Positions 1-64,000 of a stretch of 64,000 bases of DNA are shown here, piece after piece. A program made the position numbers and the translations under genes. The notes below the pieces were generated by a model. That model was not told the origin of the DNA. It made no database searches and saw only the letters and a list, made by a program, of their open reading frames with translations. Each line of letters opens with the position of its first letter. Position 1 is the first letter of the stretch. Source of the DNA: Owenia fusiformis (Eukaryota > Annelida > Polychaeta > Sabellida > Oweniidae); the NCBI GenBank assembly GCA_903813345.2, contig CAIIXF020000010.1, positions 16,999,181 through 17,063,180 of the forward strand. The letters run 5' to 3'.

Positions 1-2479
1 TTTTTAGTATGAAATTAGGTGAATAAAGGAATTAGGTTAATAAAAAAACATTAATATCTCAAAAATTGTTTATACAGGTATCTTGTATCTGTTCTGCATT
101 CTAATATATCTCCAGCAGCTGCCTCTTGTACAACGTCAACTCTCTAGTGAGAATCCATAAAAAAGCAAATTCTCAGAATTGATACTAAATCTCTTTCAGT
201 TTTGATTCTAGCCCAGACTTGACCGCTTTAAGAGTTAGTTTCGTTTCTCCAACTTGAACATGATACATCATTTTAACAAGTGTACCTTGTGCTTAGTTAT
301 TTCTGATGGCTTTGGTAAAAATACAGAGTAGGCAATTAAAATGGTACACTTTACAGCATTCATAAGATTGAATTTATGAATACATCCACAAATGTTTAAA
401 CTTTGTACACATTAATTTTCATGAAAGGTTTGAATATACTCTTTTAAATAGAATATATGTGGGTGTACCATTTTTATTTGCCCACCCTGTACATGTACCA
501 ATTTTCCTCACAAGAACAGTGTTTTATAAAAGTGGCCCTGATTAAATACAAGCTGCCTGGGTTCATGATTGCGTAAATTTCTAGATAATTATTCACAATA
601 AAGAAAATTTTAGCATTATAACTTGCATTACTGATAGATTCTTATCCATTTTTCTAAAAACAAGCAGCTTAAGAAGTTTTTTGATATATTGGGTAATAGA
701 CAATTAATTAAGAAAATTAAAAGGCAAGAGATTCACCTCTTAAATGAGCATTTTTCTAGATTATGTGATGCAGGGGTATTTTATTATCAGAGTTAAAAGA
801 TGACATAGTTTAATTTTATGGGGCTTTAGTGCCCTCCTCCACCAAACAAAAAATGGAACATTGTATTTTGACCTAGTCTTTATTTAGGTCTTCGATGTTT
901 GTTTATTGAAATCTAAGTATAACATAACATTTCACATCTGTAACCTTTTTAAGAACATTTTCATGAGCTCACATGTTCCAGTAGTTTTGAATTATATTAT
1001 TTTGGCTTCTGAATGTAAAGATTCAATTTGTTTTGGTTGATCTTGGAAAGAACATTAGTTTTGAGATAAGTTTCTATTTTCAGTAGAAAGTTGCATAAAA
1101 ACAATATTCTTTAAGCAAGCATGGCTGGAGAATTAAACATATTTTATGTTGTGCAACTGCTCCTACAAATGATTTGGCTGTTAATATCTTAACTGGATTA
1201 TTCGTATTCGAAAAATTGTGGCTGATGATATGACTTAACTTTCAAATTGATAGTTTTAAAGGGAGGCAATGAATTTGACTATTTTTCATCCTGGTGTAAT
1301 AGTTTTCTATGAATGGATACATAGTATGACTATGATTTTTCCTTTTTAGCTCAAAATACCTATATTAATACCATATTTTAACAATCATCAATTTCAGCCT
1401 CAAAAACTGCACGAAATTAATTTTTACCAACTAAATATTATTAGTTTGGTCATAAAATCAACAAATGAACTTTTGTAACTTTAGAGTCAGAATCTAGCAG
1501 CTGGTGGAGCATGTGACAGTTTTGCAGAGTAAACAGTGATGACTGTCAACAACTCTGAAATAAACATATCAAAACAATTTTGTGCATTTCCCAACAAGAG
1601 CCTAGTTCTAAATATTTCATTCAATTAAACCTCAAATGAGATCATTTCTCAAAGAAAAATAAATTCTGACCTCATTTCATGACGTTACTTTGATACGTTA
1701 AATTGTTTGTTGAGTAAAATGTTTGTTGGTGTCAGTTTATGAATGGAATGTGACGTGTTCAACTTAATGTGCAAGTCACTGCACTTTATTTATACGTGGA
1801 TACAGTAGAGCTATGAGTCATGAATTTTCAAAAAATTCCCCTATGTCAGAATGACCTTTAGAAACTTAAAGGTCATGACATTTTAGTGTAAATAGGATGT
1901 TGTTTACTTAATGTTTAAATTGTCTTAAAAATGAATGATGGACCTTGCTGTTTTAACAATGTTAAGCATACAACAATTAAACATTGTTTCTGTTTCACAA
2001 ATCTGGAAATCTATTTATAATTAGGGGAGGACCCAATAAGAAACAAGAAAAAATTCAAGCCCATTTTTAGAAGGCACGGCTAAAAAATAATTGACTTATT
2101 TAGGAAAAAATATAGAAAGAATATCTATTTCTTTTCTCAGAAGATATTATCTCAATGCTTTTAACACTTTTAGCTAAAAATTCATGCAAAAAGTGCTCAA
2201 ATTGGTGAAAAACTGCATGGTTTGGAAGACTTTCTGGCTCCCCCATCTACGGGCCTGATATATGCTAAATGGAAGAAATCCAACAATATTTGGCATTTAT
2301 TTTAAATCTTTTTTTGCAAAATACAGGACATGTTTATATTTGTATATACTTCATGAAATCATTACTTGAGATGTAAGATCTGACTTTGCTGGTCGAGGCA
2401 ACTCTATCAAAGCTCATTTCAGAAAATCCAGGCTCACGCCACTAAATAAAACTTACTTTCTACACATCTGTTATTATAG
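1..2479. other. Upstream/intronic sequence of the BCL3-like gene
   Basis: No coding exon is recognised here. The stretch ends at a clear splice acceptor (polypyrimidine-poor TTATTATAG at 2471-2479), so at least its right part should be an intron of the ankyrin gene that follows. The only structured item seen is a short TA-flanked transposon at 322-491. Earlier exons of the ankyrin gene must lie left of the window or be too short to recognise. Confidence 0.5.
322..491. mobile_element. Short mariner-like MITE with TA target duplication
   Basis: Inverted ends of about 28 bases face each other: CAGAGTAGGCAATT... from 324 and the complementary ...TTTGCCCACCCTG ending at 489. Each is bordered by TA (322-323 and 490-491), which fits TA-targeting Tc1/mariner-type non-autonomous elements. 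The same end (CAGAGTGGGCAA) recurs at 41533 and its partner at 42143, so this is a family. There is no coding capacity. Confidence 0.65.
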
Positions 2480-2725
2480 GATGGTAAAAGCGGAAGGAGC
2501 CCAATATTCTATGCAGTAGAGGCCAACCAACAGCATTTAGTGGAGATGTTGCTTCAGGCGGGATGTTACGTCAACCTGCAGAATTACTCAGGGAACACGC
2601 CTCTCCATTGCGCTAGTGGGCATGGTTTCTCTAACCTTATACAGATGTTAATGAAGTATGGGGCAGATCCCTACGTTAAAAACCATTCTGGAGACTCTTG
2701 TCTCTCTTTAGCCAAAACGAAACCA
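2480..2725 (+). CDS. BCL3-like gene: ankyrin-repeat exon
   Basis: This 82-codon exon is flanked by TTATTATAG| and |GTAAGTGAA and is phase 0 at both ends. It encodes one full ankyrin repeat, most of a second, and a capping segment ending LAKTKP. A reading frame that runs on past 2725 is intronic and stops soon after. Confidence 0.8.
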
Positions 2726-5716
2726 GTAAGTGAATTATACGAATATTAATTGAGATAATTACTTGAATTATTTTGATTTTGATCAATGGAATGATTGAAA
2801 TATACACCATGTATTTGATTATTTTGATTCATATTTTAGATATACAGTACATGTACATGTATAAGATTATTTAACACAAGTTTAATTATTGCATGTGATG
2901 AGAGCAATTTGTGATAATATTATAATACATGAACAATCTAATTTCCTTTTTCAGGCATTTGAAGCAATGCAGAAACCCACTAGCCCTGTCCAACCATTGT
3001 GGCACTCTCCCTCTCAAGCAACAGGCTCCAGCGCCCCTAGCAACCCTGGGGTTCGCATGAAGCCAGCTCCAATCCAGGTCCAGATCGCCCCAAGGATTAA
3101 TTTCCTGGTGAACAAGATGTCTTCGTATCCCTTACTCAGCATGGCTATCAAACCACAAGAGCAGAAAGAAGTGCCTATCAAACCTAAAGCATCTTCTAGT
3201 GCCAGGTCATCACCAGCCATGAGTGATATATCAGAACGAAGCCTTAGAATCGATGAATCCCCAACAAGTGACATCACGAGCACAAGTAGAGACGAAACAC
3301 CTGGCGTTGATAATGCCGAAGATGGTAAACCAATTAAAGAGGGAGCTAAAAAGCAGAGAGCAAAACGGAAAAAAGATAAGGTTAAAAATGCTTCTAAGGA
3401 TAAGGTTTCTAAGAATATACGGGATCGATTATCTCAAAATGAAAATATGTCATTGCCACTTTCTCAACCGCACCAAGGCAACGAAAACATTGTACAAGGC
3501 CTAGCAGCATATCTTCAGAGAGGAGGTGGAATGGGACCAGCAGCAACAGCTAAACTTCCCATCCCAGCTACCAATTCTGGGAATGCGATACCTCCACTAA
3601 GACTGCCTGTAATCTCAGCAGGGAATATGCAAGCAATATTAGCAATGATGCAACAGGGACAAATTCCACCAGCTGTTGCCGAAACAATTAAGAAAGCACT
3701 CACAAAACAACAAGAACAACCCTTTACACTGACATCAGAGTCAAATATTACGATGACACCATCAAGTACTTTAACATCCAAATCAACAACTGCCTCTATG
3801 GACCCTAAATTTCAAGAGGATGGGGTTAAGGTTGGAAATGTAAGTGTAAAAACTGAGCCATTGACACCAGATGAGGATAAAGGTTCTGAAGTTGAGAAAT
3901 TACAAGCTGCCACTGCTGCTCATATTAAATCAATCAAGGCACAACAAGCTGCAGGTACATGTAATATATTTCATAGTATAATATTTAAATTTGACAATAT
4001 TCATATAATTATATTACTCTATTTTTATTTTTTGTATAATATTTATATGTACAGCTCACTGGCCAACCAATTACAGAATAATTGTAGAATTTAAGTGTTT
4101 TAATATCATCGAGTTAGACATTTATATTTTTGCAATGCTACTAGATCTTGCTCGTGCTTATGGATAATCTATTAGACTTTGATTGTTTATTCAATTCAAT
4201 TCAATTTCTTTATAATTACCATCTCATGTAATAATCTATTGACCAATAATATCCTGCACCACAATTTTTTGTGTTAAAGCTAAACACTATTTTTAACTGT
4301 GATACTATTTCAGGTATGATGTGCAGTGCCAATATGACAGCACAAAACCCAAATGTAAATCTATCTGTGATGAATCCACTGACTTTACACCTCAGAAACC
4401 AATTGGCCACACAAGCACAATTGCAGCAAATACCAGGCACAAACAGTCACAATCTTCAAATGTTGAAACAGGAGCAAGAAGTGGCGCAAGACTTGTCTAT
4501 GAAAAAAACAAGAGATTTAACTGAGGACTATGGGAACTCTAGGCATAAAGAATTAATTGAGTCAGGTCGTACAATTAATTTAACTAAATCAGGTCGAACA
4601 ATGGATTTGACTGAGTCAGATCGTACAATGGATTTGACCAAGGCAGGTCATACAATGGAGTTGACTAAATCAGATCGTACAATGGATTTGACTGAGTCAG
4701 GTCGAACAATGGATTTAACTGAATCAAATCGTACAATGAATTTGACCGAGTCAGGCCATACAATGGATTTGACTAAATTGAATCAAATAAAAAATGTAAC
4801 TACAATGAGTAGTACTATGAATTCAACAAATCAGGTTAGTTCAACAAACTTATCAAAACTGAATGATGGTACAAGTTTAAATGTGCCAGATCTGAGTAAA
4901 CATTCGATGGAGCAAGGTCATTCAAAGGATTTAACTAAAAAGGATACCACTAACACAGTTGCTACGTCTGATTCAACACCAACAATAAAAACAACTGATT
5001 CAAATGTTTCTGATTTGATAAAAAGAAATCATACAATGGATTTGACTGCGGCAAGTGCAACCATAGATTTAAGTACAGTAAAACCACATGCAGAGTTAGC
5101 TTTGGTAGACCCAACTGTCATAGATCGAAAATTGAATTCATCAAGCATTGAACCTCAGTGTTTGGAGAGAAGGACTGCTGAATCTAAAGAGGATGATAAT
5201 AAATCTAAAATGAATACAAGACATGAAGCTCACAATGATAAACTAGCAGCAAATACCCCAAATATACAAAACAAAACTGGAGCAAATATGAAAATTAATG
5301 GAAATAAAAACGTAACTGAAGGCAGTTCAAATGAAATGCTGAATGTTCAACGAGTACATAAACCGAGTCTTGACAATGAATGTCATTCCAGTCCAGACTC
5401 TACTACTAATAATGAACAAACAATTAATCCTAGCAAGGAGCGCAAAGAGGAACTAACACAATATGACTCTGAAATTGTAAGCAGTTCGGAACAGACCATA
5501 AAAAAAATAGACAGGTGGGTTGTCACCAAAAACCTTGATCACATAAAAGCTGCTGATGATACACGTCGTGACTCTACTGAGCATGAGGAGAGTGGAACTG
5601 ATTTAGACGATTTACCAGGTGACTTAGTACTTGAAATTTCAGAGCCAGAATCTGAAAGTTTACACCAGTCTGATTTTGCTGTGATGAAAAAGAGCTATCG
5701 GTCCCCTTCACAGTAG
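2480..5716 (+). CDS. BCL3/nuclear IkB-like ankyrin protein, 3' part (exons 2480-2725, 2955-3954, 4314-5716)
   Basis: Three exons join in frame (phase 0, then phase 1 giving a Gly codon at 3954/4314) and encode the last 882 residues. Exon 1 gives two ankyrin repeats (SGRSPIFYAVE..., SGNTPLHCASGHG...GADPYVKN). Their spacing and sequence resemble the C-terminal repeats of BCL3 and IkB-zeta, nuclear co-regulators that bind NF-kB p50/p52 dimers on DNA. Exon 2 starts AFEAMQKP, is Pro/Ser-rich, and carries a basic cluster (KKQRAKRKKDKVK, near 3349-3390) that could be a nuclear localisation signal. Exon 3 is Ser/Thr-rich and low complexity, has a decapeptide repeat (4552-4785), and has an AQDLSMKK segment near 4485-4508 resembling a CtBP-binding PxDLSxK motif with Ala for Pro. 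The tail is far longer than in vertebrate BCL3. The family is fairly sure; orthology is not, because the first ankyrin repeats are outside the window. Confidence 0.75.
2955..3954 (+). CDS. BCL3-like gene: Pro/Ser-rich exon with basic cluster
   Basis: The acceptor is TTTTTCAG| at 2954 and the donor GCAG|GTACAT at 3954, leaving phase 1. The exon encodes 333 residues with a lysine/arginine-rich cluster in the middle and a Met/Gln-rich stretch (MQAILAMMQQGQ). The open frame continues into the intron to 4094, but that extension is AT-rich, hydrophobic and unlike the exon. Confidence 0.75.
4314..5716 (+). CDS. BCL3-like gene: terminal coding exon
   Basis: The acceptor is CTATTTCAG| at 4313. The split Gly codon (G from 3954 plus GT) restores the frame into MMCSANMTAQ. 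The exon encodes 467 residues, polar and probably disordered, ending in an acidic stretch (near 5580-5660) and the stop TAG at 5714-5716. It holds the decapeptide minisatellite described separately. Confidence 0.75.
4552..4785 (+). repeat. Coding minisatellite: decapeptide TMDLT(E/K)SGR
   Basis: About eight to nine 30-base units in frame encode variants of TMDLTESGR, for example TMDLTESDR, TMDLTKAGH and TMELTKSDR. Two stray copies occur further on (HTMDLTAA, TIDLSTV near 5030-5080). The array shows codon-level drift but strict 30-base spacing, so it is kept in frame. Confidence 0.85.
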
Positions 5717-5977
5717 TAATACTTTAAAGGCCCTATGTAGATTTTAAATCACTTCGACTTATATTTAGATATTTAGAAAAGATTCATGTTGAAAACAATG
5801 TCAACTAAGTTGCATGGCGTTACCTTGTTACATAACATTTTGAGATTTACATTAATTAAAATTAAATGTCATTTTATTGTTGGTATAATTTGAACTCAAT
5901 TTAATGAATTCTTTTCAGTGATGTTCAAAATAATCTGCTTCAAAATGCATTTTTGAAAAACAAGGATATAAGCAACC

Positions 5978-5983
5978 AATAAA
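5978..5983 (+). promoter_or_regulatory. Candidate polyadenylation signal of the BCL3-like gene
   Basis: AATAAA lies 262 bases past the stop codon at 5716 and is the first clear hexamer after it. Position and sequence are the only evidence; other AATAAA hexamers occur later in this AT-rich stretch. Confidence 0.35.
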
Positions 5984-6599
5984 AACAATCATTGACAAGT
6001 GTTTCAGTCACTGAAGTTAGAAAAAAAACATAGATAAAACATATTTTCAAACTTTACATGCATTGGAGGAATATTGAGCATAAAAATACTGTCAATGGGC
6101 TCTTTCCCATTCCAAATTTTTCATCCAAAAATTTGAGATATTTAATCATATTGCATGAAACTAATTGAAGATTTAAGTTTCTAAATGTCCAAAAACTAAG
6201 ATTTAAATCAGAAATGCCATTTTTCTGCATTCTGAATAACTATTGTTTCATCAACTATATGTTGGATCATTATAGGTTTCTGACAAATTTTATGCAGTCA
6301 GTTTTACCTTTGATAATGTTCTGTTGGAATGCCATTGCTTTGTATGCCATATATCATTGGATCAAAATGTTATTGAATTATTGAAATTGTTATAGTTTCT
6401 CAAATAATACAGAAAAAATATAAGGGCCTCGAAAGATGTTGCCAACTTATGAAATACAGACTTTCTACAAAGATTTCTATATTTTACTTGAATATAATTG
6501 AATGGTGTACTATTATATTATTAGTACATTGATTGTATTGAATTCGGTGTAGTTGATTTGTTGAATTTCTGCACCCTTATATTTATATATTTATCCTTA

Positions 6600-6736
6600 T
6601 AGGCCCAGGAACATGTATAATTAATGCAAAATCAGTTTGTCCAATATGAGATGACAGACTGTCGCCTTAGAAATTTTTATATGCAGATAGTTTGGACAAA
6701 CTGGTTTTGCATTAATTATACATGTTCCCAGGCCTA
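6600..6736. repeat. Short inverted-repeat element
   Basis: TAGGCCCAGGAACATG at 6600-6615 is matched by its near complement ending at 6736. The complementarity runs inward for about 45 bases on each side (through ...AAACTGG/CAGTTTG...), leaving a loop of about 40 bases. It looks like a small non-autonomous transposon; target duplications were not resolved. Confidence 0.6.
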
Positions 6737-8031
6737 TGTTTATCTTTATAAGGATGACTGTTAATAAAGGTAGTGTCCTTAATGCAGGAGAATAACCTGT
6801 TAAATATTGCATACTGTTATCGATTATTGCTGAACATGTATAATTGTACAGCCTGCTTATTATAGTAAAACATATTGTTATGTAAAATTACAATTGCTTG
6901 TGTGATTTGAACTTAATGATGCTTTTTGACCTCATGTTCAGTACACCATTTGAACGTGAAAAATGGCAAATATGTACTACATTGTACTATACTATACATA
7001 TAGTATATAAAACTCTCCTCCCTTTCTGACTGCGATGGGGCAATTGCAGATTAGTATCCTTCTTAAACTTGAGATTTTTTGTGGGCCTATTTTGCTCAAA
7101 TAAATACAAAATAGCTTATTTGTCAAAATAAAAATTTATTTTTCTGTGTAGTTTTTCTTGTTAAGTATCAAGAAATTCAAAACGGTCTTGAACTAATTTA
7201 CCCTGCATATCCAAAATTTTGATGACACGGTTTATGTCGTGCTAGCTCACACCCCTGCCCAGACATACACAGTCGCCCATCAAGACGACAACAAAATAGC
7301 GCTTGGAAAAGTAGCGATGAAAGATTTGAGATCTCAAGATAGAAAGAGTCTAATTTTTGATATCATTACCAAATATTCTTCTATAAATTATGGCATTTTG
7401 ATAAGTTCATAAAGCCAGTCAAGAATGGAATATGTTATAATTCTCAAAATCATTTCATTTGTTGCCTTCCTTAGGGAACACGATTGCACTGAACGAATGC
7501 TAGGAGATTAGAAAGGTATCCAGAGCTATCCTAAAGACCATAGGAAGATTTAGTACTCTGGTGAGATAAATAGAAACCTAATCAAAGATCAATGGCCTAA
7601 AACAGAAACTATGGATGGATGTGTTTTAAAATATGCCAAAAATTTAACGGCAACTGTCCTACATAAGTACATATTGCCATAGCATTATCTTTAAATGATT
7701 CAATAAGAACAACATTTTCCAATACAACCTTCAATAAAAAAAACGAGAACATCATTCTTAGGATCACAAATAAGACTTTTTATTTTGATTCTTCATGTAG
7801 CCATACATGTAATACAGTAAATATAGTTTCCCGCATACAGTATTAGGTATAATGATGATAAAAATATGGACAGTTTTGGCTCATCATTTGTTTGGAAATG
7901 TGAGTAACTTTCTTAGAAGTTTGTGAAAATATTAAAATATGTTTGCTCACAACATTATTATACTTAGACTAATTTTCTTAAAATTCAGATTTTACAACAT
8001 ATGAAAATTACTACTGTACCACTGGTGTTTA

Positions 8032-8416
8032 ACACAACCCAAACATACTACTCCGTAACGTTAAGATCATGATACATGTACATCTATGGAGGTTTGGTAA
8101 GTTTTTAAGATCATTTAGAAAGGTTTGTTTAAAGATTTCAGTCCATTTGTCAAACTATTTTACTTCTATGTAACAAAAACATTGTAATAACATCACACCA
8201 GAAGATACTTAATGAGACAGGTGTTATGTTATCATGATGATTTTATTTCGTAGAAGTAAAACAATTTGACAAATCGACTGAAATCTTTTAACAAACCAAT
8301 TCTAATATTACATTTTACCAATCTCCAATATGAATAAAATTCTACTCACACCATTTGTGGTTGACAAATATATGTTTCATGATCTTAACGTTACGGAGTA
8401 GTATGTCAGGTTGTGT
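8032..8416. mobile_element. Palindromic non-autonomous element
   Basis: The outer ends are ACACAACC (from 8032) and GGTTGTGT (to 8416). The following CATACTACTCCGTAACG is complementary to the segment near 8390-8404, and the arms stay recognisably complementary almost to the centre near 8200. There is no reading frame of note. The arms have diverged, so it is an older copy. Confidence 0.6.
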
Positions 8417-8504
8417 ATAGTGTTGTGCTTTAGGAAAAAACTTGATATACTTGCAGACCATGATCCCAATATTTTATTGAATACACATAATAATGCAAAA
8501 TAGA

Positions 8505-9230
8505 ACACCATGAATCAGATTAAATCAATAATACAAGTATAGGACTGTCTCTTTAATTAAAAAACACCATACCATCAATTAGATGAAATATTTGTTTATC
8601 CTGATTTATGACTTCTACACACATACAATATTTTTTCAGCTGGATAAATAGACTAGTCAAATATATAATAAATATAATAAACAAGACATATATAAACAAT
8701 AACTAAACATAGATACAGTGCATATCAATATTCACATTTTATCATTAAAATTAAGGAATAAATAATTTGTTAATAATTTGACATTCTGTCCAACTCGTGC
8801 TGAAATGAAATAACCAAACTTGCTGCCATTTTCGCTGTTCCAAAGTGTGTCATCATAATACAACATAATACAATACATGTACATAGTTTCCTGGAAGCAG
8901 ATCAAATACAGCACAGTCGTGCATCTATGGAGAAATAGAGTATGTTCTATATTGGCTATGTTGTATTCTGATTGGTTGAGAAATTCAATAAGAGCATGGT
9001 CATGTTTGAATCTGATTTAAATCATTAAAACAAGTAAAGGATTGTCTCTTTGACGTCATGAAAGGATTCATCATCTGCTTCAAACATTTCTCAATCAAGA
9101 GTTATGACTTCTACACAATACAATATTTTTTCCGCTGAATAAATAATCAAAAATGTAATAAATATAATGTATGACTAGACATATAAACAATAACACAGAT
9201 ACAGAGTATATCAATAATCACGTTTGTGGA
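8505..9230. repeat. Diverged direct duplication, about 230 bases, offset about 500
   Basis: The segment from about 8505 to 8740 recurs at about 9003 to 9230. Shared landmarks are GACTGTCTCTTT / GATTGTCTCTTT, TATGACTTCTACACA and ATAAACAATAAC in the same order. It may be two copies of one unknown repeat. Confidence 0.55.
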
Positions 9231-9811
9231 TTGCACACAATCAATATGTTAATTCTGATTGCACACAGCCACTACTAGAAATATAATATTATACTAGAAA
9301 TCCAGTTATACACGTACTAAAAACTATCGAGTTAAACAGTTTGTAGAGTAAAACCTGTTTATTCGAACATCTCTCTCATATGAACACCTCTAAATGTGAT
9401 ACTTTTTCTCTGTCCCAGTTTTGTATTCTTCAATTGACTATCATGTTTAGAAGACTTGAAATGTGAACACTTTTCTCAGTCCGAATTGTTATCTCCCATT
9501 GATTCACATAAACCTTGAAATGTGAACACCTGCGAATGTGAACAATTTTGACCAATTCCAGTGGCATTCAGATAAGACAGATTTTTCTGTAAACTGTCTT
9601 TCCTACAGGCATGAGACATTTTACTAACTCCATATTGTGCATGTACTAAACAACATCCATTCAAAATGTTTATGAAAAAATGTCTCAAACATTGATAAAA
9701 GTAGAGATCTCAAATCTTCCAATCTTAGATCCTATTGCAAGTCAATTTGATTTTGTGCTTGAGTTCTGAAGAGCTTAGGTTGTGGATTAGAGCATTTTTG
9801 ACTATCTGTCA

Positions 9812-9925
9812 CTAGTTGTCATTTTCCTTGTTGCCAAGAGACCTGTTGCTAGGCATGAACCCAAAGCACTCTATATCTGCCTGTTCCAGATTCTCTGACC
9901 AGTCACCGACATCAATCTCAGGAAG
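9812..9925 (-). CDS. Perilipin terminal coding exon
   Basis: The acceptor GTATTTCAG| is followed in phase 0 by LPEIDVGDWSENLEQADIEC..., ending SLGNKENDN and stop TAG (9814-9812). Joining exon 9 directly to this exon gives the 469-residue protein. The short polar tail is plausible for a perilipin C-terminus but is not itself diagnostic. Confidence 0.7.
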   Translation of the reverse strand, partial: LPEIDVGDWSENLEQADIECFGFMPSNRSLGNKENDN

Positions 9926-12900
9926 CTGAAATACAAATGGAAATTAATATAATTTGTATGTAGCTGTATAATTTATAACAATAATTCTAGACCCAAGAAG
10001 GCATTGACATGCAAAATGTCACCACCTGCTATTTGTTGCATACAACGACCATCACTACCGAATACCTTACACTAACCACAAAAAAAGTTGGAGACTATAA
10101 CAATATGTCGCCACTTTTGATGGTGACATAATTTTGACACATTTAACATGTCAGATTAAAAAAATAAATGAAAAATTAGGGATATTATCAACATTACTAG
10201 ATTATAAGGAAATTCAAATGAATTCATCGAGACAGCAAACCATCTATCCATTGTACAATGTTGCAGTGTAATGACAGGTGAAGAAACCATAATCAAGTGG
10301 TCACATAATAGTCACATAATTTAGTAGTCACATATAGTCATGTAATTAAGTAGTCACACAATCAAGTAGTCACCTAATTAAGTAGTCACATTAACTTCTT
10401 GATTCCTGCAGGTGAGACAGGTTTAAATCTCTCTTTCAAAATATTATAGATTAGGGCAAAGGTAATATTTTGTTTGATTTAAATAATTATTTCTGAAATA
10501 GTTATATGCAACTCTCAAATGTACCAATGGAACTTAAAGCACACACAGCAACATAAAAATAATTGTTTGTTTTTATTTATTGACAAAACTTCCGTAAATA
10601 AATAAATAAATTAATGCCCATATGTATTTCGCAGCAGGTTCAATGCTTGATTAAAACATGGAATTTTTGTATTTCACGCATGTACTTAAATAAAATAGAC
10701 AGGAAACAATGACTGTCATAATTGAGATTTTAAAAATTGCTGGCTTGCTAGATATAATTTATTGATCTACTTTGTTAATTTTATAATGGTCGTTTTTTAT
10801 ACAAATGACAGTCTATGACAATAGACACAAACATATATCAAACTGTACATGTGGCAATAGGCTACAATAATTTAACTTATGTTTCAGAGTATTTTGTTTT
10901 AGTATAAGGGTGAGACTATCATTTTATGTTGACAGGTGAAAGAGGCTCTCTCAGGGTGCTTGTTTTGGGCTTTCAAACTGAGGCAAAGTACCTCATTCTA
11001 ATTTGCTGAGGCTTCTTTTGCCTCCCTCGAAGAGACATAATCAACTCACAATATCTTAAGCAAAAAAATATTCAAATATTTAGATTTAGACAAGATATAC
11101 GAGATTTCCTGAAAATTTCAGTATTTTCAGAATCAAAAAATCAGTATTTATCCTGTTATTCTCAGCTATAAATCTGGTAATCCTCCTGTATCTTAATCCT
11201 CGTTTATTTTTACTCATTGGAATAAATGTTGGATAATATGTGAAACATTTATCTATTTCCCCAAGCCTTATTCTAGAGAACTGTTGATACAGGTGCATGT
11301 ACATGCAATAGAGAGATTCACCCATACTGATCAAGTAGTGACAATAAGTTGTCTGCTAAAATACTTATAATTGGACTAAACGTCTGTATCATGGCTTCTT
11401 ACAATATTGTCGTGATTTTACTCACAATCATGGCAGTTTTCATATTCTTCAAGATTCTAACAAGGCCTGAGTCAATTGAGAGTGCACGCAAAAGCAATGT
11501 TGCAAGACCACATCCAAAGAAGGTACATAAAACAATTCATCATCAGACACAAAAACAACAAAAAGAACCGATTATCAGTGGGGCCGGGAACCAGTTCATG
11601 ATTATAGATACAGATGGGACTAAGATTTACGCTGATATTGATGAAAGCAATAACCTTATATTCAAGAATTCAGAAGATGAGAAAAAATTCCATGAAGCAA
11701 TAAAAGTAAAACTCAACTCAGCTAATTAGAGATATCAAGACTTTCATAGACAGTCATATAATAAAATATAGTGGATTATGGATTACATTGGAGTAAACTG
11801 ACGCTGACATTCAATTTGAATGGGATTGATAGATATCAAATGAGTAACTGCCTGAAATATTGAAAAGAAACTTGAAATATATCACCAATACATGTAGGCC
11901 TATACTATCTTAGGAATTAATTTTGAAGCACAAAGACTCTGTACTAAGGAAAATAACACATCTGAGACCAGCCTTTATTTGAGAATGTTACTGGTATGAA
12001 TCAAACATTGGATGAAGGGATAAATGCAGGTTCAAAGATAATCTAACCTGAACATCCCATAAGACAAACATTGAATATTACCACTCTCCGAAGGGACATT
12101 ATGATAGCTTCATTAAGGTATACAATTACAAAATATTTGATGAATCCACCATGAACCATTGGAGTAAAGCATGCCATGTGTTACAGAAAGTTGGAGATTA
12201 GTCACCACTTGTTAATTTGGTGAAATTAAAGGTATACAATTTCAAAATAACTGATGAATCCACCATGAACCATTGTAGTAAAACATACCATGGTGTTCGG
12301 TTACCAACCACCAATCCCACAGATGGGGTTTTCTGCATGCAGACTGTGATCTCTGATTAGCACATTTTGACCCACTGGGAATAACTGAATAACATGTATG
12401 AAGCATACTCTCGTATCAGGACAATTTTTTATTACTAATTGATACATTAGAGTGAAGTATGTGTTCATGTAAATGTGTTCAGTAAATCATAAATATCTTG
12501 AGCACAACACAAATGATATTCTTTATATATTTCTGTCAAAATGGAATATATAACAATATCAAGCAATGAGACCACAAGGTAATCACAGATTGAATAATTT
12601 TTGTGTGGCCAAATTAAATTAAATTTTGGGTAGAATGTAGTTATCTTTCAGATGTACAGGTATATTATATTAATAAACTGGGCTTGACAATTGTATGACT
12701 TATTGATGATAAAATATAAGAGTTGTATAATCATATTATACATGTATACTTATCTGGTTGTTTTTTTTACTTGAGTATGATATCGTGAAATGGCAGCATT
12801 GATATAAATAATTTCATATTTCAAACCTCAATAATGCATTAATATGACATTAGATGTCATCACATTGTTACTATCTAGTAGTTTATTACAAATGATTCTA

Positions 12901-15900
12901 AAGCAATTTGTGATAGACACCAAGCACCAAATGTGGACACTGCATGAAGTCACAAACAAGGCATTTACATGAAAATTTCACCACCTGCCATTTATTAGAC
13001 ACCAACGGCAGACTGGTGAACAACATCCACAAAAAAATGGAGACACTAGGTGGTGACATAAAACTGGTGGCTGAAATATGTCAGTTTATTATGTCATCAC
13101 CAAGAAGTTGATATTACCCATATGCACGAAATAACCAATAACGTGGAAAAACAAATTTTGGAAATAATAGAGATAAAATATATATTTGATCATGATATTT
13201 CTTGATATTATTATGATCAACTCTCCATTAATTAGCATAAATCAATTGCTACATTCACTCACAGACATAACTGATCTCAACTCATTGATGAAATATGCAA
13301 GTCAAAATCATGTTGTTGTGTTATTCATATAATGATTGTGCTCATATATTGTTTTCGGTAATCTCTGGTACCCTTTCGGGTCTTCTAGTTATGTTAGCCA
13401 TCTTGTACATGTGGAAAGATCAGCTGAATACATGTACAGTAAAACTTGTATATAGTGAACATTTTTTTGCCAAGAAAAAACGTTCACTGTGGGTAGGTGT
13501 TCACTAGAGAGAGGGTAATTTATACAGAAGTCAGTGGACTATGTGCGTAGGAAGGGTGTCCACTAGGGACAGGTGTTCACTAGAGAGAGGTGTTCACTAA
13601 GACATGTTTTACTGTATATAATTATATGATTATTGTACCTTAAATGATGTTATGTAATGTGAGAGTTATTAACCCAACACATGTGATATCAAATATGGGT
13701 TAAATTAAGGGAAAGTATTGGGCATGGGAGTTGTAACTATTCTTCTTGAAAACTATACTAAATTCCAGAAACATAAATGACTACCATGTCTATTGGCGAC
13801 AGGCAGAACCATCAGAGTATCAAGTCAAATCAAGACATAATAATTTCTGTCACGGTAATGCGTAAAGCTTATCTGACCTTATTTTTGAACAAGTTTACAA
13901 GACCTAAGATTGCATGTAAATTCAATTGTGGCGTTCAATATATAAACCTATTCATTCATACCGTAACTTAAATTCATATTTAAAAATGCAAAATAATAAT
14001 GATCACAATACTTTATTCAAAATTGGCATTTCAGTACATACATATACAGCACAAAGGCTTAATGAAAGTAACAGTAAAAAGGAGTATGAAACAATTGAAG
14101 CATTTTTAAAAAAGCATTTTACAATGATTCAGACTATTAGTATACGAGTACTGTGATAGGTGCCATGCTATTACTAGCGGAGTAATGAAATTATAGAGGT
14201 TTTGCTTACTATTCAGAGCTTCACAAAGCTAGAATCTCCAAGATTAAAATGTACAATTCTGTCTAAAAGTTCTGATTCATTTGGAAATGTAAATCTTGAA
14301 CGAATAGTATATTTGTTAGTTGTATCATTTTAATGGCTCATACTGTCATATGCTCATTTTAACTAGTGTTGTCGCGATTAATTGATACATCGCGATATAC
14401 ATCGCCAAACCTGATTCTGACGATGTTTTGTTTCAGACATCGATGTTTTAAAAAATTAAATTTGCTAAACATCACCCTTTCTTGACGGACAATCATCATT
14501 CTTGATGCAAATGTCTTGCCTTTCTCATGTCTAAGTTCATTTTCCAATGTTCTCTGGCATTCTTTCACTTTAAAACTGTTAAGCTAGTCGAAATGAACCA
14601 TTAATCGAATTTTTTTTACTTAACTTTCACTTCACTGTTACCGGAAGTTCCACAGATGCACCAGCGTTCTATTATTTATTTGACTTTTTCTCGATGTACA
14701 TCGCGATTGCCGATGCATCGATGCGCGATTATGGCACATAGCGACAATGGTACTGGTATTACGTGGTATATACTTTACAGGTCACCCTGAAGAGGTCCAT
14801 ATAGAAGCTATCAATTTTTTATTAGGAAAATATTATGTGCAAAGCTGTTTTAAATGTTGTCCATATAAGAGTGTGAATAAACTGATAAGACTTCATTGTC
14901 TTCTTTATATTTCTTATTAAATAAGAATAAGTTTGTTGATTAATTTGTAGATTCCTGGCCTACTGCCTCCTCTTCATTTCCACTAAATTCAACTGTTTTT
15001 CCATATGCAGATTTTGTTGTTTCCATGGGAACATGCTCTATGATGTCATCCATCTCTGGGTCATGGCCCTCATCTTCTTCCGAGTTATAGTCATTCTCAT
15101 CACCTTCCCCATCTTCTGCTTCTTCGACATTCTCAGTCATGCGTGCCTTCTTCTTTAAACCCTACAGGTAGAACATACATTTATTAAAGATCATTTTATC
15201 TTATTGTCCAACAGCAGATATTGGTATGTTTTCAAACCAATGGGATAATGAACATCTAAATTCCTGGCTATTTCAACTATTTTCCCATCAACAGATTTTG
15301 TTGTTTCCATTGGAACATGCTCTGTGATGTCATCCATCTCTGGGTTATGGTCCTCATCTTCTTTTGAGTTGTTGTCAATTTCATCACAATCCTCGTTTTC
15401 TGCTTCTTCAAGATTCTCAGTCATGCATGCTTGTTTCCTCAAACCCTACATTTAGAACATACACTTATTAGTTATTAGAGATCATAGTATCAAATTGTCC
15501 AACAGGAGATACTGGCATGCTGTCATGTTAAATTCCTGGTTATTTAATAAATATGGAATGTGTCTTATATTGTTCACCAAGAGTGGTCTAAAATGAGATT
15601 TTTGCTCCTGATATTTATGTTTCTGCTTCATATTGTATTGCCAAGACTTTCTCTTCATTATCTACAGATTCAGGAGCTTTGAATGTCAAATGTTCCAGTT
15701 GCAAGTTAGCATGCATAGAGAGCCCAATATAAGTCCCAAAATTGAGATTTTCTCCTTGTTTTATCAGTACTGAGAGAGCAGAGTTGAACTTGAAGTCAAA
15801 CAACTGGAAATACACAAAACCAACACTATCAATAGTAGTGGTTTGAAATTATTAAAAATTGGTTGTTTGTACATTTTTCAGAATATCTGAATCTTCAGAA

Positions 15901-18900
15901 TGATCGAAAATTAGAATTTTGTTCACAGTCAGAAATGAGTTTTTGAGATATGAGGAAATAGTGTTATCAGGGTTTCATGAGCAGCAGGCAACAGGCAATT
16001 TTCACTGGTTGTTTTCACAAAATTGCCTGTTGTTTATAGGGACTTTTCAACTTTTCCATGTTAAATTTCTGATTACCATTAATTTTGCCTGTTGTTTTAA
16101 TTTATTTAGCATGTTGTGAGAAATTTCAGTGAAACCCCTGGTTATCTCATATGTTTAATTTTTCCACATTCAAATATTACGAAAACAAAAATTTGTTTAT
16201 TAATTCCAGTCAATCCAAGTAACTGGTAAAATTATTGAGAGCAAAAATATCAGAATATAAAAGCTAAGCCAGAAACATAAAAAATCAGGAACAAAAGCTA
16301 AGGCAGTGTGACCTCATTTTACTGAGACATAATTTCTGGTCACTATACTGTTCACAGAAGTTATAACTCTTGAACTTTTATATACACATTCAGAAGCCAT
16401 TAACTTTAGTTTGCTTGATAAGTATTGACAGATAGTAAGGCATGATATATCAAATTCCATCCAATCAGATCACAGCATTATTAATAATAATATGCATTTT
16501 GAATTTCACAACACAAAATACATCTCTATTCTTGAGATTTAGTGAAATTGATTATTTCATAATTTCAAGTCTGCAGTTGAGTGAAAACCTATAAATAATA
16601 TCATAGGGAATTGCAAGGGATGTGCTAATGCAGGTAAAATTGGCAAAAAGGTTTAACATTGTAAAACACTTCCAAAAAGTGTATGAAAAGAATTTAAGCA
16701 CATAGACTCAATGAATTTTGGCTTCTTGCCTCATTCAAAGTCTTGATACAAGACATGTGTGGTTTAAATCATCTACAATACATGTATATTGAATCTGGGG
16801 CTTAAATCCTTAAGTAACACTAAAACCTAAAAAAACAGAAAATATAAAAAATAGCCAAGACTTTAGACACTTAATCTATGTTAGGTAAAGGATAAATTTC
16901 TTTAAGGAGAATATGAGGTTTTGTAATATAGTTCTTAATTAGTTACATAGTATAAGAAAGTATTGTAATTACCTTGTTCATTCAGCAAGCAAGTTGGGTT
17001 AGATGCAAAAGGTTAGGTGTGCACGGATGAAGTTAGGTAATATTTCAAAACAAACTGAATTTATGCGTAGTATGGTAGTATCCATAAAGCAGCCAACGAC
17101 GTTGGATTCTGTGTAAATAACACCACATCATCGTATAGTAAGTCATGCGACCCACATGATAGAAGTCATTGGTTAGATTAGTCTCAGGATGGAAGCCAGG
17201 TCAACCTAATGACAGATGTTAGGTTGACCTCATGATATAAGTCAGGTTAACCTCATTATAGTAGTCAGGTTAACCTCATGATAGTGGTCAGGTTAATCTA
17301 ATGACATATTTCAGGTTAATCTCATGATATAAGTCAGGTTAACCTAATGACAGATATTAGGTTGAAATCATGATAGAGGTCAGATTAATATGTCCAGTTT
17401 AGTCTTGCATCAATACCCTTTGTTCCAAATCTCTTGCATGGTGTAGTGGAACCTGTGACTTGATGCAAGGCTACTAAACAAGGACTAAAATGCCAAAACA
17501 GGCAAGTGGTGCAAATAGTCATAATGTGTAACACCCTTAGAATATGAGAAGAGTACTCCTGAATATAAAGAACTATTGAACTATTCTACTAAAGTGTGTA
17601 AAAATGTAATAACAAGGATGGGTTGTATGTTAATTGTCTTTTTATTATGTCTACAAGATCATCCAGAAAACAGGCCAAAGACTTTTTCTTGTAAACTAGT
17701 TTTAGACTTTGACTTTCAGGAGTTTTCTTTCGACTGGACATTGCCTTGCTTTTTAAGAGAAAAGGCAAAAACAAAAAAGCATGTGCCGCCAGTTAAAGAT
17801 AATTCATGTTTGAAAGACAATGTAGGGGCCATAACTTGTAGGGGCCATAACTAAAGTATAAAAGCTGGGAAATATCTGAAAAAATATTATCAATTTGATC
17901 AGTGTCTATTCTTTGTGCCTCTATTATAAACCTAAACCTGTAGTCTCAGTTTATTGTGCTCCAGGGATATCATATGTAGTATTGACAGTCAACTAGTCGA
18001 TGATCATACTCTAAATCCTGTAAATCGCCAAAACTCTTCCTTATAGGAGTTTAACAGGGAATATTCATTTAAATGTAAATCAATGGGACTTGATTTCTTT
18101 AAGATTGCTCAATATAGATATTACTTGCAGTAAGGCTTTCCATCAAACAACTGTTGAACTGTGTATTGCACTGACTACACCATACATAGCATTTATTGTA
18201 TAATTGGTATTTAATCCGAGTGGTTAATTTGCCAAATGAAACTTCCCATTGGTTTAATTATGAACATAATATTTCCGACATTTAATTTTCCAAACCTGGC
18301 AGAAATTAGGCAACAGGCAAAATTACCACTTATACAGTATTTACCACTTATACAGTATTGGGCAAAATCACCACTTATACAGTAATTACCGCTTATACAG
18401 TATTTAAAGATATTAAACTATATTGGGGGAATGGTACCTTGATCCACTTATATGAAAGGATGCTTAAATACTAACAAGAATGAAATGAGTATATATCACC
18501 TACCACCATTTCTGCTGCTTTACTGGTCAGAGCCACCTCTGCCAAATACGAAACTGTTTCCTGAATATATTCCAGCTCAACTCTCACTTGGTCCATAGCC
18601 TGGGTGGGGATCTCCCGCATGCGTTTAGTCTGCAAGTATGAATAAAGCATGACAAAAGATGACAACATGCAAATGGTTACAAAGTGTAATAACAACTTGT
18701 ACAGACACGAACACCTAATCTCAGTCACAACAAAAGGTAGCTATAACAATATGTCACAACTTTGTAGTGGTGACATATAAATAAAGTAAAATGACAAACA
18801 AATAATTTAAAATAATCAAAAGTATGCAAAGACAAGGCATTAACATGACAAAATGTCACCACCTAGTTGCTCACAATATTAAGTCAGATTTGAATTTCTG

Positions 18901-21900
18901 AGAACTTGTAAAGTCAAATTTGAACTTCTGAAAAGATGTAGACCTTTTTTGACCTTGAGAAGGTCATTAAAGGTCAAATGTCAAATCTAAAGTCAGATTT
19001 GAATTTCTGAGAACATGTAGATGATTTTGAAAAAAAAAATTAGTCAATTTGAAGCAAGTTGAAAAAAGACCTTTTTGACCTTTTTAGACCTTGAGAAGGT
19101 CATTGAAGGTCAAATGTCAAATCTAAAGTCAAATCTAAAGTCATATTTGAATTTCTGAGAACATGTAGATGATTTTGAAAAAAAATTTAGTCAATTTGAA
19201 GCAAGATGAAAAAATACCCTTTTGACCTTTTTTGACATTGAGAAGGTCATTGAAGGTCAAATGTCAAATCTAAAGTCAGATTTGAATTTCTGAGAACATG
19301 TAGATGATTTTTTTAGTCAATTTGAAGCAAGTTTAAAAAAGACCTTTATGACCTTTTTTGACTTTGAGAAGGTCATTGAAGGTCAAATGTCAAATCTTAA
19401 GTCAAATCTAAAGTCAGATTTGAATTTCTGAGAACACATAGATGATTTTGAATTTTTTTTTAGTCAATTTGAAGCAAGTTGAAAACAGACCTTTTTGACC
19501 TTTTTTGACCTTGAGAAGGTCATTAAAGGTCAAATGTCAAATCTAAAGTCAGATTTGAATTTCTGAGAACATGTTGATGATTTTGAAAAAAAAAATTAGT
19601 CAATTTGAAGCAAGTTGAAAAAAGACCTTTTTGACCTTTTTTGACCTTGAGAAGGTCATTGAAGGTCAAATGTCAAATCTAAAGTCATATTTGAATTTCT
19701 GAGAACATGAAGATGATTTTGAAAAAAAATTTAGTAAATTTGAAGCAAGATGAAAAAATACCTTTTTGACCTTTTTTGACATTGAGAAGGTCATTGAAGG
19801 TCAAATGTCAAATCTAAAGTCAGATTTGAATTTCTCAGAACATGTAGATGATTTTGAAAAAAAAATTTAGTCAATTTGAAGCAAGTTGAAAAAAGACCTT
19901 TTTGACCTTTTTTGACTTTAAGAAGGTCATTGAAGGTCAAATGTCAAATCTTAAGTCAAATCTAAAGTCAGATTTGAATTTCTGAGAACACGTAGATGAT
20001 TTTGAAAATTTTTTTAGTCAATTTGAAGCAAGTTGAAAACAGACCTTTTTGACCTTTTTTGACCTTGAGAAGGTCATTGAAGGTCAAATGTCAAATCTTA
20101 AGTCAGATTTGAATTTCTGAGAACACGTAGATGATTTTGAAAAAAAAATTTAGTCAATTTGAAGCAAGTTGAAAACAGACCTTTTTGACCTTTTTTGACC
20201 TTGAGAAGGTCACTGAAGGTCAAATGTCAAAACTAAAGTCAAATTTGAATTTCTGAGAACATGTAGATGATTTTGAAAAAAAAATTTAGTCAAATTGAAG
20301 CAAGTTGAAAAAAGACCTTTTTGACCTTTTTTGACTTTAAGAAGGTCATTGAAGGTCAAATGTTAAATCTTAAGTCAAATCTAAAGTCAGATTTGAATTT
20401 CTGAGAACACATAGATGATTTTGAAAATTTTTTTTTTAGTCAATTTGAAGCAAGTTGAAAACAGACCTTTTTGACCTTTTTTGACCTTGACAAGGTCATT
20501 GAAGGTCAAATGTCAAATCTTAAGTCAAATCTTAAGTCAGATTTGAATTTCTGAGAACACGTAGATGATTTTGAAAAAAAATTTTAGTCAATTCGAAGCA
20601 AGTTGAAAACAGACCTTTTTTACCTTTTTTGACCTTGAGAAGGTCATTGAAGGTCAAATGTCAAATCTAAAGTCAGATTTGAAGGTCAAATGTCAAATCT
20701 AAAGTCAGATTTGAATTTCTGAGAACATGTAGATGATTTTGAAAAAAAATTTAGTCAATGTGAAGCAAGTTGAAAAAAGACCTTTTTGACCTTGAGAAGG
20801 TCATTGAAGGTCAAATGTCAAATCTAAAGTCAGATTTGAACTTCTGAGAACATGTAGATGATTTAGAAAAAAATTGAAGTCAGTCTAAACAGTATTTGTT
20901 AAGTTATAGGAAGTTGTAAGAAATTGTTACAGACGCCGGACGCCAACCGCCAACCGCTGGACGCCAACCACCAACCGCCGGACGCCGTCGAAAAAAAATG
21001 GAGACCATAACAATATGTCACCACTTTTGGTGGTGACATAAAAATAATGATGCCTAGATAATAGAATTAGGTGAATCTGTAAATAGAGACTGTGTAATTC
21101 ACTATTTTACTGATCACTATTTTACTTTACAAAATTGATAGTTAATTGGACATTCAAATAATTTCCTTTGAAGGAAATCTTCACTGTTTAACTTTATGAG
21201 TTAAAATTTACCATGGCAGCCAATGGTAAAAACTAATATTCAAAAATTGTTCATATAAAGGTGTTCAAGAGTTTTCAATGTTTTACAGTACTTACATCAG
21301 TGAGTGTGGAATATACAGCCTTTGAGAATCCCTGCGCATTACTAAGTCTCTCTTGCACACTGCCTGGCAGCATTTTGTACGAGTCCTTTGTCATATTGAG
21401 ACCCCTTCTAAGCTGCATAGCCAAGCTACGAGCTAGCAGAATCCCTCTTCGCTCCATTGTCTGTCATACAAAAGCAAATGTAAAAACTTGGCAAATGATA
21501 AATAACAAGTGCAGTGCCCTGCTTATTGAATGGCTTATTATTACCACATAGAGAATACAAAAATGCATGTAACATTACATATATTGTTAGTAATTTCAAA
21601 GCGTCTTTTATATCCACACATTTTATGTTACACATTGCACTTCATTAATAAGATCAGTAAAATCACTGTTCCACAACTGGATGACTCTAACTGCAGTTAG
21701 CTTCATTCAAGATGGTTGCCGAGATCATTTCGTTTTCGATAAACCTCCGATTTCAGCTAAAATAAGTTGAATCTGGATTCCAAATGTTTCGCCATGCAAA
21801 TTAATAAAGCTACGATGGTAAATAACCACAAATAAATGCTCAAACAACCGCGATATTGGATAATTTTAAAGAAAACGGCTTCACTTAGAATGACTCTAAC

Positions 21901-24900
21901 TGAAGTTGATGATGACGTCATGATGGCGTAGATCATCAACTTCAGTTAGAGTCATTCTAAGTGAAGTCGTTTTCTTTAAAATTCTCTAATATTATGGGTG
22001 TTAGAGCATTCATTTGTGGTTGAATACAATCATAGTTTTATTAATTTGCATGGCGAAACTTTTGGAATCACGATTCAACTTAGTTTAGCTAAAATCGGAG
22101 GTTTATCGAAAACGAAAGAATCTCGGCAACCATCTTGAATGAAGCTAACTGCAGTTAGAGTCATCCAGTTGTGGAACAGTGAAAATAAGCAATTCCATTC
22201 AACAATAATTTGAAAACATCAGTTTTGGACTTATACCAAAAATAATCATACTTTGGAACTGTTAGGAATAGCCCAATAGACTTTCATGTATTACAAGTGG
22301 GTGGGTAGGTGGAATAGCATTGAAATAAATTATGTGTAGAAATTAATGCTATAACTGATATGAAAAACTCGCATATACCATTTTAGGCTCCACTTCGTAG
22401 ATTTCAACATCTTCTCCCTCAGCCGCCTCCACACTCTTATCTTTCGCCTCCAAAACCTTTGCTTCCTCTTCTACCTTGGAGATCTCATTCCAGTAGTAAG
22501 ATGCCTTGTCCTTTGCACTATCCAAGTTACTCTGGGCATACTGGATCTATAACACATATAGAAAGTTTTACGAGGGTTGTTCAAAGACTTCTTCATGTTG
22601 TTTCTAAAACACTTTAGAACAACTGTGACATAGTTTTTGGTTTATTATTTAAAAATTAGTACCGTGGGTACTGGGCTCACATGGTGACAGAAAAAACCGG
22701 ATATAATTTTTTGCTGATTTTTTGTAACAAAATTATTTCAAGCCACTTGCCACTATTTTGGACTGACTGAGAGACAGATGGACAAATCGATGTTAAGTAA
22801 AATGGCTGAGAAAAAAGACGGATATAATTTTTTGCCAATTATTTGGAACAAAATTATTTCATACAACTACTCTTTACAGTGACATGGCTTTTTGCAATGC
22901 AAGACACCTGAAATTATTTGTAAAGCTAGGAAATAGGCCAAAATTGAATTTCGCGAGACAAAAATGGCGACCATATTGAAATCAGGCAAGCTTTTGAACC
23001 AGGAGTCATAGGGGAGTTTTTTTGTATTGATGTTGAACAAAAATAATGTGAAACTGGAATCCTATCGACAGAGGTTTTAAGCAAATGGTTCAAAAGAGGA
23101 TTTCGCGAGACAGATGGACAAATCATCAATGTTAACTAAAATGGCTGAAAATAAATAAACAGATATAATATTTTGCCGATTTTTTGAAACAAAATTATTT
23201 CATACAACTACTCTTTACAGTGACACGGCTTTTTACAATGCAGGACAGCTGGAATTATTTGTAAAGCTAGGAAATGGGCAAAAAGTGAATTTCGCGAAAC
23301 AAGAATGGCGACCATTTTGAAAATAGGCGAGCTTTTGAACCAAGAGTCATAGGAGAGTTTTTTGTATTGATGTTGAACAAAATTAACTTAAAACGGAAAT
23401 CCTATCGACAGAGGGTTTAAGGTAAATGGTCCAAAAGTGGATTTTGCGAGACAGATGAACAAATCAATGTTAACTAAAATAGCTGAAAATAAAAAAAATT
23501 GATATAATTTTTCGCTGATTTTTCGTAACAAAACTCTTTCATACATCTACTCTTTACATTGACATGGATTTTTACAATGTAGGACACTTGAAATTATTTG
23601 TAAAGCTAGGAAATGGGTCAAAAGTGAATTTCGTGAGACAAAAATGGCGGCCATTTTGAAAATAGGCGAGCTTTTGAACCAGGAGTCATAGGGGAGTTTT
23701 CTGTATTGATGTTGAACAGAAATAACTTAAAACTGGAATCCTATCGACAGAGGTTTTAAAACGTGCCACTGTTATTGACGGAAAGTGGATTTCGCGAGTC
23801 AGATAGACAAATCAATGTTAACTAAAATGGCTGAAAATAAAAAAATGGATATAATTTTTCGCTGATTTTTTGTAACAATATTATTACATATATCTACCCT
23901 TTACATTGACATGGATTTTTACAGTGTAGGACAGCTGAAATTATTTGTAAAGCTAGGAAATGGGTCAAAAGTGAATTTGGCGAGACAAAAGTGACGGCCA
24001 TTTTGAAAATAGGCGAGCTTTTGAACCAGGAGTCATAGGGGAGTTTTCTGTTTTGATGTTGAACAGAAATAACTTGAAACGGAAATCCTATCGACAGAGG
24101 TTATCAAACAAATGGGTGAAAAGTGAATTTCGCGAGACAAAAGTGGCGGCCATTTTGAAAATAGGCGAGCTTTTGAACCAGGAGTCATAAGGGAGTTTTC
24201 TGTATTGATGTTGAACAGAAATAACTTAAAACAGGAATCCTATCGACAGACGTTTTAAAACGTGCCACTATTGTTGACGGACGGACAGACGGACGGACGG
24301 ACAGACGGACTGATGCTGATCTCCATTTCCTGGTTTTAAAGCATTTGAATGTACACTTCAAATGAGAGGATTTTTCCGTGAACTTATTGAACGACCTGGT
24401 ATATGTGATCACTTATGCTGGACAATTAGTAGATGGGTTTAGAAATGTTTACTCTATTGAAGGACTATGTGTATATACTATTAAAGGAATGCAATAAATC
24501 AAATTTAAGTACATTTTGTCAGACATTTGTTTACTGTTAAACTTCAGTCTGGGTTCCCTTGAACTGCTATTTAGGTTAAAATATGGAACAAGCAAGATTA
24601 GCAAATACTTAGCTAAAAATGATATAAATGATTTTTTAGTTTGTATTTTAATAAATTAAATTAATTAATTAATTTTCTTTGAAACAGAGAGTGAAGATAC
24701 ATTCAACATTTTCTTAAAACTTCAATTGCCTAAGTGTTTATAGATTTACAATATATTATATTATAGTATATAATATATATTTAATATATTTATCCTAAGT
24801 GAAACATACCAAGTCCACAGTAAAGTTCAATCTGTTCAAAGTGTCTTTACTTCGCTTCTGAATGTTTGCCAAATCGGACATAGCTTTGTTGTAGAGTCTA

Positions 24901-27900
24901 CGACGCACTTTCCCTGTTAAAGATGCCGCTCTGGTCAACTGGTTGACATCTTCCTTTCCCGGGACAACTTCCATTCGGCTTGTTTCATCACCTATGAAGG
25001 ATAAATCAATTCGAAAATTACAGAAAAATACACTTTTGAATTCGTATATAAAGTAAGATTCTCTGGCTACCACAGAGATTAATATTCCAGCTCAGGCACC
25101 TTTTGCAAGAGTCTGATTTTACAACTCAAAGATCTTTAAAAGAGTGCTTCATCTTCAATCTTAAAAGGGAAATAATCCTATGATCTTGGCTCCAGGATAT
25201 CTATGATTATTCTTTTAATTTTCATAATGAAAATGACATGATATAGCTTGGAGGCTTTCTCACCTTCATTTTTAGGTTCATCATCAGGCAGGTACTTCTC
25301 CACATAACCCTCTGCTGTGCCCAACAAGGTATCCACCCCTGTAAGGACTGTTTGGCCATATGGAGTTTTCAAAGCATTAGTCACCTACAAAGACAAGAAA
25401 GAATATTGAACTTTTCTTTTGGGTAGCTTATTGTAGGTTTCTATGACTGCAAATTGACTTGATTAAATAAACATGGCTAGTGCTATATTACAGATAGTTC
25501 ACATAAATAGTATGCTAAGATTCCAAACTCTTGTACATTTCCATACAAAAGGATTCTCACCTTTTCAGTTGTATAGGTCTTCACACCATTCAACGTGTCA
25601 GTCCCAAGCTGCTTCGAGTCCTGTACCTTGTTGTTGGTGAAATCCTTGATCTCCTTTACTTTCTGTGCACTGTATTCCTTGACATCATTAATCTTCTCAG
25701 TGCTGTAGCTTGTCAGGTTCTGCACCTATAAACCACAAAAGAACAATATGGTGGTCAGATCAATTATTTCTTTGTTCTCTAAGGCATGGTTAAGCTACAC
25801 CTTCTAGTAAAGAGAACTTGTATGTGAATATTGTACTCCCTAGATAACTGTTCCTTTCTTAATTGTTTTTTTCCAGGTACCAAATTACAATGATTTCCTT
25901 TATATTCAATAGGGGCTAAATACTATTAAAAATCAATCCTTAAATGGCCCTAATTCTACACGATAACATACAAATTCTTTTTTAAATAAAAAAACATTTA
26001 TTAATAATTTACAAATTTTATTTATTCAAAATGACACATACTTTTAGCCACTAACCCTTCAAAAATAATTGATAGGTGTTTGTGAATTTACATGATATAT
26101 TTGACATGTCATGTTCCAAAGGTTATTGCTAAAAATATGTACATGATTTTTGACTCATGAGTTTTTTATGGGGTTTCTAAAAAGCCCAATAGCTTCTTGC
26201 AGAAAATAACCTTGGAAAAATAGAGTTGAAATGTTAGATTATATTTTAGCTTCAAAAGAATATTTTGTATGATTCAGTAAGCACTTTGTGGAATAAAATT
26301 TAAAGGTGAATAGTCTAGCCCATGATAGGAAAGCATGAATACAATATTCCACTTTGGTGTGACTCTTTCAAACATGAGTGTGATTCGGGTTTGCTCGACT
26401 GGCCTTTTCACATCTCAAATGATAAATAAGATAATCCAAGATATAAGTGATATTTTGAACGGACTTTAAGCTTGACACATACAAAGAAAAATTGATAAGA
26501 CTATAAATGTAGATCGTCCCATAAATTATAAATGATACTTAGCATGAACTTTAAGCTTGGGTTGTGCAATCCATGTACAATTATACTAATAGGCACTATA
26601 TAACCCAACAGTTAAAATGATATCTACTACAGTTGCACATGATATGAGCATTCCTACAACACGTGATCTCATCATAAATATACAGTACCAAATCTAATAA
26701 TAAAAAAATAACACCGTCCTGGCCATATAAGGTAATGTACCTTATATGTTTGTATGTACTGAAAACAGTTATATATCATGATATATAATGTATGTTTTTA
26801 GAATCAGCTACCATATAGTCAATTCAGAAGGTCATTATACTATTGCTCTTCCAAAATGTGTTAAGTTAATTCATGGGCTTTCAATCTTATTGAATGCCCA
26901 TGGTTAATAACTGTTAGTAGTTACACAACTTTAAGTGTCACTCTCACCTTAAATGTTCAAAGTATTCTATTGATAAATAATGATACCAGTAAATGATAAG
27001 ATTAAAATTGTGAAAGGACCAGGTTTAGTATGGTAATTGATTTTAGATAGTCATATCTCTCAACATGAGTACTTTATCAATTTAAATATGACATTTCTCA
27101 TTAACACAATAGTTATCTTTCAATTAATCTTTTAAGGATAGTAAGGTATCAATTTAACAATCTGAAAAATTATGAATAGGGACCCTAAAGCATCTTCGAA
27201 CATAGAATGGATTGAAAGTCTAGGTTTGAAGATATCAATTTTCAGTGACCAAAATTATGCTGAAAACAATGGATAGCATGAGTTTTCCCTTTGGGGAGAC
27301 AACATGGGATATGTGGTTTTTAACTTTATCGCATTTCAATCCCCATCCAATTTTCAGAAGTTGTTTATATTGTGTAGATGAAACTTTTGAAGCCATACTT
27401 CCAGAGAGTTGGTTGATATTTATATTGTCACGGGGACTTCGCTTGAAAGAAAACATATTGTTTTGATAAAAGCCATTGTATTTATGGCCAGAAAGTACTC
27501 ATGGTGAAAGATATCTAAAATCACTTGCCATACTCAATCTGGTCCTTTGCCTAAAACTTTGAAAATGTTAAAACACGATGCTCCATGGTGACAACACTGT
27601 CAAGTCACATGCCCCTCAAGCTAATTTTGGTGTAATTGCATGATGGTAAAAGGAAAATTTATCAAGAAAGCTAAATGGCAATGAAGAATCATAAAAGTAT
27701 GAATTCAAGTAAAGGCCAACTTAAAGCTGGACTACGCTCCGAAACGCAATCTTGGGTTGTTTCGGGGGTGAACTTTATCATTTTGAGCTTAATGAAAGAT
27801 TATAGAATGATGAACAAATGGGGCAAATCTTGTGTAGAAATACTTACGATAAATGTGTCATTTCAAAGATTTTTCATTGAATTTGCTTCGATCGGTGCCG

Positions 27901-29429
27901 GCGATATGATTTTGGAAAGGTTTCTAAATGAAGACCATGACGTCACTTCCGAATCATAGCATTCAAAATAAGTAGCGTTTAATTACTTCCTCCTTTCATA
28001 ATAATGCGGTGGTGTAGCGGGTAGAATCCTCGCTGAGCACGCGGGAGGCCCGGGTTCGAATCCCGCACTAGCCTTTTTATTTTTTTTAACTAAATGATAG
28101 TTCTTTGATATTAGGCAGAAAAAACAATTTTTATTTACATAAACTTTATATTAGAGCTTGAAAATGTAAAAACAATATGTGTCAACATATTGCGTTTTGG
28201 AGCGATGTGCAGGTTTAAACACTTCAAAATCACATCGTGCTTGGTAGTAAATATTAAAGAGGGGACAACTGTAAATAGGTCAAAGAAAGGTCAATTGGGC
28301 TTTAAATATCAATGAGCTGATACAGAGAGAACTATGACATTTAACACATTTATGCTTTAGCCTGAAATATATAAATTAAGGTCTCACAAGAGGGGCAATT
28401 TTCATTTCTTTTAGTATCTTTTTTTGTAGAAATAGTTTCGTCAAGATTTAGTTTTTTAAGGACATTATATTAAAATTTACCTTCTCCACACTGTATGTTA
28501 CTGGGGTTGCTACGTAGTCCACAGTAGGTTTGACACGTGTCTCATACAATTCCTTTGTGTTATTAATCACCTAGAAATAGTATTAATATCTGAATAAATA
28601 CATGTATTTGCAACAGGTATCAAGTTAAACTACATGTTTAACAGGACATAATAAAATTAGAGGAAAACCTATTTTGATTAAAAAGTTGGAATGATTCTCT
28701 CATGGACATAGGTATTAGGTAAGTAATGTATATATTTGAACATGCAACTATATTTCTGCAATCTGGAGGATGATGATGAAGAAGAGCGGGTTGAGAAGGA
28801 CCTAAGGGTCACAAGACTTTGGTCTCGAGAAAGGGCCTATTTGTTCTGTGATATGAAGGATGGAATGCCATAAGATGAAAACGTTAATCTTCTAATAAAC
28901 TTACCTCCTCAGTGGGTGACTTGACAACAGGGAAGCTTTCTTCTAGCTTGTTCAAGGATGTCATTCCAAGAGAATTCAGTTTACTCACTATAATATATAA
29001 AAAAAAAACATGTACAGTTTAACATGAGTTCAACTGACATCTTTGATTTCCTTATGATCAATGGTGCATGAAGTGGTAGACTTGTTGATCACAACATACA
29101 AAAGAACATGCATGGGGAAAAGTCCTGGCGATTTCAAATAAACAATTGTTATCTATAATTCAGTAGATATTGAATAGCTAAACCACATGAAGAAAATATT
29201 TCAATCCTATTGAGTTTAAGTCAAAATTTTTACCTTGGGGCTCAAACTTGTTGACGATGGGTAAAGTATGTTGGGCAACTCCCTTCACTCCAGTCTCCGC
29301 CATCTCTAGAGTGGACTTAACCAGGCTGTTGCTGTTTTTAGTTGCCTCGTAGGCATTGGTCAGCTGACCCAGAGCTGAGTTTACAACTGGGTACGTGGTC
29401 ACTCGAGTCAAAAATTGTTCTTCCGCCAT
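9812..29429 (-). CDS. Perilipin (PAT-family lipid droplet protein), complete, 10 coding exons
   Basis: Exons, in transcript order: 29429-29234, 28987-28905, 28570-28481, 25725-25561, 25384-25264, 24991-24810, 22546-22379, 21460-21296, 18629-18504, 9925-9812. All have GT/AG borders with matching phases, and together they encode 469 aa, typical for perilipins. Residues 1 to about 125 form the PAT domain (TRVTTYPVVNSALGQ, ...VNKFEPQVSKLNSLG, LEESFPVVKSPTEE). Exons 3-4 give 11-residue amphipathic repeats (YSTEKINDVKEYSAQKVKEI) that bind the droplet surface. Exons 5-9 match the C-terminal helical bundle (VEKYLPDDEP, RLYNKAMSDL, SYYWNEISK, RSLAMQLRRG). Perilipins coat lipid droplets and control lipase access. 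The Met at 29429 has a strong context (A at -3, G at +4); an in-frame Met at 29456 does not. The last intron (8.6 kb) holds a nested + strand gene and alternative-exon candidates. The family is sure; the subtype is not assigned. Confidence 0.9.
9995..10132. mobile_element. MITE of the 'GTCACCACC ... GGTGACATA' family, copy 1
   Basis: It begins AAGGCATTGACATGCAAAATG with TCACCACC and ends with AACAATATGTC...GATGGTGACATAA. The inner part has ACACTAACCACAAAAAAAG-like sequence shared with other copies at 12957-13070 and 18838-21043. It is intronic to perilipin. No coding sequence was seen. Confidence 0.55.
10190..11780 (+). repeat. Segmental duplication, copy 1 (partner 37545-38965)
   Basis: It covers the membrane protein gene at 11391-11729 and about 1.2 kb upstream. 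Shared landmarks with the partner include GTTGCAGTGTAA, CAAATGACAGTCTAT, TACATGTGG, TTATGTTTCAGAGTATTT, GTGCTTGTTTTGGGCTTT and the 3' flank AGACAGTCATATA, all in the same order and orientation. The non-coding parts are clearly more diverged than the coding part. Confidence 0.8.
11391..11729 (+). CDS. Small single-pass membrane protein, paralogue 1 (nested in perilipin intron)
   Basis: This is an intronless frame of 112 aa. The ATG at 11391 was chosen because the paralogue at 38560 starts at the same residue (MASYNI); a longer frame upstream lacks an ATG. Residues 4-23 (NIVVILLTIMAVFIFFKIL) are a strong transmembrane or signal-anchor helix. A conserved TRPESIES and basic PKKVHKTIHHQ region follows. 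The C-terminal domain (FMIIDTDGTKIYADIDESNN, LIFKNSEDEKKF) is conserved in both copies. I do not recognise the family and give no function. It lies in the last perilipin intron on the opposite strand. Confidence 0.75.
   Translation: MASYNIVVILLTIMAVFIFFKILTRPESIESARKSNVARPHPKKVHKTIHHQTQKQQKEPIISGAGNQFMIIDTDGTKIYADIDESNNLIFKNSEDEKKFHEAIKVKLNSAN
12112..12300. repeat. Tandem pair of a 118-base repeat
   Basis: AAGGTATACAATT...GATGAATCCACCATGAACC is present at 12112 and again at about 12230. A third copy lies at 40110-40165. The segment between includes a GTCACCAC motif, linking it to the nearby MITE family. Confidence 0.6.
12957..13070. mobile_element. MITE of the 'GTCACCACC ... GGTGACATA' family, copy 2
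   Basis: It begins ACAAGGCATTTACATG with TTTCACCACCTGCCATTTAT and ends AAAAAATGGAGAC...GGTGGTGACATAA. It is a shortened relative of the copies at 9995 and 18838. Confidence 0.55.
13435..13616. mobile_element. Short TA-flanked MITE (CAGTAAAAC ends)
   Basis: The ends CAGTAAAACTTGT (13437) and ACATGTTTTACTG (to 13614) are complementary and bordered by TA on both sides. The interior has repeated GTTCACTA segments. A diverged relative occurs at 9350-9560. It resembles Tc1/mariner-type non-autonomous elements. Confidence 0.6.
14364..14752. mobile_element. hAT-like non-autonomous element (uncertain)
   Basis: TAGTGTTGTCGCGATTA at 14364 is complementary to the right end (GCGACAATGGTA, to 14752), with further ATCGCGAT/CATCGATG pairs inward. 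TAGTG-type ends suit hAT elements, but no matching 8-base target duplication was found. An interior - strand frame (14359-14568) is too short to classify. Confidence 0.4.
14940..15161 (-). CDS. Acidic exon L: alternative 3' exon candidate of perilipin; homologue of the giant repeat unit
   Basis: The acceptor CTACCTGTAG| is followed in phase 0 by GLKKKARMTENVEEAEDGEG... ending VEFSGNEEEAVGQESTN and stop TAA at 14940. The middle is an acidic linker (NDYNSEEDEGHDPEMDD), then HVPMETTKSA. It is phase-compatible with perilipin exon 9, so it could be an alternative C-terminus, but joining is not proven. The segments TENVEEAE, METTKSA and VEFSGNEEEA match the giant repeat protein at 50935-64000, and the DNA matches too (compare 14950-15025 with 57800-57875). 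Confidence 0.6.
   Translation of the reverse strand, partial: GLKKKARMTENVEEAEDGEGDENDYNSEEDEGHDPEMDDIIEHVPMETTKSAYGKTVEFSGNEEEAVGQESTN
15191..15445 (-). CDS. Acidic exon K: tandem duplicate of exon L
   Basis: The acceptor AAATGTAG| is followed in phase 0 by GLRKQACMTENLEEAENEDC..., an acidic linker (NNSKEDEDHNPEMDD), HVPMETTKSVDGK, then divergence from exon L after the VE residues. The frame runs to a stop at 15191. Upstream intronic bases also resemble those of exon L (ATGTTCTA...TAG), so the exon and its acceptor were duplicated together, about 284 bases apart. It could be a cassette or terminal exon of perilipin; the 3' border is uncertain. Confidence 0.5.
   Translation of the reverse strand, partial: GLRKQACMTENLEEAENEDCDEIDNNSKEDEDHNPEMDDITEHVPMETTKSVDGKIVEIARNLDVHYPIGLKTYQYLLLDNKIK
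15615..15803 (-). CDS. Candidate alternative exon J (uncertain)
   Basis: A consensus acceptor (GTGTATTTCCAG|) is followed in phase 0 by LFDFKFNSALSVLIKQGENL... to IQYEAET and a stop. It is phase-compatible with perilipin exon 9. It has no similarity to exons K and L and I do not recognise it. It may be an alternative terminal exon or a chance frame. Confidence 0.3.
   Translation of the reverse strand: MFDFKFNSALSVLIKQGENLNFGTYIGLSMHANLQLEHLTFKAPESVDNEEKVLAIQYEAET
15804..18503. other. Perilipin intron sequence
   Basis: No exon was seen. It holds the CAGGTTAACCT tandem repeat (17152-17390); short open frames in both strands look like chance. The right border is the exon 9 donor. Confidence 0.55.
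17152..17390. repeat. Short tandem array built on CAGGTTAACCTCATGATA
   Basis: Seven to eight units of about 28-31 bases, each with a variant of GTCAGGTTAACCTCATGATA. Units vary at several positions, for example CTAATGACAGA instead of CTCATGATA. Confidence 0.75.
18504..18629 (-). CDS. Perilipin coding exon 9
   Basis: This 42-codon, phase 0 exon encodes TKRMREIPTQAMDQVRVELE... to TSKAAEMV. The donor GTAGGT at 18503-18498 joins in phase to the terminal exon and also to the alternative exon candidates at 15803, 15445 and 15161. Confidence 0.83.
18729..18780. mobile_element. Solitary right end of the GGTGACATA MITE
   Basis: AGCTATAACAATATGTCAC...TAGTGGTGACATA matches the right ends of the copies ending at 10132 and 21043, without a visible left end. 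Confidence 0.45.
18838..21043. mobile_element. MITE copy 3, expanded by an internal satellite
   Basis: The left end (AAGGCATTAACATGACAAAATG, TCACCACC) and right end (ACAATATGTCACCACTTTTG, GTGGTGACATA) match the short copies at 9995 and 12957. About 2 kb of tandem repeat (18884-20880) and a CGCCGGACGCCAACCGC segment lie between. The simplest reading is that an internal piece of the element amplified. Confidence 0.55.
18884..20880. repeat. Satellite, about 14 copies of a 130-150-base unit rich in AGGTCA half-sites
   Basis: Each unit contains TGACCTTTTTTGACCTTGAG followed by AAGGTCATTGAAGGTCA, then ATGTCAAATCTAAAGTC, AGATTTGAATTTCTGAGAAC and ATGTAGATGATTTTG with an A or T run. AGGTCA/TGACCT half-sites recur four times per unit with constant spacing. 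The array lies in the perilipin intron between coding exons 8 and 9. Confidence 0.9.
21296..21460 (-). CDS. Perilipin coding exon 8
   Basis: This 55-codon, phase 0 exon encodes TMERRGILLARSLAMQLRRG... to FSKAVYSTLTD. It corresponds to the R-x-LA-(I/L)AR helix of the C-terminal bundle. Confidence 0.87.
21659..22186. mobile_element. Palindromic transposon with CACTG ends and 5-base duplication AAAAT
   Basis: The element runs 21664-22181. CACTGTTCCACAACTGGATG at the left is complementary to the right end ...TTGTGGAACAGTG. The arms remain complementary over almost the whole 518 bases, meeting near 21920 (AACTTCAGTTAGAG). It is flanked by AAAAT at 21659-21663 and 22182-22186. It is non-autonomous. 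Confidence 0.8.
22379..22546 (-). CDS. Perilipin coding exon 7
   Basis: This 56-codon, phase 0 exon has the W-containing helix (SYYWNEISKVEEEAKVLEAK) followed by an acidic linker (AAEGEDVEIYEVEP). The aromatic/Trp pattern matches the equivalent helix of vertebrate perilipins. Confidence 0.87.
22651..24312 (-). mobile_element. Left arm of a 1.65 kb inverted repeat ('CTCACATGGTGA' element)
   Basis: It is complementary to 30762-35207 with a 2.8 kb insertion removed. It contains about five tandem sub-repeats of about 300-430 bases, each with GAGCTTTTGAACCAGGAGTC and ATCCTATCGACAGAGG, and ends in a GGACGGACAGACGG run (24278-24312). It is intronic to perilipin, and the copies are nearly identical over long stretches. 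Confidence 0.8.
24810..24991 (-). CDS. Perilipin coding exon 6
   Basis: It completes the split Gly codon and encodes GDETSRMEVVPGKEDVNQLT..., then RRRLYNKAMSDLANIQKRSK, then LNFTVDL. It is the first helix pair of the C-terminal bundle. Confidence 0.88.
25264..25384 (-). CDS. Perilipin coding exon 5
   Basis: It encodes VTNALKTPYGQTVLTGVDTL..., then AEGYVEKYLPDDEPKNE, and ends phase 1. The Y/V-E-x-YLP motif is a perilipin hallmark between the repeats and the helical bundle. Confidence 0.88.
25561..25725 (-). CDS. Perilipin coding exon 4 (11-residue repeats)
   Basis: This 55-codon, phase 0 exon encodes repeated amphipathic helix units (TEKINDVKEYS, AQKVKEIKDFT, NNKVQDSKQLG, TDTLNGVKTYT). Perilipin 11-residue repeats of this kind insert into the droplet monolayer. 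Confidence 0.88.
25726..28480. other. Perilipin intron sequence with a tRNA-like segment
   Basis: No exon was seen between perilipin coding exons 4 and 3. Frames at 27235-27959 have no recognisable domains. A pair of inverted segments (CGCTCCGAAACGCAAT near 27738 and its near complement near 28190-28205) brackets the tRNA-like sequence and may mark another repeat element. Confidence 0.5.
28006..28078 (+). tRNA. tRNA-like sequence, probably a pseudogene or SINE head
   Basis: It has an intact Pol III B box (GGTTCGAATCC, 28053-28063), an A-box-like GTAGCGGGTAG, a plausible 5-base-pair anticodon stem (CTCGC/GCGGG) and an immediate TTTTT terminator at 28074-28078. The acceptor stem does not pair and the D arm is poor, so a functional tRNA is unlikely and no anticodon is assigned. 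Confidence 0.35.
28481..28570 (-). CDS. Perilipin coding exon 3
   Basis: This 30-codon, phase 0 exon reads VINNTKELYETRVKPTVDYV..., ending YSVEK. It marks the start of the amphipathic 11-residue repeat region. Confidence 0.87.
28905..28987 (-). CDS. Perilipin coding exon 2
   Basis: The acceptor is ATTATAG and the donor GAG|GTAAGT. It completes the split Val codon and encodes SKLNSLGMTSLNKLEESFPV, then VKSPTEE, the conserved end of the PAT domain. Confidence 0.88.
29234..29429 (-). CDS. Perilipin coding exon 1 (PAT domain start)
   Basis: It encodes MAEEQFLTRVTTYPVV... to FEPQ and ends phase 1 at a GTAAAA donor. An acceptor (TTTACTTTCAG) lies just upstream at about 29461, so the exon starts in 5' untranslated sequence and a separate leader exon is expected. 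Confidence 0.88.
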
Positions 29430-29599
29430 TTTTTTTTCCAGATGCTTTCGTCTCATTCACTGAAAGTAAAGTGCTCAATGAGATAAGCCAGAGGATGGTG
29501 AAAAACTGGTGACAATCATTTACTGGCCAAAATACATATCGCAAAATAATCAAGAAATTGGGGTAATCAGATGCTGATTTTCAAGTGATATGCAATGGG

Positions 29600-29745
29600 C
29601 TTTCCAAAATTTTGTAGGGCTTCAACAGATGGGCCCAATTTTTGGTTTTGGGGGCCCAAAATGTTTTTCCGCACAAGTGCAGAAACTTTATTCCAGACTC
29701 ATACCTTGGGCCCCCTTGTTAATTTCTGGATCCGCCACTGAGTAG
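29600..29745. repeat. Fragment of a 'CTGGATCCGCCACTG' repeat
   Basis: GGGCCCCCTTGTTAATTTCT and GGATCCGCCACTG resemble segments at 35598-35805 (reverse) and 48890-49016. These look like scattered ends of one dispersed transposon. Confidence 0.4.
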
Positions 29746-29840
29746 TATATCTCCATGTTTTAGGTGTACCAGGAAAATCGCGGAAACATAACAAAATTTT
29801 GTTTTTATTGTAATTACCCTAAATAGATCTAGCCTAGTAT

Positions 29841-30114
29841 TAGGGCGAAGGGGTGTAATGTCGACGTGTGGGGTAATGTCGACATAATAGACAGGGTAAC
29901 TTCGACACTTACGTATTAGAAGTAGAATTTCCGTTTTCCGCCATGTTTGATTTCTGGAAAAATTAAAATCTCACGAGATCTCGATCCATGCGAGAAAAAA
30001 AACATGGCTTCCCCCTAGATCGGAAATTAGAGCAAATAAACAACAAGGTGTCGAAGTTACCCCACATGTCGAAGTTACCCCAAAACGGTGTCGACGTTAC
30101 ACCCCTTCGCCCTA
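29841..30114. mobile_element. TA-flanked MITE with GGGCGAAGGGGTG ends
   Basis: GGGCGAAGGGGTGTAATGTC at 29843 is complementary to the right end (CGTTACACCCCTTCGCCC, to 30112), bordered by TA on both sides. The ends also contain repeated GTCGAC / GTCGAAGTTACCCC segments. It lies in the 5' intron of perilipin. Confidence 0.75.
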
Positions 30115-30466
30115 GAAATCTAGCTAGCCTAAATGAATGAAACTGAAATGGCCATTTGATTCAAAGGGAAGAAATGTGCGTTGTTCTTCTAGTGGATCTT
30201 ATGCAATGGTTTTAACACAAGTAGCTCCACCAATACAGATACTACTGCATCCTTTCAAAAATGCATGGATTGTCCTACAATGACCTCAATTTCATCACAA
30301 AATTGCGTGATCAGTGAGTGTCTGTCCGTGATTTCAGGATTTTCTAGAAAATTATTTTGTAAACAACTTAGAATCTAAAAGCCTCAGCAAAATACAGAGT
30401 CTTTTACAATTCTATCATTTCCTTTGTGTTCATTATCATAAAGTGTTGAATTTAGCAAGTACTTAC

Positions 30467-30545
30467 ATGTATCAGCGAGCTGCAATGTGTAGAAATTGAT
30501 GATAAAGGCAAACTTGTTCCGTCTTTATCTTGTGAAAATGAGTCA
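30467..30545 (-). other. Candidate 5' untranslated leader exon of perilipin
   Basis: On the - strand, CGCTGATACAT|GTAAGTACT gives a strong donor at 30466, about 1 kb upstream of the acceptor at 29461 that precedes coding exon 1. The upstream border (transcription start) is not defined by sequence; the given end is approximate. Confidence 0.45.
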
Positions 30546-30577
30546 CGTGAAAAATGACGTCACTGCAAATTCATTGG
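30543..30577 (-). promoter_or_regulatory. Candidate perilipin promoter: CCAAT box, CRE and E-box
   Basis: Reading the - strand there is CCAAT (30577-30573), the perfect palindrome TGACGTCA (30555-30562, a CREB/ATF site) and TCACGTGA (30543-30550, a USF/MITF/TFE-type E-box), just upstream of the putative leader exon. cAMP and starvation control would suit a lipid droplet gene, but binding is inferred from motifs only. Confidence 0.5.
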
Positions 30578-31899
30578 TTGGAAAAGGTTATTGAAGTAGC
30601 CAAAATCTGTTCAGTACAATTTAAATCAATCTATAAGAATTACACCCCTATGTAAACATCGGTAACGTACAGTGTCATAAATAACACCGTGCAGTCCATT
30701 TGTACGTTAACGTTTGGCTCGACATTTTTAGCTCACATGGTGAGCTTTTGCAATCACTCACTTGTCCGTCTGTCTCTCCGTCCGTCTGTCCGTCCGTCAA
30801 CAATAGTGGCACGTTTTAAAACCTCTGTCGATAGGATTCCTGTTTTAAGTTATTTCTGTTCAACATCAATACAGAAAACTCCCTTATGACTCCTGGTTCA
30901 AAAGCTCGCCTATTTTCAAAATGGCCGCCACTTTTGTCTCGCGAAATTCACTTTTGACCCATTTGTTTTAGAACCTCTGTCGATAGGATTCCCGTTTTAA
31001 GTTATTTCTGTTCAACATCAAAACAGAAAACTCCCCTATGACTCCTGGTTCAAAAGCTCGCCTATTTTCAAAATGGCCGTCGCTTTTGTCTCGCAAAATT
31101 CACTTTTGACCCATTTCCTAGCTTTACAAATAATTTCAGCTGTCCTACACTGTAAAAATCCATGTCAATGTAAAGGGTAGATATATGTAATAATATTGTT
31201 ACAAATAATCAGCGAAAAATTATATCCATTTTTTTATTTTCAGCCATTTTAGTTAACATTGATTTGTCTATCTGACTCGCGAAATCCACTTTCCGTCAAT
31301 AAAAGTGGCACGTTTTAAAACCTCTGTCGATAGGATTCCTGTTTTAAGTTATTTCTGTTCAACATCAATACAGAAAACTCCCCTAAGACTCCTGGTTCAA
31401 AAGCTCGCCTATTTTCAAAATGGCCGCCATTTTTGTCTCGCGAAATTCACTTTTGACCCATTTCCTAGCTTTACAAATAATTTCAAGTGTCCTACATTGT
31501 AAAAATCCATGTCAATGTAAAGAGTAGATGTATGAAATAATTTTGTTACGAAAAATCAGCAAAAAATTATATTAATTTTTTTTATTTTCAGCTATTTTAG
31601 TTAACATCGATTTGTTCATCTGTCTCGCAAAATCCACTTTTGGACCATTTACCTTAAACCCTCTGTCGATAGGATTTCTGTTTTAAGTTAATTTTGTTCA
31701 ACATCAATACAAAAAACTCTCCTATGACTCTTGGTTCAAAAGCTCGCCTATTTTCAAAATGGTCGCCATTCTTGTTCCGCGAAATTCACTTTTTGTCCAT
31801 TTCCTAGCTTTACAAATAATTCCAGCTGTCCTACATTGTAAAAAGCCGTGTCACTGTAAAGAGTAGTTGTATGAAATAATTTTGTTACAAAAAATCGGC

Positions 31900-34694
31900 A
31901 AAATAGTCTGGCAGAAATATAGGGTATTTTGACATTCAATCGTTTTCTTCGGATTACAATGTTTTTTTAACTTATCAACATGAATATAGGATTGGGACCT
32001 CAAAACCACCGGATGCCGGTGCGGCACCCTTGGGCAACTCTCTACAGAGCATTTCTTATACCCCCCTGATAAAATATACAGGGGGTACTATAAGACACCC
32101 TCATATCTCAGATACTGATAAATATATTAACTTGAGATTTTCAGGAATTAGTTTTAGTATGATGCTTGACATGTATGACAAAAATCAAGAAAAAATCTTA
32201 ATCCGTTGCTATAGCAACAGTAACAGAACACTATTTGTTACCGTAGAGATGCATTATTTTGCTGATTTTCAACATTTCTTCATATACCTGATTCTTAAAC
32301 TAGTATATAGTATTACACTAGTATATAGGACACTGCATATTTTATATTAAGTATATACATGTATATCAAATGAAATCTAATGCATTCATACAGTAGTGAG
32401 GTTGGCATATAGTCTAGACTTTGGCATTTAGAACATGCATCATAATAAAATCTAATGTAATTATACAATAGAGAGGTTGGCATAGTCTAGATTTTGGCAT
32501 AATGTCTAAATTTTATAAGTATTGGCTTTCCTCATCTGAGCAATCAGACTACTGGGGGCCCTGTATAGCTTCTGGGGGCCACTGGGGACCATCGTATAGC
32601 TTTTAAAGGCACTGTAAATATTTGATTTAACATTGAATTCAATTGGATATTTCTCTAACAGTGAAATTTAATGGCCATGAAACATTTCAGATTGACAACA
32701 TCGTGAATTTTTTGTTAGTGAAAATTTGGGCTTACTTCTGGGGGCTACTGGGGGCCCTCGTATGGCTTCTGGGGGCCACTAGGGGCCCCTGTATAGCTTC
32801 TGGGGGCTCCAGTTTAGCTTCTTGGGGACACTAGGGGGCCACCATATAGTTTTTGGGAGCCACCATATAGCTTCTGGGGGCCCCTGTATAGTTTCTTGGG
32901 GCCATTAGGGGCCACCGTACAGCTTCTGGGGGCTACCATTTAGTTTCTGGGGGCCACTGGATGCCATCCTATAGCCTCTCGCGGCTACTGGGGGCCACCG
33001 TATAGCTTCTGGGTGCCATCATATAGCTTCTGGGGCCTACCATATAGCTTCTTAGGGCCACTAGGGGCCCCTATATAGCTTTTGGGGGCCACTTTAAAGC
33101 TTCTTGGAGCCACTGGGGACCACCACATAGCTTCTGGGGGCTACTAGGGGCCCCTGGATATGCTTCATGGGGCCACCATATAGCTTTCCGGGGCTACCAT
33201 ATAGCTTTAAGGGGGCACTAGGGGCCACTGTATAGATTCTGGGGGCTACTGGGGGCCCCTGCATAGCTTCTGGAAGTCACCATATAGGTTCTAGGGGCCA
33301 TTTGGAGCACCTGTATAGCTTCCAGGGGCTACCATATAGCTTCTGGGGGCTACTAGGGGTCCCTGTATAGCTTCTGGGGGCTCCTGTTTAGCTTCTTGGG
33401 GACACTGGGGGGCCACCATATAGTTTTTGGGAGCCACCGTATAGCTTCTGGGGGCCCCTGTATAGTTTCTTGAGGCCATTGGGGGCCACCGTACAGCTTC
33501 TGGGGTTCCCATATAGCTTCTGGCGGCTACTTGGGGCCACCGTATAGCTTCTGGGTGCCATCATATAGTTTCTGGGGCCTACCATATAGCTTCTTGGGGC
33601 TACTAGGGGCCCCTGTATAGCTTTTGGGGGCCACTGTGAGGCTTCTTGGAGCCACTGGGGACCACCATATAGCTTCTGGGGGCTACTAGGGGCCGCTGGA
33701 CATGCTTCTGGGGGCCACCATATAGCTTTCTGGGGCCACCGTATAGCTTTAAGGGGGCACTAGGGGCCACTGTATAGATTCTGGGGGCCCCTGTATAGCT
33801 TCTGGAAGTCACCATAGCTTCTAGGGGCCATTTGGAGCCCCTGTATAGCTTCTGGGGGCTACTAGGGGTCCCTGTATAGCTTCTTGGGGCCACCTTATAG
33901 CATCTTGGGGCCACTGGGAGGCCCTGTATAGCTTCTGGGGCCACTGGGGTCCATGGTATAGCTCCTGGGGGCCACTGGGGACATTTTTTATTTAAACCTT
34001 GAAAATTAATCTATTTTGCCAGAATTGGTGGCTGTCGAGGTGGGGTAAAATTAAATTATAATTTTTTTTTCAAATTCATGTGACTATTTATATCTTAAGC
34101 AGCACTTTTTTACCTAGGGAGCATAACCTTTTCAAGAAGTGTTATTTTGGACCACCTTTTTAAAGAAAGTGAAATGTAAAAACCTGATTATTAAGTGATG
34201 TTACCATAGCAACTGAAATGTTAGATATATTACATAAACCATATGATGAATTATTTCATCTTTACTTCTAATCATGTATATAACAGATACATATATACTT
34301 CAGATGCTTTAAGAATCAAGAATATGAAGAAAATTATGAAAATCAGCAAAATAATGCATTTCTACGGTAACAAATAGTGTCTATTTCTGTTGCTATAGCA
34401 ACAGATTAAGATTTTTTCTTGATTTTTGTCACATGTGTCAAGCATCATACTAAAACCAATTCCTGAAAATTTCAAGTTAATATATTTATTAGTGTCTGAG
34501 ATATGAGGGTGTCTTATAGTACCCCAGTATTTTATCAGGGGGGTATAAGAAATGCTCTGTAGAGAGTTGCCCAAGGGTGCCGCTCCGGCATCTAATGGTT
34601 TTGAGGTCCCAACCCTATATTCATGCTGATAAGTTAAAAAAACATTGTAATCCGAAGAAAACAATTAGCTTTGAAGTTTCTGCCAGACTAAAAT
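31900..34694. mobile_element. 2.8 kb transposon with about 400-base inverted ends and AAAAT duplication
   Basis: The element is 31905-34689. AGTCTGGCAGAAA at the left is complementary to TTTCTGCCAGACT at the right, and complementarity extends to about 32300 and 34305. AAAAT flanks it at 31900-31904 and 34690-34694; the intact site is seen in the opposite arm (ATTTT, 23170-23174). The interior is a GC-rich minisatellite with no transposase frame, so the element is non-autonomous. The superfamily is not assigned. Confidence 0.85.
32551..33985. repeat. Minisatellite 'CATATAGCTTCTGGGGGCCAC' inside the transposon
   Basis: About 45 units of roughly 25-35 bases, built on TATAGCTTCTGGGGGC plus CACTGGGGACC or TACTAGGGGCCC. 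A higher-order period of 574 bases is visible: the run from 32791 recurs from 33365 with few changes. Frames within it are repeat artefacts. Confidence 0.9.
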
Positions 34695-35597
34695 ATTATA
34701 TCTGTTTTTTTATTTTCAGCCATTTTAGTTAACATTGATTTGTCCATCTGTCTCGCGAAATCCTCTTTTGAACCATTTGCTTAAAACCTCTGTCGATAGG
34801 ATTCCAGTTTCACATTATTTTTGTTCAACATCAATACAAAAAACTCCCCTATGACTCCTGGTTCAAAAGCTTGCCTGATTTCAATATGGTCGCCATTTTT
34901 GTCTCGCGAAATTCAATTTTGGCCTATTTCCTAGCTTTACAAATAATTTCAGGTGTCTTGCATTGCAAAAAGCCATGTCACTGTAAAGAGTAGTTGTATG
35001 AAATAATTTTGTTCCAAATAATTGGCAAAAAATTATATCCGTTTTTTTCTCAGCCATTTTACTTAGTATCGATTTGTCCATCTGTCTCTCAGTCAGTCCA
35101 AAATAGTGGCAAGTGGCTTGAAATAATTTTGTTACAAAAAATCAGCAAAAAATTATATCCGTTTTTTCTGTCACCATGTGAGCCCAGTACCCACGGTACT
35201 AATTTTTCTCGAGGGAAAAATCAAGATATAAATAAAATTGATTTTATCCACTACGATTTCACGTCCAATGCATTCTTCTGATCTATTCTAGGCTATTTCA
35301 ACATGATTGTTATAGATTCACCACCCGGAGCTCTATTTTGTGAATGAATTTCGCAAAATCCCAGGCCTCAAACGTATCAACAAATACTAGAATTTATGTC
35401 AAACCACGGACCTGAAAAGTCTGTGGTCAAACCGCCTTTCATTTTGGATCATTACAATAAACCAGATACTGTACGACGTCGTTGCTGATGTCACGGACTG
35501 TACGTTACGCAAATGAGATTCCTTTCAATCTAATTGACAGATGAAAGCTTATCACGGGCCTTAATCAATGAATCTGAAATATTGTAAGTAATCCCTG

Positions 35598-35805
35598 ATC
35601 ACTGGCGGATCCCAGAAGTTAAAAATGTGAGGAAATTTTCTTGCGCCCCAAAACTTCCAAAAATTAGGCCCAATCTTTTAAATTTGAGGCCCACTTTTCA
35701 CAATTAGGCCTAAAAATTCCCATAAAAGGTCGTGTAGGCTAATGCCCCAAATTTAAAGGACCTAGAAGGGGGGGGGGGCATGCCCCTGGATCTACCAGCG
35801 TTGAT
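35598..35805. repeat. Fragment of the 'GGATCCGCCA' dispersed repeat, reversed
   Basis: CACTGGCGGATCCCAGAAGT and GCCCCAAAACTTCC, plus a GGGGGGGGGG run and a second TGGATC, resemble the segments at 29600-29745 and 48890-49016. Confidence 0.4.
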
Positions 35806-37274
35806 GCCCATTTCGATTATAAATAATCTTTATTTACATCATAATTCAGTCAAAGATATTTGAAATCTATGTGTAAATTACATCCAGAAGTGTGGTTTTA
35901 AAAACATTTTTTATACATTTTTTGTAAAGAAATACAAATACTTGTAAAAATAGTACAAATCATTTTATTTGAATCTTTCTTCGAAGATGTTGTGTTCTTT
36001 AATTCAACACACGTCTACCAAAATTACTTGGGTTTGAAGAATCGAGGTCACCATTTTACATTCATGTTGAAGTTCTAACTTACAATTAGTATCAGACATC
36101 TTTTTGTTAGTGGAAAAAGAATTGAAAAAACTGATCAATGGGGCGGAGCAAATATACTAGAGTCCTGTGATTTGTTATTCAGGTTTTTGTATTTTTGGGT
36201 CCTATTTAATTGCCACTGATCGATACATTTTCATATTCAATCATGTAGACAAGTTTTGTTAGTTTTATATAACAAACTCAAAAAATTTGGAAATTACCCC
36301 CCGGCGTCTGTACGTTAACAGAGTACGTGTAAAATGCACTTCGCTCGCAGGATCTTTTAAAATTTGTCAGAAATCTTTCATACAACATAAGTATGAAATT
36401 TGACCAAGATCCAGTCATGTTTGATAATTTTGCTAAGCCCCCCAAAAAACCTGAATAACTATTCACAGACCTATAGTATATCATTACTAGGACATTAAAA
36501 TATATGTCATAAACCAAACAAGATTGTTTCTGGAGAACAATAAATTGTTCTTATATCATGCGTGGGCGCCACTGTTCAATACAAGTCCCAGTTACATGTA
36601 CCTTCCTGGTGGAATTGAGATATCCTTGAACTGTGTGGCGCCCACGGATATGAACAAATAATCACACACCAGAGTTTCCATGTCATATACGCCTGATCTA
36701 GTTCAAATATCAAGCATAACGTCAATTATAAAGTAATTTCAGTACTTGTATAGTTTCTAAATAGCTAAATATAGCTAAGATAATAGATGGCACCCTTGTC
36801 ATTCTTCGTTTTGCTTGGGCCAGACTGCCTTAGCCTTCCTTGTTATAAAATTGCAATAGCCACTTAATCTTTTCATTCATGAAAAAGTGCTGGTTGAATC
36901 TATCTGAATCTCAGATGGTATACGATGATATGACCCTGTCAACGTACCTATTGTGATTAAAAATGAAATTTTTGGTTGTCAAACGAATAAACCAAGTAAA
37001 GGTTTTAAAGAATCTTAGCAATCTTACAATTGAGATTTGGCCCAATTTTTTTAAAACGTCATGGAAAATGATTTAAATGACAAACCTATTATCATGGAAA
37101 ACTTTTCACTGAATTCAAATGCTATTAAAAAGAAAGAAAAGTTAGTTGTTGGAGGTTAAAAGTGCAAATCTCTTAAAATCCCATGAAAAATCGAGAATTA
37201 ACAATATTTCAAAGCTTTATGGAAACTCCTCTAATATTCGATGAAAACTTAAGAATATCGAAATCGACACTTAC

Positions 37275-37360
37275 CGATCCGCCATCATAGATGCGAAGTT
37301 TACGGCCGTTACCTTCGCTTGATACTGACCAGAGTTTTATAGATTAATCCTCACCAAGTG
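37275..37360 (-). other. Possible first exon (ATGATGGCGGATCG|GTAAGT)
   Basis: On the - strand a strong donor (GTAAGTGTC) follows ATGATGGCGGATCG. Splicing to perilipin exon 1 or 2 would stop at once, so it is not a coding start for that gene. It may be an alternative leader or belong to an unseen transcript. Confidence 0.25.
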
Positions 37361-37544
37361 ATCATGATCCATCAGCGAACCATTACTGAATCAGTGAAAC
37401 TTGGTCAAGATCATATCCTGGTCACTGTCGACCTTGCAATTTGTGGTAAAGCTGTTCAAATGTGAAGCAACGAAGATTTCCTTGAACGATTTTAAGCATA
37501 TCAGATTCAAAAATTGTTTGAGTTATAAAAGCCTATTAATTTAG

Positions 37545-38965
37545 GCGATTACAAGAAAAATTCTAAAGGCTATCATCAAGACATCACAACCATCCACTCG
37601 TTGCAGTGTAAAGACAGTTGAGGAGATTAAGCTTATTCTGTTATTATAGACAGGTAAAAAACCTCTTTAAAATATTAGGATAGGGTATTTTTTATAAAAT
37701 AATTTTAACTCGGGAATTTTCTCATTTCATCTATTCGTACTTGTGAAAAAGATGACATAAAACAACGACAGTGTCATAATTGCTTATATACAAATTACTT
37801 CATGGCTGCATATAATTTATTGGTCTACTTTGTAAATTTGAAATGTTCATCAATTTCATGATGACAGTTTTTGATACAAATGACAGTCTATTACAATAGA
37901 AACAAACATTATATCAAACTTTACATGTGGTAATAAAATAGGCTACAATAATTAAATTTTATGTTTCAGAGTATTTAGATTTTATATAAGGATAGTAAAA
38001 TGATAATGAGGTTCTTATCTCAAAGTGCTTGTTTTGGGCTTTTAGACGGAGGCACAGTACCCTATTGGCCCTATTCTTTTGCCTCCTTCCAATAGCGAGC
38101 ATGCTCTGCCTTTGCCTCAAAATAAACATCTAAATCTAGACAAATTTGAGATATCTTTTTAATTCAGAATTTGTGATTTTTCCTCATTGTCAATGGAAAT
38201 CTGATGAGAACCCTGGATCTTATTATTCTTTTGGCAAATGGTATACAAAAACGGAAAATAGCCCAAGGCCTATCTCTACAACATACATTTCTGTCAGAAT
38301 ATTTGAAATAAAGCCAGGAACGTACACACAGATTATTTTGTCGTTAAATCTGTATGACCTAATTATGTACTGTACCTTGATATAAATATGTAACACTATG
38401 CTAAACATTTATTTATTTGCCCATACCTTATTTTAAGAGAATCATCAACAGACAGATACATGCAATAGACAGACACTTTCATACTTATCAGAGTTGTGAC
38501 GTCAAGTTGTATACTATTATACTATATATTACAATTACTGGATTAACAGTTCGTTATCAATGGCTTCTTACAATATTTTCGTGATTTTTCTTACAATCGT
38601 GGCCGTTTTCATATTCTTCAAGATTCTAACAAGGCCTGAGTCAATTGAGAGTGAACGCAATATCAGAGTTGCAAGACCAGATCCAAAGAAGGTACATAAA
38701 ACAATTCATCATCAGAAACAGAAAGAACCTACAATTGTTGGGGGCACCGACAAATTCATAATTGTAGATGGAACAAAAATTTTCGCTCATTTTGGTGAAA
38801 GCAATAACCTGGTATTCAAGAATTCAGAAGAGGAGATAAAATTCGAAGACGTCGTAATGAAAATGCAAAGAAAACAGTGAAAACATTTTTGAAGTGCTTA
38901 ATTATTTATATAGACGTTCATAGACAGTCATATAGATTATAGTGGATTATGGTTATTATGATCAT
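37545..38965 (+). repeat. Segmental duplication, copy 2 (partner 10190-11780)
   Basis: Same order and orientation as copy 1: GTTGCAGTGTAAAGACAG, ACAAATGACAGTCTATTACA, TTTCAGAGTATTTAGA, GTGCTTGTTTTGGGCTTT, the gene, then AGACAGTCATATAG. The perilipin terminal exon next to copy 1 was looked for beside copy 2 and not found. Confidence 0.8.
38560..38880 (+). CDS. Small single-pass membrane protein, paralogue 2
   Basis: This is a 106-residue intronless frame starting MASYNIFVIFLTIVAVFIFF, a strong membrane helix at residues 4-23. The TRPESIES segment and PKKVHKTIHHQ are identical to paralogue 1 (11391-11729). The C-terminal region (FIIVDGTKIFAHFGESNN, LVFKNSEEEIKFED) keeps the same pattern. Copy 2 has a short deletion in the Gln/Lys-rich linker and a different C-terminal tail. 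Retention of an open frame and of these motifs, while flanks diverge, suggests selection on protein. The family is not recognised. Confidence 0.75.
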   Translation: MASYNIFVIFLTIVAVFIFFKILTRPESIESERNIRVARPDPKKVHKTIHHQKQKEPTIVGGTDKFIIVDGTKIFAHFGESNNLVFKNSEEEIKFEDVVMKMQRKQ

Positions 38966-38999
38966 TACATTAATTGATGGATATACTGACACTGACGTC

Positions 39000-39545
39000 G
39001 TTGGCTGCCGCTAATACCATGGATCAAAATTGCAGTTGGCAAAGTGTAGTTGGGCCAACGTTGGCCCGTCGTTGGCTGCCGCTAAAATCAGGATCAAAAT
39101 TGCAGTTGGCAAATTGTAGTTGGGCCAACGTTGGCCCGTCGTTGGCTGCCGCTAATAACAGGATCAAAATTGCAGTTGGCAAATTGTAGTTGGGCCAACG
39201 TTGGCCCGTCGTTGGCTGCCGCTAATAACAGGATCAAAATTGCAGTTGGCAAATTGTAGTTGGGCCAACGTTGGCCCGTCGTTGGCTGCCGCTAATACCA
39301 TGGATCAAAATTGCAGTTGGCAAATTGTAGTTGGGCCAACGTTGGCCCGTCGTTGGCTGCCGCTAATAACAGGATCAAAATTGCAGTTGGCAAATTGTAG
39401 TTGGCCCGTCGTTGGCTGCCGCTAATACCAGGGAGCCACCTATCAATAAATCAGTGCAAAATTGCAGTTGGCAAATTGTAGTTGTGCCAACGTTGGCCCG
39501 TCGTTGGCTGTCGCTAATACCAGGAAGCCATCTATCCATAAATCA
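39000..39545. repeat. 70-base satellite with CCAACGTTGGCCC core, 8 copies
   Basis: Copies begin GTTGGCTGCCGCTAAT at 39000, 39071, 39141, 39211, 39281, 39352, 39411 and 39503. The 59-base unit at 39352 has lost one GGCCAACG segment, and the last units are expanded. It sits in the 3' flank of the membrane protein gene copy 2 and separates it from the shared repeat at 40110, so it was added after the duplication. Confidence 0.9.
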
Positions 39546-39819
39546 GTGCAAATGCTTTGCTTAAAGATAGAAGAAAAACATACCAGCAGTCATTAAAAAA
39601 AATTAAGGTAAATTTTATGAAATATTTTCTTTCAAAATTATCTGATAATGTTGTTTACCTCAGAAATATGGATTTTCGCCTTGTTATACAGTTGAAACCA
39701 CTTATAAGGCTACCAAATATATTTAGTATGGAAAAACAAGCCATCATATTTTATTGATGTAGAACGGATATTATTTGTGAACACATTTACTGTACAAATG
39801 CCAAGATATCACAAAGACG

Positions 39820-40100
39820 TCGGGCCAACGACACTACTGGTGGCCATTGGGTGGCACGGTCACAGTTGGCAAATCGTAGCTGGCTTGCTGCCATTGTGGG
39901 CTGCTGCTAATACCAGGGAGCCAACGATGGCTGTACAAAAAAGTAAATTGTGTCAATGGTGGGCTAACAATGGGCCAACGTTCGTTCTTTGGTGGCTGCC
40001 AACGTTGGTCCAACGTTGGCTGGCTGGACACGCCAACGTTGGGCCAACGATGGGCCAACGTTGGTTCTTTGGTGGCTGCCAACGTTGGACCAACGTTATT
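39820..40100. repeat. Degenerate CCAACGTTGG-rich repeat
   Basis: Scattered GGGCCAACG, CCAACGTTGG and GGTGGCTGCCAACGTTGG motifs related to the 70-base satellite, but without fixed spacing. Frames on both strands are compositional artefacts. Confidence 0.65.
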
Positions 40101-41290
40101 TGGTGAAATAAAAGGTATTCAAAATTACTGATAAATCCACCATGAACAATTGTAGCAAAACATTATATTGTTTTACCTGCCATTTGTTACAGACACCGAA
40201 CACCAAACACCGTCATTGTGATGTCCATTAGGGTGGAAAAATTGAAGACAATTTCTATTTCTAAACATGTTCAATTTTAAAAATAAACATTAATGATTAT
40301 CTACACTCCCCTCGATAAGTTTAACAACCCTAACTCCCACATTGATTACATGCTAAAGCCGATTTATGTTTGAATTTTTATTTGCATAGTCTGTTAGGAG
40401 AATAATACTTGACATCATTTCGAATACCTCCACTTTTTCTCAATTCCTTCAACAATAACAATAGGTCAGATATTGATGACAAATCTGATGAAGTTTTGAA
40501 AATCGACATTCCCATGTTAAACAATTGGGAATTGATAGGTTTGTCAAATGACAAAATATCCATCTATCTCGAGTTCTTGCAAAAAATACAAGTAAGGTAG
40601 AAAATTGAATTTGAAAACTTTGTTTAACAAAAAGATGATACATTTCTTCACGTTTACCAAAGTTATGGGTATCCAAAGTCAAATTTAAAAAAAAACTCTC
40701 CCATTGAAATAACACAGGAGGCGAAAATCGATTTTCAAAATTGACTTTGAAGCTCTGTAACGTTAATGTCCACAAAGTAAACTTAAAGTTAGACAACTTA
40801 ATTTTCTATATAAAACAATACTTTTTGGGTGAATCATTTACTGAATAGATATCCTGAAATCATCTTTGCCCCGAACCCACCATTTCCCATTGGTTTACAT
40901 GGGAATGACAATTTTCCAAAATTCATCAAAGTCATTAATTTTCGACATAAAGAGGCTTTAACACGTAGTCCAACGAAGGATTTAGGGTTGCCAAACATAT
41001 GAAGGGGAGTTGTAACTAGGTGGAAACGAAGAACACGATATATCATGGATTAGTAGCCCATCTCAGTTTTTCAAAAATGTTTTCTTCATTTAAAAAAGAA
41101 GCTCTCGTGCCTCTTTCTCATTTTATTGTATACATGTAAATGCATGCAGGAAGAGGTCTAAACTTCCTGAAAGATGAAATGGTATAGCCTATTAATGTTG
41201 AAGATAAAAAATAAATAAATGAATAAATAAGAAAAAAGAGAACGTCTTTGAAAACACTGAATATATATATAACACTCATATGTGAATTAC
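40101..41290. other. Stretch without recognised genes
   Basis: It starts with a third copy of the AATCCACCATGAAC repeat (40110-40165). Overlapping frames on both strands at 40378-40796 have no domain, no splice support and no repeat homology that I can see. Confidence 0.45.
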
Positions 41291-41527
41291 AGGGTGTCTC
41301 AAAATGTACCTAAAAGTATATCAACAGCACAGATAAACCAATCAATATTTTCAGACATTTTTTGCATGGCCATGTAGCCAAGGCATGTTCGTGTTCTCCC
41401 AAATACACAATTTTTGGAGAGAAGACTAACATGCTTTGGCTACATGACCATGCAAAAAATGTCTGAAAATATTGATTGGTTTATCTGTGCTGTTGATATA
41501 CATTTGGGTACATTTTTGAGTCACCCT
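41291..41527. mobile_element. Palindromic MITE with AGGGTG ends
   Basis: AGGGTGTCTCAAAATGTACC at the left is complementary to the right end (GGGTACATTTTTGAGTCACCCT). The arms pair nearly fully, with TCAATATTTTCAGACATTTT and its complement, leaving a loop of about 60 bases near 41380-41435. Confidence 0.75.
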
Positions 41528-41530
41528 ACA

Positions 41531-42145
41531 TACAGAGTGGGCAATAAAACTCAACGGAACATTTTTCTTTATTCAATTGCCTTTATTGTTGCAGTTCAAG
41601 CCACACAAATTCAGAGTATACTAAAATAATTGTTTGTAAAAATGTTAAAGATGAAAAATGTATAATTAATTTTGGCTTGTCATGGTCATGGTCTGTATAC
41701 TGCTCGTGTCATGAAATATTTCCATATTTTCTCTGCTTGAGACATCATCGCTGAAAATACAGTATCTTTCATACAATACGATATGTACCCTTCATATGGT
41801 CTCGACGCATGTGTATAGTTATCTCTAGGAGAAGCAAAATATGTCTCCCTTGGATAGTAATTATTAGCTCAACTGACCTCAGCTTTTTCAAAACAGGTGC
41901 AATGTGTCTCAAAACTTCATTTAAGTCATGTATGACTGTCAAATCACCCCAGATTGATTGTTCAGGTGGATGGAGGACATGTTCAGGAAACCCTTGCATT
42001 GAATAATTAAATGTTAAGCTTGTATATTCATATTTGCTAAAACTGTTGACAATGAATTGTTTTTCAATTTTCTAAAGAACTGAAGATAATACATGACTAA
42101 CAAAAAAGTTACAATGCGGATTGAAAATGTTTGGCCCACCCTTTA
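41531..42145. mobile_element. TA-flanked element of the CAGAGTGGGCAA family
   Basis: CAGAGTGGGCAATAAAACTC from 41533 and ...GTTTGGCCCACCCTT to 42143, bordered by TA. The ends match the MITE at 322-491, but the 611-base interior differs. Interior frames (41769-42006) look like chance. Confidence 0.55.
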
Positions 42146-44743
42146 TATACAGAGTGTTTAAAAAATCTCCGAAGAGATATTCAAAATATCCCACCAGTAT
42201 CATCAAATGGCTGTCATCGGAATATGAGAGGTTACATTGAACATGGTATAAAAATACTCGGGGTGGAAGGTGTGAGAATTGTGCAAAAAATGACTTTGTG
42301 AGCTGGATGGAGTTTCTCTGTATTTTTCATTCTATTAGGGTGTCCTGTTTAAGGGATTTCGCCTGCGAAGCATATAACTCTTGCGAACATATCTAAATAT
42401 TGGTCCGAAGAAGACATACCTTGAATTTTTTAGGAAAAAATTGGCTAAAAATGGAAACTACAAAAAGTTAAAATGTTCAACTCAAACAAAACTATAGCTA
42501 TTTAATATTAACACTATGTACTATTTAATGTTTTTCAGATGTTTAAGGACCTTCATTAGTGTACTAGTGTCTAGAAATAAGATAATTAAGGACAAAATTT
42601 GGCATTTTTGATCATTTTCGCTTTCAGCAGTAACATATAGTTCCTTGTATCTTGAGTTTAATGTTGACTGGTTGTTGCAATTTTGATCAAATCTGTTCTT
42701 GTACATGTCTTCTTCCATTTAATATACAAAAATGTATATTGGACCACCAATGGTCATATTAGAGCTTTCAGATCTCCCCTACCCCATTTATTATGAAAAA
42801 TTACTGAAACATATGAAAATGTAAAATAACTTGAATTTATAAACTTTAACAATGTTGTAGCTATTCTATATCAATATTATGTATTATTTAATGTTTTTCA
42901 GATATTTCAGAACCTTTTATTGGTATACTAGTGCCTAGAAATGAGACATTTAAGGACAAAACTTGGAATTTTTAAAAATCATTTTAGCTTTCAGCAGTAA
43001 CATATAGTTCCTCATATATTGAGTTTTATGGTTACTTGTTGTTGCAATCTTAATCAAATCTGTTCTTGTAGATGTCTTCTTCAATTTAAGGTATAGAAAA
43101 TGTATAGTGGACCACCAATGGTCATATTAGAGGTTTCAGATCTCCCCTACCCCATTTATAATGAAAAATTATAAGAAAAATATGAAAATATAAAATAACT
43201 TGAAACTATAAACTTTAGTTAAGTTGTAGCTATTCTATATCAATATTATGTGTTATTTAATCTTTTTAAGATATTTTAGAACCTTTATTGGTAAACTAGT
43301 GCCTAGAAATGAGACATTTAAGGACAAAACATGGCTTTTTTACCATTTTCACTTTCAGCAATAACATATAGGTCCTTATATCTTGAGTTTTATGCTGACT
43401 GGTTGGTGCATTTTTAGTCAAATTTGTTCTTGTAGATGTCTTCTTTCATTTACGATATAAAAAAATGTATAGTGGATGACGAATACTCATAGTAGAGCTT
43501 TCAGATCTCCCCTACCCCATTCATTAGGAAAAATGACCGGAAAATATTAAAAAAGTAAAATAACTTCAAATTATGAACTTTTACAAAGTTGTACCTATTC
43601 TATGTCAATACTATGTATTATTTAATCTTTTTCTGATGTTTCAGGACCCTCATTAGTATTCTAATGCCTAGAAATGAGATATTTAAGGACAAAACTTTTT
43701 TTCATTTTCGCTTTCAGCAATAACGTATAGGTCCCTTTATATTGAGTTTTATGCTGACTGGTTGGTGCATTCTTGGTCAGATCTGTTCTTGTACATGTCT
43801 TCTTTCATTTAGGATATAAAAAATGTATATTGGAAAACCAATGTTGATATTAGAGCTTTCTCCCCTGCCCCATTTATAATGTAAATGAAAAAGTAATTTC
43901 AAATCATAAACTTTAACAAAATTGTAGCTATTCTCTATCAATACTATGTATTATTTAATTTAACCTTCATTTGATTACACGTGTCTAAAATTTGGCGTTT
44001 TTAGCATTCTGCATTTATCAGTAGCCTATAATTTTCCACAATTATAATTCTTTGATGATAGATTCATATATATTTTCTATTGAATCTGTCTTCTTTGATT
44101 TAAGTTAAAGAAAATGTATGTAAGACAAACAATGTTTCTATTAGAAGTCTAAGATCTGCCCTCCACCATTTAATAAGAAAACCAACACAAATGTTATTAT
44201 TGCATGTTAATATTCTTAAACTTTTCAAAAGTTTAGCACATTTATTAGCACACTAAAATCAAAAAATGACACATAAATGGGCAAAATGACCAATTTTTCA
44301 CTTTCAGCAATAGTTGTTTATATTTTTAGTTGAATGGTGATTGTTGATATATTTTAGATCATACCCCTGTATATATTCAATTATGTGTCTTGTTATCTTC
44401 AAAGCATGGGAAATGTGTTTTAAACACAAATATACATATTAGGGATAAAATTACTACACTACCATATTTTTAAAAGATTACTCAAAAATAGGATAGTGCG
44501 AAATAATTTTGTAACTTCACAGTTTACTCTCATATGAATCAAAGGATATGTCTACATATAAACATGATTGTTCACAACTCTCGAACTTAATCTAGCAACA
44601 GCCTGATTTTTCAAATCTCCCTGGTTCTTTGTTAGAGCTGCATTTAAGTCATTTTAAATGTCTAAGTTGTTCATGACACCACAAGCTATATATTCAGATA
44701 TGTAAGATCTCTAAATAATTTTTATAGTTCTGAGAAACTCATC

Positions 44744-45310
44744 CTAAAATATTGTCCAACGATGTGCACTATGTTGTTTATTGCCACATGGACAAGTAGC
44801 AATACACCCTTGACTAGAAACTTTGTATTTTACATTTGCGAATTGCCAAGGACATATGTTTCTTGTGTTGCTACGAAGGTTTGTTTGTGAGTACTGGTAC
44901 AAGACACCCATCTTTGATATATCTTCAAATAGGTATTGCACTTTGAGATTCATATAGCAATTTAGAATGCTACTTTGAAGGACATAAGAAACTTTAAGAG
45001 CTCTTTTTAGCTCTCATCCTTCTTTGCAAGCAACATTCTGTATCATCAGACTGAATACAAATTCTCTCAACATTGAATTCCTTTGTCTTGTCTGCAGCTC
45101 TGTAATAGACATGGGCCATAAGGAGAGTGTCAACTTCTTCATTTCACAATGTTTGCAATGACCAAAATATCCCCAAGCCCAATATCCATCATGAACTTCC
45201 TAATTACACCACCCTTAGATGTAATATGGAAATCACCAAGCCTTTGACAACATTGCAATTTATATGAGGGAATCACTCAGATGCGAGTAGGTAGTTACCA
45301 GTTTCGCCAC
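44744..45310 (-). pseudogene. Degenerate coding-like sequence in the foldback loop
   Basis: On the - strand, one frame gives ISKMGVLYQYSQTNLRSNT with a CPCGNK cysteine pair, and another gives YWAWGYFGHCKHCEMKK with two CxxC-like cysteines. The frames are broken by stops and shifts. They may be remnants of a zinc-binding protein from the element or its target; the family is not recognised. Confidence 0.25.
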
Positions 45311-46068
45311 CAGTGGCTGATTCGGGGGAAATAACATGGCAGGGTATTACAAAATTCCCTTAAACTTGAATATGCATCAGTTTTAGTGGTTCACTTTTCA
45401 AATTACCCTTATGTATGTGATGGTTATACAAATTAAAATAAGTCCAGTAAAAGAAAATATTAACTGCCCAACACAAGAAAAGATATTTCACTTTTTGTAG
45501 TTTTACAACATGGGGTCTATGGAGAATCTCCCCGACCTAGAAGTCACATTTTCAAAGAAAATTAAATTCTCAAAGTTGATCAACTCTTTTCAAAACCACA
45601 CTTTTAGATGTAATTTTTTATGAAGATTCCAAATATGACACCAGTTAGACTGAATTGTGAATTTTTTTTAATGACGTAAATCAAGATTATTTCTACTCGC
45701 ATTAAGGATATTCAACCAATATGGCTTGATCACTGGTTATAATTATCACACTACTATACCCCATTACATTTAAATATATTCCAAGTGTTCTACTATACAT
45801 TGTACAGATTCATGAACAGTTTGCAACGTATTATTACCAGAAAGCCCAAATAGACAAAGATAGAGAATACCTGCCCCATTTGCAACTCAACTTTAAATGT
45901 CTAATTTTTACACTTGTATTCTCATGAAGCTCCTGAAACATCTGAAAATATCAAATAATACATAGTACTAGTACTAGTACTAGAATAGCAACAACTTTGT
46001 TAAAGTCTATACTTTGAAATTGTTTGGTTTTTATATTTCTGGTTATTTTTTCAAAATGGGTTAGGGTC

Positions 46069-46367
46069 CACCCGTGTAGCTCAGCGGTAGCGCAGGTACC
46101 TCTTACGGTTCAGGCAAGACTAAAAAATTTGCTTGTTTGCGTGAAGTACTTCAGGGTGTTTGACTGAGTGGTCCGCAACTCGTACAAAAGGATGTGGTGT
46201 GTACTTGTATGTCTATGTATAAGTGCACATGAAAGAACACAAGGAGGGGCTTCTGGGTCTATCTTCCATGTTAATTACGTAAATTACGACCGTATATATA
46301 CGGGACATACCCAAGAGGTATTGCTCACCTTCATTGGTGGTAAAACAAAATACAATACAATACAAGT
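46069..46367 (+). mobile_element. tRNA-derived SINE
   Basis: A tRNA-type A box (GTGTAGCTCAGCGGTAGCGC) opens it, a weaker B-box-like GGTTCAGGCAAG follows, and it ends in a short repeated tail (AAAATACAATACAATACAA). It interrupts the right arm of the foldback element, so it is the younger insertion. Confidence 0.6.
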
Positions 46368-48091
46368 TAGGTGAGATATGTAAGCTCTCATTTCATGTCA
46401 TTTCATATCACATGTTTAAATACCTTAAATCAAAGTAGGCAGGCAAAAGAACAGATTTGTTCAAGAATCCATCAACCAATCAGCATAAAACTCAAGATAA
46501 AAGGAAATACAGTAATGTTATTGCTAAACGTGGAAATGATGAAAAATTGATGAAAAATGCCAAATTTTGTTCTTAAATGTCTAATTTCTAGACACTAGTA
46601 TATTAATGAAGGTCCTGAAACATTAATTATACCATTCAATAACATATAAGGAATGGCTACATCTTTGTTAAAGTTTATACTGGTAATTTGAAGTTTCCGG
46701 TCATCTTCCATAATAAATGGGGTAGGGGAGATCTGAAAGCTCTAATATGAACATTGTTTGTCCACTATACATTATTAATACCTTAAATGGAAGAAGACAT
46801 GTACAAGAACAGATTTAATCAAAAATGCATCAACCAGTCAGCATAAAACTCAAGATATAAGGATTCATATGTTAATGCTGAAAGCGAAAATGATTAAAAA
46901 ATGACAAGTTTTGTCCTTAAATGTCTCATTTCTAGTCACTTGAATACCAATAAAGGTTTTTAAAAATCTTAAAAACATTAAATAACACATAATATTGATA
47001 TAGAACAGCTACAACTTTATTAAAGTTTATAATTTCAAGTTATTTTACATTTTCATATTTCTCAATAATTTTCCATAATAGATGGGGTAGGGGATATCTG
47101 AAAGCTCTAATATGAACATTATTTGTCTACTATACATTTTCTATTTCTTAAATGGAAGAAGACATGCACAAGAACAGATTTGATTGAAAATGAAACAATC
47201 AGACAGCATAAAACTCAAGATATGAGGAACTATATATTACTGCTGAAAGCGAAAATGATAAAGAAATGCAAAGTTTTGTCCTTAAATGTATCATTTCTAG
47301 CCACTTGTATACCGATAAAGGTTCTGAAATATCTTAAAAACATTAAATAACACATAATATTGATATAGAATAGCTACAACTTTGTTAAAGTTTATGATGT
47401 CAAGTTATTTTATTTTTTCATATTTTTGGGTAATTTTGCATTATAAATGGGGTAGGGGAGATCTCAACGCTCTCATATGAACATTGGTTGTCCACTATAC
47501 ATTTTCTATACCTTAAATGGAAGAACACATGTACAAGCACAGATTTAATCAAAAATGCAACAACCAGTCAGCATTAAATTCAAGATATAAGGAACTATAT
47601 GTTAATGCTGAAAGCGAAAATGATTAAAAAATGCCAAATTTTGTCCTTAAATGTCACATTTCTAGACACAAGTACACTAATGAAGGTCCTGAAACATCTG
47701 AGAAACCTAACATAACACATAATATTGATATAGAATAGCTACAACTTTGATTGAGTTGAACATTTTGACTTTTTGTAGTTTCCATTTTTAGCCAATTATT
47801 TTCTAAAATATTCAAGGTATGTCTTCTTCGGAACAGAATTTAGATATGTTCGCAAGAGTTATATGCTTCGCAGGCGAAATCCCTTCTGCAGGACACCCTA
47901 ATAGAATAAAAAATACACAGAAATTCCATCCAGCTCAAAAAGTCATTTTTTCCTTAACGGAGCCTCTTAGAAAATTTTCCACCCCGAGTAAAAGGGTTAA
48001 CGCATTAAAAAGGCAAGACTGAACTAAACTTGTTGTATTGGGGAGAAAACTTACGTATATACTTTGTCTAAATAACCATGTAGAAATAGAC

Positions 48092-48639
48092 ACCCTCACT
48101 GGTGATCCACTCGATTACGCTGGTTACCAAAACGGTTCGTTTTGGTAACAAAATGTCGGAACATCCGGAAGGTACGATTTTTCTCGTTTACTTATTTTAC
48201 ACGTTGTAGGCAGAATTCCCACGACATTTTTTAACACAAACGTGTATCAGTATCATATGTTTAAGAAAGTGTACATATTTGCGAACAAAATAGTTCAGAA
48301 GACAACAGAATCGTCGATTTACTTCCTCACTTAAGTTACATAAACGGTTTGGGTTAAAAGTGCAGATCTTAACTGTTTTTCGAAAAACCGTTTATGTAAC
48401 TTAAGTGAGGAAGTAAATCGATGATTATGTTGTCCTCTGAGCTATTTTTTCGCAAACATGTACATTTTCTAAAACATATGATACTGATGCACGTTGTGAG
48501 AAAAAACGTCGTGGGGATGCTGCCTACAACGCGTGAAATAAGGAAAAAAGAAAAATCGTGCCTTCGACGTTCCGACATTTTGTTACCAAAACGGTTCGTT
48601 TTGTTAACCAGCGTAATCGAGTGGATCACCAGTGACCCT
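48092..48639. mobile_element. 538-base palindromic transposon, CACTGGTG ends, 5-base duplication ACCCT
   Basis: The element runs 48097-48634. CACTGGTGATCCACTCGATT at the left is complementary to AATCGAGTGGATCACCAGTG at the right. The arms pair nearly fully to about 48350 and 48385, leaving a loop of about 34 bases. ACCCT is duplicated at 48092-48096 and 48635-48639. CAC-type ends with a 5-base duplication recall Transib/RAG-like elements; no transposase is present. Confidence 0.85.
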
Positions 48640-50700
48640 ATAAACATATTTCCCTAAGTTCATCACCATACTAAGATTAGTGCGTTTTAGGACGTTTACT
48701 AATCCAATTGGTAAATCTACAATCGTAGTGTGCGAAACATACCCGACAAACAATTTCTACGTATAGTTATACTGTAACTTATATTCGGTAAAGTTCATGT
48801 TTAAAAAAAGAACTGAACATTGATGATGATCACAATCCTTTATTAAAAATTCTCATCTCACACACATGCATATTATTACTAACTAAAAAATTAAAAAGTC
48901 CATGGGGCCGCCATTAAGGGGATTTAGGGGCCTAAATTTTTTGCTCAACATTTGTTTTTTGTTCCTGATTTGAAATTTGCCCCTTCCTTGTTAGCTTCTG
49001 GATCCGCCAGTGTGTCCCGTTTAAGAATCCCTATTCTTACCATTGACAATGGATTCTAGCAATACCCTTCCACAGGCTGAATGTACTTGTTGAGATTAAA
49101 TCAACTTTAACTCGATCGAGTTCTTCTGAGAAAATGATGATTTCATCAAGGGTGCATTGACATATAGTAACATGTTTATATACATCCCGATGCTGTGTCA
49201 TTGGTCAATGGTGTAGGCTATGTCCCCAAAAAAGTCAATGCACTCTTGCTGTAATCTTGCACGAATGAATACAAACAGACTTAGTTTGAACATTTTTGGA
49301 ACTGATGCAAACCAGGGAGTATAGCAGAGCAAAAAGGAAATAAAAGTCAATCAAGTCGAAATGAACATACCTGTTATATAAGGGTCAGATATACTGTGCA
49401 ATCATATTAAGTGCAGGTTTTATTCTTAGAAGAAACCAAAAGAGAATACACGGGAGAAAGCATGATGAGGCCAATGAGTAATAGAGAAACAACAAAATAT
49501 CAATTGAATATTTTTTTAGTTCTCCTTTTAATGAATTGATTATCTTTCTGATAATTTGTTCCAAAGCTGGGGTATTGAAACAGATAAAGATTATTTGCCA
49601 TAATTTGTACAAAATTTAGGTTGGTCATAAGTCATTCTATTTCTGGTGTGATAAGTTAGATGTTTGATCATAGTGTTGCTAGAATTCATTTTCAATAGTA
49701 AGAATAGGGGTTCTTAAACAGGACATTGGGCCTGGTTTTTAGAACTTGTTGTTGGTACTTTATACATACACCGCTCAAAAGCTTACTGAAAGTGACAGCA
49801 AGATGGTTGAAACATTTTCTAAAAAAGCGTGCAACATATTCTGGATACTGTGATATGTGTCATGCGAACAATTCTACTTGAAATAATGTCTCACAAATGG
49901 TTCCCTTATTAAGGCCAATAAATGGAAAAAATAGTGAAGTGTTATGCTAAATTATTCAATGTTTTAACAACTAGTCTCTCCAAGGTAAACCCTAGACGAA
50001 GTGATACCAGTCGGCCTAAATCGAGTGGAATCGAGTAAGGAAAAAACGATCTACCAAAAGGAAACGTAGTAGACCAGCGATGAATTTTACTTCTTAAAAT
50101 TAGACACTTTATTGGACACATGGCATGTCGAAACTCGGTGCATTGATCCAAGACATATCAATCTTTAGGTAGGTCATCTTATAAAGATTATACTAAGAAA
50201 TGAAATGAATATGAATTGGAAAGTTTATTGAATATTGGCATGACCTTTTCAATGATTTTCGAAAATGGTAGATTTTCCATTGATATTTAAGAACCCCAGA
50301 GTCACTTGTTGCTCAGAATGGTGAAAAACTGCATGCGTTTGATTTTGAAAGGATTTTCGGGCGGGGAGTGGGGCTCTGATACGAAACAAAATATGACCAT
50401 TTACATTGTCGTTTTAGTAAACCTGGAAGGTCCATGGGAACTACAGTATTGTCCAGAAAGTTTGAAAAATCGGAAAATTAGAAAGCATGAATGAAATATC
50501 AGAATTTTTTTGGATTACCATTGATTGGTTACGTCACTACTACGCGTTCGATTCTTGAATTAACAATTGGCAAATTAGACCCATTTTTGTATGAAACGCT
50601 TCTATGTCTGTACAAATTACACCTTAGAAAAGTTGTACTATTTTGGTAGGATCGTCTTTCAACACATTCACTGGATTTATACATTTTTCTTCGTCTAGGA
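48640..50700. other. Gene-free stretch 3' of the giant reading frame
   Basis: No exon is supported. It includes a 'GGATCCGCCA' repeat fragment at 48890-49016. Small frames here look like chance. It would be the 3' region of the giant gene if transcription continues past its stop. Confidence 0.45.
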
Positions 50701-50934
50701 TGACGGTAAAATGTGAAGTTCTGTTTCATATGAAAATGATTTCCTTCCCGGTCATCAGATATTGTCGTTTCCATGGAAACAAGTTTACAAGTCTGCCTTT
50801 TCAATGTCTGATTTGCCGATTCCTTCCATGCAGCCTCCTGTTCAATTCAACTAATGAAACATCTTCCTTGTCAGCAGATTTTGTTGTTTCAATGGAAACG
50901 AGTTCAAGGGTCTTTGCTTCTTCAGCATTCTCAT
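50700..50934 (-). pseudogene. Decayed continuation of the giant repeat array past its stop codon
   Basis: Directly after the stop (50937-50935), repeat-like protein resumes in another frame (NENAEEAKTLELVSIETTKS). After a further 1-base shift it continues in a third frame (EAAWKESANQ, then LVSMETTISDDREGN). Compared with intact units, a 4-base deletion at the stop and a 1-base deletion near 50850 explain both shifts. This is either true decay of the array end or base errors in the sequence. Confidence 0.7.
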
Positions 50935-53900
50935 TTATTCTGTGCCTACAACTTTGTCCTGGTCACCAGATTTTGCTGCTTCGGCGGAAACGAGTTGATC
51001 AGTCTTTGCTTCTTCAACATTCCCATTTGAAGATTCCATGCTTGCAACTATTTCCTGGTCAGTAGATTTTGTTGTTTTCGTGGAAACGGGTTCATCAGTC
51101 TTTGCTTCTTCAACATTCCTATTAGCTGATTTCCTGCCTGCAGCCTCCTTTCCACTTTCACTAAATGCAACTTCTTCCGGGTCAGCAGATTTTGTTGTAA
51201 CCATTGAAACGAGTTCACGAATCTTTATTTCTACATTCTCATTTTTCGATTCCTTGCTTGCAGCCTCCTTTTCATTTCCACTAAATGCAACTTCTTCAAG
51301 GTCAGCAGACTTCGATGAAAGTATTGAAAGGAGTTTATGAATCTTTGCTTCAACATTCTCATTTGTGGATTCCTTGTCTTCAATTATTCCCTGGTCATCA
51401 GATTTCTTTGTTTCGGCGGAAACGAGTTCATCAGTCGTTGCTTTTTCAACATTCTCATTTGAAGATTCCTTGCCTGCAACTGTTTCCTGGTCAGCAGATG
51501 TTGTGTCCGTGGATACGAGCTGTTCATCAGTCTTTGCTTCTTCAACAGCCTCATTTGTGGATTCCTTGCCTGTAACTATTTCCTGATCTGCAGATGTTGT
51601 TGTGTCCGTGGATACGAGCTGTTCATCAATCTTTGCTTCTTCAACATTCTCTTTTGTGGATTCCTTGCCTGCAACTATTTCCTGATCAGCAGATGTTGTT
51701 GTTTCCGTGGAATCGAGTTCATCAATCTTTGCTTCTTCAACATTCTCTTTTGTGGATTCCTTGCCTGCAACTATTTCCTGGTCGGCAGATGTTGTTGTTT
51801 CCGTTGAAACGAGCTGCTCATCAGTCTTTGATTCTTCAACATTCTCTTTTGAGGATTCCTTGCCTGCAACTATTTCCTGGTCAGCAGATATTGTTGTTTC
51901 CGTTGAAACGAGTTTTTCATCAGTCTTTGCTTCTTCAACATTATCTTTTGAGGTTTCCTTGCCTGCAACTATTTCCTGGTCAGCAGATGTTGTTGTTTCC
52001 GTTGAAACGAGTTGTTCATCAGTCTTTCCTTCTTCAACATTCTCATTTGTTGATTTCTTGCCTGCAACTACTTCCTGGTCAGCAGATGTTGTTGTTTCCG
52101 TTGAAACGAGCTGTTCATCAGTCTTTGCTTCTTCAACATTCTCATTTGTTGATTTCTTGCCTGCAACTACTTCCTGGTCAGCAGATGTTGTTGTTTCCGT
52201 TGAAACGAGCTGTTCATCAGTCTTTGCTTCTTCAACATTCTCATTTGTGGATTCCTTGCCTGCAACTATTTCCTGGTCAGCAGATGTTGTTGTTGCCGTG
52301 AAAACAATTTCATCAGTCTTTGCTTCTTCAACATTCTCTTTTGAGGATTCCTTGCCTGCAACTGTTTCCTGGTCAGCAGATGTTGTTGTTTCCGTTGAAA
52401 CGAGCTGTTCATCAGTCTCTGCTTCTTCAGATTTTGTTGTTTCCGAGGAAACGAGCTGTTCACCAGTCTTTGCTTCTTCAACATTCTCATTTGTGGATTC
52501 CTTGCTTGTAATTATTCCCTGGTCAGCAGATTTTGTTGGGTCCGTGGATACGAGCTGTTCATCAGTCTTTGCTTCTTCAACATTCTCTTTTGTGGATTCC
52601 TTGCCTGCAACTATTTCCTGATCAGCAGATGTTGTTGTGTCCGTGGATACGAGCTGTTCATCAATCTTTGCTTCTTCAACATTCTCTTTTGTGGATTCCT
52701 TGCCTGCAACTATTTCCTGATCAGCAGATGTTGTTTCCGTGGAATCGAGTTCATCAATCTTTGCTTCTTCAACATTCTCTTTTGTGTATTCCTTGCCTGC
52801 ATCTATTTCCTGGTCAGCAGATGTTGTTGTTTCCGTTGAAACGAGCTGTTCATCAGTCTTTGCTTCTTCAACATTCTCTTTTGTGGATTCCTTGCCTGCA
52901 ACTATTTCCTGGTCAGCAGATGTTGTTGTTTCCGTTGAAACGAGCTGTTCATCAGTCTTTGCTTCTTCAACATTCTCTTTTGAGGATTCCTTGCCTGCAA
53001 CTATTTCCTGGTCAGCAGATGTTGTTGTTTCCGTTGAAACGAGCTGTTCATCAGTCTTTGCTTCTTCAACATTATCATTTGTTGATTCCATGCCTGCAAC
53101 TACTTCCTGGTCAGCAGATGTTGTTGTTTCCGTTGAAACGAGCTGTTCATCACCCTTTGCTCCTTCAACATTGTCATTTGTAGATTCCTTGCCTGCAACT
53201 ATTTCCTGGTCAGCAGATGTTGTTGTTTCCGTTGAAACGAGCTGTTCATCAGTCTTTGCTTCTTCAACATTCTCTTTTGAAGATTCCTTGCCTGCAACTA
53301 TTTCCTGGTCAGCAGATGTTGTTGTTTCCGTTGAAACGAGCTGTTCATCAGTCTTTGCTTCTTCAACATTCCCTTTTGAGGATTCCTTGCCTGCAACTGT
53401 TTCCTGATCAGCAGATGTTGTTGATTCCGTGGAAACGATTTCATCAATCTTTCCTTCTTCAACATTCTCTTTTGTGGATTCCTTGCCTGCAACTGTTTCC
53501 TGATCAGCAGATGTTGTTGTGTCCGTGGATACGAGCTGTTCATCACCCTTTGCTTCTTCAACATTCTCATTTGTTGATTCCTTGCCTGTAACTATTACCT
53601 GGTCAGCAGATTTTGTTGTTTCCGTTGAAACGAGCTGTTCACCAATCTTTGCTTCTTCAACATTCTCATTTGTTGATTCCTTGTTTGTAATTATTCCCTG
53701 GCCAGCAGATTTTGTTGTTTCTGTGGAAGAAAATTCATCAGTCTTTGCATTTTCAACTTTCTCATTTGTAGATTCATTACCTGCAAGCATTTCCTGGTCA
53801 GCAGATGTTTTTGTTTCTGTGGAAGCAAGTTCATCAGTCTTTGCTTCTTCAACATTTTCATTTGCTGATGTAACCATAGAAACAAGTTCATGAATCTTTG

Positions 53901-56900
53901 CTTCTAAACTCTCATTTGTTGATTCCTTGCTTGCATCCTCCTTTTCATTTCCACTAGATGCAAATCCTCTAAGGTCAGCAGATTCTGATGTAAGCATTGA
54001 CAGGAGTTTATGAATCTTTGTCTCAACATTCTCATTTTTCGATTCCTTGCCCGAAGCTACTTCCTGGTCAGCAGATTTTGTTGTTTCTGTGGAAGCAAGT
54101 TCATCAGTCTTTCCTTTTTCAACATTCTCATTTAAAGATTCCTTGCCTGCAACTATTTCCTGGTCAGCAGATTTTGTTGATTCAATGGTAATGAGTTTAT
54201 CAGTCTTTGCTTCTTCAATATTCTCATTTGTGGATTGCTTGCCTGCAACTATTTCCTGGCCAGCGGAATTTGTTGTTTCCAGTGAAACGAGTTCAAGAGT
54301 CTTTGCTTCTTGAACACTCTGATTTGTAGATTCGGTGTCTGCAATTATTTCCTGATATGCAGATATTGTTGTTTCCGTGGAAACAAGCTGTTCAACAGTC
54401 TTTGCTTCTTCATTATTCTCATTTGTCGATTCTTTGCCTGCAACTATCTCCTGGTCAACAGATTTTGATGTTTCCGTTTTCTCAATTGTGGATTCCTTGC
54501 CTGCAACTATTTCTTGGTCAGCAGATGTTGTTATTTCCATGGAATTGAGCTGCTCACCAGTCTTTGCTTCTTCAACATTTTCATTTATGGATTCCTTGCC
54601 TGCAACTATTTCCTGGTCAGCAGATATTGTTGTTTCCTTGGAAACGAGCTGTTCATCAATCTTTGCTTCGTCTACATTCTCATTTGTTGATTCCTTGCCT
54701 GTAACTATTACCTGGTCAGCAGGTTTTGTTGTTTCCCTGGAAATGAGTTCATCAGTATATGACTCTTCACCATTCTCATTTGTGGATTCCTTGCTTGCAA
54801 CCATTTTCTGGTCAGCAGATGATGTTGCCTCCATGAAAACGAGTCCACAAGTATTTGCTTCTTCAACTTTCTCATTTGTTGATTCCTTGCCTGTAACTAT
54901 TTCCTGGTCAGAAGATTTGGTTGTTTCCGGGGAAACGAGCTGTTCATCACTCTTTGCTTCTTCAACATTCTCATTTGTAGATTCATTGTCTGCAACTACT
55001 TCCTGGTCAGCAGATTTTGTTGATTCCATGGAAACAAGTTCATCAATCTTTGTTTCTTCAACATTCTCATTTGCTGTTGTAACCATAGAAACGAGTTCAC
55101 GAATCTTTGCTTCTACACTCTCATTTGTTGATTCCTTGCTTGCAGCCTCCTTTTCATTTCCACTAAATGCAAATCCTCCAAGGTCACCAGATTTTGATGT
55201 AAGCATTGAGAGGAGTTTATGAATCTTTGCGTCAACATTGTCATTTGTGGATTCCTTGCCCAAAACTACATCCTGGTGATCAGATTTTGTTGATTCGGCA
55301 GAATCGAGTTCATCAATCTTTGCTTCTTCAACATTCTCATTTGTGGATTCCTTGCCTGCAACTATTTCCTGGTCAGCAGATGTTGTTGTTTCCGTTGAAA
55401 CGAGCTGTTCATCAGTCTTTGCTTCATCAACATTCTCTTTTGAGGATTCCTTGCCTGCAACTATTTCCTGGTCAGCAGATGTTGTTGTTTCCGTTGAAAC
55501 GAGCTGTTCAACAGTCTTTGCTTCTTCAACATTCTCTTTTGAGGATTTCTTGCCTGCAACTATTTCCTGGTCAGCAGATGTTGTTGTTTCCGTTGAAACG
55601 AGCTGTTCACCAGTCTTTGCTTCTTCAACATTCTCATTTGTGGATTCCTTGCCTGCAACTATTTCCTGGTCAGCAGATGTTGTTGTTTCCGTTGAAACGA
55701 GCTGTTCATCAGTCTTTGCTTCTTCAACATTCTCTTTTGAGGATTCCTTGCCTGCAATTGTTTCCTGATCAGCAGATGTTGTTGATTCCGTGGAAACGAT
55801 TTCATCAATCTTTCCTTCTTCAACATTCTCTTTTGTAGATTCATTTCCTGCAACTGTTTCCTGATCAGCAGATGTTGTTGTGTCCGTGGATACGAGCTCT
55901 TCATCAGTCTTTGCTTCTTCAACATTCTCTTTTGTGGATTCCTTCCCTGCAACTAATTCCTGGTAAGCAAAATTTGTTGTTTCATTAGAAACGAGTTCAC
56001 CGGTCTTTGCTTCTTCAATATTCTCATTTAAAGATACCTTGCCTGCAACTATTTCCTGATCAGCAGATTTTGTTGCTTCCTTGGAAACGAGTTCACCAGT
56101 CTTTGCTTTTTCAACATTCTCATTTGTGGATTCCTTGCCTGCAACTATTTCCTGATCAGCAGATTTTGTTGCTTCCTTGGAAACGAGTTCATCAGTCTTT
56201 GCTTCTTCAACATTCTCATTTGTGGATTCCTTGCCTGCAACTATTTCCTGATCAGCAGATTTTGTTGCTTCCTTGGAAACGAGTTCATCAGTCTTTGCTT
56301 CTTCAACATTCTCTTTTGTGGATTCCTTCCCTGCAACTATTTCCTGGTCAGCAAATTTTGTTGTTTCAGCAGAAACGAGTTCACCGGTCTTTGCTTCATC
56401 AATATTCTCATTTGAAGATATCTTGCCTGCAACTACTTCCTGATCAGCAGATTTTGTTGCTTTCTTGGAAACGAGTTCACCAGTCTTTGCTTCTTCAACA
56501 TTCTCATTTGTGGATTCCTTGCCTGCAACTATTTCCTGCTCAGCAGATTTTGTTGCTTCCTTGGAAACGAGTTCATCAGTCTTTGCTTCTTCAACATTCT
56601 CATTTGTGGATTCCTTGCCTGCAACTATTTCTTGATCAGCAGATTTTGTTGCTTCATTGGAAACGAGTTCATCAGTCTTTGCTTCTTCAACATTCTCATT
56701 TGTGGATTCCTTGCCTGCAATTATTTCCTGGTCAGAAGATTTTGTTGTTTCCTCGGAAATGAGTTGGGAAAGTTTTGTGTGTTCAACATTCTCATTTGTG
56801 GATTCTTTGTCTGCAACTATTTCCCGGTCAGCAGATGCTGGTGATTCTGTGGAAATGAGTTTAACAGTCTTTGCTACTTCAATATTCTCATTTTCTGATT

Positions 56901-59900
56901 CCTTTTCAATTCCAGAAAATTTAACTCCTTCCTGGTCAGCAGGTTTTGTTGCAACCATTGAAACGAGTTCATGAATTTTTGCAGCTACATTCTCATTTGT
57001 AGTTACCATGCTTTTAACCTCATTTTCATTTAAACTGCATGTAACCCCTTCAAGGTCAACAGATTTTGATGAAACCATGGAAATAAGTTCACGAATCTTT
57101 GCTTCTACATTCTCCTTTGTAGATTCCATGCTTGCAGGCTCATTTTCACTTCCTTCAAGGTCATCAGACTTTGAGCTAAGTATCAAAAGGAGTTGATGAA
57201 TCTTCGCTTCAATATTATCATTTGAAGAATCGTTGCCTGCAACTTCTTCCTGCTCAGCAAATAATGTTGTTTCCATGGAAACGACTTCGCAAGTCTTAGC
57301 TTTCTCAACATTTTCATTTGTAGATTCCATGCCTGCGACTATTTCATCCTTAGCAGATTTTGTTGTTCCGTTGGAAAGGAGTTCATAAGTCTTTGCATCT
57401 TCAACATTATCATTTACGGATTCCTTGTCAGCAACCATTTTCTTGTCAACAAATTTTGTTGTTTCCGTGGAAACAAGCTGTTCACCAGTGTTTGCTTCTT
57501 CAACATTCTCATTTGTGGATTCCTTGCCTGTAATTATTCCTTGGTCAGCAGATTTTGTTGTTTCCGTGGAAGGGAGCACATCAGTCTGTGCATCTTCAAC
57601 ATTCTCATTTGTGGATTCCATACCTGCAAATATTTCCTGGTCGGCAGATTTTGTTGTTTCCATGGAAGTGAGTTCATCAGGCGTTGCTTCCTCAGCATTA
57701 TCATTCGAAGATTCCTTGCCTGGAACTATTTCCTGGTCAGCAGATTTCATTGATTCAGAGGTAACAAGTTCATCAATCCTCGTTTCTTTAACATTTTCAT
57801 TTGCTAATTTCTTCCCTGAAGCCTCCTTTTCAGTTCCACTAAATTCAACTCCTTCCTGATCAGCAGATTTTGTTGTAACTATTGAAATAAGTTCACGTAT
57901 CTTTGCTTCTACATTCTCATTTGTAGTTTCCATGCTTGCAGTCTCCTTTTCATATCCACTTAATGTATCTCCCTCCAGTTCAGCAGATTTTGATATAAGT
58001 TTTGAAATGAGTTGATGAATCTTTGTTTTAACATTCTCATTCATTGATTCCTTGCCTGCAACTATTTCCTGGTTATCAGATTTTGTTGTTTCCGTGGAAA
58101 CGAGTTCATCAATCTTTGCTTCTTCAACATTCTCATTTGTAGATTGCTTGCCTGCAACCATTTCCTTGTTAGCAGATGTTGTTGCTTCCGTGGAAACGAA
58201 ATCACAAGTCTTTGCTTCTTCAGTATTTTCATTTGTGGATTCCCTGCCTGCAACTATTTCCTGGTCAGCAGATTTTGATTTTTCCATAGAAACGAGTTCA
58301 GAAGTGTTTGCATCTTCAATATTTTCATTTGTGGATTCCCTGCCTGCAACTATTTCCCTTTCAGGCGATTTTGTTGCTTCCATAGAAGTGAGTTCATTAG
58401 TCTTTGCTTCTTCAATATTTTCAATTGTTGATTCCTCGCCTGCAACTATTTCAGGATCAGGTGATTTTGTTGTATCTTTGGAAACGAATTGGTCATCAGT
58501 CTTTGCTTCTTCAACATTCTCATTTGTTGACTCCTTGCCTGGAATTATTCCCTGGTCTGCAGATTTTGTTGTTTCTGTGGAAGCGAGTCCACCAGTCTTT
58601 GCTTCTTCAACATTCTCAGTTGTGGATTCCTTACCTACAACTATATCCTGGTCCGCATATTTTATTTCATTGGAAACGAGTCCACAAGTTTTTGCTTCTT
58701 TAATATTTTCGTTCGTGGATTCTCTGTCTGCAATTACTTCCTGGTCAGCAGGTTTTGTTGTATTTGCTTCCTCAAGAGTCTCATTTGTTGATTCCTTGCC
58801 TGCAGCTATTTCGTTGTCAGTAGATTTTGTTGATTCCGTGGAAACAAGCTCATCAGTCTTTGCTTCTTCAACATTCTCATTTCCTGATTTCTTGCCCGCA
58901 GCCTCCTTTCCACTTTTACTAAATGCAAGTCCTTCCCGATCAGCAGATTTTGTTGTAACCATAGAAACAAGTTCACGTATCTTTGCTTCTACATTTTCAT
59001 TTGAACTTTTCGTGCTTGCAGCCTCCTTTTCATTTCCACTTAATGCAACTCCTTCAATGACAGCAGACCTTGATGTAAGTATTGATAGGAGTTGATAAAT
59101 ATTTGCTTCAACATTTTCATTTGTGGATTCTTTGCCTGCAACTACTTCCTGGTCAGCAGATTTTGTTGTTACCATGGAAACGAGTTCATCAGTTTTGGTC
59201 ATTTCGTTGCCTGCAACTATTTCCTGGTCAGCAGATTTTGATGTTTCCGATGCAACGAGGTCATCAGTTTTTGTTTCCTCAACATTCTCATTTGTGGATT
59301 CCCTGCCTGCAACCATTTCCTGTTCAGTAGGTTTTGTTGTTTCCATGGAACCATGTTCACCAGTCAATAATCCTTCAGCATTCTCATTTGTGGATTCCTT
59401 GCCTGCACTTATTTCCTGGTCAGTAGATTTTGTTGTTTCCATGGAAACGAGTTCATCAGTTTTGGTCATTTCCTTGCCTGCAACTATTTCCTGGTCAGCA
59501 GATTTTGATGTTTCTGTTGAAACAAGTTCATCAGTTTTTGTTTTCTCAACATTCTCACTTGTGGATTCCTTGCCTGCAACTATTTCCTGTTCAGTAGATT
59601 TTGTTGTTTCCGTTGAAACATGTTCATTAGTCTTTGCTTCTTCGGCATTCCCATTTGCAGATTCCTTGCCTGCAACTATTTCCAGGTCAGTAGATTTTGT
59701 TGTTTCTATTAAAACAGGTATCTCAGTCTTTGATTCTTCAATATTCTCGTTTAAAGATTCCTTGCCTGCAATTATTTTCTGGTCTACAGATTTTTTTGTT
59801 TCCATGGAAAGGAATTCACCAGTCTCTGCTTCTTCAACATTCTCACTTGCCGATTCCTTGCCTGCAATTATTTCCTGGTCAGTAGATTTTGTTGTTTCCA

Positions 59901-62900
59901 TTGAAACAAGTATCTCAGTCTTTGATTCTTCAATATTTTCCTTTAAAGATTCCTTGCCTACAACAATTTCCTTGTCAGCAGATTTTGTTGACTCCTTGGA
60001 AACGAGTTCATAAGTCTTTGCTTCTTCACCATTATCATTTGCTGATTTTTTGACAGCAGTCTTCTTTTCAATTCTAGTAAATTCAACTCTTTCCTGGTCA
60101 GCAGATTTTGTTGAAACCATGGAAACAAGCTCATGAATCTTTGATTCTATATTTTCATTTGTAGTTTCTTTGCTTGCTGCCTCCTCTTCATTTCCAATTA
60201 ATGTAACTCCTTCCAGGTCAGCAGATTTTGATGTAAGTATCGAAAAGATATCATGAATCTTTGCTTCAACATTCTCATTTGTGGATTCCTTGCCTGCAAC
60301 TATTTCCTGGTCATCAATTTCCTCAGTCTTTGCTGCTTTAACAATCTCATTTGAAGATTCCTTTCCTGCAACTACTTCCTTGTCAGGAGATGTTGTTGTT
60401 TCCATGGAAACGAGTTCACAAGTCTTTGCTTCTTCCACATTCTCATTTGTGGATTCCTTGCCTGCAACTATTTCCTGGTCAGCAGATGTTGTTGTTTTCA
60501 TAGAAACAAGTTCACAAGTCTTTAGTTCTTGAACATTCTCATTTGTGGATTCCTTGTCTGGGATTACTACCTGGTCAACAGATTCTGTTGTTTCCTTCGA
60601 ATCGAGTTCTTCAGTCTTTGCTTCTTCAATATCATCCTTTTCTGATTCCTTGCATGCGGGCCTGTTTTTATTTTCACTTGATTTGTCTTCTTCCTTGTCA
60701 GCAAATTGTCTTGTTTCAAGGGAGAGAAGTTTAGGAGTCTTCGTTTCTTTAACATTCTCATTTACGGATTCCTTTCCTGCATCTTTTTCCTGGTCAGCAG
60801 ATTTTGTTGTTTCTCTGGAAACGACTTCACCAGTATTTACTTCTTGGTAATTTTCATTTAAGGATCTCTTGCCTGCAACTATTTCCTGGACAACAGATTT
60901 TGTTGGACCCAGGGGAATGAGTACTTCAGTCTGTTCATCTTCATCGTACTCATTTGTGGATTCCTTACCTGCAACCATTTCCTGGTCAGCAGATGTTGTT
61001 GTTTCCTCGGAAACGAGTCCATCATTCTTTGCTTCTTCAATATTCTCATTTGTGGATTCCTTGCCTTCAATTATTTCCTGGTCGCGAGATTTCATTGTTT
61101 CCTCGGAAACGAGTTCACCATTCTTTTCTTCATCAAAATTTGCATTTGTGGATTCCTTTCCTGTAATTATTTCCTGTTCAGCAGATTTTGTTGATTCGGG
61201 GGGAAAAATTTCATCAGTCTTTGCTACTTTGACATTCTCATTTGAAGATTCCTCGCCTGCATCTATTTCCTGGTCAGCAGATTTTGTTGTTTCAATTGAA
61301 CCGAGTTCATCAGTTTTTGTTTCTTTAACATTCTCATTTTTGGATTCCGTACCTTCAACTATATTCTGGTCAGCAGATTTTGATGTTTCCATGGAAATAA
61401 TTTCACAAGTGTTTGCTTCTTCAACAATCTTATTTGTGGATTCATTTTCTGCAACTATTTCCTGATCAGCAGATTTTGTTGTTTTCATGGAAACATGTTC
61501 ATCAGTCTTTGTTCCTTCAACATTCGCATTTGTCGTTTCCTTGCCTGCAACTATTTCCTGGTCATCAGATTTTGTTGATTCTGTTGAACCGAGTTCATCA
61601 GTTTTCATTTCTTCAACATTCTCATTTGTGAATTCCTTGCCTGCAACTATTTCCTGGTCAGCAGATTGTGTTGTTTCCGTCGAAACGAGTTTGTCAGTTT
61701 TGGTTTCTTCAACTTTCTCATTTGTTGATTCCTTGCCTCCAACTATTTCCTGGTCTGCAGATTTTGTTGCTTTCAACGAAACAAGTTCACAGGTATTTAC
61801 TTCCTCAACATTCTCATTTATGGATTCAATTTCTGCAACTATTTCTTGGTCAGCAGATTTTGTTCTTTCCGTGGAATCATGTTCATCAGGCTTTGTTTCT
61901 TCAACACTCTCATTTGTAGTTTCCTTGCCTGCATCTATTTCTTGGTCATCAGATTTTGTTGTTTCCGTTAAACCGAGTTCATAAGTTTTTGTTTCTTCAA
62001 CATTTTCATTTGTGGATTCCTTACTTGCAACTATTTCCTGGTCTCCAGATTTTGTTGTTTCCATGGAAACGAGTTCACAAGTGTTCGCCTCTTGAACAAT
62101 CTTATTTGAGGATTCATTTTCTGGAACTATTTCTTGGTCAGCAGAATTTGGTGTTTCCATGGCAACATGTTCACCAATCTTTGGTTCTTCAATATTCTCA
62201 TTTGTCGTTTCCTTACCTGAAACTTTTTCCTGGTCATCAAATTTTGTTGTTTCTCTTGAACCAAGTTCATCAGTTTTTATTCCTTCAACATTCTCATTTG
62301 GAGATTCCTTGCCTGAAACTGTTTCCTGGTCATCAGATTTTGTTGTTTCAGTTGAACCGAGTTCATCAGTTTTTATTTCTTCAACATTCTCCTTTGGGGA
62401 TTCCTTGCCTGCAACTATTTCCTGGTCAGCAGATTTTGTTGTTTCCGTGCAAATAAGTTCATCAGTTTTTGCTTCTTCAACATTCTGATTTGTCGTTTCC
62501 TTGCCTAAATCTATTTCCTGGTCATCCGATTTTGTTGTTTCTGTTAAACCGAGTTCATCAGTTTCTATTTCTTCAACATTCTCATTTGTGGATTCCTTGC
62601 CTTCAACTATTTCCTGGTCAGCAGATTTTGTTGTTTCCCTGGAAACGAGTTTATCAGTCTTTGCTTCTCCAACATTCGCATTTGCCGATTCCTTGCCCTC
62701 GACTATTTCCTGGTCAGCAGATGTTATTGGTTCTGCGGAAACGAATTCCCCAGACTTTGTTTCTTGAACAATCTTATTTGTGGATTCATTTTCTTCAACT
62801 ATTTCCTGGTCAACCGATTTTGCTCTTTCCATGGAAACAAGTTCCTCAGTCTTTGCTGCTTCAGCACTCTCCTCTAAAGATTTCTTGGCTGCTTTTGCTG

Positions 62901-64000
62901 TTTCCAAGGAAACATATACAGAAGTGTTTGCTTTTTGAACTATTTCCTGGTCATCCAATTTTGTTGTTTCTGTTGAACTGAGTTCATCAGTTTTTGTTTC
63001 TTCTACATTCTCAGTTGTGAATTCGTTGCCTATAACCATTTCCCTGTCAGCAGGTTTTGTTGTTTCAGTGAAAACGAGTTCATCAATCTTTGCTCCATCA
63101 ACATTCTCATTTGTCATTTCCTTGCCTGCAACTATTTCCTGGTCATTAAATTTCCTGGTTTCTGTTGAACCGAGTTCATTATATTTTGTTTCTTCAACAT
63201 TCTCATTTGCTGTTTCCTTGCCTTCAACTATTTCCTGGTCAGCAGATTGTATTGTTTCCGAAGAAAATAATTCATCAGACTCTGCTTCTTCAAAATTCTC
63301 CATTGGGGATTCCTTGCCTGCAACTATTTCCTTGTCAGTAGATTTTGTTGTTTCCATGCAAATAAGTTCATCAGTCTTTGCTTCTTCAACATTATCATTT
63401 GTCGTTTCCTTGCCTAAATCTATTTCTTGGTCATCCGATTTTGTTGTTTCTGTTGAACTAAGTTCATCAGTTTTCATTTCTTCAACATTCTCATTTGTGG
63501 ATTTCTGGTCAGCAGATTTTGTTGTTTCCGTGGAAACGAGTTCATTAGTCTTTGCTTCTTCAACATTCTCAGTTGCTGATTCCTTGCCTTTGACTATTTC
63601 CTGGTCAGCAGATGTTATTGGTTCTGCAGAAACGAATTCATCAGACTTTGTTTCTTGAACAATCTTATTTGTGGATTCATTTTCTGCAACTATTTCCTGG
63701 TCAACAGATTTTGCTCTTTCCGTGGAATCAAGTTCCTCGGTCTTTGCTTCTTCAACACTCTCCTTTAAAGATTCCTTGGCTGCTTTTGCTATTTCCATGG
63801 AAACATATTCAGAAGTGTTTGCTTTTTGAACTATTTCCTGGTCATCCGATTTTGTTGTTTCTGCTGAATTGAGTTCATCAGTTTTTGTTTCTTCTACATT
63901 CTCATTTGTGAATTCGCTGCCTGCAACTATTTCCTGGTCAGCAGATTTTGTTGTTTCAGTGAAAACGATTCCATCAATCCTTGCTCCGTCAACATTCTCA
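50935..64000 (-). CDS. Giant acidic tandem-repeat protein, 5' partial, at least 4354 aa in one exon
   Basis: The frame is open from the stop at 50935 through the window edge; the first Met seen, at 63798, is internal because the repeats continue upstream of it. It consists of roughly 130 units of 32-33 residues: TNENVEEAKTDELVS followed by TETTKSADQEIVAGKES. Seven places carry longer units with AKIHKLLSMLTSKSADLEG and VAFSGNEKEAAS (near 51.2, 53.95, 55.15, 57.0, 57.9, 59.0 and 60.15 kb). Composition is Glu/Asp/Lys/Thr/Ser-rich and almost free of Cys, Trp and aromatic residues. No signal peptide or membrane helix was seen, so it is probably disordered. Many SxxE/TxxE sites could be phosphorylated by casein kinase 2. 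Homology to acidic exons K and L of the perilipin locus is clear. The family and function are unknown. No in-frame stop in 13 kb of repeats implies selection or very recent expansion. Confidence 0.85.
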   Translation of the reverse strand, partial: ENVDGARIDGIVFTETTKSADQEIVAGSEFTNENVEETKTDELNSAETTKSDDQEIVQKANTSEYVSMEIAKAAKESLKESVEEAKTEELDSTERAKSVDQEIVAENESTNKIVQETKSDEFVSAEPITSADQEIVKGKESATENVEEAKTNELVSTETTKSADQKSTNENVEEMKTDELSSTETTKSDDQEIDLGKETTNDNVEEAKTDELICMETTKSTDKEIVAGKESPMENFEEAESDELFSSETIQSADQEIVEGKETANENVEETKYNELGSTETRKFNDQEIVAGKEMTNENVDGAKIDELVFTETTKPADREMVIGNEFTTENVEETKTDELSSTETTKLDDQEIVQKANTSVYVSLETAKAAKKSLEESAEAAKTEELVSMERAKSVDQEIVEENESTNKIVQETKSGEFVSAEPITSADQEIVEGKESANANVGEAKTDKLVSRETTKSADQEIVEGKESTNENVEEIETDELGLTETTKSDDQEIDLGKETTNQNVEEAKTDELICTETTKSADQEIVAGKESPKENVEEIKTDELGSTETTKSDDQETVSGKESPNENVEGIKTDELGSRETTKFDDQEKVSGKETTNENIEEPKIGEHVAMETPNSADQEIVPENESSNKIVQEANTCELVSMETTKSGDQEIVASKESTNENVEETKTYELGLTETTKSDDQEIDAGKETTNESVEETKPDEHDSTERTKSADQEIVAEIESINENVEEVNTCELVSLKATKSADQEIVGGKESTNEKVEETKTDKLVSTETTQSADQEIVAGKEFTNENVEEMKTDELGSTESTKSDDQEIVAGKETTNANVEGTKTDEHVSMKTTKSADQEIVAENESTNKIVEEANTCEIISMETSKSADQNIVEGTESKNENVKETKTDELGSIETTKSADQEIDAGEESSNENVKVAKTDEIFPPESTKSAEQEIITGKESTNANFDEEKNGELVSEETMKSRDQEIIEGKESTNENIEEAKNDGLVSEETTTSADQEMVAGKESTNEYDEDEQTEVLIPLGPTKSVVQEIVAGKRSLNENYQEVNTGEVVSRETTKSADQEKDAGKESVNENVKETKTPKLLSLETRQFADKEEDKSSENKNRPACKESEKDDIEEAKTEELDSKETTESVDQVVIPDKESTNENVQELKTCELVSMKTTTSADQEIVAGKESTNENVEEAKTCELVSMETTTSPDKEVVAGKESSNEIVKAAKTEEIDDQEIVAGKESTNENVEAKIHDIFSILTSKSADLEGVTLIGNEEEAASKETTNENIESKIHELVSMVSTKSADQERVEFTRIEKKTAVKKSANDNGEEAKTYELVSKESTKSADKEIVVGKESLKENIEESKTEILVSMETTKSTDQEIIAGKESASENVEEAETGEFLSMETKKSVDQKIIAGKESLNENIEESKTEIPVLIETTKSTDLEIVAGKESANGNAEEAKTNEHVSTETTKSTEQEIVAGKESTSENVEKTKTDELVSTETSKSADQEIVAGKEMTKTDELVSMETTKSTDQEISAGKESTNENAEGLLTGEHGSMETTKPTEQEMVAGRESTNENVEETKTDDLVASETSKSADQEIVAGNEMTKTDELVSMVTTKSADQEVVAGKESTNENVEANIYQLLSILTSRSAVIEGVALSGNEKEAASTKSSNENVEAKIRELVSMVTTKSADREGLAFSKSGKEAAGKKSGNENVEEAKTDELVSTESTKSTDNEIAAGKESTNETLEEANTTKPADQEVIADRESTNENIKEAKTCGLVSNEIKYADQDIVVGKESTTENVEEAKTGGLASTETTKSADQGIIPGKESTNENVEEAKTDDQFVSKDTTKSPDPEIVAGEESTIENIEEAKTNELTSMEATKSPEREIVAGRESTNENIEDANTSELVSMEKSKSADQEIVAGRESTNENTEEAKTCDFVSTEATTSANKEMVAGKQSTNENVEEAKIDELVSTETTKSDNQEIVAGKESMNENVKTKIHQLISKLISKSAELEGDTLSGYEKETASMETTNENVEAKIRELISIVTTKSADQEGVEFSGTEKEASGKKLANENVKETRIDELVTSESMKSADQEIVPGKESSNDNAEEATPDELTSMETTKSADQEIFAGMESTNENVEDAQTDVLPSTETTKSADQGIITGKESTNENVEEANTGEQLVSTETTKFVDKKMVADKESVNDNVEDAKTYELLSNGTTKSAKDEIVAGMESTNENVEKAKTCEVVSMETTLFAEQEEVAGNDSSNDNIEAKIHQLLLILSSKSDDLEGSENEPASMESTKENVEAKIRELISMVSSKSVDLEGVTCSLNENEVKSMVTTNENVAAKIHELVSMVATKPADQEGVKFSGIEKESENENIEVAKTVKLISTESPASADREIVADKESTNENVEHTKLSQLISEETTKSSDQEIIAGKESTNENVEEAKTDELVSNEATKSADQEIVAGKESTNENVEEAKTDELVSKEATKSAEQEIVAGKESTNENVEEAKTGELVSKKATKSADQEVVAGKISSNENIDEAKTGELVSAETTKFADQEIVAGKESTKENVEEAKTDELVSKEATKSADQEIVAGKESTNENVEEAKTDELVSKEATKSADQEIVAGKESTNENVEKAKTGELVSKEATKSADQEIVAGKVSLNENIEEAKTGELVSNETTNFAYQELVAGKESTKENVEEAKTDEELVSTDTTTSADQETVAGNESTKENVEEGKIDEIVSTESTTSADQETIAGKESSKENVEEAKTDEQLVSTETTTSADQEIVAGKESTNENVEEAKTGEQLVSTETTTSADQEIVAGKKSSKENVEEAKTVEQLVSTETTTSADQEIVAGKESSKENVDEAKTDEQLVSTETTTSADQEIVAGKESTNENVEEAKIDELDSAESTKSDHQDVVLGKESTNDNVDAKIHKLLSMLTSKSGDLGGFAFSGNEKEAASKESTNESVEAKIRELVSMVTTANENVEETKIDELVSMESTKSADQEVVADNESTNENVEEAKSDEQLVSPETTKSSDQEIVTGKESTNEKVEEANTCGLVFMEATSSADQKMVASKESTNENGEESYTDELISRETTKPADQVIVTGKESTNENVDEAKIDEQLVSKETTISADQEIVAGKESINENVEEAKTGEQLNSMEITTSADQEIVAGKESTIEKTETSKSVDQEIVAGKESTNENNEEAKTVEQLVSTETTISAYQEIIADTESTNQSVQEAKTLELVSLETTNSAGQEIVAGKQSTNENIEEAKTDKLITIESTKSADQEIVAGKESLNENVEKGKTDELASTETTKSADQEVASGKESKNENVETKIHKLLSMLTSESADLRGFASSGNEKEDASKESTNESLEAKIHELVSMVTSANENVEEAKTDELASTETKTSADQEMLAGNESTNEKVENAKTDEFSSTETTKSAGQGIITNKESTNENVEEAKIGEQLVSTETTKSADQVIVTGKESTNENVEEAKGDEQLVSTDTTTSADQETVAGKESTKENVEEGKIDEIVSTESTTSADQETVAGKESSKGNVEEAKTDEQLVSTETTTSADQEIVAGKESSKENVEEAKTDEQLVSTETTTSADQEIVAGKESTNDNVEGAKGDEQLVSTETTTSADQEVVAGMESTNDNVEEAKTDEQLVSTETTTSADQEIVAGKESSKENVEEAKTDEQLVSTETTTSADQEIVAGKESTKENVEEAKTDEQLVSTETTTSADQEIDAGKEYTKENVEEAKIDELDSTETTSADQEIVAGKESTKENVEEAKIDEQLVSTDTTTSADQEIVAGKESTKENVEEAKTDEQLVSTDPTKSADQGIITSKESTNENVEEAKTGEQLVSSETTKSEEAETDEQLVSTETTTSADQETVAGKESSKENVEEAKTDEIVFTATTTSADQEIVAGKESTNENVEEAKTDEQLVSTETTTSADQEVVAGKKSTNENVEEAKTDEQLVSTETTTSADQEVVAGKKSTNENVEEGKTDEQLVSTETTTSADQEIVAGKETSKDNVEEAKTDEKLVSTETTISADQEIVAGKESSKENVEESKTDEQLVSTETTTSADQEIVAGKESTKENVEEAKIDELDSTETTTSADQEIVAGKESTKENVEEAKIDEQLVSTDTTTSADQEIVTGKESTNEAVEEAKTDEQLVSTDTTSADQETVAGKESSNENVEKATTDELVSAETKKSDDQGIIEDKESTNENVEAKIHKLLSILSSKSADLEEVAFSGNEKEAASKESKNENVEIKIRELVSMVTTKSADPEEVAFSESGKEAAGRKSANRNVEEAKTDEPVSTKTTKSTDQEIVASMESSNGNVEEAKTDQLVSAEAAKSGDQDKVVGTE

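Follow-up and report, generated by a model that had tools for sequence, protein, structure and literature searches.

A giant acidic repeat exon in Owenia fusiformis, probably a perilipin last exon amplified in place in one tandem gene copy

The giant repeat frame located in a 64,000-nt stretch of the Owenia fusiformis genome (hereafter, the window) is, to judge from sequence comparisons, very probably the final coding exon of one of several tandem perilipin copies, amplified in place. A genome search combined with exon-by-exon comparison revealed three perilipin copies, termed C, B and A, arranged in that order and all on the minus strand. The giant exon is assigned to copy B. One genome features the path from no repeat unit (a paralog on contig C7) to one (copy A), two (copy C) and about 150 units (copy B), and full-length, intermediate and shortened units can still be read within one exon. 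This makes it possible to trace directly how an ordinary exon turned into a giant repeat exon.

The window corresponds to C10:16999181-17063180 of a 498-Mb assembly. We added 40 kb of upstream DNA and 10 kb of contig C7 (L013, C7:2270001-2280000). Extended coordinates are genomic C10 positions minus 16,999,180. Features are listed in Table 1.

Table 1. Perilipin exons and repeat features in the window and in the upstream DNA (e, exon; ext., extended coordinates)
Feature	Position	Strand	Remarks
Exon L, last exon of copy A	14940..15161	-	phase 0; homolog of the giant exon's start
Exon K, last exon duplicated locally in tandem	15194..15445	-	has acceptor; open to stop at 15193-15191; absent from deposited protein
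Copy A e1	29234..29429	-	from MAEEQF; deposited model starts 27 nt upstream, at 29456
Copy A e2	28905..28987	-	exon model vs P0001
Copy A e3	28481..28570	-	exon model vs P0001
Copy A e4	25561..25725	-	exon model vs P0001
Copy A e5	25264..25384	-	exon model vs P0001
Copy A e6	24810..24991	-	exon model vs P0001
Copy A e7	22379..22546	-	exon model vs P0001
Copy A e8	21296..21460	-	exon model vs P0001
Copy A e9	18504..18629	-	exon model vs P0001
Copy C e1-e5 (ext.)	e1 from 89616, e2 ~89226, e3 87794, e4 86951, e5 86534	-	exon comparison
Copy C e6-e9 (ext.)	e6 86215, e7 85802, e8 85347, e9 82889	-	exon comparison
Copy C decayed extra last exon (ext.)	80766-80583	-	exon comparison
Copy C last exon (ext.)	from 78193	-	two units, then stop
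Copy B (ext.)	e5 74107, e6 73704, e7 73057, e8 72493, giant exon from 66585	-	
Giant last exon, copy B (ext.)	66585-50935	-	15,651 nt including stop; 5,216 codons + TAA
Giant exon, part in window	50935..64000	-	ORF listing
About two decayed, frame-shifted units 3' of stop	50740..50934	-	by reading; blastn match of L at 50899-50811
Pair of 40-residue units	51124..51363	-	amphipathic helix-like stretch; one of 7 such clusters
Other 40-residue clusters (starts)	60279, 59121, 58041, 57222, 55245, 54036		unit parsing

Inside the window, 4,354 codons of the repeat frame (63999 to 50935) are free of stops; the frame extends to 66606 and, stop to stop, spans 5,223 codons. The predicted product of the giant exon (568 kDa, pI 4.2, net charge -800) is rich in threonine, and 85 of its 5,216 residues are aromatic. 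A profile of the array units matches it 153 times (i-E < 1), and the number of units, which range from 32 to 64 residues in length, is about 150. At least 78 genome matches to a unit query (79 candidates scored) all fall within the single open frame of the copy B giant exon. The deposited protein P0012 (402 residues) is a 100% match to an internal segment (65994-64789) and has no Pfam match, and neither exon L nor the array belongs to any Pfam family. A query with residues 1-1000 of the window frame matched none of the proteins of about 2,395 to 7,620 residues (scored for the 1,244 candidates that shared most words); deposited proteins of this size range thus yielded no full-length giant product. 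A 698-residue composite query retrieved P0012 and P0001 alone among the matches listed (7,988 candidates scored). Sequence matches of the array in the PDB (8vd6 and 2ymu) likely reflect composition, and were set aside on that view. The window was empty when scanned with Rfam (gathering threshold) and for tRNA, and a phage collection, the search of which carries no weight here, yielded no match.

The stop of the giant exon appears, by eye and in unaligned sequence (50936-50740 region), to have resulted from a small deletion. As this stop is followed by about two decayed units, the giant frame was probably once longer.

A genome search with P0003, a query spanning e7 to the last exon, gave 19 matches, 17 on C10 and 2 on C7; perilipin copies outside these contigs were judged from this search alone. 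Copy A is intact, and its nine exons and L make up the deposited P0001 protein (514 residues), letter for letter. Residues 12-431 of P0001 match the perilipin family PF03036 at 203.8 bits (cutoff 33), from the PAT domain to the bundle. P0003, a piece of copy C, and P0002, the C7 paralog, also score above the cutoff. The family profile matches by sequence the C-terminal structure of PLIN3 (1SZI, a four-helix bundle) at 7.4e-28, and 1szi ranked first in a fold search for copy A, at an E value of 0.089 obtained with a weak model. Copy C is complete: e1-e9 and the last exon code for a 529-residue protein containing P0003, with an e4 donor that, as chosen in our reading, is shifted relative to that of copy A.

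Copy B is rearranged, as evidenced by exons that are missing in place and sequences that are displaced. Exons e1-e4 were not found between 77870 and 66585 at E < 0.5, and e9 was not found at the expected place; a displaced fragment of e9, interrupted by a stop, is located at 77582-77517, and intron-9 sequence also precedes B e5. Exons e5-e8 are open and flanked by AG/GT splice signals. Their dN/dS is 0.27 relative to copy A and 0.36 relative to copy C, which by our own arithmetic, splitting the two values, leaves about 0.49 on the B branch; the dS of e5-e8 between copies is 0.32-0.38. No PAT domain or 11-mer region of its own was found in copy B; with e1-e4 and e9 missing, B alone would lack the PAT domain. 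This part of the protein could be supplied by copy C via splicing.

A 23-bp minisatellite in intron 9 of copy A (17171-17389) matches stretches of the B and C copies (extended 76324-75734, 82393-81734 and 80282-79743). In C, the matching stretches flank the decayed extra last exon on both sides; this minisatellite marks the history of the duplications.

The start of the giant exon carries the marks of a perilipin last exon. After ..TTCTACATGCAG, the exon opens with GGC TTG AAG AAG AAG (GLKKKAKTAENVEEAEDG), and the last exons of A, B and C all open with GLK, in phase 0, behind a homologous intron stretch. Residues 1-73 of the giant exon are 64% identical to L, with a dN/dS of 0.27. The 90 bp of intron preceding it resemble, by eye, those preceding L, K and the C last exon, and blastn aligned 66663-66367 to 15240-14943 (78%) and 66653-66422 to 78259-78033 (79%). 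The giant frame is in frame with B e5-e8 (5,431 residues together). The e5-e8 exons and the last exon of copy B are homologous to those of the other perilipin copies. We infer that the giant exon is transcribed and spliced to perilipin exons; among the deposited proteins found, none spans the junction into the giant exon. The original prediction had seen in the array a separate protein, apparently derived from an exon copied upstream. The acceptor side, phase and first residues, all homologous to those of perilipin last exons, identify it instead as the last exon of copy B, and what was duplicated would be gene segments including e5-e8.

Exon L lies exactly where it had been predicted, and its likeness to the array holds at both the protein and the DNA level. 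A profile built from the 40-residue array units only scores L at 26.5 bits, whereas 2,000 shuffles of L reach 8.7 bits at most; when the profile includes every parsed array unit, L scores 17.5 bits and the best shuffle 10.2. In DNA comparisons, the best of 1,000 Markov-1 shuffles reaches 33.7 bits, whereas L matches the array at both places named beforehand (57800-57875 and 60165-60240): L 142-197 aligns to 57876-57821 (82%, 57.2 bits) and L 142-222 to 60234-60154 (77%, 59.9 bits). A third match joins L 170-219 to 55172-55123 (86%, 59.9 bits).

Units vary in length along the giant exon. The 128 units parsed in the window include 73 of 32 residues, 26 of 33 and 11 of 40, while 18 have other lengths. 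As had been claimed, the longer units keep a block of the FSGNE type, which is found in the 40-residue units and is absent from the 32-residue unit. L features an additional acidic spacer of about 23 residues, seen by eye in none of the 128 window units and retained by most of the 5'-terminal units of the giant exon, beyond the window. A full L-type unit measures about 64 residues; without the acidic spacer it measures 40, and without both the spacer and the FSGNE block, 32. Nine L-type units occupy the 5' end of the exon, the second of which is truncated and the seventh of which has lost most of the spacer. Downstream, 32-residue units are interspersed with 40-residue units, mostly paired. 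Of these forms, the longer ones appear to be the older.

These observations support the derivation of the array from a small acidic last exon of perilipin. A search of deposited proteins with the exon model yielded 18 proteins among 7,969 candidates. Unit profiles match three of them (P0001, P0003 and P0012), all encoded by one Owenia chromosome; the other 15, which are the C7 paralog and 14 perilipins, carry no unit, none scoring above 0.4 bits. The last exon of the C7 paralog opens with GLKGKPGW and is acidic but lacks a unit, and its tail, cut out alone, scores 1.5 bits (E 31) against the unit profile. Rooted from outside by these unit-less proteins, the likely order is gain of the unit, tandem copying of the gene, and multiplication. 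The last exon would have gained one unit before perilipin gene copies arose in tandem; the unit would then have doubled in C and, in B, multiplied and become shorter. K and the decayed extra last exon of C are side duplications. The exon-to-array direction of the original prediction is supported, as is its view of the longer units as the older form, although the route differs from the one proposed.

Unit trees are unrooted and based on 32 columns. Full units of A, C and the 5' end of B fall on one side in three trees (SH-aLRT 87, 89/87 and 87/82, never starred), and 40-residue units group on one side as well (95, 99/91 and 96/77). The 18 odd-length array units and the 10-residue end of P0012 were omitted from the first (87); the two later trees (89/87 and 87/82) omit about half of the short units, and the last also lacks the 33-residue units and the truncated second unit of B. 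In the tree used for topology tests (89/87), bootstraps were not settled and two long rows meet. A clade of L, K and the 40-residue units is not rejected (p-AU 0.118), and neither is a clade of the P0003 and P0012 full units without L and K, which places L and K on the array side (p-AU 0.453). A 12-row tree restricted to full units shows no resolution. With moderate supports and two unrejected arrangements, the order cannot be read from the trees by themselves. A unit phylogeny had been suggested as a check; K and L are not found deep inside the array, and the split between full and array units is supported only moderately.

The opposite direction, in which the array gave rise to the unit and perilipins A and C captured it as their last exon, is hardly credible. 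A shared unit alone gives no direction, and the unrooted trees accommodate L and K on the array side. Yet the unit-less C7 paralog has a last exon at the same place, opening with GLK; the giant exon itself features the perilipin acceptor, the intron flank and a GLKKKA start; and A and C contain only full-type units, the type that also prevails at the 5' edge of the array.

It had also been proposed that duplication of an exon into K and L came first, followed by copying of one exon upstream and by amplification as a separate gene. K and L do exist, and are 84% identical over 189 bp with a dN/dS of 0.28. However, they are nearest to each other in the trees (SH-aLRT 90, 98/91 and 97/89; 67/17 in the 12-row tree), and the array exon sits behind e5-e8 of its own perilipin copy, making this sequence of events most unlikely. 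Since K and L group together, their duplication looks like a local side event and was probably not the first step; a similar, decayed extra last exon is present in C. An AATAAA motif is located just 3' of the K stop (15185). Given this motif and the low dN/dS relative to L, K may be a used alternative last exon.

The 73 units of 32 residues contain no stop, compared with 31 expected (14-48 in 500 simulations). Across the giant exon, stops number 0 in 5,216 codons, compared with 207 and 752 in the other frames of the same strand and 155, 62 and 136 in those of the opposite strand. The lack of stops argues for translation of the giant exon. Single residues are hardly constrained, as pooled pN/pS is 0.98 among the 73 units (0.85 among the eleven 40-residue units) and the divergence of the 32-residue units from their consensus is equal at the three codon positions. 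Net charge averages -4.9 per unit, whereas random substitution gives -3.8 (z -4.2); the units are also poorer in hydrophobic and in aromatic residues than random substitution would make them (z -3.9 each). Rates and consensus for the simulation were taken from the same units, so that the charge result is only suggestive. Frame and charge seem to be kept, and most residues not. A non-coding tandem repeat or pseudogene, open by chance, would fit a pN/pS of about 1 among the 32-residue units, the two decayed units after the stop and the decayed extra last exon in C, but is very unlikely in view of the 31 stops expected in units that have none and of the 62 to 752 stops in the other five frames.

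The giant exon might also serve as an alternative last exon of copy C, producing a complete giant perilipin of about 5,634 residues, a possibility to which we give somewhat less than even weight. Copy C e1-e9 would provide the PAT domain, the 11-mers and the bundle, and the two-unit last exon of C and B e5-e8 would be skipped. In a variant of this route, C e1-e4 would be joined to B e5-e8 and then to the giant exon. The end of C e9 and the start of the giant exon are both in phase 0, and joining them leaves an open frame; copy B, as found, lacks e1-e4 and e9; and copy A has two possible last exons (K and L), so that these genes may commonly choose between last exons. In contrast, open B e5-e8 exons with splice signals and a dN/dS below 1 would be odd if always skipped. 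Splicing from copy C shares the origin of the giant exon set out above, and does not compete with it.

Unit chemistry differs between the two main length classes. The 32-residue units have a best helical moment of 0.22, compared with 0.27 for their own shuffles, and a net charge of -6 in the consensus and near -5 on average. The 40-residue units reach 0.39, compared with 0.32 for shuffles, with a mean net charge of -1.7. AlphaFold placed helices mainly at two 40-residue units and left short units mostly as coil. Confidence in the models is low (mean pLDDT 55 and 45), and the block pLDDT of 38-58 makes the predicted helices only a hint. The perilipin part would putatively sit on lipid droplets, or its four-helix-bundle half would bind partners. 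The tail would form a long, disordered polyanionic chain, a brush keeping droplets apart or limiting lipase access, and pairs of amphipathic helices in the 40-residue units would make occasional surface contacts. We tentatively propose this arrangement, a perilipin bundle carrying an acidic brush that makes sparse contacts through amphipathic helices. Neurofilament heavy chain is a polyelectrolyte side-arm protein, in which long, disordered, charged repeat tails space structures apart. The Owenia tail may resemble it in being long, disordered, charged and repetitive, as an analogy of mechanism only.

Among ordinary perilipins (PLIN2/3-like, PF03036), to which copy A, P0003 and P0002 are similar by family match, tails are short; in contrast, copy B as found consists of the bundle half followed by 5,216 tail residues. 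A natural comparison is with PLIN4, relative to which Owenia features a perilipin with a much longer repeat and opposite chemistry. Passages of the published accounts report that PLIN4 arose in mammals through tandem duplication (PMC5342826) and has 29-31 repeats of 33 residues in exon 3 (PMC7360652), the expansion of which is linked to human myopathy (PMC7360652). The repeats are described there as 3x11-mer amphipathic helices with a net charge of +1 each, and a -1 mutant turned cytosolic in HeLa cells (PMC5889406); the repeat is rich in threonine, with 0.6% aromatics (PMC5889406, PMC7360652, PMC5342826). As far as these passages go, both systems are tandem-duplicated perilipins with a giant single-exon repeat that is Thr-rich and aromatic-poor. 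They differ in unit number and length (about 150 units of 32-64 residues in Owenia), in charge (consensus -6), in amphipathicity, the 32-residue Owenia units being less amphipathic than shuffles, and in location, the Owenia repeat being a last exon and not one built on the perilipin 11-mer region. A PLIN4-type 11-mer amphipathic helix of low positive charge was ruled out by the charge and moment of the 32-residue units; the 40-residue units are amphipathic yet acidic. The giant exon is accordingly judged similar to PLIN4 in size and genetics and independent of it in origin.

More speculatively, and with considerable doubt, the Owenia protein may represent a second, independent giant perilipin of animals, reached by a last-exon route and bearing a brush of about 570 kDa and opposite charge, in which sparse pairs of amphipathic helices would re-anchor long acidic loops at the droplet surface. 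Selection would then act on length and charge, as charge and open frame seem to be kept while single residues drift. The literature searched, mostly without subscription journals, included no paper naming both Owenia fusiformis and perilipin; by title, papers naming perilipin and an annelid deal with other matters, and those on perilipin gene-family evolution or repeat expansion describe no such case.

Other repeats and frames were noted along the DNA analysed. Two tandem arrays of about 340 bp are located at 22771-24139, in an intron of perilipin A, and at 30813-31903, just upstream of the gene, and their consensus units look, by eye, like reverse complements of each other. Two further arrays, each with a 365-bp period, lie 2.8 kb apart (42495-43885 and 46706-47749). 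On the plus strand, 2886-5716 features two open frames of 402 and 488 residues that have no Pfam match and are perhaps exons of another gene; the second contains a 27-bp repeat coding for TMDLT-like nonamers. In the 3' flank of the C7 paralog, the end of the last exon (DGSTIET, stop) is present once more, a small duplication at the same gene position.
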